DNA of 64,000 bases, from positions 428,553-492,552 of the forward strand of contig NC_090014.1 of the NCBI RefSeq assembly GCF_036417845.1, read 5' to 3'. The notes beneath the pieces are model-generated. The model had not been told where the DNA came from. It ran no database searches and saw only the letters and a program-made list of their open reading frames with translations. Source of the stretch: Apteryx mantelli (taxonomy: Eukaryota > Chordata > Aves > Apterygiformes > Apterygidae). How positions within the stretch are numbered: position 1 is the stretch's first letter; the number at the start of each line of letters is the position of its first letter. This document shows positions 1 through 64,000 of the stretch, piece after piece. The position numbers and the translations under genes were made by a program.

Positions 1-88
1 CCCTGGGACCCCCCCACCCCACCCCACCCCCAGGGGGGACCCGCCCGGACGCCTGGGCCCTCCCTGACCCCCCCCGGTGTCTCCGCAG

Positions 89-2352
89 CCCCCCCAGCTG
101 CCGCCGAGGCCCCCCCGAGCCCCCCGGGCCGCCCACGCCGTCGTCCACGTGGGCACCGAGACCCTCGTGCTGCACGGTGAGCCGGGACCCCCGGAACGGG
201 GCTGGGGACCCCCAAAAGGGGGATAGGGACCCCCGGAATGGGGCTGGGGACCCCTGAAAGGGGGTGGGGACCCCCGGAATGAGGCTGGGGACCCCAAAAG
301 GGGGATAGGGACCCCGGAACGGGCTGGGGACCCCCAAAAGAGGGATAGGGACCCCCAAAATGACAATAGGGACCTCCAGAATGGGGCTGGGGACCCCTGA
401 AATGGGGGTGGGGACCCCCAAAAGGGGATAGGGACCCCCAAAATAGGGATAGAGACCCCCGAAATGGAGCTGGGGACCTCAGAACAGGGATAGGGACCCC
501 CGGAACAGGGCTGGGGCCCCCTGAAATGGGGGTAGGGACCCCCGGAAGGGGGCTGGGGACCCCCAAAATGGGCATAGGAACCCCCAGAATGGGGCTGGGG
601 ACCCCTGAAACAGGAGTAGGGACCCCGAAATGGGCCTGGGGGACCCCCCAAAATGGGCCTGGGACCCCCAAAATGACAATAGGGACCCCAGAAGGGGGCT
701 GGGGACCCCCAAAATGGGAATGGGGACCCAAAAAGGGTTAGAAAACCCTCGAAGAGTTTGGGGACCCCCAAAATGGGCTGGGGACCTTCAGGAGGGACCT
801 AGGGGGCCCCCCCCCAAAAGGGGCTGGGGACCCCCCAGGGGGAGCTGGGGGACCCCCAAAATGGGGCTGGAGACCCCCCAAAATGGGCCTTGGGACCCCA
901 AATGGGGCTGGGGACCCCCCATATGGGGCTAGGGCCCCCCAAAGGGGGTTGAGGGGCCCTGGGGGGGGTTGGACCCTGATTTTGGGGGGGTCGGGGGGCC
1001 CTGGGGGGGTTCAGAGCCCCGTTTTGGGGTCTGGGGGGGGTCGGGGACCCCCGTTTCGGGAGCCCCCCGCTGACGCCGCCCCCAGGTTCTGCCCCCCGCA
1101 AGCCCCTGGGGGGCGCGAGAGCCGCGACCCCCCCGACCGCGACGAGGACAAGTACCGGGCGGCGGCGGGTGCTCAGGTGGGGCCGCGAAACGGGGCGAAA
1201 CGGGTGGAAACGGGCAAAACGGGGGGGTGGGGGGGAAAACGGGGAGCCCCCCCCAGCGGGCGCTCAGGTGTGGGCCGCGAAACGGGGTGAAACGGGGTGG
1301 AAACGGGCAAAACGGGGGGGTGGGGGGGAACGGGGAGCCCCCCCCCAGCGGGCGCTCAGGTGGGGCCGCGAAACGGGCGAAACGGGGCGGAAACGGGCAA
1401 AACGGGGGGGGGGTGGGGGGGGAAACGGGGAGCCCCCCCCCGGCAGGCACTCAGGTGGGGCCGCGAAACGGGGTGAAACAGGGCAGAAACAGGCAAAATG
1501 GGGGGACGGCGGCACAGGCTCTGGTGGGGACAGTGAAATGGGGTGAAAACGGGGCAAAATGGAGCAAAATAAGGGGAAATGGGGTGATAACGGAGAGAAA
1601 CGGGGGCTTGCAGCGTGCGCTCTGCGTGGGAGCAGGGGAAACGGGGCAGGACGGGGTGAAACGGGGTGAATTGAGGCAGGATTGGACAAAACGGGGTGAA
1701 ACCGGGGCGGAATGGGGTGAAACAGGGCAAAATAGGGCAAAACGGGGGCAGGACGGGGCTGGAACGGGGGGGCAAAAATGGGGCGGGATGAGGCAAAACG
1801 AGGCGAAACCAGGGACAAAACGGGCAGAATGGGACAAAATGGGCCAGGTGGGGGACGGAACGGGGCAAAATGGGGCAGAATGGGGACAAAAAAGGGGTAA
1901 AGGGGGGGCAGGAAGGATTCGGGGGGGGTTGGAGGGATTTGGGGTCAGGGAGGATTGGAGGGTCTGGGGGATCAGGAAGGATTCGGGGGGATCAGGAAGG
2001 ATTTGGGGGGTCAGGAAGGATTTGGGGGGGTTCAGAAGGATTCGGGGGTCAGGAAGAATTGGGGGATTTGGAGGGATTTGGGGGGTCAGGAAGGATTTGG
2101 GGGGGTCCAGGGGGATTCAGAGGGATTTGGGGGGGGTCCGGGGGCCCCTGACCCCCCCGTCCCCGCTCCGGCCCGCAGGTGCTGGCCCCGGGGGCGCCCC
2201 CCCCGCCCCCCCGCTGCTGGTCCTGGCCCTGGGGGGGGGCCCTGGCCTTCGTCGCCCTCCTCGTCCTCCTGGCGCGCCTGGGCCGGGCGGCCGCCGCCAA
2301 CGACCCCGCGCTGGAGCCGCTGCGCAACCCCCACCTGCGCGTGGGGCCCTGA
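89..2352 (+). CDS. ZFPL1: ZFPL1, C-terminal part (5' end outside window)
   Basis: Zinc finger protein-like 1 is a cis-Golgi integral membrane protein. Three coding segments are visible: 89-176, 1086-1176 and 2179-2352 (stop TGA 2350-2352). They encode VVHVG, then APRKP and an acidic DEDKYR stretch, then a hydrophobic helix ([19 protein letters not shown]) followed by ARLGRAA and the C-terminal NPHLRVGP. All are hallmarks of the ZFPL1 tail. The N-terminal B-box/RING-like zinc fingers lie upstream of base 1. Splice sites are canonical. Segment 2 needs one base removed from the G run near 1109, and segment 3 has frame changes in the C run (about 2197-2212) and the 9-G run (2231-2239), probably consensus errors. 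ZFPL1 next to TMEM262 and VPS51 matches human 11q13.1. Identification is by recalled sequence similarity. Confidence 0.9.
177..1080 (+). repeat. Minisatellite in ZFPL1 intron, ~20-bp unit
   Basis: Degenerate tandem units of about 20 bp (GGGGCTGGGGACCCCCAAAA-like) fill almost the entire intron up to about 960, then pass into G-rich simple sequence. No gene is seen inside. Confidence 0.85.
1160..1500 (+). repeat. Tandem copies of a ZFPL1 exon end with its splice donor
   Basis: The last exon bases and donor (GCTCAG|GTGGGG, exon end 1176) recur at 1267, 1359 and 1454 (last copy ACTCAG|GTGGGG), giving periods of about 91-95 bp. Each unit carries a few exon bases, the donor and A/G-rich intron sequence (CGAAACGGGG). 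Confidence 0.8.
1500..2150 (+). repeat. Minisatellites in the last ZFPL1 intron
   Basis: Two consecutive arrays. From about 1500 to 1900 the unit is AAAACGGGGCGAAATGGGG-like. From about 1905 to 2150 it is a ~20-bp unit containing TCAGGAAGGATTTGGGG. Confidence 0.8.
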
Positions 2353-2890
2353 CCCCCCCCCGGGGGGCAAATACCCCCCCCCGGGGGCAGATACCACCCC
2401 CCCGGGGGCAGATACCCCCCCTGCCAAGGAGCCCCATTGCTACGGGGGGGCCACAGATGCCCCCCCAGGGGGGTAAACGTGAGCCCAGGGGAGTAAACGT
2501 AAGCCCCCGGGGGTAAATATGACCCCTGGGGGGGTAAATACTGCCCTGAGAAGGGGCAATTTGGGCCCTGGAGGGGGTAAATACCCGCTTTGGGGGAGGG
2601 GGAATCCTTCCCTCCCCCGGGGTGCTGGGCTGGAGCTGCCGTGGGAGCCCTGATGACATGGGGGTGGGTAAATGCCCCCCCCCAGGGGCAATAAATGCCC
2701 CCCCATGGGGTAAATGTGACCCTGGGGGGGTAAATTGGGCCCTGGAGGGGGGAAATACTCAGCTTGGGTGGCAAATCTTTTCCCGGGGGGCAATAACCCA
2801 CCCCCCAGGGGGCAATTATAACCCTCAGGGGGCAACTACAACCCCCCAGGGGTAATTACAGCCCCGGGGGGGTAATTAACACAGCTGGGA
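2353..2890 (+). repeat. ZFPL1 3'UTR tandem repeat
   Basis: The 3'UTR consists of 20-30 bp units of the type CCCCGGGGGTAAATA(C/T) that become more divergent downstream. The ATAAA-like part of the unit repeatedly approaches poly(A) signal sequence. Confidence 0.75.
2690..2695 (+). terminator. Possible ZFPL1 poly(A) signal AATAAA
   Basis: AATAAA lies 340 bp after the ZFPL1 stop. It sits within the 3'UTR repeat, so it may be a chance product of the unit. Confidence 0.45.
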
Positions 2891-2928
2891 GAGGGCAAAG
2901 GGCCCCGGGGTGCCATTAGGCTGTGGCG

Positions 2929-2934
2929 TTTATT
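2929..2934 (-). terminator. TMEM262 poly(A) signal AATAAA
   Basis: TTTATT on the plus strand reads AATAAA on the TMEM262 strand, about 350 bp past its stop codon. It faces the ZFPL1 3' end. Confidence 0.65.
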
Positions 2935-2964
2935 AACGAAGGCAGGAGATAACGAGCGCCCCAA

Positions 2965-3235
2965 ATGGCCCGGACGCCTGGGCCCCTTCCCCGTGATGGA
3001 GACAGACCCGGACGCCTGGGCCCCTTCCCCATGATGGAGACGGGCCCGGACGCCTGGGCCCCCTGCAGGGACCAAGACGGACCCGGACGCCTGGGCCCCT
3101 TCCCCGTGACGGAAGCCGCCCCGGACGCCTGGGCCCCGTGTCCCCGCGGGCGACGTGGGGCCGACGCGGGTGGCGGGAGAAGGGCGGGGGGGGGGGGGGG
3201 GACCCGGACGCCTGGGTCCCTTCCCCCCCCCCCCG
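2965..3235 (-). repeat. TMEM262 3'UTR copies of the dispersed 17-bp motif
   Basis: Six copies of CCGGACGCCTGGGCCC, separated by spacers of about 30-40 bp containing CGTGATGGAGAC or similar. This is one of the cleanest clusters of the motif found throughout the window. Confidence 0.8.
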
Positions 3236-3279
3236 CGGGGTGGCCATTAAAGGCGCAGGTGTGACGAGCGCGTGGGGCC

Positions 3280-4470
3280 TCAGTAGCTCTCGGGCCGGTG
3301 CTGCAGGGTGCCGTACTCGAAGGCGACGCGGGCCAGGCACAGCGCGGCGTTGGCGGCTGCGGGGACGGGGACGGGGGGGTGGCGGGTGGGCGGTGGTGGT
3401 GTGTTGTCCCCCCCCTCCCCCGCCGCAGCGAGGGGCCCAGGGCGTCCGGGCCCCCCTCCCTTACCCAGCGAAGCCAGCGCCAGGCGGCTCGGGAAGGTGC
3501 TGCCGGGCCGGAGGCTGCGCAAGGCTCCCAGCAGAGCCCAGGAGAAACTCAGCACGTGCGAGAACTGCGGGGGGGGGGGGGGCAGGGGGGGTGGTTAGGG
3601 GGCCCAGGCGTCCGGGGAGGGGGCCCAGGGTGTGTGGGGGAGGGGAGAGGCAGGGAGGGACCCAGGTGTCCGGGGGGGGGGGATTGGGGAGGGGCCCAGG
3701 CATCCAGGAGGGAACCCAGGCTTCCGGGGGGGATTGGGGGGGGCCCAGGTGTCGGGGGGTGGGAAACAGGACTGAGGAGGGACCCAGGCGTCCGGGGGGA
3801 GAGGATTGAGGAGGGGGTCCAGGCATCTGGGGGGGGGATGGGGGGGGCCCAGGTGTCCAGGGGGATGAAGGAAGGGCCTAGGTGTCTGGGGGGGGGGGGT
3901 GAAGGAAGGGCCCAGGTGTCCAGGGGGGGGATGGGGGGGGGCCCAGGTGTCTGGGGGGGGGGGGGAAGGAGGGGCCCAGGCATCGGGGGGTATTGAGGAG
4001 GGGCCCCAGGCATCCGGGGGGGGGTATTGAGGAGGGGCCCAGCTGTCCGGGGGGGGTGAAGGAGGGGCCCAGGCATCCGGGGGGGGTGAAGGAAGGGCCC
4101 CAGGTGTCCGGGGGGGGGTGAAGAGGGACCCAGGCATCTGGGGGGGGTACGGAGGGGGGGCCCAAGCGTCCCGGGGGGGGTACGGAGGGGGGGCCCAGGC
4201 GTCCGGGGGGGGGGGGGGGAATGAAAGGGGGGGGGCCCAGGCGCCCGGGCCGCACCAGGAGGCCGCGGACGAGGCGCAGCCGGGGCAGCCCGGGCCGCCG
4301 GCGCTGGCCGAGGCGCCGCACGTCGACGCCCAGGAGGCCGCCGTGAGCCGCCAGCAGCAGAGCAGCGAGGCGGCCGCCAGCGCCGCCCCCCCCGGGCGCC
4401 GCCCGGCCCCCAGCGCCCTCCGCCACCCCCCCCGCCACCGGCGGCAGCACCGGCGACGGGGGCGGTGACA
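3280..4470 (-). CDS. TMEM262: TMEM262 (CatSper-associated small membrane protein), 5' end unresolved
   Basis: TMEM262 is a small multi-pass protein; in mouse sperm it is reported as the eta subunit of the CatSper channel complex. Three minus-strand coding segments are seen: about 4470-4256, 3564-3465 and 3356-3280 (TGA at 3282-3280). Exon 2 begins FSHVLSFSWALLGAL and the last exon ends RVAFEYGTLQHRPESY. From memory these align with the human FSQVISICWAAMGSL and the terminal RLSLEFLAINYREESH. Segment 1 holds LAALLLAAHGGLLGVDVRR, a first hydrophobic helix. Splice phases join cleanly (100-bp and 77-bp exons) with no indel in exons 2-3. No convincing start codon is seen; the region upstream is G/C repeat. 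The position between ZFPL1 and VPS51 on the opposite strand is the human arrangement. Confidence 0.75.
3590..4245 (-). repeat. Minisatellite in TMEM262 intron 1
   Basis: About 17 degenerate units of 30-50 bp, each with GGGCCCAGG(C/T)(G/A)TC(C/T)GGGG followed by a G run and often GATGAAGGA. The core is the dispersed 17-bp motif read on the plus strand. Confidence 0.85.
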
Positions 4471-4539
4471 GGGGGGGGCGACGACGGCGACGGGGGGGCG
4501 GCTGCGGGGCGGCCACCGAGCTCGGCGACGGGCCCGGGG

Positions 4540-4960
4540 GGGCGGCGGCTGGGTGACGCTCCGGGGTGGCCCCGAGGCTGTTGATGGGCGCCAGGGTGTC
4601 CCGAGGGGTGGCGGGTGACGTCTGGGTGACGTTCCGGGGTGGCCCCGAGGCTGTTGATGGGCACCAGGGTGTCACCAAGCCTGGGGGGGTGGTGTCTGGG
4701 TGACACTTTGGGGTGTCCCCAAGGCTGTTGATGGGCGCCAGGGTGTCCCCGAGGGTGGCAGTGACGTCTGGGTGACGCTCCAGGGTGGCCCCGAGGGTGG
4801 CGTCGTCGTCTGGGTGACGCTCCAGGGTGTCCCCGAGGCTGTTGATGGGCGCCGGGGTGTCCCCAAGGGTGGCAGTGACGTCTGGGTGACGCTCCAGGGT
4901 GGCCCCGAGGCTGTTGATGGGCGCCGGGGTGTCACTGTGCCTGGGGGGTGGCGTTTGGGT
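4540..4960 (-). repeat. Minisatellite upstream of TMEM262 exon 1
   Basis: Units of about 45-70 bp contain GGTGTCCCCGAGGCTGTTG, ATGGGCGCC and TGACGTCTGGGTGACGCTCC. On the minus strand it is open and would encode APINSLGDT/ERHPDVT repeats. No family is recognised, and it is treated as noncoding repeat. Confidence 0.7.
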
Positions 4961-5159
4961 GACACCCTGGGGTGTCCCCGAGCCTGGAGGGACGCCAGGG
5001 CTGCGAGGGACGGGGGATCCGGGTGGCCGAGAAGGGCTCACGGCGAGGGCCCAGGCGTCCGGGAAAGGCTCACGGCGAGGGCCCAGGCGTCCGGGCGGGA
5101 CCCAGCAGCAAGTCCCCGAGCCCCAGGGGCTTGTGGGAAGAGGGGCCCAGGCGTCCGAG

Positions 5160-5378
5160 CGCCCGCGGCCGTTGTGACGTCGCGGCCGTTCCGTCGCCGC
5201 CGCCGCCGCGGCGCTCGGCGGGCGCCATTTTCGCGCCGCCCGTTGCCATGGCGACGCGCGCCGCTTCCCGCCCGAGGCGGCGGGCGGAAGTGACGCGCGG
5301 GGAGGCGGTGGGGCCGGAAGCGGCGGGGCGGGGCCGGAAGCAGCTGTTGCAGCAGCAGCAGCGGCGGCGGGGGCGGCC
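5160..5378. promoter_or_regulatory. CpG-rich bidirectional promoter, TMEM262 / VPS51
   Basis: CpG-dense sequence precedes the VPS51 start. Visible motifs are a CRE-like TGACGTCG (5172-5179), an E2F-like TTTCGCGCC (5229-5237), an RFX X-box-like GTTGCCATGGCGAC (5242-5255) and several ETS cores CGGAAG (5284-5340). There is no TATA box. It lies between divergently transcribed genes, as expected for a shared promoter. Confidence 0.7.
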
Positions 5379-8300
5379 ATGGCGGAGGCGGCGGCGGCGG
5401 CCGGGGGCAGCCCCGAAGCCGGGGCCGAGGCCGATCCGGGGCCGAGCCGGGCCGGCGACGGCCCACGGGCTGCTCCAGCGCTACTACGGGCTGCCCGAGG
5501 CGGCGGGGGAGGCCCCGGACCCCGCCGACATTAACGGGGCCTCACTTCGACCCGGAAGTGTTCCTCACCAAGGTGACCTTTGACCCCCGGCGCCCCTAAG
5601 GCGACCCCCGCCCCACTCCCCCCCCCGATCCCTATGGGCCCCTATGGACCTCCATAGGGGCAGCGTTGGGGGGGGCCCGGGGGGCAGTTGGGGGCCCCGG
5701 GGGGGCAACTAGGGCCCCTGGGATGGTCGCTGGGGCATATTTAGGGGCTCAGGGGGGCGGTTGGAGGCCCGAGGGGGGGCAAATAGGGGTCCCGGGGGGC
5801 AGTTTTGGCCCTGTTTTGTCCCCCTAGCTGTGCAGCAGGTGCCCCCTGGGGCAGTTGGAGGTCCTGGAGGAGGTGTTAGGGGTGCTGGGGGGCAGTTAGG
5901 CCCTTTCAGGGGCAGTTGTGACCCCCTTTTTCCTCCCCATCTGCACAGTGAGTCCCCCCTGGGGCAGTTGGGGGTCCCGGGGGGGCAGTTGTGACCCCTC
6001 TTGCCCCCCCAGCTGCGCAGCGAGTGCCCCCTGGGGCAGTTGGGGGGCCCAGGGGGGGCAGTTGGGGCTTCGGGGGGGGGCAGTTGTGACCCGTTCTGCC
6101 CCCCAGCTGCGCAGCGAGTGCCCCCTGGGGCAGCTGCTGGCCCGCGAGGCCGAGCTGGTGCGGCAGATCCGGGCCCTCGACAGCGACATGCAGACGCTCG
6201 TCTACGAGAACTACAACAAGTTCATCTCCGCCACTGGTGCGGGTCCAGGTGTCCGGGGAGGGGGCCCAGGCGTCCGCGGGGGGGGGGCCCAGGCGTCCGG
6301 GGAGGGGGGCCCAGGTGTCCAGGGGGGGACCCAGGTGTCCGGGGAGGGGCCCAGGTGTCTGGGTGCTGGTTGCAGTACAGTGATGCTGGGGGGGCTCTGG
6401 GAGGGGCCCAGGCGTCCGGGGAGGGAGCCCAGGCATGGGGGGGAAGGTGGGCCCAGGTGTCTAGGGGGTCCGAAGCGTCCAGAGAACCCAGGAGGGGACC
6501 CCAGGCGTCCGGCTCAGGGGCCCAGGCATCCGGGAGAGGGACCCAGGTGTCTGGGGAGGGGGCCCAGGTGTCCGGAGAGGACCCAGGCATCCGGGGGGGA
6601 CCCCAGGGAGGGACCCAGGCGTCCGGGGAGGACCGGGACACGCAGGTAGGTGTCGGGGTGGGGGCCCAGGCATCCGGGGGACCCAGGCGTCCGGGCCGCG
6701 CCCTTTCTCCCCCCCCCCCCAGACACCCATCCGGAAGATGAAGGCCGACTTCCGGCGCATGGAGGCCGAGATGGACGGCCTGGCCGCCAACATGGCCGCC
6801 ATCACCGCCTCCAGCGCCCGCGTCAGCGCCGCGCTCCAGGACCGGCACCACCGCGGCGCCCAGCTCGCCGTGCGCTGGGGGGGGCCGGGGGGGGCAGATC
6901 TGAGGGGGTGGGGGGTCCTAGGGGGCAGATATGGGGGGTTGGGACAGATCTGAGGGGTTTGGAGGGATCCTGGGGGGGCAGATTTGGGGGGTTGGGGGCA
7001 TTGGGGATACCTGGGGGGCAGATCTGGGGGGTTTGGGGTAGATCTAGGGAGTTGGGGGGTCCTGGGGGGGCAGATCTGGGGGTGTTGGGGCAGATCTGGG
7101 GGGCTGAGGGGGACCCTGGGGGGCAGATTTGGGGGGTTGGGGGTAGATCTAGGGAGTTGGGGGGTCCTGGGGGGGCAGATCTGGGGTGTTGGGGCAGATC
7201 TGGGGGGCTGAGGGGGACCCTGGGGGGCAGATTTGGGGAGTTGGGGTAGATTTGGGGGGGCTGAGGGGGACCCTGGGGGGCAGATTTGGGGGGTTGGGGT
7301 AGATCTGGGGGTTGGGGGGACCCTGGGGGGGCAGATTTGGGGGGTTGGGGTAGATCTGGGGGGTTGGGGGGACCCTGGGGGGCAGATTTGGGGGGTTGGG
7401 GCAAATCTGGGGGGATGGGGGGACCCTGGGGGGCAGATCTGGGGGGTTGGGGGCAGATTTTGGGGGTTGGAGGGGCCCTGGGGGAGGCAGATCTGGGGGG
7501 GGAGGTTCCAGTCCCTAGCCCTGCCCCTGTGCTCTGGCCACGCCCCTTTGCTCTGGCCCCACCCCTGCCCCCAACCCCGCCTCCTTTGCCCTGGCCACGC
7601 CCCCATCACTAGCCCCGCCCACTCCCTTGCCTGGGCTCCCCCTTTTGCCCTGGCCCTGCCCCACCCCCCTGCTCTGACCCCACCCCACTCCTGACCCCGC
7701 CCCATCAGCGGTGGCCCCGCCCCTCTGTTTTACCCTGCTCTGTGATCCCGCCCCCAAGCATGCTTCTGCCTTGGCCCCACCCACATCACCCACATTCTGA
7801 CTCCACCCACCCCTGAGCCTGCCCCCACTCTGACTCCACCCCTGCCGTGGCTCCACCCACATTCTGGCTCTGCTCCTCTCCCAGCCACACTCTTGCTGTG
7901 ACCCCAGTGGTGCCTTAGCCCTGCCCCATCTCTGACCCCGCCCCCCGGCCTGGCCCCGCCCCCCGGGCCTGGCCCCGCCCCTTCCCCCCGCAGGGGTGCA
8001 CACGCTGCTGCGGAAGCTGCAGTTCCTGTTCGAGGTGCCGGGGCGGCTGCGGCGCTGGGCGGAGCCGGGGGGGGACGCGGGGCGGGCGGTGCGCTGCCAC
8101 GCCCGCGCCCGGGCCGTGCTGCGCCAGTACCGCCACCTGCCCTCCTTCCGCGCCATCGAGGACGAGAGCCGCGCCATCATGGCCGCCCTGGCCCAGCGCC
8201 TGCGCGCCCGCCTCCGGTGCGTCCTGCCCCTGCCCGCGCCCGTCCCACCCCGGGGGCGTTCACCCTGGGGGCTACTGACCGCCGCCCCGGGAAGCTTGCT

Positions 8301-11300
8301 CGCTGGGGGGTGTTCACTCTGGGGACTACTGACAACCGCCCCGGGTCAGCTTGCTCGCTTGGGGGGTGTTCACTCTGGGGACTACTGACAACTGCCCCAG
8401 GAACCTTGCTCGCTGGGGTGGTGTTCACTTTGGGGGCTACTGACCACCGCCCTGAGAAGCTTGCTCACTGGGGGGTGTTCACTCTGGGGACTACTGACAA
8501 CCACCCCGGAAGCTTGTTCACTGGGGGGGGCGTTCACTCCAGGGCCTACTGACGACTGCCCGGGAAGCTTGCTCGCTGAGAGGCATTCGCTCTGGGGACT
8601 ACTGATAACCCCTTAAAACCCTTTTTTTGGGGATGTTTACCCTAGGGCTTACTAACGACCATCCCAAAAACTTTGTTTCCTGAAGATGTTCGTTCTGGAA
8701 CCTACTAATAGCATTTATAGTATTATGTTACTATTTATTAAAATATTATTTAGTAGAGCATTATTAATTAACGAGTTTACTGATAAGTTTTGCAATATTA
8801 TGGTTTTTGCAGTACCTTAGTAGCATTGTTAACTCTGAAATCTACTGCTTTTTATTTTTTATAATGATTGTTGGCACTGAAACCTGATAGCCGACTTTAC
8901 TAATTCCAGGTTTTTTGCGTGTTATCTTTGTTAATCTGAAACCTAGTGGTGTCCGTTTTATGGTTCATCTCGCTTCTCCCCCAGGGACGGCGCCTCCGAC
9001 CCCAAGGAGCTGGCCGAGTGCGTGGAGCTGCTGCTGCAGCTGGAGGAGCCGCCCGAGGAGCTGTGCGAGGAGTTCCTGGCGCACGCCGGCGCCCGCCTCG
9101 AGGCCGAGCTGGCCGCGCTGGCCGCCGAGCTGCCGCCGGACGATGCCGATGACGCCGCCGCCGCGCCGCCGCCCGCCTCCGACATCCTCGACTTCGTCGA
9201 CCGCGGCTGCTCCGCCTTCGTGGGCAACTGTGCCTGCTGGTGACCTCGTACCGGGCGCTGTTCGAGGGGCGCGCGGGGGCGGCGGGCGCCCGCGGCCGCC
9301 TGGAAGCCTTCGCCGCCGCCCTGGCCGCCCGCTACTTCGCCCTGGTGGAGCGGCGCCTGGCGCTGGAGCGCGGCCTGGGCGACAACTCGCTGCTGGTGCG
9401 GGCGCTCGACCGCTTCCACCGCCGCCTCCGCCCGCTGCTCGACTGCTGCCGCGAGGCGACGCGGGCGACGGCGGCGGCGGCGGCAACGCCGGGCGACGCC
9501 TTGGTGGCGCGGGCGGCGCGGCAGCGCGTCGGCCGCTACCTGGGCGCCTGCAGAGCTTCTTCCTGGGCTGCCTGGGCGACGTGCGGCAGGCGCTGGCCGC
9601 CCCCCGCGGCCCCGGCAAGGAGGCGCCGCCGCTGCCCGACCTCCTGGCCGCGCTGGCCGCCTCCGCCCTGGCGCAGCTCAAGGCCGTGCTCGCCTACGTG
9701 CAGCTCTTCACCGCCAAGGACGTCGCCTTCGCCAGCCTGCCCTACTTCAAGGGTGCGCCGGCGGGGGGCGGGGGGGGGGGGCCTGGGGTGGGTTCGGGGG
9801 CCCGGGATGGGTTTTGGGGTCCCTGGGGTGGTTTTGGGGGTCCCTGGGGTGGGTTTGGGGGTTCCCAGGGTGGTTTTGGGAGTCCTTGGAGCGGATTTGG
9901 GATCCCAGGGTGGATTTGGGGATCCCGGGGTGGATTTGGGGTTTGCTGGGGTGGGTTGGTTTGGGGGTCCTGGGGCGGTTTGGGGTCTCTAGGTGGGTTT
10001 GGAGGTCCCTGTGGTGGTTTGGGGGTGGCAGCGGTGGTTTGGGGGGTCCCTGGGGTGGGTTTGGGGTCTCTGGGGTAGTTTGGGGGTGGCACAGGTGGTT
10101 TTGGGAATCCCTGGGGTGGTTTGGGGGGTTCTCAGGGTGGGTTTGGGGGGATTTCTGGGGTGGTTTTGGGGGTCCCTCGGGTGGGTTTGGGGTTCCTGGG
10201 GTGGGTTTGGGGGGTCTCTGGGGCAGTTTGGGGGTGGCAGGGGTGGTTTGGGGGTCCCTGGGGTGGTTTGGGGGGTTCTCAGGGTGGTTTTGGGGGTCCC
10301 TGGGGTGGTTTGGGGGGTTCTCAGGGTGGTTTTGGGGGTCCCTGGGGTGGTTTGGGGATCCCTGGGGTGGGTTTGGGGGTGGCAGGGGTGGTTTTGGGAA
10401 TCCTTGGGGTGGTTTGGGGGGGTTCTCAGGGTGGGTTTGGGGGATTTCTGGGGTGTTTTGGGGGTCTCTCGGGTGGGTTTGGGGTTCCTGGGGTGGGTTT
10501 GGGGGGTCTCTGGGCAGTTTGGGGTGGCAGGGGTGGTTTTGGGGGTCCCTGGGCAGTTTGGGGGTGGCAGGGGTGGTTTTGGGGGTCCCTGGGGTGGGTT
10601 TGGGGTTCCAGGGTGGATTTGGAGGGTCTCTGGGGCAGTTTGGGGGTGGCAGGGGTGGTTTTGGGGATCTTTGGGGTGGGTTTGGGGTTCCCGGGGTGGT
10701 TTTGGGGGTCCCTGGGGTGGTTTGGGGGATCTCTGGGAGGTTTGGGGGGTCCCTGGGGCGGTTTGGGGTGGCAGGGGGCAGTTTGGGAGTGGCAGGGGGC
10801 GGTTTGGGGGGTCCCTGGGGCAGTTTGTGGGGGGCAGGGATGGTTTGGGGGTCCCCAGAGTGGTTTTGGGGTCCCAGGGCAGTTTGATGGGTCTCCGGGG
10901 TGCTTAAGGGTCCCTGGGGCAGTTTGTGGGTGGCAGGGGGTGGTTTGGGGGGGGCCCTGGGGTGGTTTGGGGTCCCTGGGGTAGTTCAGGTTTTCTGGGG
11001 CAGTTTGGGGGTCCCTGGGGCAGTTTGGGGGTAGCATGGGGCAGTTTGGGGTCCCCAGGGCAGCTTGAGGGGTCTCTGGGGGCAGTTTGGGGGATCTCCA
11101 GGGTGGTTTGGGGTGTTTCTGGGGCAGTTTTGGGGGTCCTCAGGTTTGTTTGGAGGGTCCCTGGGGTACTTTGGGGTCCCCGGGGGCAGTTTGGGGTCTT
11201 GATGCCCGTAGGCGTTTTTGGGGGCACAGAAGACGTTTTTGGCGTTCTTGATGCCGCATTTTGGCCATTCCCGACCGTTTTCAGGGCCAAACGTGCCGTT

Positions 11301-14300
11301 TTTGGCGCAAGAGGAGTTCTGCGTGGCAGCAGTGCACAAGGAGGGACATCGGTGTCTATAGGGGCACGTTGATGCCATAACCATTTTTTGGGGCGCAGGA
11401 GCCGTTCCCGGGGCTCCCGAGGCCGCGTTTCGGGCGTCCCCGGCCGTTTTTCGGGGCCAAACCTCCGTTTTTGGCGCAGGGGGAGTTCTGCGTGGTGGCG
11501 GTGCTGCGAGGGGGACATCAGTGTCTATAAGGGGGATGTTGATGCCCGTGGGTGGTTTTTGGGCGCAGGAGCCGTTCCCGGGGCTCCCGAGGCCGCGTTT
11601 CGGGCGTCCCCGGCCCGTTTTTCGGGGCCAAACGTGCCGTTTTTTGGCGCAGGGGGAGTTCTGCGTGGCGGCGGTGCGCGAGGGGCTGGTGGTGGCCTTC
11701 GTGCGCTGGCTGTGCCGCACGGCGCGCGGCTTCTGCGAGGGCCCGGCCGAGCGGGGGCCCCGGCGGCGCCGCCCGCCCTGCTGCTGCTCCTCGCCCGCCT
11801 CTGCCTCGACTACGAGGCCGCCACCATCAGCTACATCCTCACCCTCACCGACGAGCAGTTCCCCCCCCAGGTGAGCCCCTTCGCCGCCTCTCCCCGTCCC
11901 GTCCCCCCAAAAATGTCCCCGAGTGTCCCCAAATCCCCCCCCCGTGCTTCTCCGCGGCTCTGGGTCTGCTCCAGATGCGGTCGTGGGTGCAGGGACGCGA
12001 GGATCTTCTCTTGCGGCCCAAAATGTCCCCGTGAGGGCCCAAAATGTCCCCATGAGGGCCCAAGATGTCCCCCAGGACCCTAAGATGTCCCTGGGGTCCC
12101 AAGTGTCCCCAAGGTACCCCCAAACATCCCCAAATCCCCCCCGTGCTCCTCTGCGGCTCCGGGTGCACTCGGGACGTGGTGGTGGGTGCAGGGGCGCGGG
12201 GATCTTCTCTTGCGTCCCCAAAATGTCCCCGTGAGGCCCCAAAATGTCCCTATGAGGACCCAAGATGTCCCCCAGGACCCTGAGATGTCCCTGGGATCCC
12301 CAAGATACCCCAAATGTCCCCCGGTTCTCACACATAGCTCTGTGGCCTTGGGTGCCCCCAGGACATGGTGCTGGGGACAAGGGTGGGTGCAGAGGCGTGA
12401 GGAGCCTCCCTGTGACCCCAAAATGTTCCCAAGGGAAGCCAGAATGTCCCCAGGAACCCCCTGAGATGTCTTTAGACTCCTCCGGTGTTCCATAAGAACC
12501 TGAATTGTCCCCAAAGGGTCTTCGATGTCCCCAAGTTGTCCCATGTGCTGCTCCTGGTTGTTGTGGTTGCCATGGCCCAGGAGAGCCCCGTACGTCCCCG
12601 AAGCGTCCCCAAGGGGCCCCCGAAATATCCCCAAGGGGACCCAGAACGTCCCCAGGGACCCCCCAAGATGTCCTCAGACTCTTCTAGTGTCCCATAAGAG
12701 CCTGAATTGTCCCAAGGGGTCTTCAGTGTCCCCAAGTTGTCCCATGTGCTGCTCCTGGTTGTTGTGGCGCCAAGACCAGGAGAGCCCCGTATGTCCCTGA
12801 AATGTCCCCAAGGGGACCCAGAATGTTCCCCCGGGACCCCCCAAGATGTCCCCAGACTCCCCAGTGTCCCATAAGAGCCTGAATTGTCCCCAAGGGGTCT
12901 TCGGTGTCCCCATGTCGTCCCATGTGCTGCTCGTGGTTCTTGTGGGCGCCAAGGCCCAGGAGAGCCCCGTATGTCCCCGAAACGTCCCCGAGGCGGTCGA
13001 GACGTCCCTGAGGGCCACCTCCCGCCCGCAGGACGGGGGGACGCCGGGGGACGCCGGGGACGGCGCTGTGCGCCGAGGCCCGCGAGGCGGCCCAGCGCCT
13101 CCTCGACCACTACGTGAAGGTGCAGGGCGCCGCCGTGGCCCAGATGCTGCGCAAGAGCGTGGAGACGCGCGACTGGCTCGGCACCGTGGAGCCCCGCAAC
13201 GTCCGCGCCGTCATGAAGCGGGTGGTCGAGGACACCACCGCCATCGACCTCCAGGTCCGGGGGGGTCTGCGGGGTCTAGGGGGGCTCCCTGGGGTGTTTA
13301 GGGGGTCCTGGGGGAGCCCAGACGTCCCCATGGGAGTCTTGGGGGTCTTCAAAAGGTTCTTGGGCATTTAGGGGGTTCTTGGGGTCCCTGAGGGGTCCTG
13401 GGGGAGCCCAGACGTCCCCATGGGAGTCTTGGGGGTCTCCAAAGGGTTCCTGGGGCATTTAAGGGGGTTCTTGGGGGTCCCTGAGGGGTCCTGGGGAGCC
13501 CAGACGTCCCCATGGGAGTCTTGGGGGTCTTCAAAGGGTTCTTGGGCATTTGGGGGGTTCTTGGGGGTCCCTGAGGGGTCCTGGGGAGCCCAGACGTCCC
13601 CATGGGAGTCTTGGGGGTCTCCAAGGGGTCCCTGGGGGACTTTGGGGGTCCCTAGAGGGTCCCTGGAGCGTTTAGGGGTTCCTGGGGGTCCCTGAGGGGT
13701 CCTGGGGAGCCTAGATGTCCCTGGGGGGAGCCCCTGGGGTTTGGGGGGGCTTGGGGGGGGGTCCCGGTTGTTTCTGGGGGTGCCAAGGGGGTTTTGGGGG
13801 TGCCTGGGGGTTTGGGGGGGTCCCAATCGTTTCTGGGCCGCTGGGGGGTTTGGGGGGTCCGATTGTTTCTGGGGGGGGTTGGGGCAGTTCTGGGGGTTTT
13901 GGGGGTTTTGGGGGGGTCCCGGTTGTTTCTGGGGGTGCCAAGGGGTTTTGGGTGCCCGGGGGGGTTGGGGAGGTCCCGGTTGTTTCTGGGGGCGCCGAGG
14001 GGGTTTTGGGGGGTTCTGGGGGATTTGGGGGTGTCCCGTTTTTTTCTGGGGGTGCCAGGAGGGTTTTGGGGGGGTTCTGGGGGTTTTGGGGGGGTCCCGG
14101 TTGTTTGTGGGGCGCCGGGGGGTTTTGGGGGGTTCTGGGGGATTTGGGGGTCCTGGTTGTTTCTGGGGGCGCCGGGGGGGTTTGGGGGGGTTCTGGGGGG
14201 TTTGGGGCTCCCGGTTGTTTGTGGGGCGCCGGGGGGTTCTGGGGGGGCGCGGGGCGCTTTCGGGGCGCTGACGGCCGGGGGGGGGGGGCCCCCGCAGGTG

Positions 14301-17300
14301 GGGCAGCTCTTCGAGGAGGGGGTGCGGCGGGCGCAGAGCAGCGACTCCAGCCGGCGCGCCTTCTCCGTGTACAGCAGCTCGCGGGCGCCGGGCCGCTACG
14401 CGCCCAGCTACACGCCAAGGTCAGGCGTGTCGTCGGCACACGCGTGTCATCGGCACGCGTCGCGCCCCGCGTCGCCCCCCGTCACCCCCCGTTAGCGTCT
14501 GTCCCCCCACCGTGCCCAGGCCGGTTCCGTGTCGGTTCCGTGTTGGTTCCGTGTTGGCCCGTGTCGGTTCCGTGTCGGTTCCGTGTCCCCCCTCGCCATC
14601 CCCCGGCTCTGTCCCTATCTCAGGCAGGCGGTGCTGGGGCGTCCCTCTTGCTTGTCCCGTGTCCCCAACTGTCCCCCTGTCCCCATGACCGTCCCTGTGT
14701 CCCTCAACTGTCCCTACCTTCTGTCCCCATGTCCCCAACCGTCCCCCCATCCCGTGATCATCCCTGTGTCCCCACTGTCTCCCCGATCCTCCCTCTGTCC
14801 CCATCTGTCCCCATGTTCCCAACCATCCACCAGTCCCCATGTCCCCCGATCGTCCCCATGTCCCCTGAATGTCCCCATGTCCCTGTATCCCTCTTGTCTG
14901 TCCCTATGTCCCCTCTGTGTCCCTGACTGTGCCTGTGCCCCCCCAACCGTCCCCCCGTCCCGTGATCGTCCCCATGTCCCCAACTGTCCCCCTGATCGTC
15001 CCTGTGTCCCCAACTGTACCCATCTGTCCCCATGTCCCCAACCATCCCACCAGTCCCCATGTCCCCCGATCGTCCCCATGTCCCTGAATGTCCCCATGTC
15101 CCTGTATCCCTCCTGACTGTCCCCGTGTCCCCTCTGTGTCCCTGACTGTGCCCGTGTCCCCCCAACCGTCCCCTCTGTGTCCCCACCACCATCCCTGTGT
15201 CCCCTGACCATTCCCATGTCCCCTGTGTCCCCTTAACTGCTTCTGACCATCCTCGTGTCCCCACGTCCCTGTGTCCTGTCCTGCATCCCCACCCATCCCT
15301 GTGTCCCCCTGCCCGTCCCCGTGTCCCCGCAACCGTCCCGTGTCCCTTGCGTCCTCCCAACCGTCTCTGCGTCCTTCTGACCATCCCCGTGTCCCCGCGC
15401 CGGTGCCCGTGTCCCCTTGCGCGCCCCCCCCCCCCCGCCCGTCCCCTGCGTGTCCCGCGTCCCCCGCGCAGGGGTCCCCGCGTCCCCTGACGTCCCCAAC
15501 CGTCCCCAGCGCCCCCATGGACACCCACCTGCTCAGCAACATCCAGAAGCTCTTCTCGGAGCGCGTCGACATCTTCAGCCCCGTCGAGTTCAACAAGGTG
15601 AGGCGTCCCCGCGCGTCCCCAGCCGTCCCCAGCCGTCCCCAAGGGTCCCTGAGCGTCCCCAACCGTTCCCGTGCATCCCCAACCGTCCTTGAGGGTCCCC
15701 AACCGTCCCTGCGCGTCCCCGGGCCCTGCTGCCACCAGGGGGACGGAAGGGTGACGGCTGGGACCAGGGCGTCCCCGATGTCCCCAGGTCTCTGCGGGGA
15801 CGGGGGTCCTGGGGGCTGGGGGCCAGGACCGGGATGTCCCCATCCCCTTGCGCCCCATGTCCCCAATGTCCCCAGGGGCTGATAGCCAGGACTGGGGTGT
15901 CCCTGTTCCCTCGTGCCAAGTGTCCCTAAGGTCCCCAACGTCCCCTGGGGCTGATAGCCGGGACCGGGGCATCCCCATCCCCTCGCACCCCGTGTCCCCA
16001 ATGTCCCCCGGGGCCGATAGCTGGGACCGGGGTGTCCCCAATATCCCCAACATCCTCTGGGGCTGATAGTTGGGACCAGAGTGTCCCCGTGTCCCCGACG
16101 TCCCAGGGACCAATAACCAGGACTGGGGCGTCCCCATGTCCTCAGTGTCCCCAACATCCCTTGGGGCCGATAGCTGGGACCAGAGTGTCCCTGTGTCCCC
16201 GATGTCCCCTGGGGCCGATAGCCGGGACCAGGGTGTCCCCGTCCCCTTGTGCCCCGTGTCCCCGATGTCCCCAGGGACTGAGCCAGGACCAGGGCGTCCC
16301 CGTGTCCCCCCTGTCCCCAACATCCCTCGGGGCCAATAGCTGGGACTGGGGCGTCCCATGTCCCCAATGTCCTCAACATCCCCAGGGACTGATAGCCAGG
16401 ACGGGAGCATCCCTGTCCCCTCGTGTCCCTGATGTCCCCAGGGACTGATAGCCAGGACCAGGGTGTCCTCGTCCCCTTGTGCCTTGTGTCCCTGACGTCC
16501 CCTGGGGCCAATAGCCAGGACCAGAGTGTCCCCGTGTCCCCGACGTCCCCAGGGACCGATAGCCAGGACCAGGGTGTCCCCATGTCCCCAGTGTCCCCAA
16601 CATCCCCTGGGGCTGATAGCCGGGACCAGGGTGTCCCCAATATCCCCAACATCCCCTGGGGCCAACAGCCAGGACCGGGGTGTCCCCATGTCCCCAGTGT
16701 CCCCAACATCCCCTGGGGCCGATAGCCAGGACTGGAGCGTCCCTGTCCCCTCGTGCCTTGTGTCCCTGACGTCCCCTGGGCCGATAGCTGGGACCGGGGT
16801 GTCCCCATGTCCCCAGTGTCCCCAACATCCCCTGGGTCCAATAGCTGGGACCGGGGTGTCCCCGTGTCCCTGACATCCCCTGGAACTGATAGCCAGGACC
16901 GGAGTGTCCCTGTCCCCTCGTGTCCCTGACGTCCCCTGGGGCCCGATAGCCGGGACCGGGGCGTCCCCATGTCCCCAATGTCCCCAACATCCCCTGGGGT
17001 CAATAGCCGGGACCAGGGCGTCCTCGTCCCCCTTGTGCCTTGTGTCCCTGATGTCTCCTGCGGCCAATAGCCAGGACCAGGGCGTCCCCGTGTCCCCAAT
17101 GTCCCCAGGGGCCGATAGCCGGGCCCGGGGCGTCCCCAATGTCCCCTCGCGCCCCGCGCCCCTGACGCCGCGCGCACCGCAGGTGTCGGTGCTGACGGGC
17201 ATCATCAAGATCAGCCTGAAGACGCTGCTGGAGTGCGTGCGGCTGCGGACGCTGGGTCCGCTTCGGCCTGCAGCAGGTGCAGGTGGACGCCCACTACCTG

Positions 17301-17444
17301 CAGCTCTACCTGTGGCGCTTCGCCGCCGACGAGGCGCTCGTGCAGGGGCTGCTCGACGAGATCGTGGCGAGCGCCGGGCACCGCTGCCTCGACCCGGCGC
17401 CCATGGAGCGCAGCGTGGTGGAGCTGCTCTGCGAGAGAGGGTAG
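5379..17444 (+). CDS. VPS51: VPS51, subunit of GARP/EARP tethering complexes
   Basis: VPS51 joins VPS52, VPS53 and VPS54 (GARP) or VPS50 (EARP) to tether endosome-derived vesicles at the trans-Golgi or recycling endosomes. Ten exons: 5379-5572, 6107-6236, 6723-6869, 7994-8216, 8985-9752, 11653-11870, 13032-13254, 14298-14419, 15510-15597, 17183-17444 (TAG), about 790 codons against about 782 in human. Diagnostic stretches: [11 protein letters not shown] and [10 protein letters not shown] (exon 1), [20 protein letters not shown] (exon 2), [10 protein letters not shown] (4), [17 protein letters not shown] (5), [20 protein letters not shown] (6), KSVETRDWL (7), [16 protein letters not shown] (8), [20 protein letters not shown] (9), [19 protein letters not shown] (10). 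At least nine one-base indels break the frame (near 5455, 5541, 6727, 7994, 9229, 9547, 11775, 13055, 17253). Exon sums and phases return to frame when these are corrected, so assembly error is the likely cause. The ATG has a CGGCCATGG context. Confidence 0.95.
5640..6106 (+). repeat. VPS51 intron 1 repeat with copies of the exon 2 start
   Basis: GGGGGGCAGTTGGGG units are interspersed with truncated copies of the exon 2 acceptor and first bases (AGCTGCGCAGCGAGTGCCCC). Copies start at about 5828, 5950 (diverged) and 6013. The true exon starts at 6107. Confidence 0.8.
6237..6720 (+). repeat. VPS51 intron 2: dispersed-motif minisatellite
   Basis: About 17 units of 20-35 bp with GGGCCCAGGCGTCCGGGG or its T-containing variant, filling the intron up to the exon 3 polypyrimidine tract. 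Confidence 0.85.
6885..7500 (+). repeat. VPS51 intron 3 G-rich minisatellite
   Basis: About ten units of 55-65 bp, each with CCTGGGGGGCAGAT and TTGGGGTAGATCTGGGG. Strong G skew on the transcribed non-template strand. Confidence 0.85.
7505..7990 (+). repeat. VPS51 intron 3, C-rich degenerate repeat
   Basis: Degenerate short units of the CTGACCCCGCCCC / CTGGCCACGCCCC type run up to the exon 4 acceptor. These contain many Sp1-like boxes but no other feature. Confidence 0.7.
8240..8960 (+). repeat. VPS51 intron 4 tandem array with a GC-to-AT gradient
   Basis: About six near-identical units of about 55-60 bp (GTTCACTCTGGGGACTACTG core) lie at 8260-8560. Progressively AT-rich relatives (GTTCGTTCTGGAACCTACTA at 8689, GTTAACTCTGAAATCTACTG at 8828) then run to the exon 5 acceptor. 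This is one of three A/T-rich islands in the window. Confidence 0.75.
9765..11215 (+). repeat. VPS51 intron 5: 1.4-kb strongly G-skewed minisatellite
   Basis: Short modules (GGTCCCTGGGGTGGTTTGGG, GTTCTCAGGGTGGTTTTGGG, GGTGGCAGGGGTGG) combine into larger units of about 90-100 bp. The whole stretch is nearly free of C runs on the plus strand. Confidence 0.85.
11215..11700 (+). repeat. Three tandem copies of the VPS51 exon 6 acceptor region
   Basis: A ~170-bp unit carries intron sequence (GGCTCCCGAGGCCGCGTTTC), a polypyrimidine stretch, the acceptor GGCGCAG and the first exon 6 bases (GAGTTCTGCGTGG). Acceptors lie at about 11310, 11479 and 11652. The last, which continues into the full exon, is the functional one. 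Confidence 0.85.
11880..13020 (+). repeat. VPS51 intron 6 C-rich higher-order repeat
   Basis: GTCCCC-based units. From about 12470 a ~190-bp block (CCATAAGAGCCTGAATTGTC, CCATGTGCTGCTCCTGGTTG, CCCAGGAGAGCCCCGTA) is present three times. Confidence 0.8.
13260..14290 (+). repeat. VPS51 intron 7 minisatellites
   Basis: Four units of ~95-120 bp (AGCCCAGACGTCCCCATGGG, AGTCTTGGGGGTCT) at 13300-13730. A ~60-bp array (GTCCCGGTTGTTTCTGGGGG) follows to 14260. Confidence 0.8.
14510..15490 (+). repeat. VPS51 intron 8 GTCCCC repeat
   Basis: Short CCATGTCCCCAACTGTCCCC-like units, with a larger duplicated block at about 14690-14930 and 14950-15160. Confidence 0.75.
15600..17165 (+). repeat. VPS51 intron 9 minisatellite
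   Basis: Roughly 20 units of 55-80 bp built from GGGGCCGATAGCCGGGACC, GGGGTGTCCCCATGTCCCC and CCCCAACATCCCCTGGG. They fill the whole intron. Confidence 0.85.
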
Positions 17445-18035
17445 GACACAGCCACGCACACGCTAAGGACGCGGGACGCGCACACGGGATCGGGGCCGGG
17501 CACCGCTGCCTCGACCCGGCGCCCATGGAGCGCAGCGTGGTGGAGCTGCTCTGCGAGCGGGGCTAGGACACGCCACGCACACGCCAAGGACACGGGATGG
17601 GGGCCGGGCACCGCTGCCTCGACCCGGCGCCCATGGAGCGCAGCGTGGTGAGCTGCTCTGCGAGAGGGGGTAGGACACGCCAAGGACACGCCAAGGACAC
17701 GGGACGCGCACGCGGGATCGGGGCCGGCACCGCTGCCTCGACCCGGCGCCCATGGAGCGCAGCGTGGTGGAGCTGCTCTGCGAGAGAGGCTAGGACACGC
17801 CAAGGACACGCCAAGGACGCGGGACGCGCACGCGGGATCGGGGCCGGGCACCGCTGCCTCGACCCGGCGCCCATGGAGCGCAGCGTGGTGGAGCTGCTCT
17901 GCGAGAGGGGCTAGGACACGCCACGCACACGCAAGGACACGGGACGCACGCGGGATGGGGGCCGGGCACCGCTGCCTCGACCCGGCGCCCATGGAGCGCA
18001 GCGTCGTGGAGCTGCTCTGCGAGCGGGGCTAGGAC
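17376..18035 (+). repeat. Six tandem copies of the VPS51 stop-codon region
   Basis: The last 23 codons ([20 protein letters not shown]...) with the stop codon and about 50 bp of 3'UTR (ACACGCCAAGGACACG) repeat at 17376, 17498, 17606, about 17726, 17846 and 17964, with periods of 108-122 bp. Copies end in TAG; copies 3 and 4 carry one-base deletions. Confidence 0.9.
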
Positions 18036-18199
18036 ACGCCAAGGACACGCCAAGGACACGCTACACACATGCCATGCATGGATGACGCTATGGGCAGCAG
18101 GGATACGGCACTTGCAGCGACATGTGTTGACACACGTGTGCCCCGTGGTGGGATCGCGTGTGGGAGGCGGACGTGGGACCCAGCTCCCTGCACACGTTG

Positions 18200-18560
18200 T
18201 GTTAGACTGTGCTTCGTGTGTCCCCCGTGTTCAGCACCTGTTCCCGTGTCCCGGCACATGCGTGTCCCCCCCGTGTTTGGTGCTTCATCCCATGTCCCGG
18301 CACACGCATGTCAGCCTGGCCGTGCCCGTATCGCCCCGTGCTCAGCACCTGGTCCCGTGTCCCAGCACACGTGTCAGGCCACGTCCCATGTCCTGGCACA
18401 CGTGTCAGCCTGTGTCCCATGTCCTGGCACACGCGTGTCAACCTCTGCCCCACCTCTCCCACGTTCGGGGCCGTGTCCCGGCACACGTGTGTCAGCCCCC
18501 ACCCTGCGTGTCCCGAGCCGGGTCCCGTGTCCCAGCACACGCGTGTCCCGTGTCCCCGGG
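18200..18560 (+). repeat. VPS51 3'UTR minisatellite
   Basis: About eight degenerate units containing CCCGTGTCCCGGCACACG and (T)GTGTCAGCC. Confidence 0.75.
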
Positions 18561-18642
18561 GAGGGCTGCACACACGTGTCCCGCAACGGGGGGGGGAGGG
18601 GGTGTCCTGTGTCACTGCGTCACCCGCGTCACGGATGGAAAC

Positions 18643-18648
18643 AATAAA
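18643..18648 (+). terminator. VPS51 poly(A) signal AATAAA
   Basis: GGAAACAATAAACACACG is non-repetitive, lies about 1.2 kb after the first stop, and is followed within 20-30 bp by GT-rich sequence. Confidence 0.75.
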
Positions 18649-18679
18649 CACACGTGAGCTGCTGCCAGCGTCACCGCTT

Positions 18680-18955
18680 TGTGCCCGGACGCCTGGGCCC
18701 CGGTGGGGGGGGGAGGGGGGCGCCCGGACGCCTGGGCCCCCCCCAACAAAGCCTCTGCGAGCGACTTGGTGCAGCGTCGTTTAATGGCAGTTGAGAGCAG
18801 CCTGGGAAGGGCCCAGGCGTCCGGGGAGGGACCCGGGCATCCAGGAGGACCAAGACATCCAGGAGGGGCCCAGGCGTCCTGGAAGGGCCCAGGCGTCCGG
18901 GAGGGGCCCAGGTGTCCAGGGGGATCCAGGCATCCGGGTGGGGCCCAGGCGTCCG
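18680..18955. repeat. Dispersed 17-bp motif cluster between VPS51 and GPHA2
   Basis: Two motif copies read CCCGGACGCCTGGGCCC and about six read in the opposite orientation, so the motif switches strand within 100 bp. The GPHA2 poly(A) signal lies inside. Confidence 0.8.
18780..18785 (-). terminator. GPHA2 poly(A) signal ATTAAA
   Basis: TTTAAT on the plus strand reads ATTAAA on the minus strand, about 170 bp beyond the GPHA2 stop codon. Confidence 0.6.
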
Positions 18956-18956
18956 G

Positions 18957-21180
18957 TCAGTAGCGGCCGAGGCGACACATGTCGCAGCGGCAGGCGGGCG
19001 GCGGCGAAGACGGCGACGTCCTCGTGGCGGCCGCCCGGGCACTCGAGCCGCACGCGCACCTGGGGGGGGGGGGAGGGAGGGAGGGAGGGCATGAGGGGCT
19101 TGCACACGCGTGTGCGACGCACGGGGGCCGCCCCGGCTCCACGCACGACGGCCCCCCTCCCTCACACGACGGCCCTGAGCCCCCCCCCAGCCCTTTGCAC
19201 AAGGACCCCTCCCTCCCTAACCCTTTGCACAAGGCCCCTGTTGCACGAGGATCCCTTGCACGAGGGCTCCTCGCACGCCCGGGTCCTCGCTCCCCAGCCC
19301 TTCGCACGAGCACCTGATCGCGTGAGAACCCTTTGCACGAGGCCCCCTCGCTCCCCAGCCCTTTGCACGAGGATCCCTTGCACGAGGCCCCCGTTGCACG
19401 AGGCCCCTTTGCACAAGAACCCCATCACATGAGAACCCCGTTGCACAAGGATCCCTCGCATGAGGCCTCATTGCACAAGGACCCTGTTGCACGAGGCCTC
19501 ATTGCACGAAGCCCCCCCCCACAACAAGGATCCCTTGCACGAGGCCCCCATTGCACGAAGCCCCTTTGCACGAGGACCCCGTTGCACGAGGATCCCTCGC
19601 ACGAGGACCCCATTGCACAAAGCCCCCTCACACGAAGCCCCTGTCGCACGAGGCCCCCATTGCACGAGAACCCCGTTGCACGAGGACCCTGTTGCACGAA
19701 GCCCCGTCACATGAAGCCCGCGTCGCAAGAGGCCCCCGTTGCACGAGAACCCCTCGCACGAGGCCTCATTGCACGAAGCCCCCATTGCACGAGGCCCCCG
19801 TTGCACGAAGCCCCCTCGCACGAGGCCTCATTGCACGAAGCCCCCGTTGCACGAGGCCCCCGTTGCACGAAGCCCCCTCGCACGAGGCCTCATTGCACGA
19901 AGCCCCCATTGCACGAGGACCCCGTTGCACGAGGCCCCCGTCGCCCCCGGCCCCCGCAGCCCCCCCCCGAACCCCCGTCGCGGCTCGGTGCTCGGCGGCG
20001 GCGGGCGGCACCTTGGCGGCGCGGGCGACGGTGCAGCAGCGGGCGACGGAGGTGAGGTTGTGGCGGAGCGCTGGCCGCCCGCACCGCCGCCCGCGCCGGG
20101 AAGGCGCCCGACTCGCAGCGCCCGGCGCAGCCCCGCGCCGCCGCCCGGCACCGCCGGCCCCGCCCAGCCCCGCCCCTGCCGCCAGCGTCACCGCGCGGCT
20201 CCGGGGGGGGCGGGGCCAAGGGGGGGCGGGGCCTCTTGCGGGATTGGGGGGGGTGAGGGGGCACCCGGACACCGGGGCCCTTTGGGGATGGGGGTGGGGG
20301 CACCCGGACGCCGGGGCCCCTTTTGGGGGGGGATGGGGGTGGGGGGTGGGGACACCCGGACGCCTGGGCCCCTTGGAGTGAGGGGGGGGAATGGGGGGGG
20401 GGAGGGGATATCCGGACACCTGGGCCCCTTGGGGGGGGGGAATGGGGTGCCCGAACGCCGGGGACCCTTTGGGGGGGGTTGGGATGGGGGGGGGGGATGG
20501 GATACCCGGACGCCTGGGCCCTTTGGGGATGGGGGGGAGAGGGGATACCCCGACACCTGGGACACTTGGGGGGGGGGGAAGGGGGTGCCCGGGACGCCGG
20601 GGCCCCTTTGGGGGGGGATGGGGGGGGCGAAGGGACACCCAGACGCCTGGGCCCCTTGGAGTGGGGGGGGGGGGGATGGGAGGGGAGAGGAGAGGGGATA
20701 CCCGGACACCTGGGCCCCTTGGGGGGGGGGATGGGGGGCGCCCGGACGCCTGGGCCCCTTGGGGATGGGGGGGGGGGGGGATGGGTATGCCCGGACGCCG
20801 GGGCCCCTTGGGAGTGGGGGGGGAGATGGGGACACCCGGACGCTGGGGCCCCTTGGGATGGGGGGGGATTGGGGGGGGGAGGGGATACCCGGACGCCTGG
20901 GCCCTTGGGAGGGGGAGGGGCAGGACACCTGGGTCCCCTGGGGGGGGGCGAAGGGGGCACGAGGACCCTGTGAGGGGGAGGGGGGGCCCGGACTCCTGGG
21001 ACCGTGACCGGGGGGGGGGGGCAAGGGGGGGGGGGCTCCCGGCCGCCTGGGTCCCTTGGGGGGGGAGGGGCTCCGGACGCCTGGGCCCCGGCTCCTTACA
21101 GCGCAGGCGGCAGCCGGGCGCGGAGGCTGCGGGCAGGGCCGGGGGCAGCAGCAGCGCCAGGAGGAGCCCGAGGCGGCCAT
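18957..21180 (-). CDS. GPHA2: GPHA2, glycoprotein hormone alpha-2 (thyrostimulin alpha subunit)
   Basis: GPHA2 is a secreted cystine-knot subunit that pairs with GPHB5 to form thyrostimulin, a TSH-receptor ligand. Exon 1 (21180-21100) encodes MAASG and a signal peptide (LLLALLLPPALPAASAPGC). Exon 2 (about 20205-20012) encodes CAGRCESGAFPAR, which holds the CxGxC knot motif, then RHNLTSVARCCTVARAAK with a conserved N-glycosylation site NLT. Exon 3 (19059-18957) encodes VRVRLEC, HEDVAVF and the terminal CRCDMCRLGRY. The human C-terminus, from memory, is CQCDMCRLSRY. Each exon contains one probable one-base indel (near 21165, 20066 and 18995). The start of exon 2 is uncertain because the acceptor side is G/C repeat. 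It is divergent from ARL2, with 311 bp between start codons. Confidence 0.88.
19140..19950 (-). repeat. GPHA2 intron 2 minisatellite, ~15-17 bp unit
   Basis: About 50 copies of TTGCACGAGG(C/A)CCCC with small variations (GCACAAGG, GCACGAAGCC). It is the most uniform short-unit array in the window and runs almost to exon 2. Confidence 0.9.
20215..21065 (-). repeat. GPHA2 intron 1: dispersed-motif minisatellite
   Basis: About fifteen units of 45-70 bp of the form ACCCGGACGCC(T/G)GGGCCCCTT plus a long G run. The 17-bp motif has a T/G variant shared by several adjacent units. Confidence 0.85.
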
Positions 21181-21491
21181 GACGGGGGGGGGGGGGGGGC
21201 GGAGCCGGACGCCTGGGTCCCCCGCAGAGGGGGGGAGGAGGGACCCAGGCGTCCGACCCCACCACAAAAAAACCCGCCTGGCCCTTTAAATCCCACCGGC
21301 GCACCGCGGCGCCGCCCTCCGCCGCCAGAGGGCGCGGGCGGAAGCGAAGCGAAGGGCCCGTCTAGCCGCTCCCGCTCGATGGTGCGGGGAGGCGGGTCCC
21401 GCCGGCGGCGCGGCCAATGGGAGGCGGGCGGGGCGGCGGCGCGGCCAATGGGCGGGGGCGGCGGCGGCGCGGCGGGCGCGCGGCGGCGGCC
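21181..21491. promoter_or_regulatory. Bidirectional promoter GPHA2 / ARL2
   Basis: 311 bp separate the two start codons. Two CCAAT boxes in GGCCAATGGG context (21414-21418 and 21445-21449) with GC boxes lie close to ARL2. A palindromic TTTAAA (21284-21289) could serve GPHA2 as a TATA-like element. One copy of the 17-bp motif (minus orientation) lies at about 21240-21256. Confidence 0.7.
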
Positions 21492-24197
21492 ATGGGGCTC
21501 CTCACCATCCTCAAGAAGATGCGGCGGAAGGAGCGCGAGCTGCGGCTGCTCATGCTGTAACGGCCCGCGCGGGGGGAGGCGGGGCCAGGCGCGCGGGGGC
21601 GGGGCTTGGCGGCGGCGGCGACCGTTGGGACGGACCAAGCGGCGCGGGGCGGGGGGGGGTGGGAGGTACCAAGTGTGGGGGGGCGGGGCCTACCCGAGGC
21701 GTGAGCTATCCGGGGCGTGGTCTAGCGAAGGGGCGTGGCCTAGGCGGGGCGCGTCGTACCACGTCTGTGGTGGGGGGAGGTGGGTTGTGACAGGGGATGG
21801 GTCCTACCAAGTGTCCGCGGGGGGGGGGCTATAGCTACTGGGGGGGGGGTTGTACCACGTGCCGGGGGGGGGGGAAGGTGGGTCGTAGCAAGTATCTGCG
21901 GGGGAGATGGATGGTACCGAGTGTTGGGGGGGGGGGACATGGGTCATACCAAGTGTCTGGGGGGGGGATCAGACCAGGGTGGGTCGTACCAAGTGTGTGG
22001 GGGGGGTGTGTGCACTGGGTGGGTCATACTAAGAGTCCGGGGAGGGCGGGTTGTACCAAGGGTCGGCGGGGGGGACATGGGCGATGCCGAGTGTGTTGGG
22101 GGGGGGGAGATGGGTCAGACCAAGTGTCTGGGGGGGCGGGGAGATGGGTGATGCAAGTGTCTGGGGGGGGGGAGATGGGTCAAACCAAGTGTCTGGAGGG
22201 GGGAAATGGGTTGGTACCAAATTAAAGTGTCTGGGGGGGGAGATGGGTCATACCAAGTGTCTGGAGAGGGGGAGATGGGTCATACCAAGTGTTGGGGGGG
22301 GAGATGGGTCAGACCAAGTGTCTGGAGGGGGGAGATGGGTCAGACCAAGTGTCTGAGGGGGGGAGGTGGGTCGTACCAAGCGCATGTGCGCAGTGGGGGG
22401 GAGGGGAGATTCACCCCCCCAATCCCTCCCCCCCCCCCCCCCCGGCGGCAGCGGCCTGGACAACGCGGGCAAGACGACGATCCTGAAGAAGTTCAACGGG
22501 GAGGACGTGGCCACCATCTCGCCCACGCTGGGCTTCAACATCAAGACGCTGGAGCACCGCGGGTGAGCCGGGGCCGCCCGGCCGGCCGGAGGGGCGGACG
22601 CGGGGGCGGGCGGGGGACGGACGGACGGACGGACAGACGCGTGGGGACCCACCCTGGCGCTGCGGCAGGTTCAAGCTGAACGTGTGGGACGTGGGCGGCC
22701 AGAGCTCGCTGCGCTCCTACTGGCGCAACTACTTCGAGAGCACCGACGGGCTGGTCTGGGTGGTCGACAGCGGCGACCGGCAGCGGCTGCGGCTCTGCGC
22801 CCGCGAGCTGCGGGGGCTCCTGCGCGAGGAGGTGACGCCGCCGGCGCCGGGGGCACGACGGGCGCGGGGCGCGGGGCGGGGACGGGGGCACGCGGGGGGG
22901 TCCAGGGACATGGGGGGACACGGGACATGGGGGGATCCAGGGGACACAGGGGGACATGGGGGACCGTGGAGGGGACAGGGGGGACATGGGGGGACATGGG
23001 GGGACATGGAGGACCATGGAGGGGACAAGGGGGACCCAGGGGACCCAGGGGGACATGGGGGACCAGGGAAGGGACAGTCGGGACAGGGGACATGGGGGGA
23101 CACAGGGGACATGGGGGGACATGGGGGGACACAGGACACGGGGGGAAATGGGGGACCAAGGAGGGGACAGTGGGGACAGGGGGGATGCAGGGGGGACACG
23201 GGGGGACATGGGGGACCATGGAGGGGACAGGGGGGACCCAGGGGACATGGGGGGACACGGGACACGGGGGGACATGGGGGACTGTAGAGGGGGACAGTGT
23301 GGACGGGGCACATGGGGGGACCCAGGGGACGCAGGGGGGACACGGGGGTGGCAGCCGTCCTCCCCCCCCCCCCCCCGTGGGGCTCAGCCCAGCTTCCTCC
23401 CGCAGCGCCTGGCCGGCGCCACCCTCCTCATCTTCGCCAACAAGCAGGACCTGCCGGGGGCCCTGTCGGCCACCGCCATCCGCGAGGTGCGCTCGAGACG
23501 CCGGGGCCCCTTCCCCGGCCACCTGGGTCCCCCCGGCCACCTGGGTCCCTCCCGGCCACCTGGGTCCTTCCCGGACACCTGGGTCCTTCCCGGATACCTG
23601 GGCCCCTCCCGGACACCTGGGCCCCACTCGGATGCCTGGGTCCTTCCTGACGCCTGGGTCTCTCCCAGACACCTCAGTCCCCCCCGACACCCTGGGTCCT
23701 TCCCGGATACCTGGGTCCTTCCGGATACCTGGTCCCTCCCAGACACCTGGGTCCCTTCCCCAGACACCTGGGTCCCTACTGGACCTGCCTGGGTCCCCCC
23801 CGGACACCTGGGTCCTTCCCAGACACCTGGGTCCTTCCCGGACGCTGGGCCCCTTGGGGGGGTGGGGGGGTCATGGGGGGACCTGGGACCAGCCCGGACG
23901 CCTGGGTCCCTGCTGGAAAAGCTTCACAGGAGCAACCCGGACGCCTGGGTCCCTGGCGGGGGGGGAGGTGAGAGAACAGCGCCAACCCCCCCCGGACACC
24001 TGGGTCCCTTGGGGGGGGGGGGCTGTGGGGCAGCCCGGACGCCTGGGCCCCTGTCGCCCGCAGGCCCTGGACCTCGACGGCATCCAGAGCCACCACTGGT
24101 GCATCCAGGCCTGCAGCGCCTTCACGGGCCAGAACTGCTGGCCGGCATCGACTGGCTGCTCGACGACATCTCCAGCCGCGTCTTCACCGCCGACTGA
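21492..24197 (+). CDS. ARL2: ARL2, ADP-ribosylation-factor-like GTPase 2
   Basis: ARL2 is a small GTPase that acts with tubulin cofactor D and binds effectors such as ARL2BP and PDE6D. Five exons: 21492-21556, 22452-22562, 22669-22831, 23406-23486, 24064-24197 (TGA). Visible parts: N-terminal helix [15 protein letters not shown]-loop GLDNAGKTT; switch I region SPTLGFN; WDVGGQ (DxxGQ); NKQD guanine-specificity motif; C-terminal [14 protein letters not shown]. Exon lengths total 554 nt. One base is missing at 24134-24136 (AACTG where AACCTG is expected), and restoring its length gives exactly 184 residues, the family length. The apparent stop just after LLML is intronic (donor GTAACG at 21557). 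The gene is otherwise highly conserved, so the indel is probably a sequence error. Confidence 0.96.
21650..22395 (+). repeat. ARL2 intron 1 minisatellite
   Basis: About 20 units of 25-40 bp with GGGTCATACCAAGTGTCTGG followed by a G run and GAGAT. The more divergent units lie toward the 5' side. Confidence 0.85.
22880..23345 (+). repeat. ARL2 intron 3 minisatellite
   Basis: GGGGGACATGGGGGAC(C)A units in which ACATGG and ACACGG alternate, with longer modules (ACCATGGAGGGGACAGGGGG). Confidence 0.8.
23490..24060 (+). repeat. ARL2 intron 4: ~20-bp dispersed-motif array
   Basis: About 24 units of the variant CCCGGACACCTGGGTCCTT, nearly head to tail at 20-bp spacing. This is the tightest packing of the motif in the window. 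Confidence 0.85.
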
Positions 24198-24294
24198 GCC
24201 GCCCCCTGCCCCCGCCCGGACGCCTGGGCCCCCGCCGAGGTGGGGGTGGGTGGGGAGGGGGGCGGCTCCTCCCCGCAGGCCCTTTTTGGGGGCG

Positions 24295-24300
24295 AATAAA
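24295..24300 (+). terminator. ARL2 poly(A) signal AATAAA
   Basis: AATAAA 98 bp after the ARL2 stop codon, in non-repeated sequence. Confidence 0.8.
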
Positions 24301-24432
24301 CCTGGGGGGGCTGCAGGCTTCCCCCTTCCCTCCCCCCCGCACGGATGTGGCCCTTCTTGTGCCTCCTCCCCAACCTCAGCTCCGTGGGGGGGGGTCCTGG
24401 ACCCGGAAATGATCCTGGGACCCCCGAAATAA

Positions 24433-24632
24433 NNNNNNNNNNNNNNNNNNNNNNNNNNNNNNNNNNNNNNNNNNNNNNNNNNNNNNNNNNNNNNNNNNNN
24501 NNNNNNNNNNNNNNNNNNNNNNNNNNNNNNNNNNNNNNNNNNNNNNNNNNNNNNNNNNNNNNNNNNNNNNNNNNNNNNNNNNNNNNNNNNNNNNNNNNNN
24601 NNNNNNNNNNNNNNNNNNNNNNNNNNNNNNNN
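24433..24632. other. Assembly gap (200 N)
   Basis: Run of exactly 200 N between ARL2 and BANF1. The round length suggests a placeholder; true size and content are unknown. Confidence 0.99.
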
Positions 24633-25100
24633 TGAGGCCTAAGGGAGCTTTGGGGGCTATAAAATGCTTTTGAAGTGTTAAAGCCGCCTATAGAATTTCC
24701 AGGAGAGTTCTATAGGGCGCCGAAAAACAACAAAAAAGCCCATAAGACAAGTTTAGCGCTTAACCATAGACTATTGGGGCCGCTCTAGGCCACCGGGAAG
24801 ACCTGGCGCCTGCTCTGGAGGACTCGCTCCCCCTCCCACTTCCCCAACCCCCCCCCATCTGCCCCCAACCCCTAAATACCCCGGGGGGGGGGGAACAACT
24901 CCCCAACTGCCCTCTTCACCCCCTAAATACCCCCCGAGACCCCCAGGGTCCCCCCACCCCCAACAAATACCCCCAGGGGGACCCTAAATACCCCCCAACC
25001 CCCCAAATACCCCCGGGGGGGGCCCTAAATACCCCCCAACCCCCTCCCCGGGGGGGGGCCCTAAATCCCCCCCCCAAGCACAATGCGGACCCAGGCCCAA
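24633..25100. other. Intergenic sequence right of the gap; no gene seen
   Basis: 24633-24840 is unique-looking, moderately A/T-containing sequence with no recognisable coding exon. 24840-25080 is a CCCTAAATACCCCCCAACC repeat. The first 200 bp differ in composition from everything around them. Confidence 0.6.
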
Positions 25101-25112
25101 CACAGCCAAATT

Positions 25113-25118
25113 TTTATT
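25113..25118 (-). terminator. BANF1 poly(A) signal AATAAA
   Basis: TTTATT on the plus strand, about 960 bp beyond the BANF1 stop. Between them lies a 3'UTR of GGGGACCCCC-type repeat (25150-26070). Confidence 0.7.
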
Positions 25119-26079
25119 CATAGACCTTAAAAAACCCTTTTACAAACAAATTCGGGGCCCCCCCCGACCCCCCCAAAATGAGGGGGGGGGGCAAAGGGCA
25201 GAAACCCCCCCGGGGAGGGGCTGGGGCAGGAGGAGGGGGGGGCTGGCGACCCTGGTGGCTTTGGGGGCCCCCCCCCCGCGTTGGCATTTTGGGGTCCCCG
25301 GAAGGGGGGGTTTTGGGGACCCCAGGAGGATTTGGGGGGGGCCCCTTGGAGGGGGGGGTTGGGGATCCCCCCCCCCCAGCGAGGCATCCTGAGGCCCCAA
25401 AGAGCCATTTTGGGGGGGGGGGGGATCCCCGTAACCCCAAGCGCGTTGGGGACCCCCCCGGGGGGGTGGGGGGGGTCCCCGGGTGGCTTTTTGGGGACCC
25501 CCGGGGGGATTTGGGGGGGCTCCCGTCCGCCCCGGAGAGGCATCGCGACACCCCAGAGGGGCTTTTTTTTGGGGGGGGGGGGCGCCCGGGGGGGTTTTGG
25601 CATCCCCGAGAGCATTTTGGGGTCCCCCAGGTAGATTCGGGGACCCCCAGGTAGATTTGGGGACCCCGGGGGGGATTCGGGGACCCCCCCTTGTCCCCCC
25701 CCCCCAAAAGGAGGGACATTCGCCAGCACTGGGGGAGAAGCTTTCCCCAAGCCGGGAGCATTTTGGGGTCCCCCGGGGGGATTCGGGGGAACCCCCCGAG
25801 AAGCCTTGGGGACCCCCAGGTAGATCCGGGGACCCCCAGGGCGACTCGGGGACCCCCCCGTAAATTCGGGGACCCCCCCCTTGCCCCCCCCAAAAGAGCC
25901 ATCGCGACCCCCCCCCCCTCCCAAGAGGGGACATTCGCCGGCACCGGGGAGAAGGTTTCACCAAGCTGGGAAGGTTTCGGGGAGCCCCGGGGGGGGGAGG
26001 AAGATTTTGGGGGACCCCCGGGGGGGGGGAGGATTTCGGGGGGCCCCCGGGGGGGTCCCCTTTTTCGGGGGGGGGGGGC

Positions 26080-29000
26080 TCAGAGGAAGGCGTCGCACCA
26101 CTCGCGCAGGCAGCCCGAGCAGTCGCGCGACTGCTTGGCGTTGGCGCCGCACGTGTCCTTGAGCCACTCGCGGAAAAGCTCCTCGTCCTTCTTGAGCACC
26201 AGGAACTGGCCCAGCACCACGTAGGCCTGCGGGGGGGGGACACGGGGTCACCGAGGGGGTGGGGGACACGGGTGTCACCGAGGGGGGGGGACACGGGTCC
26301 CCTGGGGGGGGGACACGGGGTGGCTTCGCGCCTCGGGGTGGCCCCGAAGCTCCTCGGCCTTCTGGAGCGCCGGGAACTGGCCCGGCACCACGTAGGCCTG
26401 CGGGGGGGGGACACGGGGGTCACTGAGGGGGGGACATGTGTCCCCAAGGGGGGGGACGGGTCCCCTGGGGGGGGATGTGTCCCCTAAGAGGGGGACACGG
26501 GGTGGCTTCGCGCCTCGGGGTGGCCCCGAAGCTCCTCGGCCTTCTGGAGCGCTGGGGGAGGGGGGGGGACACACGCTGGGGACACCCTGACCCCCCCCCC
26601 CAAACACCCTGGGGACACTTTGGGGACACCCTGATGCCCCAGAGACACCCCCAAACATCCTGAGAACACCTTGGGGACACCCTGACACGCCAGAGACACC
26701 CCCAGACACTCTGGGGACACTTTGGGGACACCTCGACATGCCAGAAACACCCCCAGACACCCCGGGACACCCTGACATGCTGGGGACACCCCAGGGACAC
26801 CCTGGGGACACCTTGGGGACACCCCAGAGACACTCTGACACCCCAGAGACACCCTCAGACACCCTGGGGACACCCTGACGCCCTGGGGACACCCGGATGC
26901 CCTGACGCCCCAGAGACACCCCTGGACACCCCAGGAACGCCTTGGGGACACCCAGAGACACCCCCAGACACCCCGGGGACACTTTGGGGACACCCTGACA
27001 CCCCAGAGACACCCCCAGACACCCCAGGGACACCCTGACACTCTAGGGACACCCCACAGACACCCCCAGACACCCTGGGGACACCTCAGAGACATTCTGA
27101 TGCCCAGAGACACCCCCGGACACCTTGGGACACCCCTGGACACCCCAGGAATGCCCCAGAGACACCCTGGGGACACCCAGGACACCTTGGGGACAGCCCA
27201 GAGACACCCTGACACCCCCGAGACACTGCCACACTCCAGAGACACCCCCAGACACCCTGGGGACACCCGATGCCCTGGGGACACCTTGGGGACACCCCAG
27301 AGACGCCCCCAGACACCCTGGGACACGCCTGGACACCCCGGGAATACCCAGAGACACCCTGGGGACACCCAGACACCTTGGGGACACCCCAGAGACACCC
27401 TGACACCCCCGAGACACCGCCACACCCCAGAGACACCCCCAGACACCCTGGGGACACCCCGATGCCCTGGGGACACCTTGGGGAAACCCTGGGGACACCC
27501 CAGAGACACTATGACGCCCAGAGGCACCCCCGGACACCCTGGGGACACCCTGACACTCTGGGGACATTCCCGGACACCCTGACACCCCACAGACACCCCC
27601 AAACACCCTGGGGACACCCCAGAGACACCCTGACATCCCACAGACACCCTGGGGGACACCTTGGGGACACCCTGATGCACCAGAGACACCCTGATGCCCC
27701 AGAGATACCCTGGGGACACCCTGACACTCTGGGGACACCCCCAGACACCCTGGGGACACCCCCAGACACCCCTAAACACCCTGGGGACACCCAGACGTGC
27801 TGGGGACGCCCCAGGGACACCCCTGGACACCCTGGGGACACCCGAATGCTCTGGGGACGCCCCAGGGACACCCTGACGCCCCAGAGACACCCCCGGACAC
27901 CCCGGGGACACCTCGCCACCGCCGCTGGGGACCCCCTGGGCACGACACCTTGTCACCCCGCACTGCCCTGTCCCTCCCCGGTGCCGGCCGGTGTCCCCAG
28001 GGCGTCTGCGATGTCCCCAGGGTGTCTGCGATGTCCCCATGGGGCCCCCACCGTCCCCAGAGCGTCCCCGACGTCCCTACGCTGTCCCCAACGTCCCCCT
28101 GGTGTCCCCAATATCTCCACAGCATCCCTGATGTCCCCACGGCGTCGCTGGCGTCCCCAACATCCACAGGGTGTCCCCAATGTCCTCGTGACGTCCCCGG
28201 CATCCCCTGGGCGTCCCCATGTCCCCAAGGTGTCCCTGATGTCCCCCCGATGTCCCCAATGTCCCCCCACCTTGTCGAAGCTCTTCTCCTCCAGCTTCTT
28301 GCCCAGCACGTCCCCGATGCCAGCCAACGTCCCCATCGGTGTCCCCGTGTTCCCCGTGTCCTCGTGCCATCCCCACCGTCCCCAGGGTGTCCCCAATGTC
28401 CCCGTGGTGTCCCCGACGTCCCCGATGTCCCCACAATGTCCCCAATGTTCCCCCACCTTGTCGAAGTCCTTCTCCTCCAGCTTCTTGCCCAGCACGTCCC
28501 CGATGCCGGCCAACGTCCCCACCAGTGTCCCCATGTTCCCCGTGTCCTCGTGCCATCCCCACCGTCCCCAGGGTGTCCCCAATGTCCCCAAGGTGTCCCT
28601 GATGTCCCCACGGTGTCCCCGACGTCCCCCCACCTTGTCGAAGCCCTTCTCCTCCAGCTTCTTGCCCAGCACGTCCCCGATGCCGGCCAACGTCCCCACC
28701 GGTGTCCCCGTGTTCCCTGTGTCCTCGTGCCATCCCCGCCATCCCCAGGGTGTCCCTGATGTCCCCAGGGTGTCCCCGACGTCCCCACGGTGTCCCCGAC
28801 GTCCCCCCACCTTGTCGAAGCCCTTCTCCTCCAGCTTCTTGCCCAGCACGTCCCCGATGCCGGCCAACGTCCCCACCAGTGTCCCCATGTTCCCCGTGTC
28901 CTTGTGCCATCCCCGCCATCCCCAGGGTGTCCCCGACGTCCCCAGGGTGTCCCTGATGTCCCCACGGTGTCCCCGACGTCCCCCCACCTTGTCGAAGCCC

Positions 29001-29113
29001 TTCTCCTCCAGCTTCTTGCCCAGCACGTCCCCGATGCCGGCCAACGTCCCCACCGGCTTCTCGCCCATGGGCTCCGCCACGAAGTCCCGGTGCTTCTGCG
29101 ACGTCGAGGACAT
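26080..29113 (-). CDS. BANF1: BANF1, barrier-to-autointegration factor
   Basis: BANF1 is a DNA-bridging chromatin protein that binds LEM-domain proteins and helps rebuild the nuclear envelope. Two coding exons: 29113-28988 (42 codons, [20 protein letters not shown], then [22 protein letters not shown]) and 26226-26080 (48 codons plus [23 protein letters not shown] to [10 protein letters not shown]). The result is 90 residues with no frameshift, against 89 in mammals; the extra residue is near the N-terminus (SST instead of TT), where VRK1 phosphorylates the mammalian protein. The helix-hairpin-helix GIGDVLG is intact. One noted change is CSGCL where human has CFGCL. The intron holds partial copies of both exons. 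It is divergent from EIF1AD, as in human. Confidence 0.97.
26295..26565 (-). repeat. Partial copies of the BANF1 exon 2 start
   Basis: A copy at 26397-26310 keeps the acceptor and reads [19 protein letters not shown], then diverges ([11 protein letters not shown]). A shorter second copy (QKAEELRG...) lies at 26557-26490. The spacing from the true acceptor is 171 bp. Confidence 0.8.
26570..28265 (-). repeat. BANF1 intron minisatellites
   Basis: 26570-27950 is a large array of GACACCCCCAGACACCC and GGGGACACCCTGACACC modules with ~170-190 bp higher-order periodicity. 27990-28265 changes to GTCCCC(A/G)ATGTCCCC units. Confidence 0.85.
28271..29056 (-). repeat. Five tandem copies of the BANF1 exon 1 end with splice donor
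   Basis: The coding segment [20 protein letters not shown] plus DK and the donor GTGGGG repeats with donor-side edges at 28271, 28457, 28634, 28811 and 28988 (the true exon), a period of 177-186 bp. Two distal copies differ at one residue (EEKSFDK at 28271, EEKDFDK at 28457). All keep frame and donor but lack the ATG-proximal half. Confidence 0.92.
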
Positions 29114-29129
29114 CTCGGCTCGCCCTGCG

Positions 29130-29900
29130 GGGCCACCGCCGCGTTGGGGACGGCTCGGGGACGGGGAGGCCACCGCTGCGTTGGGGACAGCTCGGGGACG
29201 GGGGGGCCACCGCCGCGTTGGGGACGGCTCGGGGACGGGGGGGCCACCGCCGCGTTGGGGACAGCTTGGGGATGGGGGGCCACCGCTGCGTTGGGGACAG
29301 CTCGGGGACAGCTCGGGGACGGGGGGGCCACCGTGTTGGGGACAGCTCGGGGATGGGGACACAGGGACCGAACAGTCCCCGGGGGGACGTGGGGACATCG
29401 TGGGGACATGTGGGGGTAACCCTAAGGGGGAGGGACACAGGGACATGGGGGTGCCCTGGGGGGGACACAGGGATGGGGACGGCACTAGAGAGGATGCAGG
29501 GACGCCGTGGGGACACGGGGGTGGCCCTGGGGGGGACATGGAGACAGGGATGGCACTGGGGGGACACGGGGACGCCGTGAGGACACGGGGGGGGTCCTGG
29601 GGGCACATGGGGACGTGAGAAGGGGGTCTGGGGGGGACACAGGGATGGGGACAGCGCTGGAGGAGACATGGGGACACCGTGGGGACATGGGGGTGGCCCT
29701 AGGGGGCACATGGGGACACCGGGGGGGCCCTGGGGGGGACACGGAGACACGGCTGGCACTGGGGGGACACAGGGACAGCGTGGGGACACGGGGTTGGCTC
29801 CGAGGAGCACATGGGGACACGGGAGGGTGGGGGGGGACGTGGGGACAGTGACAGCCCCGGGGGGGGGACACAAGGGTGACACCGGGGACACGGGGGGGGG
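29130..29900 (-). repeat. Minisatellites upstream of BANF1 coding start
   Basis: 29130-29360 has about six units of ~37 bp (CCACCGC(C/T)GCGTTGGGGAC, AGCTCGGGGA). 29370-29900 has GGGGACACGGGGACG-type units with longer modules of ~50-60 bp. Confidence 0.8.
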
Positions 29901-29964
29901 GACCAGCACCACCCCCCCCCCCCCCCCGCGCAGGGGCGCAGGGGCCCAGGCGATCCCGCCCCTC

Positions 29965-31150
29965 CCCCGGCTATAAATACCGCGGCGCAGCTGCAGCCGG
30001 GGCCCCCGCGGGGGGGGGGGGCGACAAAAAGCCCCCCCGAGCCCCCCCAAAGACCCCCACGAACCCCCCCCAGCCCCACGCAGCCCCCCGGGACCCCCCC
30101 GGCCCCACAGACCCCTCCCAACCCCCAGAGACCCCCCCAAGGGCCCCCCGGAGCCCCCCCAGCCCCATAGACCCCCCCAAGAGGCCCCCCCAGCCCCATA
30201 ACCCCCCCCAAGGACCCCCCAGAGCGGCCCCCAGCCCCATAGACCCCCCAAGAGCCCCCCCCAGACCCCCCCCAGCCCCATAGATCCCCCAAATCCCCAT
30301 AGACCCCCCCATGACCCCCCAGCCCCATAGGACCCCGCTCAAGAGCTTCCTGGAGCCCCCCCAGCCCCATAGACCCCCCCGAGGACCCCCCAGAGACCCC
30401 CCCAGCCCCATAGAGCCCCCCCAGCCCCATAGACCCCCCTCAAGGGCCCCCCCAGCCCCAAAGACCCCCCCGTTCCCCATAACCCCCCCAAGGACCCCCC
30501 AGCTCCCCCCCGGGCACCCCCCCGCCCCCCACATGCTCCTTCCCAGGCCCTAAGGCCCCCCCCGCCCCCCAAGTACCGCCCAGGGACCCCCGGAGTCTCT
30601 ATGGACCCCCTGGACCCCCCCGGACCCCCCCAGGCCCTAACGAGCGCCCCCCGCCCCCCCCCGGGACCTCCCCGCCCTCACCGGCGCCGCCCGCCGCTGT
30701 CAACCGCCGCTCCCGCCCAACTGGCCGCTGCGCGCGCCTGCGCGCTGCCGTCACTTCCGGCCGCGCCGGAAACGCCCCCGCCCCTCCCGGCCGTCGGCGG
30801 CCGCTCTAGGCGCGGCCGGAAGGGACCATAGAGAGGCGGCGGCTGCCTAGCAACGCGCTCGCCGACGGGGGGGGGGGGGGGGGGTAGACGCTCTAGGGAG
30901 GCGGCGCCGCGACTCTGTGGTGCGCAGCGGCGCTCTAGCCCGCGGGAGGTTTCCCCGGCGAGACGGGGAAACATTGGGGAAACAACCATAGAGCGGATGG
31001 GGGGCGGGGAGAGGCCGGCGTCTCCGGAAGTGACGCCACGGGGGGGGCAGCGCACCCGGAAGCGGCGGCCTCGCATGCGGTGAGAGGTGTGAAGCGGCGG
31101 GGAGCGGCGGTAGGGGGCCCAGGCGTCCGGGAGGGGCCCAGGCGTCCGGG
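29965..31150. promoter_or_regulatory. BANF1 / EIF1AD intergenic promoter region
   Basis: A TATA-like TATAAATA lies at 29972-29979; read on the minus strand it is TATTTATA, about 860 bp upstream of the BANF1 start. A CCCCATAGACCCCCC minisatellite occupies 30010-30660. A CpG core at 30680-31090 carries an NRF1-like GCGCGCGCCTGCGC, ETS cores ACTTCCGG and CCGGAAG, and an X-box-like GCTGCCTAGCAAC (30842-30854). Two copies of the 17-bp motif (31116-31150) directly precede the EIF1AD ATG. Which start site serves BANF1 cannot be decided from sequence. Confidence 0.65.
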
Positions 31151-34100
31151 ATGTCGCAGGCCACCAAGCGGAAGCACGTGGCGCGCGAGGTGCTGGACGA
31201 GCGGGTGGTGCCGTCGCCGCGGCAGCGCATCGTGCGGGTGAGCGGGGCAGGGGGACCCGGGGGGGACATGGGGGGGGGACACGGGGACACCCGGGGGGGA
31301 CCCAGGGACGTGAGGGCACCTTGGTGGGGGGGGACATGGGGACAGGTACCCCCTGGGGGGGATCTGGGGACGTGGGGGGGGGACACGGGGACATGGGGGG
31401 GACAGGAGGGACGTGGGGACACTTTGGTGGGTGGGGGGACATGGGGACAGGGACACCCTGGGGGGGACCCGGGACGTGGGGGGGGGCCCAGGGACGTGGG
31501 GGGGACAGGAGGGACATGGGGACAAGGATACCCGGGGGGGGGGACAGAGGCACCCAGGAAGAAACAGGGACACTTGGGGACACATGGGGACACCCAGGGA
31601 CACGGGGGGGGGGAGGGATGAGACAGGAGAGACACGGGACAGGATGGGGCCACCCAGGGGGACCAGGAACATGGAGGGGACCCAGGACCACTTTGGGGGG
31701 GGGTGGGACACGGGGGGGGGGACCCTGGGGACACGGGGGGGGGGACCCGAGGCCACCGCGTCCCTGTCACAGGTGCTGGGGACGCCGGGCAACAACCTGC
31801 ACGAGGTGGAGACGGCCGAGGGCGCCCGCTTCCTCGTCAGCATGCCGCCCAAGTTCCGCCGCCACATCTGGATCAAGAGAGGTCTCCGTGTCCCCAATGC
31901 GTCCCCAACGTCCCCAATGTGTCCCCGTGTCCCCGGCACATCCCCGACACGTCCCCGGGTCCCCAACGTGTCCCTAATGCTTCCCTTTCCGGCCCCGCGG
32001 TGCTGCTTCCTCGGCATCCGGTGGCATGTCGGGATCTGGAGAGGTTCCCGGTGTCCCCAATGTGTCCCCAATGCGGCCCCGGGTCCCTTGTGATGCCCCC
32101 CCGACGTCCCCGCGTCCCCCGCGATGTCCCCGTGTCCCCCCACGACGTCCCCGCATCCCCCCGACGTGTCCCCCCACGATATCCTCGCGTCCCCAACAAC
32201 GTCCCCTGACGTCCCCGCGTGTCCCCCCCCCCCGGTGACGCCCCCGCGTCCCCCCGTGTCCCCCCCCGCGACGTCCCCGTGTCCCCCGCAGGCGACTTCC
32301 TGCTCGTGGACCCCATCGAGGAGGGCGAGAAGGTGAAGGGCGAGATGCGGCTGGTGCTGTTCCGCGAGCACGTCCGCTTCCTGCAGCGCCAGGGCCTCTG
32401 GTACCCCCGAAACCCCCCGGGACCCCCCCAAACCCCCCCGGGACCCCCCGAAACTGCCCCGGGACCCCCCGAAACCCCCCGGGACCCCCCAAACCCCCCC
32501 CGGGACCCCCCAAACTGCCCCAGGACCCCCCGAAACCCCCTGGGACCCCCCAAACCCCCCCGGGACCCCCCGAAACTGCCCCAGGACCCCCCGAAACCCC
32601 CCGGGACCCCCCCAAACCCCCCCGGGACCCCCCAAACTGCACCTGGGACCCCCCAAACTGCCCCTGGGACCCCCAAAAACAATTCCAGGACCCCCCAAAA
32701 CCACCCCGGGACCCCCCAAACCCCTCCGGGACCCCCAAAACTGCCCTTGGGACCCCCAAAAACAGCTCCGGGACTGCCCGAACCCCCCCGGGACCCCCCA
32801 AACCCCCCGAAACTGCCCCTGGGACCCCCCAAAACCCTCCGGGACCCCCCCAAAACCCCCTGGGACCCCCCAAACTGCCCCTGGGACCCCCTGGGACCCC
32901 CTGGGACCCCCCAAACCGCCTGGGACCCCCCCAAAACCCCCCTGGGACCCCCCAAAACCCCCAGGGACCCCCCGGGACCCCCCAAAACTGCCCCAGGACC
33001 CCCTGAAACTGCCCTGGGACCCCCTGAAACCCCCTGGGACCCCCCGAAACTCCCCAGGACCCCCAAAAGTCCCAGGACCCCCCAAAACCACCCTGGGACC
33101 CCCCCAACCCCCCTGGGACACCCCAAAAGCCATCCAGGACCCTCCAGGGACCCCCCAAGCCCCTCTGGGACCCCCAAAATTCCCCTGGGCACTCCCCAGA
33201 ACCCCCAAGATCTTCCCGGGGACCCCCCAAAGTCCTTGGGACCCCCCCAAATCCCCCCCAGGGCCTCTCCCCCACGCCCTGGGACCCCCAACCTCCCCCT
33301 GTGTCCCCCAAATCCCCCCCCGGGACCCCCAACACTCCGGGACCCCCCCAACCACCCCCTGGCACCCCCAAATCCCCCCTGGCACCCCCAAATCGCCCCC
33401 CGGGCCCCCTGCGCTGACCCCCATCTCCCCCCCCCAGGCCCGAGGCCTTCGCCCCACCGGACGGACAGAGCCCCCGGCAGGGGTGAGCAGGGCCCGGGGT
33501 GCCCGCGGGGGCAACAACCCCCTGGGGGGGTATTAATGGGGTGGGGGGTGGGGGCAAGAGGAGTATTAACACAGGGTAACATCAGTGGGAGTATTAATGG
33601 GGGGCAATAACGGGGTATTAATACAAAGTAACATTAATAGGGGCACTAACGTGGGGCAATGTGCAGGCACTAATGGGGAGTAACAATGGGGTATTAATGC
33701 AGAAGTAACAGTGAGCGTTAACAAGTTAAAAATCGCTATTAACAGATACTGATTGGTATTACCAAGTAATAATAGGTATTAATACAGGGAAGCACTAATG
33801 GGGGTATAAACATGGGAGTAACCAGGGATATTAATTCTGTGTAACATTAACGGGATGTTAACAGGGGTAATAATAGGGTAGTAACACAGAATAACCTAGA
33901 GGGTATTAATAGGGGAGTAATAACGGGTATTAACTCTGCCTGATGGTAGTGGGGTATTAATGGGGGTAATAACAGGGTGTTAGCACAGAGTAACATCAGC
34001 AGGGGGTGACAGTACTGGAGTAACAGTGAGTATTAGCACTGCATGACATTAATGGGGGCCTTGATGGTGCAGTAATAATGAGTATTAATCCCTGATAACA

Positions 34101-35143
34101 TTAATGGGGGCATTGATGGAGTAATAGTGAATATTAGCTCCTGGTAGCATTAACAGGGGTATTGATGGGGGAGTAATAGTGAATATTAATTTCTGGTAAC
34201 AGTAATGGGGGCAATGATGAGTATTAATCAATTAATTAATTAATTGAGTATTAATTATTAATAAATAATAATGAGTATTAATCTCTAGTAACATTAATGG
34301 GGGTATTGATGGGGGAGTAATAGTGAGTATTAATCCCCAATAACATTAATGGGGGCGTTAATAGGGTGTAATAGGTGTAAACATGCGATAGCATTAATGG
34401 GGTATTAATGGGAGCCGGGGCATTAACACGGGGCAATAACGGCGTTATTAACGGGGGCAATAACGGGTATTAACAGGGGGGCAGTAACGGGGATATTAAC
34501 GTGTCCGGGGGGGTTATGAGCCCTGGGGCAGCGCCATTGCGTGTGCGGGGGGGGGGGGTATGAACACGGCAGGGGGCAACAACACGCGGGGGGGCAGTAT
34601 TAACACGCTAACGCGTGTCGGGGCGTTGACACGTGTGTCGGGGCCTTAGCGTGTCCTGGGGGCGTTAACACGCGTGTCGGGGCCTTAGCGTGTCCTGGGG
34701 GTGTTAACACACGTGTCAGGGGTGTTAACACGTGTCGGGGGCCTTAGCATGTCCTGGGGGCATTAACACGTAGCAGAACACGGGAACGGGCCAGAAAAGC
34801 GTTGACACGCGTGTTGGGGAAGCGTTAGCGTGTTGGGGAAGTGCCGACACGTGTATGTGACCCCGCACACGCGTGTGGGACCCTGCACACGCGTGTGCAG
34901 GGCGCTGACGTGGGGCGGCGGGGCAGGGACGACGCCGCGGAGCTCTTCGTCAACACGAACCGCGCCGGCGACACGGGTGACGACGAGGACACGGGTGACA
35001 CGGACGACGAGGACACGAGTGACGAGGACACGGATGACGACACGGGCGACACGGACGGCGAGGACGCAGGGGACACGGGTGACAGCGAGGACAAACACGC
35101 GGGCACAAGGGACGGCGGCGCCCAGCACACGCGGTGCCCGTGA
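31151..35143 (+). CDS. EIF1AD: EIF1AD, eIF1A domain-containing protein
   Basis: EIF1AD (haponin) is a nuclear protein with an eIF1A/S1-like OB fold. Five exons: 31151-31237, 31773-31881, 32292-32400, 33438-33482, 34927-35143 (TGA). They sum to 567 nt, giving 188 residues with no interruption. Exon 1 encodes [20 protein letters not shown]. Then follow [52 protein letters not shown] and WPEAF, all matching the human protein from memory. The last exon starts [12 protein letters not shown] and then has an acidic Asp/Thr/Glu-rich tail (about residues 130-172) encoded by degenerate GA(C/G)GACACGG(G/A)TGAC units. The tail is longer and more repetitive than the Glu/Ser-rich mammalian one. Start: the ATG directly follows copies of the dispersed motif. 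Intact frame here argues that indels elsewhere are local errors. Confidence 0.96.
31240..31770 (+). repeat. EIF1AD intron 1 minisatellite
   Basis: GGGGACATGGGGACA(C/G) units with larger ~100-bp modules containing GGACACCCTGGGGGGGAC. Confidence 0.8.
31882..32285 (+). repeat. EIF1AD intron 2 GTCCCC repeat
   Basis: GTCCCCAATGTGTCCCC units. At about 32030-32065 a degenerate copy of the exon 2 end and following intron is seen (ATCTGGAGAGGTTCCCGG against ATCTGGATCAAGAGAGGTCT). Confidence 0.65.
32405..33420 (+). repeat. EIF1AD intron 3 ~21-bp minisatellite
   Basis: About 45 units of CCGGGACCCCCCAAACCCCC or the related GGGACCCCCCAAACTGCCCC, filling the intron. Confidence 0.88.
33530..34500 (+). repeat. 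EIF1AD intron 4 A/T-containing repeat
   Basis: Degenerate units of 25-60 bp with GGGGTATTAATGGGG, GTAATAACAGGGTGTTA and AGTAACATTAATGGGGG. They are much richer in A/T than the other arrays. Confidence 0.8.
34580..34775 (+). repeat. EIF1AD intron 4 distal repeat
   Basis: About four units of ~45 bp containing TTAACACGTGTCGGGGCCTT and AGCGTGTCCTGGGGG. Confidence 0.75.
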
Positions 35144-35251
35144 CGCTCCCCCCCACCCAGGACTGTGCGCACACGTGATGCCACGGACACGTGACACCGA
35201 GGACATGTGATGCCATGGATACGTGACACCGAGGACACGCGGCGTCCCCAA

Positions 35252-35257
35252 AATAAA
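35252..35257 (+). terminator. EIF1AD poly(A) signal AATAAA
   Basis: CCCCAAAATAAAGGACTG, 109 bp after the stop codon. It is convergent with the SART1 signal 183 bp away. Confidence 0.8.
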
Positions 35258-35439
35258 GGACTGTCTCCACCCGCGGTGCCGTGGCCACGTGGTGTCGGGG
35301 ACACGCGACGCCCGTGCGTGTCCCCACCCTGCACATACCAGCACACGCGTGTTGCGACACGTGACGCCGGGGACACGCGGTGGCCGTGTGTCCCCCCCCC
35401 CCCCCAAAAAACCCACGCACACGGGGTCAGAGCTGGGTC

Positions 35440-35445
35440 TTTATT
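35440..35445 (-). terminator. SART1 poly(A) signal AATAAA
   Basis: GGGTCTTTATTGCCC on the plus strand, about 100 bp beyond the SART1 stop. Confidence 0.8.
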
Positions 35446-35545
35446 GCCCCCCCGCGGGGGCCGGAGCGGGGACACGCGTGTGCGCATGCCTGGACACGCG
35501 TGTGCGCACAGGAACACGCGTGTGGGGGCAGCCGGGCGGCGCCGG

Positions 35546-38500
35546 TCACTTGGTGATGGTGTTCCTGGGGGGGGGGGGAGAGGGGGGTCAGGCACCCCGG
35601 GGGGCTCCCAGTCCCTCCCAGTGCTCCCAGTCCCTCCCAGTGCCCCCAGTTCCCTCCCAGTCCCTCCCAGTGCTCCCAGTTCCCCTCCCAGTGCTCCCAG
35701 CGTCGCTCCCACCCCCCCTCCCAGCACCCCTAGTGCCTCTCCCAGTGCTCCCAGTGCCCTCAAAGCCGCTCCCAGTGTCTCCCATTGCCCATCCCAGTGC
35801 TCCCAGTCTCCCCAGTGCCCGTCCCAGTGCCCCCATGTCACTCCCAGTGCTCATCCCAGCGCTTCCATGTTGCTCCCAGTTGCTCCAGTGTCCCTGTGTT
35901 GCTCCCAGTGCCCATCCCAGTGCTGTGTCACCCCCCAGTGCCTGTCCCAGCGCTCCCAGTCACCCCCAGTGCCCCCCCCAATGCCCCCAGTGCCCTTGTG
36001 TCACTCCCAGTTGCCCCCAGTGCCCCAGTCGCTCCCAGCGCCCATCCCAGTGCCCCCAGTGCTCCCAGTCCCTTCCAGTGCCCATCCCAGTGCCCCCAGT
36101 TTCCCCCAGTACCTGTCCCAGTGGCTCCCAGTCCCTTCCAGTACCTGTCCCAGTGGCTCCCAGTGCTCCCAGTTGCCCACAGTGGCTGTCCCAGTGGCTT
36201 CCAGTCCCTCCCAGTGCCTGTCCCAGTGGCTCCCAGTGTCCCCAGTTGCCCCCAGTGCCCATCCCAGTGCTCCCAGTCCCTCCCAGTGGCTCCCAGTCCC
36301 TCCCAGTGCCCGTCCCAGTGCTCCCAGTTGCCCCCAGTGCCCATCCCAGTGGCTCCCAGTGCTCCCAGTCCCTCCCAGTGCCCATCCCAGTGCTCCCAGT
36401 TGCTCCCAGTCGCCCCCAGTGCCCGTCCCAGTGGCTCCCAGTCGCTGTCCCAGTTGCCCCCAGTGCCCATCCCAGTGCTCCCAGTGCCCGTCCCAGTGCT
36501 CCCAGTGCCTCCCAGTGCCCGTCGCGGCGGGGGGCTCACGCGTTCATGCTCTTGCCGCTGCCGCTGAGGACGATGTAGGGCGTCTTCTGGGCCTTCTGCT
36601 TCTCCTGCAGCAGCGCCACGGTGCCCAGCGGGGTGTCGCTCGAGCTCATCTTCTTCAGCAGCTGCCCCCCGAAAACGGGGTACGTCACCCCCAAAACCGG
36701 GCATGGTGCCCCCCCGAAAACGAGGTACGTCACCCCCAAAATGGGGCACGTCGCCCCCAAAACGGGCACGGAAACATCCCCCCGAAAACGGGGTACAGCA
36801 CCCCCAAAACCGGGCACGGAAACATCCCCCCGAAAACGGCACGTCACCCCCAAAACCGGGCACGGAAACATCCCCCCGAAAACGGGGTACGGCACCCCCG
36901 AAACGGGCACGGAAACATCCCCCCGAAACCGGCACGTCACCCCCAAAACGGGCACGGAAACATCCCCCCGAAAACGGGCACGTCACCCCCAAAACGGGCA
37001 CGGAAACATCCCCCGGAAACGGGCACGTCACCCCCAAAACGGGCACGGAAACATCCCCCCGAAACGGGCACGTCACCCCCAAACTGGGCACAGCGCCTCC
37101 CCAAAAACAGGGTACGTCACCCCAAAACCGGGCACGGCGCCCCAAAAACCAGGCATGGAAACATCCCCCCAAAACCGGGCACGTCACCCCCAAAACCAGG
37201 CATGGCGCCCCCAAAACCGGGCATGGAAATGTCCCCCCAAAACGGGGCACGTCACCCCCAAAACCGGGCACGTCACCCCCAAAAACTGGGCACGGTGCCC
37301 CCGAAACGGGCACGGAAACGTCCCCCCAAAACGGGCACGTCACCCCCCAAAACCGGGCACGTCATCCCCAAAACTGGGCATGGTGCCCCCAAAATGGGGC
37401 ACAGCACCCCCAAAACCGGGCACGTCCCCCCCAAAACCGGCTACGGAAACACCCCCCGAACAGGGATGAAACCCCCAAACCGGGTCACTGCCCCCCCCCC
37501 TCAAAATCAGGGACAGAAACCCCCCAAAACGGGGACAGAATCCCCGAAAATGGAGACGGGACCCCCAAAGGGAGCCAGGCACCCCCAGAATGGGGCCGCG
37601 ACCCCTAAGGGGGGCAGGAGACCCCCAAAACTGGGGCCGGGGGACCCCTAAAGGGCCCCCAAATGGGCCCAGAGAACCACAGGGACCCCCAAGGGGGACT
37701 GGGGGGACCCCAAAGGGGCTCAGGACCCCCAAAAGGGGGCTGGGAGACCCCAAATGAGCCCATGGGGGACCCCGAAACGGCTCAGGACCCCCAAAAGGGA
37801 CCTGGAAGGACCCCAAAATGGCTCAGGACCCCCAAAAGAGCCCATAGGGGACCCCAGATGGGACCAGGGGTGACCTTAAAGGCACTCAGGACCCTCAAAA
37901 GGGACCTGGGGGGACCCCAAAACGGCTCAGGACCCCAAGTGGGACCAGGGAGACCCCAAATGAGCCCATGGGGGACCCCAAAATGGCTCAGGACCCCAAA
38001 TGGGACCTGGTGGGACCCCCAAAATGGCTCAGGACCCCCAAAAGGGCTCATAGGGGACTCCAGATGGGACCTGGGGTGACCTTAAAGGCACTCAGAACCC
38101 CCAAATGGGACCTGGGGGGACCCCAAAATGGCTCAGGACCCCAAAAGGGACCTGGGAGACCCCAAATGAGCCCATGGGGGACCCCAAAATGGCTCAGGAC
38201 CCCAAATGGGACCTGGTGGGACCCCCAAAATGGCTCAGGACCCCCAAAAGGGCTCATAGGGGACTCCAGATGGGACCTGGGGTGACCTTAAAGGCACTCA
38301 GAACCCCCAAATGGGACCTGGGGGGACCCCAAAATGGCTCAGGACCCCAAGTGGGACCAGGGAGACCCCAAATGAGCCCATGGGGGACCCCAAAATGGCT
38401 CAGGACCCCAAATGGGACCTGGTGGGACCCCCAAAATGGCTCAGGACCCCCAAAAGGGCTCATAGGGGACTCCAGATGGGACCTGGGGTGACCTTAAAGG

Positions 38501-41500
38501 CACTCAGGACCCCCAAAAGGGACCATGGGGGACCCCGAAATGGCTCAGGACACCCAAAAGGTGCTGGGAGACCCCAAATGAGCCCATGGGGGACCCCAAA
38601 ATGGCTCAGGACCCCCAAACAGGACCGGGGGTGACCCCAAAATGGCCCTGAACCCCCAAAAGGGCCCATAGGGGACCCCAGATGGGACCAGAAATGACCT
38701 TAAAGAGGCTCAGAACCCCCAAACGGGGACCATGGGGGACCCCAAAATGGCTCAGGACCCCCCCAAAACGGCCCCTCACCGCCTCCTCGTCCAGCTTCTT
38801 CATCCTGCGCTCCGTCTTCATCTTCCCGGAGCCTTTGCCGTGGAAGCGGTGCGAGAGCTGGCGGAAGGCCTGGGAGGGGGGACACGGGGGGGGGTCAGGG
38901 GGTGGTGGCACGTGTCCCCCCCCCTCCCCGTGCAGCGTGTCCCCAACCCAGGTCACCTCCTTGGGCGTCAGCTTGCGGCCGGGTCTCGTCCACGTACTCG
39001 ATCTTGACGTCGGGCCGGTAGCCTTCCTTCTCCTTGAAGTCCTGCGTGAAGCCGCGGTACTCCTCCCGCCGGCTGTACTTGTCATCGATGGCCCTGCGCG
39101 GGGACACGGGGACACGGGGAACAGGCGTCACGCGGGGCTGGGGACAGCGGGGGACACGGGGGGACGTGGGGAGGGGGAAATCGGGGGAAATCGGGGACAT
39201 CGGGGGACATGGAGGAAACATGGAGGGGACACGCGCTCCTCCCGCCGGCTGTACTTGTCGTCGATGGCCCTGCGCGGGGACACGGGGACACGGGGACAGG
39301 CGTCACGCGGGGTTGGGGACAGCGGGGGACACGGGGGGACGTGGGGAGGGGGAAATCGGGGGAAATCAGGGGACATCAGGGGACATGGAGGAAACATGGA
39401 GGGGACACGCGCTCCTCCCACCGGCTGTACTTGTTGTCGATGGCCCTGCACCAGGACACGGGGACATGGGGACAGGCATCACGCGGGGTTGGGGACAGCG
39501 GGGGACACGGGGGGACATGGGGAGGAGGAAATCGGGGGACATCGGGGGACACGGAGGGGACACGGAGGGGACACGTGCTCCTCCCGCCGGCTGTACTTGT
39601 CGTCGATGGCCCTGCGCGGGGACACGGGGACACGGGGACAGGCGTCACGCGGGGCTGGGGACAGCGGGGGACACAGGGAGGAGGAAATCAGGGGACATCA
39701 GGGGACATCAGGGGACATGGAGGGAACACGGAGGGGACACGGAGGGAACACGCGCTCCTCCCGCCGGCTGTACTTGTCGTCGATGGCCCTGTGCGGGGAC
39801 ACAGGGACACGGGGACAATGTCACGCGGGGTTGGGGACAGGAGGGGACACGGAGGGGACACGGAGGGGACATGGAGGGGGACACGCGCTCCTCCCGCCAG
39901 CTGTACTTGTCGTCGATGGCCCTGCGCGGGGACACGGGGACAATGTCACGCGGGGTTGGGGACACGGAGGGGACACGCAGGGGGACGCCGCTCACATCTT
40001 ATCCTCGATGCAGTAGACGGCCGAGGGCAGCGACTTGTTGGGCGCCTTCACCCGAGCCACCTTCTGCACCGTCGTCTCCAGCAGCCCTGGGGGGGGGGGG
40101 ACAGGGGGGACACGGGGGACACACACACAATGGGGGGGGGGGGTCGGGGGGGTCCCCAAACCCCCCGGGGGTCCCCGAAGGGCCCCGGCGTCCGGACGCA
40201 CCTTTGTTCTGGCAGAGCAGCAGGGCCGCGGCCAGGCCCCGGTTGACGATGGGCTCCTCGTCCAGGATGGTGGTGGAGGACGCCGAGAACTTGGGGGGGG
40301 GCAGAAAGGGGGGGGTCGGAGCGGGGCCTCGGGGGGGCGGGGGGGTGGGTTTGGGGGGGGCCTCGGGGTTCCTGGGGTTTGGGGGTGGGTTTGGGGGCGT
40401 TTCGGGGGGGTTTCGGGGCGCTCACGTCCCACCACGATGGCTCCTGGGTTGGGTTGACGGGGCTCCAGGCCACGTTCTCCTCCCCGGGGCGGTGGGGGGG
40501 CCCCGGTTTTGGGGGGGGGGGCGCGGTTTGGGGGTGCAGGTGGGTCGGGGGGGGCCCGGGGGTGGGTTTTGGGGGGTTTCGGGGCGCTCACGTCCCACCA
40601 CGATGGCTCCTGGGTTGGGTTGACGGGGCTCCAGGGCACGTTCTCCTCCCCGGGGCGGTGGGGGGGCCCGGTTTTGGGGGGGGGGCCGCGGTTCGGGGGG
40701 GCGGTTTGGGGGTGCAGGTGGGTCGGGGGGGCCCGGGGGGGTTTTGGGGCGTTTCGGGGGGGTTTCGGGGCGCTCACGTCCCCACCACGATGGCTCCTGG
40801 GTTGGGTTGATGGGGCTCCAGGCCACGTTCTCCTCCCCGGGGCGGTGGGGGGGGCCCCGGTTTTGGGGGGGGCCGCGGTTCGGGGGGGCGGTTTGGGGGT
40901 GCAGGTGGGTCGGGGGGGGCTCGGGGGGGGGGTTTTGGGGCGTTTCCGGGCGGTTTCGGGCGCTCACGTCCTGCTGCTGCCGCTCCTCGGCCAGGTTGAC
41001 GGTGCTCCAGCCCACGTTCTCCTCCCGTCGGAATCGGGGGCGCCGGCGGGCGAGCGCCGCTCCTCCCGCTCGAAGTCCCTGCGCGGGGACACGCGGGGAC
41101 ACGTGAGGACACGTGAGGACACGCGGGGACACGCGGGGACACGCGGGGACACGTGAGGACACGCGGGGACACGCGGGGACACGCGGGGACACGCGGGGAC
41201 ATGTGAGGACACAGTAGGACACACGAGGACATGCGAGAAGATACATGGACGGACGAGGACGTGGGGGGCCGTGGGGGATGTAGGGACAGACGGGGACCCG
41301 GGGGACACAGATGCAAGGGACACGGGGACGTGGGGACATGGGGGGGACACAGGGGGGATGGAGGGACATAATGACATGGGACACATAGACACATGGGGAC
41401 ATGGGAAGGACATAGATGTGGGGAAACACGGGGGGGACAGAGAGACACAAGGACATGGGGACACATGGGGACACGGGGAGGGACACAGACATGGGGGACA

Positions 41501-44500
41501 CGGGGGGGACACGGGGACGTGGGAGGACATGGGGGGGACAGAGAGACACAAGGACACGGGGACACATGGGGACATGGAGACACGGGGAGGGACACGGGGA
41601 TGTGGGGGGACACGGGGGGACATGGGGGGGATGGAGGGACACAAGGACGTGGGGACACGGGGAGGGACACGGATGTGGGGGGACATGGGGGAACACGGGG
41701 GGACAGAGGGACACAAGGACAAGGGGACACGAGAACACGGAGAGAGACATGGACGTGGGGGGACACAGTGGGGGGGGACACAGCAGAGGGACGTGGGGAC
41801 ACGTGGGGGACATGGAGCCCCCCGAGCTCCTCCTGCTCCTCGCGGTTGCCGGCCAGGCCCCCAAAACTGCCCCGAGTCACCCAAAACTACCCCGAATCAC
41901 CCCCAAAACTGCCCCCACCAGACCCCTAACTGCCCCCCCAGCCCCAAAACTTGCCCCCCCTGACCCCTAATTGCCCCCCCCAGCCTCCAAACTGCCCCCC
42001 AGACCCCTAATTGCCCCCCCCCCAGCGCACCATGAGCTCCTCCTGCTCCTCGCGGGTTGCCTGCCAGGCCCCCAAAACTGCCCCGAGTCACCCCAAAACT
42101 GCCCTGAATCACCCCCAAAACTGCCCCCCAGCCCCAAAACTGCCCCGAATCACCCCCAAACTGCCCCGAATCACCCCAAAACTGCCCCCCTGACCCCTAA
42201 CTGCCCCCCCAGATCCCTAACTGCCCCCCACCGGCGCACCATGAGCTCCTCCTGCTCCTCGCGGTTGCCGGCCAGACCCCAAAACTGCCCGGAATCACCC
42301 CAAAACTGCCCCGAATCACCCCCAAACTGCCCCCCCAGACCCCTAACTGCCCCCCCAGACCCCTAACTGCCCCCCCTGACCCCTAACTGCCCCCCAGACC
42401 CCTAACTGCCCCCCCCCGGTGCACCATGAGCTCCTCCTGCTCCTCGCGGTTGCCTGCCAGGCCCCCAAAACTGCCCCGAATCACCCCAAAACTGCCCTGA
42501 ATCACCCCAAAACTGCCCCTGAATCACCCCAAAACTGCCCCCCATACCCCTAACTGCCCCCCCAGCCCCCCCGAACTACCCCAGCCCCCCCGATTTGCCC
42601 CCCCCGCGCACCATGAGCTCCTCCTGCTCCTCGCGGTTGCTGGCCAGGCCCCCAAAACTGCCCCGAATCACCCCAAAACTGCCCGAATCACCCCAAAACT
42701 GCCCCCATCCCCCTAATTGCACCCCCCATCCCCCTAATTGCCCCCCCCGGCCCCCTAACTGCCCCCCCAGACCCCTAATTCCCCCCCCCCCGGCTCACCA
42801 TGAGCTCCTCCTGCTCCTTGCGGTTGCTGGCCAGGCCCCCAAAACTGCCCCGAATCACCCCAAAACTGCCCCCCATCACCCCAAAACTGCCCCGAGTCAC
42901 CCCAAAACTGCCCCCCAGACCCTAATTGCCCCCCCAGCTCCCCAAACTGCCCCAGCCCCCCCGATTTGCCCCCCCCGCGCACCATGAGCTCCTCCTGCTC
43001 CTCGCAGTTGCCTGCCAGGCCCCCAAAACTGCCCCGAATCACCCCCAAAATGCCCCCCATCACCCCAAAACTGCCCCGAATCACCCCAAACTGCCCTCCA
43101 GACTCCTAACTGCCCCCCCAGCCCCCCCAAACTGCCCCAGGCCCCCCCAATTTGCCCCCCCAGCCCCAGATTTGCCCCCCCCGCGCACCATGAGCTCCTC
43201 CTGCTCCTCGCGGTTGCCTGCAGGCCCCCAAAACTGCCCCGAATCACCCCCAAAATGCCCATCACCCCAAAACTGCCCCAAATCACCCCCAACTGCCCCC
43301 CAGACCCCTAATTGCCCCCCCCCCCCCGGCGCACCATGAGCTCCTCCTGCTCCTTGCGGTTGCCGGCCAGGCCCCAAAACTGCCCCGCATCACCCCCAAA
43401 TGCCCCCCATCACCCCAAAACTGCCCCAAATCACCCCCAAACTGCCCCCCTGACCCCTAACTGCCCCCCCAGACCCCTAACTGCCCCCCCCCCCCCGGCG
43501 CACCATGAGCTCCTCCTGCTCCTCGCGGTTGCCGGCCAGGCCGTAGGTCGGGATCTCGCCCAGGGTGCGGCAGAACTCGGAGGTGGCGTTGAAGACGATG
43601 GCGCCGGCGCGGGCGTCCGCCCCGGCCCCCCCCGCCGCCGCCGCCCCCCCCCCGCCGCCGCTGCACCAGCTCCAGCACCTGCCGGGGGGGCGGCGGGGGG
43701 GGTGAGCGGCGCCCGGACGCCTGGGCCCCTTCCGCAAACCCCCCCGTACAGCCCCCTCCGGTGCTCGGGGAGGGCGTGAGCGGCGCCCGGACGCCTGGGC
43801 CCCTTCTGCGACCCCCCCCCGGTGCCCGGGGAGGGTGTTAGTGGGGCCCGGACGCCTGGGCCCCCTCGCTCGGGGGGGGGGGGGGGCAGAGCTGGGTCCC
43901 CCCCACCCCTGGGTGCTGCGTGGGGGGGTGGGGAGGCGCCCGGACGCCTGGGCCCGCTCACCCGCGACCCCCCCCCACCCCGGGGTGCCGCCCGGACGCC
44001 TGGGCCCGCTCACCCGCGTCCCCCCCCCCACCCCGGGGAGGCGCCCGGACGCCTGGGCCCGCTCACCTGCATCCCCCCCACCCCGGGGTGCCGCCCGGAC
44101 GCCTGGGCCCGCTCACCCGCATCCCCCCCCCACCCCGGGGAGGCGCCCGGACGCCTGGGCCCGCTCACCCGCGTCCCCCCCCCGCCCCGGGGTGCCGCCC
44201 GGACGCCTGGGCCCGCTCGCCCGCGTCCCCCCCCCCACCCCGGGGAGCCGCCCGGACGCCTGGGCCCGCTCACCCGCGTCCCCCCCCCGCCCCGGGGAGC
44301 CGCCCGGACGCCTGGGCCCGCTCGCCCGCGTCCCCCCCCCACCCCGGGGAGCCGCCCGGACGCCTGGGCCCGCTCACCTGCGTCCCCCCCCCCCCACCCC
44401 GGGGAGCCGCCCGGACGCCTGGGCCCGCTCACCCGCGTCCCCCCCCCACCCCGGGGAGCCGCCCGGACGCCTGGGCCCGCTCACCCGCGTCCCCCCCCAC

Positions 44501-47500
44501 CCCGGGGAGCCGCCCGGACGCCTGGGCCCGCTCACCCGCGTCCCCCCCCCACCCCGGGGAGCCGCCCGGACGCCTGGGCCCGCTCACCCGCGTCCCCCCC
44601 CCCACCCCGGGGAGCCGCCCGGACGCCTGGGCCCGCTCACCCGCGTCCCCCCCCACCCCGGGGAGCCGCCCGGACGCCTGGGCCCGCTCACCCGCGTCCC
44701 CCCCCCCCACCCCGGGGCGCCGCCCGGACGCCTGGGCCCGCTCGCCCGCGACCCCCCCCCACCCGGGGAGCCGCCCGGACGCCTGGGCCCGCTCGCTCGC
44801 GTCCCCCCCCCACCCCGGGGAGCCGCCCGGACGCCTGGGCCCGCTCACCCGCGTCCCCCCCCCGCCCCGGGGCACCGCCCGGACGCCTGGGCCCGCTCAC
44901 CCGCGTCCCCCCCCACCCCGGGGAGCCGCCCGGACGCCTGGGCCCGCTCACCTGCTCGCTGTGTCCCCCCCCACCCCGGGGGCGCCGCCTGGACGCCTGG
45001 ACCCGCTCACCCGCGTCCCCCCCCCACCCCGGGGAGCCGCCCGGACGCCTGGGCCCGCTCACCTGCTCGCCGTGTCCCCCCCCCACCCCGGGGAGCCGCC
45101 CGGACGCCTGGGCCCGCTCACCTGCTCGCCGCCGGCCTCGCGCAGCTGCTGCAGTTGCCGCAGGCGCCGGCTCTTTTCCAGCTGCTTCTGCAGCTCCTGC
45201 TCGGCCTCGTCCTCCTCCAGCGCCGCCGGCGAGCCGGGGGGGGGCTCGTCTGCGCGGGGGGGGGGGGCGTCAGGGGCCCAGGCGTCCGGGGATGCTCCCT
45301 CTCTCCCTCCCACCCTGATCCCACTGACCCGGGGGGCCCAGGCGTCCGGGGGCTCCCCCCCCCACCTCATTGAGGGGCCCAGGCGTCCGGGGACTCCCCC
45401 ACCCAGGGGCCCAGGCGTCCGGGGGCTCCCCCCCCACACCCCATTGAGGGGCCCAGGCGTCCGGGGACTCCCCCACCCAGGGGCCCAGGCGTCCGGGGGC
45501 TCCCCCCCCACACCCCATTGAGGGGCCCAGGTGTCTGGGGACTCCCCCCATCTCCTCTACGACGAGGGGCCCAGGTGTCCGGGGCCTCCCCCCCACCTCC
45601 CCCACAACAGGGGGCCCAGGCGTCCGGGGGCTCCCCCCCCACCCCATCAAAGGGCCCAGGCATCCGGGGCCTCCCCCCCCCCACCCCATGGAGGGGGCCC
45701 AGGCGTCCGGGGGTGGGGGGGGGCCAGGCGTCCGGCTCACCGTCGCTGCTGATGTCCATGCTCTCGACGCGGGTGTCGTCGGAAGGGGGGGCGGCGGGGG
45801 GGGGGGCCGGGCCCTGCCCTTCCTCCCCCCCCCGGGCGCCGCCGCGGCCCCCCCCCCTTCCTCCTCCTCCTCCTCCTCCTCGGCCTCCTTGGGCCCCCGC
45901 CGGCCTCGGCCCCGCGACCTGGGGGGGGCAAAAATGGGGGGGGGAGTTAGACCCCCCCTTGACAGAGCCGCTCTTGCCCCGGCCCCTCCCACGCCCAAAA
46001 CCCCCCTCTTGCCCTCAGCCCCCCCCATGACCCCTCTATTACCCCTATTTGCCCCCCCACCAAGGATCCTACTGCCCCCCCCCAAGCGTCTCTTGCCCCT
46101 GTGAACCCCCCCCGGACGCCTGGGCCCCCCTCCGGACGCCTGGGCCCACCTGGAGCCGAAGTCTCTGCGCGTGTCCCCGCCCCCCCCCCGGACGCCTGGG
46201 CCCACCTGGAGCCGAAGTCGCCCCACGTGTCCCCCCCCCCGCCCGGACGCCTGGGCCCCCCCGGACGCCTGGGCCCACCTGGAGCTGAAGTCGCCCCGCG
46301 TGTCCCCCCCCGCGCCCGGACGCCTGGGCCCACCTGGAGCCGAAGTCGCCGCGCGTGTCCCCGCCCCCCCCGGACGCCTGGGCCCCCCCCGCCCGGACGC
46401 CTGGGCCCACCTGGAGCCGAAGTCGCCGCGCGTGTCCCCGCCCCCCCCCGGACGCCTGGGCCCACCTGGAGCCGAAGTCTCCGCGCGTGTCGCCCGGCGC
46501 CAGCGGCAGCAGATCGTCCGCCCGCAGCGGTTTCTCCTTGCGCCGGAGCCGTCGCACGCGGCGCCGCGTCTTCCGGAAGGCCACGGCCTGCGCGGGGGCG
46601 CTTACCCATGATGCCCCGGGGCTCGCGCCAACCCCCCCGGTACCCATGATGCTCCGGGGCTCACACCAACCCCCCCATTATCCACAGCCCCCCATTACCC
46701 ATGATGCCCTGGGGCTTGCGCCACCCCCCCCATTACCCACAAGCCCCCAGGGCTCACGCCAACCGCCCCTCATTACCCACAACCCCCCCATTACCCACAA
46801 CCCCCTGGGGCTCACGCCAACCCCCCCCCCCCAGTTACCCACAACCCTCCTGTTACCCACAACCCCCCGGGGCCCGTGCCAACCCCCCCCATTACCTACA
46901 ACCCCCCCCCCGGTTACCCACAAACCCCCCATTACCCACAATGCCCCGGGGCTCACACCAGCTCCCCCCCCATTACCCACAACCCCCCAGGGCTCACGCC
47001 AACCCCCCCCATTACCCACAACCCCCCCCATTACCCACAAACCCCATTACCCACAACCCCCCCCCATTACCCACGATGCCCCGGGGCTCCCGCCAATCCC
47101 CCCCATTACCCACAACCACCCATTACCCCCATCCCCCATTACCCACGATGCCCCGGGGCTCCTGCCAACCCCCCCCCAGTTACCCACAACCCCCCCCCCG
47201 TTACCCACGATGCCCCGGGGCTCCTGCCAACCCCCCCCCCCGGTTACCCACAACCCCCCATTACCCACAATGCCCCGGGGCTCCCGCCAACCCCCCCCAT
47301 TACCCACAACCCCCCCCATTACCCACAACCCTCCATTACCCACAACTCCCCGGGGCTCATGCCAACCCCCCCCGTTACCCACAACCCCCCGGGGCTCACG
47401 CCAACCCCCCCCATTACCCACAACCCCCCCCATTACCCACAATGCCCCGGGGCTCGCGCCCAACCCCCGCCCCCAGTTACCCACAACCCCCCATTACCCA

Positions 47501-50500
47501 CGATACCCAGGGCTCCTACCAACCCCCCCCAATTACCCACAAGCCCCCACTACCCACGATGCCCCGGGGCTCCCGCCAACCCCCCCCATTACCCACAACC
47601 TCCCCCATTACCCACAATACCCCAGGGCTCCTACCAACCCCCCCCAATTACCCACAACCCCCCATTACCCACAATGCCCCGGGGCTCCCGCCAACCCCCC
47701 CCGTTACCCACGATGCCCCGGGGGGGACGGGACCCACCTGCTCGTGGGGGCCGAGGAAGTCGGGGGCCAGGCGGGGGGGGGGCAGCGCCAGGCTCTGCGG
47801 CGCCCCGAGGGGGGGGGGGGCGGGAGGCCGGGCGGGGGCGGGGCCAGCGCCGGGCCCCCCCCGCCGGGGGGGCAGCCGGAGAGCCGTGGGGGAGCGGGCG
47901 GCCCCCAGCGCCTCCGCGTACTGCGGCAGCAGCTCCTGCGGCAACACGCCAAGGACACGTGACAACACGCCAAGGACACGTGACAACACGCCAAGGACAC
48001 GTGACAACACGCCAAGGACACGCCAAGGCGGGGGCGTCACGCGTGTGCGCAGGGGGGGTCACGCGTGGGGGGGCGGGCGGCCCCCAGCGCCTCCGCGTAC
48101 TGCGGCAGCAGCTCCTGCGGCAACACGCCAAGGACACGTGACAACACGCCAAGGACACGTGACAACACGCCAAGGACACGCCAAGGCGGGGGGTCACGCG
48201 TGTGCGTGGGGGGGTCACGCGTGGGGGGGGCGGGCGGCCCCCAGCGCCTCCGCGTACTGCGGCAGCAGCTCCTGTGACACGTGACAACATGTGACAACAT
48301 GCCAAGGACACGTGACAACACGCCAAGGACACGCCAAGGCGGGGGGGGTGCGTGTGCACGGGGGGGTCACGCGTGGGGGGGGGGCGGGCGGCCCCCAGCG
48401 CCTCCGCGTACTGCGGCAGCAGCTCCTGCGGCAACACGCCAAGGACACGTGACAACACGCCAAGGACACCTGAGAACACGCCAAGGACACGTGAGAACAC
48501 GCCAAGGACACGTGAGAACACGCCAAGGACACGCCAAGGCGGGGGGTCACGCATGTGCACGGTGGGGGCCACGTGTGTGGGGGGGGCGAGTCCCCCCTCC
48601 CCCAGCTCTTCCGCGTGTTGGAGCCGAGTCCAAAACACGCCGTGACACGGGGTGACACGCCACAACATGGGATGACACACGTGTTCCCGGCTCTGCGTGC
48701 TGGGACATGGGAAAAAACACGGGGCAACACAGCAGCATGGGGGGGGACAAGGGGACACACAGGGGCCCCAGGGGGACCCCGAGGACACGGGGGGACCCCG
48801 AGGACACGCCAAGGCCACGTCACCCTCTCGGGGACACGTGTCAACACCCCGGGGACAGGCGGGGGACACGCCAAGACCCTGAGGACACGGGGGGACCCCG
48901 AGGTGCCGCGTGGGGACCTTGGGGACGTGGGGAACATGCAGGGGCCACCTGGGGACCTCGAGGACACGTGGGGACACGGGAGGGGACACACGGGGAGACA
49001 TGTGGGGACCTTGCTGACACGGGGGGACATGAGAAGGGACACGCGGGGGGCCACGTGGGGACCTCGAGGACACGTGGGGACCCAGGAGGCCATTTCGAGA
49101 CCCCGAGGTGCCACGTTGGGACCCCGACAGCCCCCCGAGGGACACGTCCCCCTGCCGAGGGGCCACGTGGGACATTGGTGACACGGGGGGGAAGCGTGGG
49201 GACCTCAAGGACACGTGGGGACACGGGAGGGGCCACGTGGGGACCTCGAGGACACGTGGGGACACGGGAGGCCATTTCAAGACCCCGAGGCGCCACGTGG
49301 GGCGCGTCCCCCCGCCGAGGGGCTGCGTGGGGACCTTGGGGACATGTGGGGACACAGGAGGGGACATGCAGGGGCCACATGGGGATCTCAAGGACACACG
49401 GGGACCCAGAAGACCATTTTAAGACCCCAAGGTGCCACGTGGGGACCCCGAGGTGCCACGTGGGGATCTTGGGGACACGTGGGGACACGGGAGGGGACAC
49501 AGGGGAGCCACGTGGGGGCCTTGGTGACGTGTGGGGACACGGGAGGGGACATGGAGGGGCCACATCAGGTCCTCAAGAACATGGGGACCCAGGAGGCCAT
49601 TTCGAGACCCCGAGGTGCCACGTGGGGCGCGTCCTCCTGCCGAGGGGCCGCGTGGGGACCTTGGGGACACGGGAGGGGACACAGGGGGGGCCACATCAGG
49701 ACCCCAAGAACATGGGGGACCTGGGGGGCCACGCCGAGACCCCGAGGTGCCACGTGGGGCGCGTCCTCCTGCCGAGGGGCCGCGTGGGGACCTTGGGGAC
49801 ACGGGAGGGGACACAGGGGAGCCACGTGGGGGCCTTGGTGACACGTGGGGACACGGGAGGGGACACAGGGGGGGCCACATCAGGACCTCAAGAACATGGG
49901 GGACCTGGGGGGCCACGCCGAGACCCCGAGGCGCCACGTGGGGCGCGTCCTCCTGCCGAGGGGCCGCGTGGGGACCTTGGGGACACGGGAGGGGACACAG
50001 GGGAGCCACGTGGGGACCTTGGTGACACGCGGGGACACAGAAGGGGACACGTAGGGGCCATATCAGGTCCTCAAGAACATGGGGACCCAGGAGACCATTT
50101 CGAGACCCCGAGGTGCCACGTGGGGCGCGTCCCCCTGCCGAGGGGCCACGTGGGGACCTTGAGGACACGGGAGGGGACACAGGGGAGCCACGTGGGGGCC
50201 TTGGTGACGTGTGGGGACACGGGAGGGGACACGGAGGGGCCACATCAGGTCCTCAAGAACACGGGGACCCAAGAGGCCATTTTGAGACCCTGAGGCGCCG
50301 TGTTGGGACCCCGAGGCGCCACGTGGGGCGCGTCCCCCTGCCGAGGAGCCGCGCGGGGACCTTGGGGACACGCGGGGACAGGGGAGGGGACACGGGGGAG
50401 GTGACACTCACGGCGGGGGGGGCCGGCGGGCTCCTCGCAGGGGTCGTAGCCCGGCTTGCGGCGCCGCAGCTCCAGGCCCCGACGCGCCGCCTCCGCCTCG

Positions 50501-53500
50501 GCCAGCGCCGCGTTCACCAGCACGTCCTCGGCCTCCTCCAGCACCCCTGGGACACCGCGGGGGGACATGGGTGACACCCACGGACACCCCTGGGCACCCA
50601 CGACCCCCCCCAGCACCCACGACCCCCCCCGGACACCCACGACCCCCCCCGGGGCACCCACGACCCTTCCCCCCCCCCCCCCCCCCGGGGTGCCGCCTCC
50701 GCCTCGGCCAGCGCCGCGTTCACCAGCACGTCCTCGGCCTCCTCCAGCACCCCTGGGACACCGCGGGGACATGGGTGACACCCTGGGACACCCACGGACC
50801 CCCCCGGCACCCACGGATCCCCCCCGGGGCACCCACGACCCTTCCCCCCCCCCCCCCGGGGTGCCGCCTCCGCCTCGGCCAGCGCCGCGTTCACCAGCAC
50901 GTCCTCGGCCTCCTCCAGCACCCCTGGGACACCGTGGGGACATGGGTGACACCCTGGGACACCCACGACCCCCCCCAGCACCCATGACCCCCCCCCGGGC
51001 ACCCACGACCCTTCCCCCCCCCCCCGGGGTGCCGCCTCCGCCTCGGCCAGCGCCGCGTTCACCAGCACGTCCTCGGCCTCCTCCAGCACCCCTGGGACGT
51101 CACGGGGGGACATGGGTGACACCCTGGGACACCCACGGACCCCTCCCGGCACCCACGGATCCCCCCCGGGGTGCGGGGACACGTGGGGGGACCCCCCCGG
51201 AGCACAGGGACGTGGGGACGCACAGGGGAGCAGCATGGGGACTGGGGGGGGGGTGCAGGGACACAGCAGGGGACACAGGGACCCCGGTGGGGCACATGGG
51301 GATGTGGCAGGGGACATGCGGATGTGGATGGGGGGGGACACGGGGACACAAGGACATGGACAGGGACACGGGGACGCGTCATGAGGCCCCACCAGGACGC
51401 GAGGACACAACAGGGGACGCGTGGGGACACACGGACACATCACAGGGAGCCCGCTAGGACACAGGGACACAACAGGGGACATGGGGACAGGGCAGGGACC
51501 CTGCCGGGACACGGGGACATGGCGGGGGGGGGGGGACACGGCGATGTGGTGGGGACCCCACTGGGGCAGGAGGACACGGGGGACACAAGAACGTGGACAG
51601 GGGGACGTGCCGCAGGGACCCCACCAGGACATGGGGACACAACAGGGGACAGGGGGACATGGGGACGTAGGGGACACATTGCATGAACCCCACCCAGACG
51701 CGGGGACACAACAGGGGACACAGGGACGTGGCACGGGGACTCTGCCGGGACATGGGGACGTGTCACAGGGGGACACGGGGACATGGCAGGGACCCACCTC
51801 GGGGCCCGGAAAGGACACGAGAGGGGACAGAGGGACAGGAGAAGGGACACCAGCGGGGCACAGAAACGATGTGTGGCCACATCGGTGATGCCACCGTGAC
51901 GCGGAGGGGACACGGGGACACGTTGGGGGGACACGGGGACACCAAGAGCACCCCGCAGCGCCCCAGGAGGACGTGGGGACACGTCGGGGGACACCAAGAG
52001 CACCCCGCAGCACCCCATGGGGACACGGGGACACGTCGGGGGACACCAAGAGCACCCCACAGCACCCCGGGAGGACACGGGGACACGTTGGGGGACACCA
52101 AGAGCACCCCACAGCACCACCGGGAGGACGCGGGGACACGTCGGGGGACACCAAGAGCACCCCGCAGCACCCCGTGGGGACACAGGGACACGTTGGGGGA
52201 CACCAAGAGCACCCCGCAGCACCCCGTGGGGACACGGGGACACGTCGGGGGACACCAAGAGCACCCTGCAGCACCCCGGGAGGACACGGGGACATGTTGG
52301 GGGACACCAAGAGCACCCCGCAGCACCCCGGGAGGACACGGGGACGCGTCGGGGGACACCAAGAGCACCCCGCAGTGCCCCGGGAGGACACGGGGACACG
52401 TTGGGGGACACCAAGAGCACCCCGCAGCACCCCGGGAGGACACGGGGACACGTTGGGGGACACCAAGAGCACCCCGCAGTGCCCCGGGAGGACACAGGGA
52501 CACGTTGGGGGACACCAAGAGCACCCCGCAGCACCCCGTGGGGACACAGGGACACGTTGGGGGACACCAAGAGCACCCCGCAGCACCCCGTGGGGACACG
52601 GGGACACGTTGGGGGACACCAAGAGCACCCCGCAGCACCCCGGGAGGACACGGGGACGCGTCGGGGGACACCAAGAGCACCCCGCAGTGCCCCGGGAGGA
52701 CACGGGGACACGTTGGGGGACACCAAGAGCACCCCGCAGCACCCCGGGAGGACACGGGGACACGTTGGGGGACACCAAGAGCACCCCGCAGTGCCCCGGG
52801 AGGACACAGGGACACGTTGGGGGACACCAAGAGCACCCCGCAGCACCCCGTGGGGACACAGGGACACGTTGGGGGACACCAAGAGCACCCCGCAGCACCC
52901 CGTGGGGACACGGGGACACGTCGGGGGACACCAAGAGCACCCTGCAGCACCCCGGGAGGACACGGGGGACATGTTGGGGGACACCAAGAGCACCCCGCAG
53001 CACCCCGGGAGGACACGGGGACGCGTCGGGGGACACCAAGAGCACCCCGCGGGGACACAGAAGGACACGGGGACACGTCGGGGGACACCAAGAGCACCCC
53101 GCAGTGCCCCGGGAGGACACGGGGACACGTTGGGGGACGCCAAGAGCACCCCGCGGCGCCCCGGGAGGACGTGGGGACGCGTCGGGGGACACCAAGAGCA
53201 CCCCGCGGCGCCCCGGGAGGACGCGGGGACGCGTCGGGGGACGCCAAGAGCACCCCGCAGCACCCCAGGAGGACGCGGGGACACGTTGGGGGACACCAAG
53301 AGCACCCCGCAGCACCCCAGGAGGACACGGGGACACGTCGGGGGACACCAAGAGCACCCCGCAGCACCCCGTGGGGACACGGGGACGCGTCGGGGGACAC
53401 CAAGAGCACCCCGCAGCACCCCGGGAGGACACGGGGACATGTTGGGGGACACCAAGAGCACCCTGCAGCACCCCAGGAGGACACGGGGACACGTCGGGGG

Positions 53501-56500
53501 ACACCAAGAGCACCCCGCAGCGCCCCGGGAGGACACGGGGACATGTCGGGGGACACCAAGAGCACCCCGCAGCGCCCCGGGAGGACACGGGGACACGTTG
53601 GGGGACACCAAGAGCACCCTGCAGCACCCCGGGAGGACACGGGGACACGTTGGGGGACACCAAGAGCACCCTGCAGCACCCCAGGAGGACACGGGGACAT
53701 GTTGGGGGACACCAAGAGCACCCCGCGGCGCCCCGGGAGGACACGGGGACATGTTGGGGGACACCAAGAGCACCCTGCAGCACCCCATGGGGACATGGGG
53801 ACACGTTGGGGGACACCAAGAGCACCCCGCAGCGTCCCGGGAGGACGCGGGGACGCGTCGGGGGACACCAAGAGCACCCTGCAGCACCCTGGGAGGACAC
53901 GGGGACACGTCGGGGGACACCAAGAGCACCCCGCAGTGCCCCGGGAGGACGCGGGGGACACGTCACGAAGCAGAGGGACGCATCCGAGGCCACGGGGAGC
54001 CCCAAAGGGCCCGAGGGGGCCACCGCGCGTCCCCACATCCCCCCCCCAGGTGCCACCGCGTGTCCCCACGTCCCCAGATGCCACCACATGTCCCCTCACC
54101 CTTGTCCTTGAGCGTCAGCACCACGGTCTCGCCCTCGCGGAAGGCCTCCACCGCGTGCTCCACCGCCAGGCCCTGCAGGTCCCGCGCGCTGTACAGCTCC
54201 TGGCGGGGGGGGACACAGGGGGGACACGGGGGGGGGGGTCAGGGGTGTCCCCACGGGTGTCCCCAAGTGTCCCCAAGGCCCCCCCCCCACCGCCTCACCC
54301 TCTTCCTCCTCATGAACTCCTCCTCCACCAAGGTGCTGACGCCAAACTCCTGGTCCATCTCCTCCAGCAGCTTGGCCTGAAACGACGCTGGTTTTGCGCC
54401 CCCCCAAAATTAACCCCCCCGTGGGGGGGTGTGGGGGGGGGTTGAAGGGGGGGTGGAGCCCCCGCCCGGACGCCTGGGCCCCTCCGCTCTTCCTCCCCCC
54501 CCCCCCAGCTCACCCTCTTCTCCGCCAGCTCCTTCTCCTGCTGCAGCTTGCGGCTGCGCTCGATCCAGGCGGCCGCGTCGTCCAGCCAAGGGTCGTCCTC
54601 GCCCAGCGTCTTCACCTTGCTGGATTCGGGGTGAAAAAGGGGTGTTAGGGGGGCGCCCCCCACCCATGGGTGCTGCCGGGGGGGGGGTTGGGGAAGGGAG
54701 GGGGGGGGGCGCACCCCAGTTTCTGGTTGAGCAGCCGCTTCTCCTTGGCGGCCGCCAGCTTCTCGCGGATCTCCTCCCGCTGCCGCTGCACCAGCGGGTT
54801 GACGACGTCGGCCGCCACCGGGTCCTCCTTGGTGCCGGCTTCTGCGGGGGGGGGGGGGGGGGAATGGGGGCGTCGGGGGGGTCCCCAGAACCGCGGGGGG
54901 GTCCCCAGAACCGCGGGGGGGTCCCCCCGAAGCAGGGTGACACGGGGCGTCCGTCCCCCCCCACACTCACCTTTCTTCACGGCCGAGACTTCCAGCGGCT
55001 TCAGGCCCAGCTTGGCGCGGAGTTTGCTGGAAACGGGGTTGGGGGGGGAGAAAAGGGGGTAAATGTGGGGGGGGGGGTTCGGGGGGGAATATGGGGGTGG
55101 GGGGGCAAGTTTGGGGGCGGGGGGGCAAATATGAGGGTGCAGAAAGCAAATACGGGGGCGATATTAGAAAAATACCCTTAAATATTAAAGATTTAGGAAA
55201 CAACACAATTTAAGGTAATTGGAAGTATTTTGGGGTAATTATGGGGTATTAAGAGTATTAGGATAATTAGGGAGCATTAGGGGTGATACTAAGGGTAACT
55301 GGGGAGCGCGGAGTAGCGTTGGGGGAAACTGGGGGGATTTTGGGGGGCTCACAGGGGCGTTTTGCAGAATATTACATTCCTTGTTTTAAATACTCAGTAT
55401 TTACTCAATAAATACTCAAATAATTCTACAAAGCAACTAAAAATACTGAAAAACGGTGGGGGCAATTGGTGTCGTTTTGGGGGTGTCGGAGGGAGTTTAA
55501 GCAGCACCCGGGGAGCCCTGGAGGGGCATCAGAATAGAGTAATTCAGAGTATTGGAAAAATACCAGGATAATTAAGAAGTTTGGGAGAGTAATTGAAGTA
55601 ACCAGGGAGTTTAGAGAGTATCAGAGCAGTATTGGCGGGTAACTGGGAATACCTGGAAGAGTAACTGGGGAATAATTAAGAATATTAGAGCAATATTGGA
55701 GTAATTTGGGGCGTACAGAAAACAACTAGAAGAATCAAGGGCACATTGGGGGTAACTGAAAGGTTTTGGGGGGCAAACAGGAATATTGGGAAAATATTAG
55801 AGTAACCAGAGAGTAACTGGGAGTATTAGAGAAATATTAAGATTAATTGAAAGGGGGATCAGGGGGTAACGGGGGGTAACTGGGGGCCCCGGCTCACTTG
55901 GTCTCCTCGACGCTGAGCGACGACTCGCCTGCAGCGGCCTTAGAGGCGGCGGCTGGGGGGGGGGAAGGGGGGTCGTTAGCTAACGAGGGGGACTGATACC
56001 CCCAACCCCCCCCGAGCCCCATAACTGCCCCCAAAGCCCCCCCCAGCACCCCCAAAACCCCCTAACTGCCCCCAAAGACCCCCCCAGACCCCCCCCCAAA
56101 GCCCCATAATCACCCACCAGGGACCCCCAGGTCCCCCCCAAAGCCCCATAACCGCCCCCCAGGGACCCCCAGGCCCCCCCCCAAAGCCCCATAACCGCCC
56201 CCAGGGACCCCCAGGGACCCCCCCCAAGCCCCATAACCGCCCCCAGGGACCCCCCAGGGACCCCCCAAAGCCCCATAACCGCCCCCAGGGACCCCCAGGT
56301 CCCCCCCCAAAGCCCCATAACCGCCCCCAGGGACCCCCAGGTCCCCCCCAAAGCCCCATAACCGCCCCCAGGGACCCCAGGGACCCCCAAAGCCCCATAC
56401 CGCCCCCAGGGACCCCCAGGGACCCCCCAAAGCCCCATAACCGCCCCCAGGGACCCCCAGGAACCCCCCCAAGCCCCATAACTGCCCCCAGGGTCCCCCA

Positions 56501-57196
56501 GGTCCCCCCCAAAGCCCCATAACCGCCCCCAGGGACCCCCAGGAACCCCCCCAAGCCCCATAACCGCCCCCAGGGACCCCCAGGTCCCCCCAAAGCCCCA
56601 TAACCGCCCCCAGGGGTCCCCCAGGTCCCCCCCAAAGCCCCATAACCACCCCCAGGGACCCCCAGGAACCCCCCCAAGCCCCATAACCGCCCCCAGGGAC
56701 CCCCAGGGACCCCCCAAAGCCCCATAACCGCCCCCAGGGACCCCCAGGTCCCCCCCAAAGCCCCATAACCGCCCCCAGGGAGACCCCCCAGGACCCCCCC
56801 CCCCTCACCGGGCTCGTCCCGCTCGTCCCGCCGCTCCCTCTTGCCCCGCCGCCCCGCGTCGGACTCGGCTCCGCCTCGGCCATGGCCGCCGCCGCCGCCG
56901 CCGCGTCCGGGCTCCTCGTTCCCGCCGCGCCGCGACGAGCCGCCGCCGCCGCCACCGCCGCCGCCGCTGCCGCGCTCGCCCCGGAGCGGCTGCGTTTGCC
57001 GCGCCGCTCGCCGCCGCGGTGCCGGTGCTTGCGGTGCTCGCGGGGCCGCCCCGCCGCGCTGCTGCTGCTGCTCCCGCCGCCGCCGCCGCTTCCCCCCGCC
57101 GCAGCCGCCGCTGTCGCTGGGGGCCGCCGCAGCCGGGGCCTCCTCAGCGCCGGCCTCGGCCCCGCCGCGCTCCCGGTGCTTCTTGGAGGAGCCCAT
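35546..57196 (-). CDS. SART1: SART1, U4/U6.U5 tri-snRNP protein (Snu66 homologue)
   Basis: SART1 is a spliceosome protein needed for tri-snRNP recruitment. Twenty exons, listed 5'-3': 57196-56809, 55952-55898, 55026-54971, 54841-54715, 54619-54514, 54376-54299, 54199-54100, 50546-50412, 47935-47738, 46587-46466, 45918-45741, 45249-45122, 43678-43504, 41078-40968, 40289-40202, 40086-39996, 39093-38957, 38869-38780, 36661-36540, 35564-35546. They total about 830 codons (human 800, also 20 exons as recalled). Landmarks: [12 protein letters not shown], a basic/Gly-rich N-terminus, [118 protein letters not shown], terminal NTITK. One-base frame problems occur in exons 8, 11, 13, 14 and 17 (e.g. 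an extra base at 38981-38983). Exon 9 is Pro/Ala-rich and divergent from mammals. Confidence 0.96.
35585..36530 (-). repeat. SART1 intron 19 ~10-bp repeat
   Basis: About 85 copies of a decamer-like (T/C)CCCAGTGC(C/T) interspersed with CATCCCAGT, CGTCCCAGT and GGCTCCCAGT. It fills the intron completely. Confidence 0.9.
36662..37470 (-). repeat. SART1 intron 18 distal minisatellite
   Basis: Units of ~22 bp and ~44 bp: CACGTCACCCCCAAAACCGG and GCACGGAAACATCCCCCCGA. Confidence 0.88.
37640..38765 (-). repeat. SART1 intron 18 higher-order repeat, 206-bp period
   Basis: Short GGGACC(C)CAAAATGGCTCAGG modules are arranged in a 206-bp super-unit. The marker GACTCCAGATGGGACC recurs at 38056, 38262 and 38468, with a variant (GACCCCAGATGGGACC) at 37850. 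Confidence 0.9.
39057..39925 (-). repeat. Six copies of the SART1 exon 17 start with acceptor
   Basis: The exon start [11 protein letters not shown] with the preceding acceptor is repeated near 39260, 39440, 39610, 39785 and 39920, in addition to the true exon edge at 39093. Spacing is about 135-180 bp. One copy reads [11 protein letters not shown]. Confidence 0.88.
40290..40965 (-). repeat. Three diverged copies of the SART1 exon 14 end with donor
   Basis: The exon 14 end [25 protein letters not shown] has diverged relatives [19 protein letters not shown] with donors near 40425, 40588 and 40779. Each is followed by GGGGTTTCGGGGCGTTT-type intron, period about 165-190 bp. Confidence 0.82.
41080..41825 (-). 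repeat. SART1 intron 13 proximal arrays
   Basis: 41080-41220 is a perfect-looking decamer array (GGGGACACGC / GTGAGGACAC). 41260-41820 has GGGGACACGGGGACATGG units in ~100-bp modules (GGACAGAGAGACACAAGGAC). Confidence 0.85.
41826..43545 (-). repeat. Ten tandem copies of the SART1 exon 13 end with donor
   Basis: The exon end [13 protein letters not shown] and the following donor (GTGCG) recur at about 41826, 42032, 42239, 42426, 42612, 42799, 42983, 43190, 43336 and 43504 (true exon), spacing 146-207 bp. Between them are AAAACTGCCCCGAATCACCC units. Several copies keep the reading frame and donor; the most distal one has lost the ATG/donor context. Confidence 0.92.
43690..45120 (-). repeat. 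SART1 intron 12 minisatellite (~50-60 bp) carrying splice-donor-like sequence
   Basis: About 22 units, each with GCCCGGACGCCTGGGCCC, then GCTCACC(C/T)G, then a C run and CCCCGGGGAG. Read on the SART1 strand every unit contains GGTGAGCGGGCCCAGG, identical to the true exon 12 donor flank. Units near 44945 and 45062 also carry the exon-end triplets for (S/G)EQ. Confidence 0.9.
45270..45735 (-). repeat. SART1 intron 11 dispersed-motif repeat
   Basis: About ten units of 40-60 bp with GGGCCCAGGCGTCCGGGG and CTCCCCC(A)CCCA. The motif orientation is opposite to that in intron 12. Confidence 0.85.
46095..46500 (-). repeat. Six copies of the SART1 exon 10 end with donor
   Basis: The exon end DTRGDFGS(R) and donor GTGGGCCCAGGCGTCCGG recur at about 46148, 46204, 46278, 46332, 46409 and 46466 (true exon). 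Period is 54-77 bp. The dispersed motif starts within the donor. Confidence 0.88.
46600..47725 (-). repeat. SART1 intron 9 ~40-bp minisatellite
   Basis: About 27 units of CCCATTACCCACAA(C/T) followed by GCCCCGGGGCTC(A/C)CGCCAAC and a C run. Confidence 0.88.
47890..48620 (-). repeat. Copies of the SART1 exon 9 start with acceptor
   Basis: The exon start [14 protein letters not shown] and its acceptor are found at 47935 (true), 48114, 48271 and 48425. A degraded fifth relative lies near 48590-48620. Spacing is 154-179 bp. Between them are AACACGCCAAGGACACGTGAC units. Confidence 0.88.
48690..50400 (-). repeat. SART1 intron 8 higher-order repeat (~150-190 bp)
   Basis: Modules CCACGTGGGGACCTTGGGGA, ACACGGGAGGGGACACAGGG, CGCGTCCTCCTGCCGAGGGG and CCATTTCGAGACCCCGAGG combine into eight or nine larger units. 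Confidence 0.85.
50485..51091 (-). repeat. Four copies of the SART1 exon 8 start with acceptor
   Basis: [20 protein letters not shown] with its acceptor TCCCAG occurs at edges 50546 (true exon), 50752, 50923 and 51091. The exon parts are almost identical. Each truncated copy ends at the same codon and runs into a C/G homopolymer. Confidence 0.92.
51180..51900 (-). repeat. SART1 intron 7 GGGGACA-type minisatellite
   Basis: GGGGACACAGGGACGTGG and CACAACAGGGGACA modules in ~60-100 bp units. Confidence 0.8.
51930..53965 (-). repeat. SART1 intron 7: 52-bp VNTR, about 39 copies
   Basis: Highly regular 52-bp units with the fixed parts GGGGGACACCAAGAGCACCC, CGCAGC(A/G)CCCC and GGAGGACACGGGGACACG, varying at T/C in CGT(T/C)GGG. 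At 2 kb it is the longest homogeneous array in the window. Because 52 is not a multiple of 3, and the unit lacks stops in most frames, it is open for hundreds of codons on both strands. This is not evidence of coding. Confidence 0.93.
55040..55890 (-). other. SART1 intron 2: A/T-rich, mostly unique sequence
   Basis: Unlike neighbouring introns it is A/T-rich, with loose GGGTAATTGGGAGTATT-like modules. It contains no recognised gene or element. Confidence 0.6.
55985..56790 (-). repeat. SART1 intron 1 ~42-bp minisatellite
   Basis: About 18 units, CCCATAACCGCCCCCAGGGA followed by CCCCCAGG(T/A)(C/A)CCCCCCAAAG. Confidence 0.9.
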
Positions 57197-57480
57197 GGCC
57201 GCGCCGCGCCGCTTCCGCCGCGCCGGCGAACCGCTTCCGGGGGGCGCCGCGCCGCTTCCGGCGGAAACGGAAGGAGCGCGCGCGCGCGGCGGGGTCGGCC
57301 CCGCCCCTCGGAGCCGCGGCCGCTTTCCCCATTGGCCGGCGCCGCCCGCCCTCGGGGGTCGAAGGTCGCTTCCTGTTGTGGGCGGGGCCGCGGGGCGTCG
57401 CCATGGGGACGCGGCGGAAGTGGGGAGGGGGGCAGGGCCCGGCGGTCTCAACCCCGCCCCCACCCCGGGGGGGACCCAGG
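57197..57480 (-). promoter_or_regulatory. SART1 CpG-island promoter
   Basis: CpG-dense sequence upstream of the SART1 ATG with several ETS-like CTTCCGG/CCGGAA cores (e.g. about 57208, 57233 and 57254), a CCAAT box on the minus strand (ATTGG at 57331-57335) and GC boxes. No TATA box. Confidence 0.65.
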
Positions 57481-57583
57481 TGTCCGGACGCCCCCCCCAC
57501 GCCCCTTGTTGCCCCACCTTTGCCCCGGGGACCCAGGCGTCCGGGCAGGAGCCGGGGAGGCGGGGCGGGGGGGGGGTCTCACC

Positions 57584-57890
57584 AAAATGGCGGCCTCCTA
57601 GTTGGTCACCAAAATGGCGGCTGCGAGTGTGTTTGTGTTGGGGGGGGAGGGGATACCACAATGGCGGCCCCCTGGGGGGGCGGCGGAGGAACCCTCAAAA
57701 ATGACCGCCGGGGAAGGGAGGGGGGACCCCAAAATGTCCTCCACGTAGGGGGGGGGAGCCCAAATGGCCGCCAAGCACGTGCGTGGGGGGTCCCCAAAAT
57801 GGCTGCCGCAAAAATAAGTCTGCGTTGGGGGAGGGGAGGGGACACACGCCAAGATGGCGGCCCCCTGGGGTCACCCCGAAATGGCGGCTG
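57584..57890 (+). promoter_or_regulatory. Cluster of YY1-like motifs
   Basis: Seven AAATGGCGGC / AAGATGGCGGC-type sites, all on the plus strand: about 57584, 57611, 57658, 57761, 57796, 57851 (consensus AAGATGGCGGC) and 57878. They fall within ~300 bp, separated by G/A-rich spacers, between the SART1 and SLC3A2 promoters. Confidence 0.6.
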
Positions 57891-58129
57891 CGGGGGGTGG
57901 CGGGGGCCATGTCGAACCCCCCCCCCAAGGTTTTGGGGAGGGGGGCGGCCGGGGGTGGGGGAACCCCCTGGGTTTTGGCGGGATCCCCGAGGTTTAGGGG
58001 GGGGCCCCGGGGAGGGGGGGGGGAGAGGGGCGGTAGCGCCGACCCCCCCCGGCGGGGAACAATGGGGCATTGTCTCGGCGCCCCCTCCCTCCTTCCTGCC
58101 CTTTGATCCTGGCGGAGCGCGGCCCAGGG

Positions 58130-58301
58130 GGCGGGGAGAGGGGGCGGGGACTCGTATGCGGGAGGCGTGGCGAGGGGCGGATCCGGGCGTGGCGAGGGGC
58201 GGAGGGGGCGTGGCGAGGGCGGAGGGGGGCGTGGCGCGGGCGCCCTATAATAGCTCGCCCGGCCGCTGCTCCCCCAATAGGCGACAGCGTGCAGCCGCCA
58301 G
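58130..58301 (+). promoter_or_regulatory. SLC3A2 promoter and 5' noncoding exon
   Basis: Repeated GGGCGTGGCGAGGG GC-box units precede a TATA-like CTATAATAG (58245-58253). A short exon then ends at CCGCCAG|GTATGG (exon end 58301). It would splice to the acceptor CCCCTCAAG just before the coding ATG at 60736. Confidence 0.6.
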
Positions 58302-58554
58302 GTATGGCGGGGCGGCGCTCCGCTTTTTGGGGAGAATTCCTGCTTTTTGGGGGGGCCCTGGCTTTTTGGGGGTCCCGCTTTTTTGAGGAGGGGGTGCCGG
58401 TATGGGGGGGGGGGGGGGAAGGATCCCGGCGCCTTGCCGCATGGGGGGGGGGGGCCCAGGAGGCCGGGGACCCCGGTTTTTAACTAGGGGATGATTTTGG
58501 GGGGGCCCCCGATTTTGGGGGGGTGCTGGGGGGATATTGGGGTGCTGGGGATAT

Positions 58555-60710
58555 TAGGGTGCATATTTGGACCCTGCAAGGTCTCGGGGTGCCCAGGGGT
58601 GGATTTTGGGGTGCCGGGGGGTGTTGGGGTGCACAGTGGGACCCTGCAAGGTCTCCGGGTGCCCAGGGGTGGGTTTTGGGGGTTCCCGGCGGGGGTGTTG
58701 GGGTGCACATTAGGACCCTGCAAGGTTTCGGGGTGCCCAGGGGTGGATTTTGGGGTGCCGGGGGGTGTTGGGGTGCACAGTGGGACCCTGCAAGGTCTCC
58801 GGGTGCCCAGGGGTGGGTTTTGGGGTGCCCAGGGGGGGTGTTAGGGTGCACATTGGGACCCTGCAGGGTTTTGGGGTGTCCAGGGGGGTCTTGGGGTGCA
58901 CAGTGGGACCCTGCAGATTCTAGGGGTGCTCATTGGGGTGCCTGGGGGATAGCGGGGTACCTGGGGGGGGTTCCTAGTGCCTGCAGGAATATTGGGGTGC
59001 TCGGGGGATCTGGGTGCACCTAGAGGGATATCGGGGTGCTCGGGGGGGGGATCTGGGGGATCTCAGGGTGCTCAGGAGGCTCTGGAGGCACCTGGGAGGG
59101 ATCTCGGGGTGCCTGGGGGGATTTAGGGGTGCCCAGCTGAGTCCAGGGGTGCCTGGAGTTATCTCAGGGTGCTTGGGGGGATCTTGGGTGCCCAGAGGAG
59201 GATTTGGGGTGCTCAGGTGGGTCTAGGGGTGCTTAGAAGTATCTCAGGGTGCCTGAGGGGATCTTGGGGTGCCTGGTGGAGATTTGGGGGTCCTCGGGGG
59301 GGTCCAGGAGTGCTCAGGAGGATCTCAGGGTGCCCAGAGGGTATTTGGGGGTGCTCAGGTGGCTCTGGGGGTATCTTGGGGTGCTTGGGAAGATCTCGGG
59401 GTGCTCAGGGGGATTTGGGGGTGCTCAAGTGGGTCTGGGGGATCTCAGGGTGCTCAGGAAGATCTCAGGGTGCTCGGGGGGATTTGGGGGTGGTCAGGTG
59501 GGTCTGGAGATGCTTGGAAGTATCTCGGTGCCTGGGGGGCATTTGGGGGTGCTCAGGTGGGCCTGGGGGGATCTCAGGGTGCTCAGAAGATTTCAGGGTG
59601 CCTGGGAGAGCATTTAGGGGTGCTTGGTTGGGTGTGGAGACGTTTGGGAGTATCTCAGGGTACCTGGAGGAGATTTGAGGGTGCTCAGGTAGGTCCAGGG
59701 GGATCTTGGGGCGCTCAGAAGGATCTCAGGGTGCCCGAGAAGGATATCAGGATGCCCAGGAGGATCTCAGGGTGCTTGGGGGGGATTTGGGGGTGCTCAT
59801 GTGGGTCTGGAAGGATCTCAGGGTGCCCAAGAGGGATATCGGGGTGCTCAAGAGGATCTTGAGGTGCTCAGGAGGATCTCAGGGTGCTTGACAGGGTATT
59901 TGGGGGTACTCAGGTTGGTCCAGGGGGATCTCAGGGTGCCCGGGGGGCATTTGAGGGTGCTCAGATGGGTCCAGGGGGATCCTGGGTGCTCAGGAGGATC
60001 TTGAGGTGCTCAGGAGGATCTCAGGATGCTTGAGGGGGATTTGGGGTGTGCTCAGGTGGGTCCAGAAGGATCTCAAGGTGCTCAGGAGGATCTCAGGGTG
60101 CTTGGGGGGGATTTGGGGGTGCCCAGGTTGGTCTGGAGGGATCTCAAGGTGCCCAGGAGGATCTCAGGGTGCTCGGGAGGATCTCGGGGTGCCAAAGAGA
60201 GATATTGGGATGCTCAGGAGAATCTCAGGGTGCTTGGGGGGATTTGGGGGTGCTCATGTGGGTCTGGAAGGATCTCAGGGTGCCAAGAGGGATATCGGGG
60301 TGCTCAAGAGGATCTTGAGGTGCTCAGGAGGATCTCAGGGTGCTTGACGGGGCATTTGGGGGTACTCAGGTTGGTCCAGGGGGATCTCAGGGTGCCCGGG
60401 GGGCATTTGAGGGTGCTCAGATGGGTCCAGGGGGATCCTGGGGTGCTCAGGAGGATCTTGAGGTGCTCAGGAGGATCTCAGGGTGCTGGGGGGGGATTTG
60501 AGGTTGCTCAGATGGGTCCAGGGGATTCTGGGGTGCTCAGGAGGATCTCAGGGTGTCCAAGAGGGATCTCAATGTGCTCAAGAGGATCTCAGGGCGCCCA
60601 AGAGGGATCTCAAGGTGCCCGGGAGGATCTCAGGGTGCTTGAAGGGGCATTTGGGGATGCTCAGGTTGGTCCAGGAGGATCTCGGGGGTGCCGGCGAGGA
60701 TCACCCCGGG
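58555..60710 (+). repeat. SLC3A2 intron 1 minisatellites
   Basis: 58555-58920 has five ~70-bp units (GGACCCTGCAAGGTCTC, GGGTGTTGGGGTGCACA). 58990-60700 has GATCTCAGGGTGCTCAGGAG units (18-36 bp). A larger segment at about 59800-60020 is duplicated at about 60270-60480. Confidence 0.85.
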
Positions 60711-60735
60711 ACCTTCCCCCTCTCCCCCTCAAGCC

Positions 60736-61183
60736 ATGGAGCCGGAGGCGGGTGGCGCTGCGCGACGTGGAGCTGACGGCCCCGGACGCCGAGAAGCAGC
60801 CGATGGCCGGCGGCGACGGCGGCGAGAAGAACGGGCTGGTGAAAGCGGCGCCCGCCAAGCGCCCCGGGGCGGCGGCGCCCGGCGAGGAGGAGGACGAGGA
60901 GGGCGGCGGCGAGGAAGGCGGCGGGCGGCGGTGGCCCGGCGGGCGCCAAGTTCACGGGGCTGGGCAAGGAGGAGCTGGTGCGGGTGGCCGGGGCGGCCGG
61001 TTGGGCGCGGGCCCGCGCCGCCCTGCTGCTGCTCTTCTGGTTGGGTTGGTTGGGCATGTTGGGCGCCGCCGTGGCCATCGTGGTCCGAGCCCCCCCGCTG
61101 CCGCCCGTTGCCCCCGGATGCCTGGGCCCGTCGCGGGCCTCTCTACCGCGCCCCCCCCGGCCCCTTCGCCGGAGACCTGCAAG
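60736..61183 (+). CDS. SLC3A2: SLC3A2 (4F2 heavy chain, CD98hc), first coding exon only
   Basis: SLC3A2 is the type II glycoprotein that chaperones LAT1-type amino-acid exchangers to the plasma membrane. This exon encodes DVELTAPDAEKQPM, GEKNGLVKAA, an acidic stretch, KFTGLGKEELVRVAG and the single transmembrane helix ALLLLFWLGWLGMLGAAVAI. Then come VVRAP, RCRPLP (with the Cys that in mammals forms the disulfide to the light chain) and the start of the ectodomain (PLYR...GDLQ). The donor AAG|GTGAGC is at 61183. Three single-base insertions shift the frame (about 60745-60752, 60911-60940, and the 7-C run 61090-61096), and together they restore the frame at the donor. The glucosidase-like ectodomain lies outside the window. 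Confidence 0.93.
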
Positions 61184-61189
61184 GTGAGC

Positions 61190-62610
61190 AGCTGGGGGGG
61201 GTGGTGGAGGTGGCCTCAGGTCCTCCTGGGGTGATGAACATGGTCTCAGGTCCTCCTGGGGTGGTGGAAGTGGTCTTGCATCCTCCTGGGGTGGTGGAGG
61301 TGGCCTTGGGTGCTCCTGGGGTGATGAACATGGTCTCAGGTCCTCCTGGGGTGATGGAGGTGGCCTTGCATCCTCCTGGGGTGGTGGAGGTGGTCTTGCG
61401 TCCTCCTGGGTGGTGGAGGTGGCCTCAGGTCCTCCTGGGGTGATGAACATGGCCTTGCGTCCTCCTGGGGTGGTGAGTGTAGCCATGGATCCTCCTGGGG
61501 TGGTGGAGATGGCCTTGCTCTTATCTATTCTCTTGGGGTGGTGCAGGTGGCCCTTGCGTCCTCCTGGGGTGATGAACATGGTCTCAGGTCTTCCTGGGGT
61601 GGTTGAGGTGGCCTTGTGTCCTCTTGGGTTGGTGAGCGTAACCATGGATCCTCTTGAGTTGATGAATATGACCTCGGGTCCTCCTGGGGTGGTGGAGGTG
61701 GCCTTGCATCCTCGTGGGGTGGTGGAAGGTGGCCTCAGGTTCTCCTGGGGTGATGACATGGCCTTGTGTCCTCCTGGGGTGGTGGAGGTGGCCATGGATC
61801 TTTGTGGAGTGGCAGGGGTGACCTTGTGCTCTCCTGGGGTGGCAGAGGTGACTCTAGATCTTCCTGGGACGGGGGAGGTGACCTTGTGTCCTCCTTGGAT
61901 GATGGTGGCTTTGTCTTCTCCTGGGGTGATGAAGGTGGCATTGTAGCCTCCTGAATGGTGGAAGGTGGAAGTGACCCTGGGCCTTCATGGAGTAGTGGAG
62001 GTGGCCCCTGGGTCCTCCTGGGGTGGCAGGGGTGGCCCTGGTCCTCCTGTGGTGGCGGAGGTGGCCTCGTGTCCTCCTGGGGTGGTGGAAATGGTCCTGG
62101 GTCTTCATGGAGTAGGGGAGGTGGCCTTGTGTCCTCCTTGGATGATGGTGGCTTTGTTTTCTCCTGGGGTGATGAAGGTGGTCTCGTAGCCTCCTGGGAT
62201 GGTGGAAGTGACCCTGGGCCTTCATGGAGTAGTGGAGGTGGCCTTGTGTCCTCCTGGGGTGGCAGAGGTGGCCCTGGGTCCTCCTGGGGCAATAGAGGTG
62301 GCCTTGTGCCCTCATGGGGTGGCAGCGGTGGCCCTGTGTCCCCGTGGGGTGGTGGAGGTGGCCCTGTGTCACCACCATGGGGTGGGCGAGGGTGGCCCTG
62401 GCTCCTCATGGGGTGGCCTCGCGGGGTCTCCTCCCTGGGGTGGTCAGGGTGGCCCTGTGTCCCCGTGGGGTGGCAGGGGTGGCCCTGGGTCACCATGGGG
62501 TGGCCCTGCAGGGTCCCCTCCCCACAAGGGCAGCAGGGGTGGCCTTGTGTCCTCATGGGTGGTGGAGGTGGCCATGTGTCCCCATGGGGTGGCAGGGGTG
62601 GCCTTACTGT
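61190..62610 (+). repeat. SLC3A2 intron: 30-bp minisatellite
   Basis: About 45 units of TCCTCCTGGGGTG(G/A)TG plus (G/A)A(G/A)(C/G)(A/T)TGG(C/T)CTT. The first eight are exactly 30 bp apart (61221, 61251, 61281 and so on), so the array is open in frame for 10-residue repeats (GPPGVVEVAL type). Confidence 0.9.
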
Positions 62611-62619
62611 TCCCTCAGG

Positions 62620-63175
62620 GTGTCACGCTTGTCACTGCTGGGTTGTCACCGCCGGGCTCTGCCGTTCCCTCGGGGTGCCACCTTTGTCCTTGCCGTCACC
62701 ATTGGGTTGTCACCGCCCTCCCCTTGGGGTGTCACCTTCGTCCTTGTTGTCACCTTTGGGTTGTCCCTGCTGTCACCGCTGGGCTCCGCCGTCCCCTCAG
62801 GGTGTCACCTTTTGTCCCTGCTGTCACTGTTGGGCTGTCACCGCTCTCCCTCGGGGTGTCACCTTTGTCCTCGTTGTCACCTTTGGGTTGTTCCTGCTGT
62901 CACCGCTGGGCCTCCGCCGTCCCCGCGGGGTGTCACCTTTGTCCCTGCTGTCACCGTTGGGTTGTCACTGTTGTCACCGCCGTCCCTTCAGGGTGTCACC
63001 TTTGTCACTGCCATCACCGTTGGGTGGTCACTGTTGTCACCGCCATGCTCTCGGGTGTCGCGTCGTCCCCGCCGTCACCATCACGTTGTCCCCGCCGTCA
63101 CCGTCGTGTCGTGTTGTCACCGCCGGGCTCTGCCGTCCCCTCGGGGTGTCACCCTTGTCCCCCACCGTCCCCCCA
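62620..63175 (+). repeat. SLC3A2 intron: GTCACC repeat
   Basis: ~45-bp degenerate units, CTCGGGGTGTCACCTTTGTC and GTTGTCACCGCCGGGCTC. Confidence 0.8.
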
Positions 63176-63296
63176 AGACCTCGCCCCCCCCCCCCCCCCA
63201 AGGGACCCAGGCGTCCGGGGCGGCCCCTCCCCCGCGGGCAGCGGGCCCAGGCGTCCGGGGTGGGGGGGGGGGGGGAACCGGTTCCAGCCGGTCGGT

Positions 63297-63302
63297 TTTA
63301 TT
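63297..63302 (-). terminator. Possible minus-strand poly(A) signal AATAAA
   Basis: GGTTTTATTTTCG in otherwise unique sequence, flanked on its downstream (minus-strand) side by dispersed 17-bp motifs, as at the TMEM262 and VPS51 3' ends. It could mark the end of an unseen minus-strand gene or be chance. Confidence 0.3.
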
Positions 63303-63344
63303 TTCGTCAGCCGCCGCCGGGGGGGGGGGGGGGGGGGGATGACT

Positions 63345-64000
63345 CAGCTTGGGGGGGTCTTGGGGGGTCCTGGGGGGGGTTTGGGGGGGCCCTGGGGGGT
63401 TTTGGGGGTCCCTGGGGGCCCCCCCCAGGCCGGGGGGGTATTTGGGGGTCTTCTCTATTTTGGGGGGTTTTGGTGGTCCCTGGGGGGGGTTTGGGGGGTC
63501 CTGGAGGCTCCCCCCAGCCCGGGGGGGTAATTTGGGGGTTCTCCTCTATTTTGGGGGGTTTTGGGGTCCCTGGGGGGGGTTTTGGGGGGCCCTGGGGGCT
63601 CCCCCCAGCCCGGGGGGGTAATTTGGGGGTTCTCCTCTATTTTGGGGGGGGTTTTGGGGGCCCTGGGGGGGGTTTTGGGGGGCCCTGGGGGCTCCCCCCA
63701 GCCCGGGGGGTAATTTGGGGTTTCTCCTCTATTTTGGGGGGGTTTTGGGGTCCCTGGGGGGGTTTTGGGGGGCCCTGGGGGCTCCCCCCAGCCCGGGGGG
63801 GTAATTTGGGGGTTCTCCTCTATTTTGGGGGGTTTGGGGTCCCTGGGGGGGTTTTGGGGGGCCCTGGGGGCTCCCCCCAGCCCGGGGGGGTAATTTGGGG
63901 TTTCTCCTCTATTTTGGGGGGGTTTTGGGGGCCCTGGGGGGGTTTTGGGGGGTCCTGGGGGCTCCCCCCCAGCCCGGGGGGGTAATATTGGGGGGTTCTA
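63345..64000 (+). repeat. ~91-bp minisatellite at the window end
   Basis: Seven units with GGTAATTTGGGGGTTCTCCT, CTATTTTGGGGGGTTTTGGG and CTGGGGGCTCCCCCCAGCCC. The TAATTT marker recurs at 63528, 63619, 63711, 63802, 63891 and 63983. The array continues past the window. Confidence 0.9.

Follow-up and report, generated by a model that had tools for sequence, protein, structure and literature searches.

Thirteen edges of coding segments in the 64-kb window (the whole stretch of DNA that was analyzed) have been copied into the adjoining non-coding DNA, where they stand as arrays of two to ten copies each. This exon-edge pattern is real. We suggest, with a probability of roughly 0.78, that the arrays represent exon stuttering, in which tandem duplications spanned a coding limit by chance, survived by way of the one edge left intact, and were then multiplied. 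Four of the eight genes of the window are affected.

The surroundings of these arrays are unusually repetitive. GC content is 60–82% per 2 kb, 546 tandem-repeat rows are distributed across the 64 kb, and tandem repeats make up 76.5% of the bases in introns, 12.7% of those in exons and 60.5% of the remaining non-exonic sequence; the first of these figures corresponds to the simple-repeat loading of introns by which exon stuttering is recognized. One example is a 39-copy array of a 52-bp unit that lies wholly within the SART1 intron between exons 7 and 8 (51935–53963). The last exon of EIF1AD contains a coding tandem repeat (34979–35078; four copies of a 24-bp unit) in its acidic tail, and similar expansion has therefore taken place inside a coding region as well. 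The GC content is compatible with a dot chromosome, and the likeness of the region to a published description (PMC12954441) suggests that it is probably a bird dot chromosome.

The curated set comprises 49 exons and 41 introns in eight genes: ZFPL1 (its end), VPS51, GPHA2, ARL2, BANF1, EIF1AD, SART1 and SLC3A2 (its start). Database matches identify BANF1 (to BAF, 1.3e-55), ARL2 (3.8e-94) and SART1 (to tri-snRNP protein, 1.4e-99 and 2e-73). Two further genes were matched at the family level only, one through a VPS51/EXO84/COG1 N-terminal domain and one through the eIF-1A family, and from reading we take them to be VPS51 and EIF1AD; the names ZFPL1, GPHA2 and SLC3A2 are presumed in the same way. 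Two exon limits in GPHA2 are approximate. A minus-strand gene with exon-like pieces lies at 3283–4500, and the two protein pieces from it that were searched returned no Pfam family.

The arrays are listed below. Copies are counted in register with the true edge included, weaker or off-register hits having been dropped by eye (rows before dropping: ZFPL1, 7; BANF1 exon 1, 9; BANF1 exon 2, 3; SART1 exon 8, 7; exon 9, 7; exon 12, 23; exon 13, 16). Automatic extension of homology into the GC-rich exon overshot for the VPS51 stop array and for SART1 exons 10 and 12; the lengths of the exonic parts were set by eye and the junctions then checked.

1165..1505, plus strand: ZFPL1 exon B (1086–1176), array at the donor; 4 copies counting the true edge, of a unit of about 93 bp with 12 bases from the exon.
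5800..6133, plus strand: VPS51 exon 2 (6107–6236), array at the acceptor; 4 copies counting the true edge, the others at 5828, 5941 and 6013, with about 27 bases from the exon; outer limit set by eye.
11270..11685, plus strand: VPS51 exon 6 (11653–11870), array at the acceptor; 3 copies of a unit of about 170 bp.
17373..18060, plus strand: VPS51 exon 10, array at the stop codon; 6 copies of a unit of about 119 bp that contains the last 72 coding bases, the stop and 3′ sequence, without a splice site.
28181..29056, minus strand: BANF1 exon 1 (28988–29113), array at the donor; 5 copies of a 177-bp unit with about 69 bases from the exon.
26176..26552, minus strand: BANF1 exon 2 (26080–26226) acceptor array; one extra copy at 26347–26397, 2 copies with the true edge.
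50486..51171, minus strand: SART1 exon 8 (50412–50546), array at the acceptor; 4 copies with about 61 bases from the exon.
47894..48470, minus strand: SART1 exon 9 (47738–47935), array at the acceptor; 4 copies with about 42 bases from the exon; limits set by eye.
46106..46496, minus strand: SART1 exon 10 (46466–46587), array at the donor; 6 copies with about 26 bases from the exon, spaced 55/77/55/73/56.
43930..45129, minus strand: SART1 exon 12 (45122–45249), array at the donor; about 22 units of about 52 bp, of which 3 retain the 8 bases from the exon; marginal.
41820..43542, minus strand: SART1 exon 13 (43504–43678), array at the donor; 10 copies of a unit of about 186 bp with 39 bases from the exon, the outermost copy lacking the splice site.
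40405..41026, minus strand: SART1 exon 14 (40968–41078) donor array; unit about 187 bp, 4 copies.
39060..39921, minus strand: SART1 exon 17 (38957–39093), array at the acceptor; 6 copies of a unit of about 176 bp with 34 bases from the exon.

The exonic part ranges from 8 to 72 bases. In BANF1 exon 2 a further truncated piece near 26527, with the same junction as the full copy, was seen by eye only and listed by no search. An A(A/T)TAAA motif lies at 18643, beyond the VPS51 stop array.

The reality of these arrays is best judged from the splice borders as a whole. When the 60-bp exon edge at each of 82 splice borders was scored against the adjacent intron, with 40 shuffles each, ten borders gave SW scores of 28–60, above both their own shuffle maximum (12–21) and their distal-intron maximum (13–20); a few of the other 72 lay slightly above the shuffle maximum, and none exceeded both controls. 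All ten had already been listed in the first-pass annotation. The donors of ZFPL1 exon B and SART1 exon 12, with 12 and 8 exonic bases, are non-significant by exon sequence alone and are counted on the structure of the array across the border, exon 12 marginally, so that edge copies in the adjacent intron are recorded at 10 of 82 borders by exon sequence and at two more by array structure. The thirteenth array, the VPS51 stop-codon repeat, has no splice site. The start edge of GPHA2, which scored SW 23 where its best shuffle reached 22, was left out of the count. Border scoring, copy search and junction check together place all thirteen arrays where that annotation had them, and its copy numbers agree for six of them once weaker and off-register hits are dropped. 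Its statement that an array always runs from exon into intron describes the twelve splice-border arrays well; the stop array runs instead into 3′ non-coding DNA.

The copied sequence begins at the exon border. A search of each whole exon against both adjacent introns (82 exon-intron pairs, with the stop, ZFPL1 and SART1 exon 12 arrays outside its scope, and with some SART1 exon 10 and VPS51 exon 6 copies merged or missed) returned 36 significant exon copies, 30 of which have their source within one base of the border, as in exon stuttering. The remaining six are three SART1 exon 14 copies in which the last 14 bases have decayed, one truncated exon 13 copy, and two weak hits. No inverted copy rose above threshold among the 82 pairs.

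Twelve arrays have two or more extra copies, and in every one of them the copies have the same exon-side breakpoint and the same non-exonic sequence beyond it. A common breakpoint argues for one founding capture followed by expansion, as opposed to repeated copying from the exon. Expansion appears to have proceeded in blocks of two units in some arrays, since spacing alternates in SART1 exon 10 (55/77/55/73/56) and TRF reports periods of about two units (342 in exon 17, 132 in exon 10). The copies of SART1 exon 14 differ by 30% from the true edge and by 1.9% among themselves, and we infer that an older, diverged edge was later re-amplified. The shared breakpoints and the dimeric spacing bear out the earlier suggestion of local amplification. 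Microhomology at the exon-side breakpoints was considered (mean percentile 0.62, 12 arrays, KS P = 0.085) and is not claimed; the intron match there is only slightly better than at other exon positions.

Could the copies be artefacts of assembly? Base quality is limited. The true exons SART1 14 and 17 change frame by comparison (exon 17 against the human protein), and a gap of 200 Ns interrupts the window at 24433–24632, from which the assembly may be a scaffolded one. Against this, the copies differ from one another in substitutions, indels and unit length, and the general structure of comparable intron repeats in chicken PHF8 was confirmed in raw nanopore data, according to the main-text parts of PMC12954441. 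We consider an artefactual origin quite unlikely. A mechanical check finds a stop-free frame in all 49 exons, so that changes of frame are visible only by comparison: BANF1, ARL2 and parts of SART1 are continuous with the human proteins, some other true exons change frame, and by eye there appear to be shifts within VPS51 and SART1 exons at 8985–9752, 17183–17444, 38957–39093 and 40968–41078. The VPS51 and SART1 shifts are probably base errors in G/C-rich sequence, and base-level comparisons therefore carry error. The description of the coding parts as conserved and in frame is only partly right: SART1 exons 14 and 17 depart from it by comparison, and the extra copies are without frame bias.

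Selection might have retained the extra edges as alternative splice sites. The splice dinucleotide, AG or GT, is kept in 40 of 43 copies. Isolated substitutions between copies are less frequent in exon parts than in intron parts (2.5% vs 5.7%; P = 3e-7, with pairs that are non-independent), a difference unexpected under neutrality, unless the intron parts, being sub-repetitive, evolve more quickly. In BANF1 exon 1 all four extra donors (28270–28810) would retain an open, in-frame 177–717 bp. The explanation is nonetheless very unlikely in our judgment. If the copy sites were used, the retained length would be divisible by three in 15 of the 43 cases, which equals chance, and would also be open in five, four of them in BANF1 exon 1; SART1 exon 14 copies have drifted from their exon as described above, and the exon and intron parts of the VPS51 exon 6 units are about equally diverged from the true unit (18.8% and 19.6%). 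The 43 copies show no sign of frame bias or of selection for frame, and differences by codon position (6.5, 9.1 and 9.4%) lack a clear third-position excess. A first estimate of 7.3% for exon and 23.2% for intron parts was biased, the exon part having been chosen by homology and the intron parts being sub-repetitive, and no selection on copies is claimed. The stronger proposal, that the copies are usable splice sites under selection and that individuals differing in copy number make different isoforms, is more doubtful still; if it were true, BANF1 would be the first place for it, with its four open, in-frame extra exon 1 donors and units of about 59 residues.

A further question is whether the exon border is special. 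We counted as a crossing any intronic array with at least 8 exonic bases, capped the room in the exon at 120 bp, replaced three composite TRF periods (342, 471 and 132) by their basic units, and added the BANF1 exon 2 and SART1 exon 9 arrays, which are not in the TRF list. Twelve of 104 intronic arrays cross a border, the marginal SART1 exon 12 array among them. The number expected is 15.7 if introns are collapsed, 11.0 for random placement of arrays at the span they now have, no more than one unit being allowed in the exon, 7.3 at present intron lengths (P = 0.051), and 50.1 if all introns are 100 bp long, far more than observed (P(≤12) = 3e-24). For the 40 arrays with units of at least 50 bp, the same 12 crossings compare with 10.7 (collapsed introns), 32.7 (100-bp introns), 8.0 (random placement; P = 0.072, borderline) and 5.3 (present lengths; P = 0.003), an excess under the last null only. 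None of the 64 arrays with shorter units crosses a border, where 4.9 crossings would be expected with collapsed introns. Crossing arrays have longer units than others (median 170.5 vs 31 bp, P = 3e-5), a direction that geometry predicts. Units include less exon sequence than a uniform draw would give (KS P = 0.013), and interference of longer exon copies with splicing may be the reason.

Geometry is a loose prediction, and the expected count depends strongly on the intron length that is assumed. Among seven introns of 87–137 bp, six have no array and the seventh has one small array, which suggests that introns probably started short. Had all arrays been born in introns of about 100 bp, many more than 12 crossings would be expected. 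Either most arrays postdate the growth of the introns, or selection removed many crossings. The window data do not show a border excess, and the looseness of the null leaves room for a modest one.

These counts bear on whether some process linked to splicing, such as R-loops, co-transcriptional breaks or a spliced RNA template, starts repeats at exon borders, an origin for which the first-pass annotation had allowed. That 12 of 82 splice borders carry arrays is in keeping with such an origin, as is the excess of long-unit crossings over the present-length null and its borderline counterpart under random placement. We regard it as unlikely, for several reasons: (i) the VPS51 stop array expanded without a splice site; (ii) donors and acceptors are equally represented among the splice-border arrays, six of each; (iii) the copies are tandem and include intron sequence; (iv) the 104 arrays taken together show no excess under the collapsed-intron or random-placement null; and (v) of 34 introns longer than 200 bp, only 21 have a positive G skew on the sense strand (P = 0.23), a weak test that leaves the R-loop model unsupported. 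The ends of coding sequences carry an array in 1 of 14 cases, compared with 12 of 82 splice borders (Fisher P = 0.68, on small numbers, and with two of the 12 judged by structure and the CDS ends by score alone); by score alone the figures are 10 of 82 and 1 of 14. A special splice-site mechanism is unnecessary for the data of the window.

Chance capture of a coding limit, followed by multiplication, remains the reading that we favor. Its setting would be local, direct tandem expansion in a hyper-repetitive, GC-rich and gene-dense region. As a first step, a tandem duplication of about 50–190 bp would by chance span the limit between coding and non-coding DNA; it would survive with its innermost copy still joined to the exon, leaving the mRNA unchanged if that site is used. 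The captured edge would then be multiplied by unit-level exchange or slippage within non-coding DNA, a step we propose because breakpoints are common to all copies and unit spacing is dimeric. Finally, the copies would drift from the coding sequence, as they have in SART1 exon 14 and as the outer ZFPL1 units suggest. The limits of an array would be set by selection on the true exon and not by a splice-site mechanism. Slippage at G/C runs, replication stress and meiotic unequal exchange are candidate triggers.

What the window contributes is a base-level description of exon stuttering across eight genes, four of them affected, together with a null in which long units and growing introns lead one to expect border-spanning units without a splice mechanism, in a number that depends on intron length. 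The stop-codon array points to a rule of coding limits and not of splice sites. Should copy number differ among individuals, as in chicken, these introns would offer a natural experiment on spliceosomal choice between nearly identical sites.

The first-pass annotation knew of no named phenomenon of this kind, a statement that is now outdated: "sequence stuttering" or "exon stuttering" has been named on chicken dot chromosomes (Hron et al. 2026, PMC12954441), the only source in which we found these terms. The main-text parts of that study report 115 genes and 236 introns, 190 of them on dot chromosomes, with exon parts of 20–187 bp (median 36) in 1–44 copies (median 4), more than 90% of copies starting within one base of the border, and length variation in 183 of 192 such introns. 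Those parts include a shuffled-sequence control and no test of borders against geometry, and VPS51, SART1, BANF1 and ZFPL1 are absent from the main text. No paper was found that joins at least three of SART1, VPS51, BANF1, chicken and dot chromosome. As far as we have checked, the pattern is newly documented in these genes and is of an already named kind; the mechanism, as far as the evidence goes, is an ordinary one.

Several known systems invite comparison. Dot chromosomes and repeat-filled avian introns have been described (PMC9974502, PMC6792250). In PMC4974935, a tandem duplication across an intron-exon border likewise copied splice signals; there a single duplication made a new, spliced intron, whereas here the copies lie within existing introns. 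Minisatellite-driven exon and intron changes in human segmental duplications (PMC2812944) similarly illustrate how tandem units at exon-intron boundaries can change gene structure, but those units are shorter (30 bp on average) and half of the cases are in coding sequence; the extra copies of this window are external to the true exon. Chicken exon stuttering, as set out in the main-text parts of the study, is the closest counterpart. One array here repeats a stop codon and would fall outside a screen of exon against intron such as theirs. In both sets of arrays the lateral part of an exon, with its donor or acceptor, is found as imperfect direct tandems in the adjacent intron, the source lies at the border, the copies per array are few, the introns are filled with simple repeats, and the exon part has much the same median length, 36 bp in chicken and 39 bp in our 13 arrays (lengths set partly by eye).
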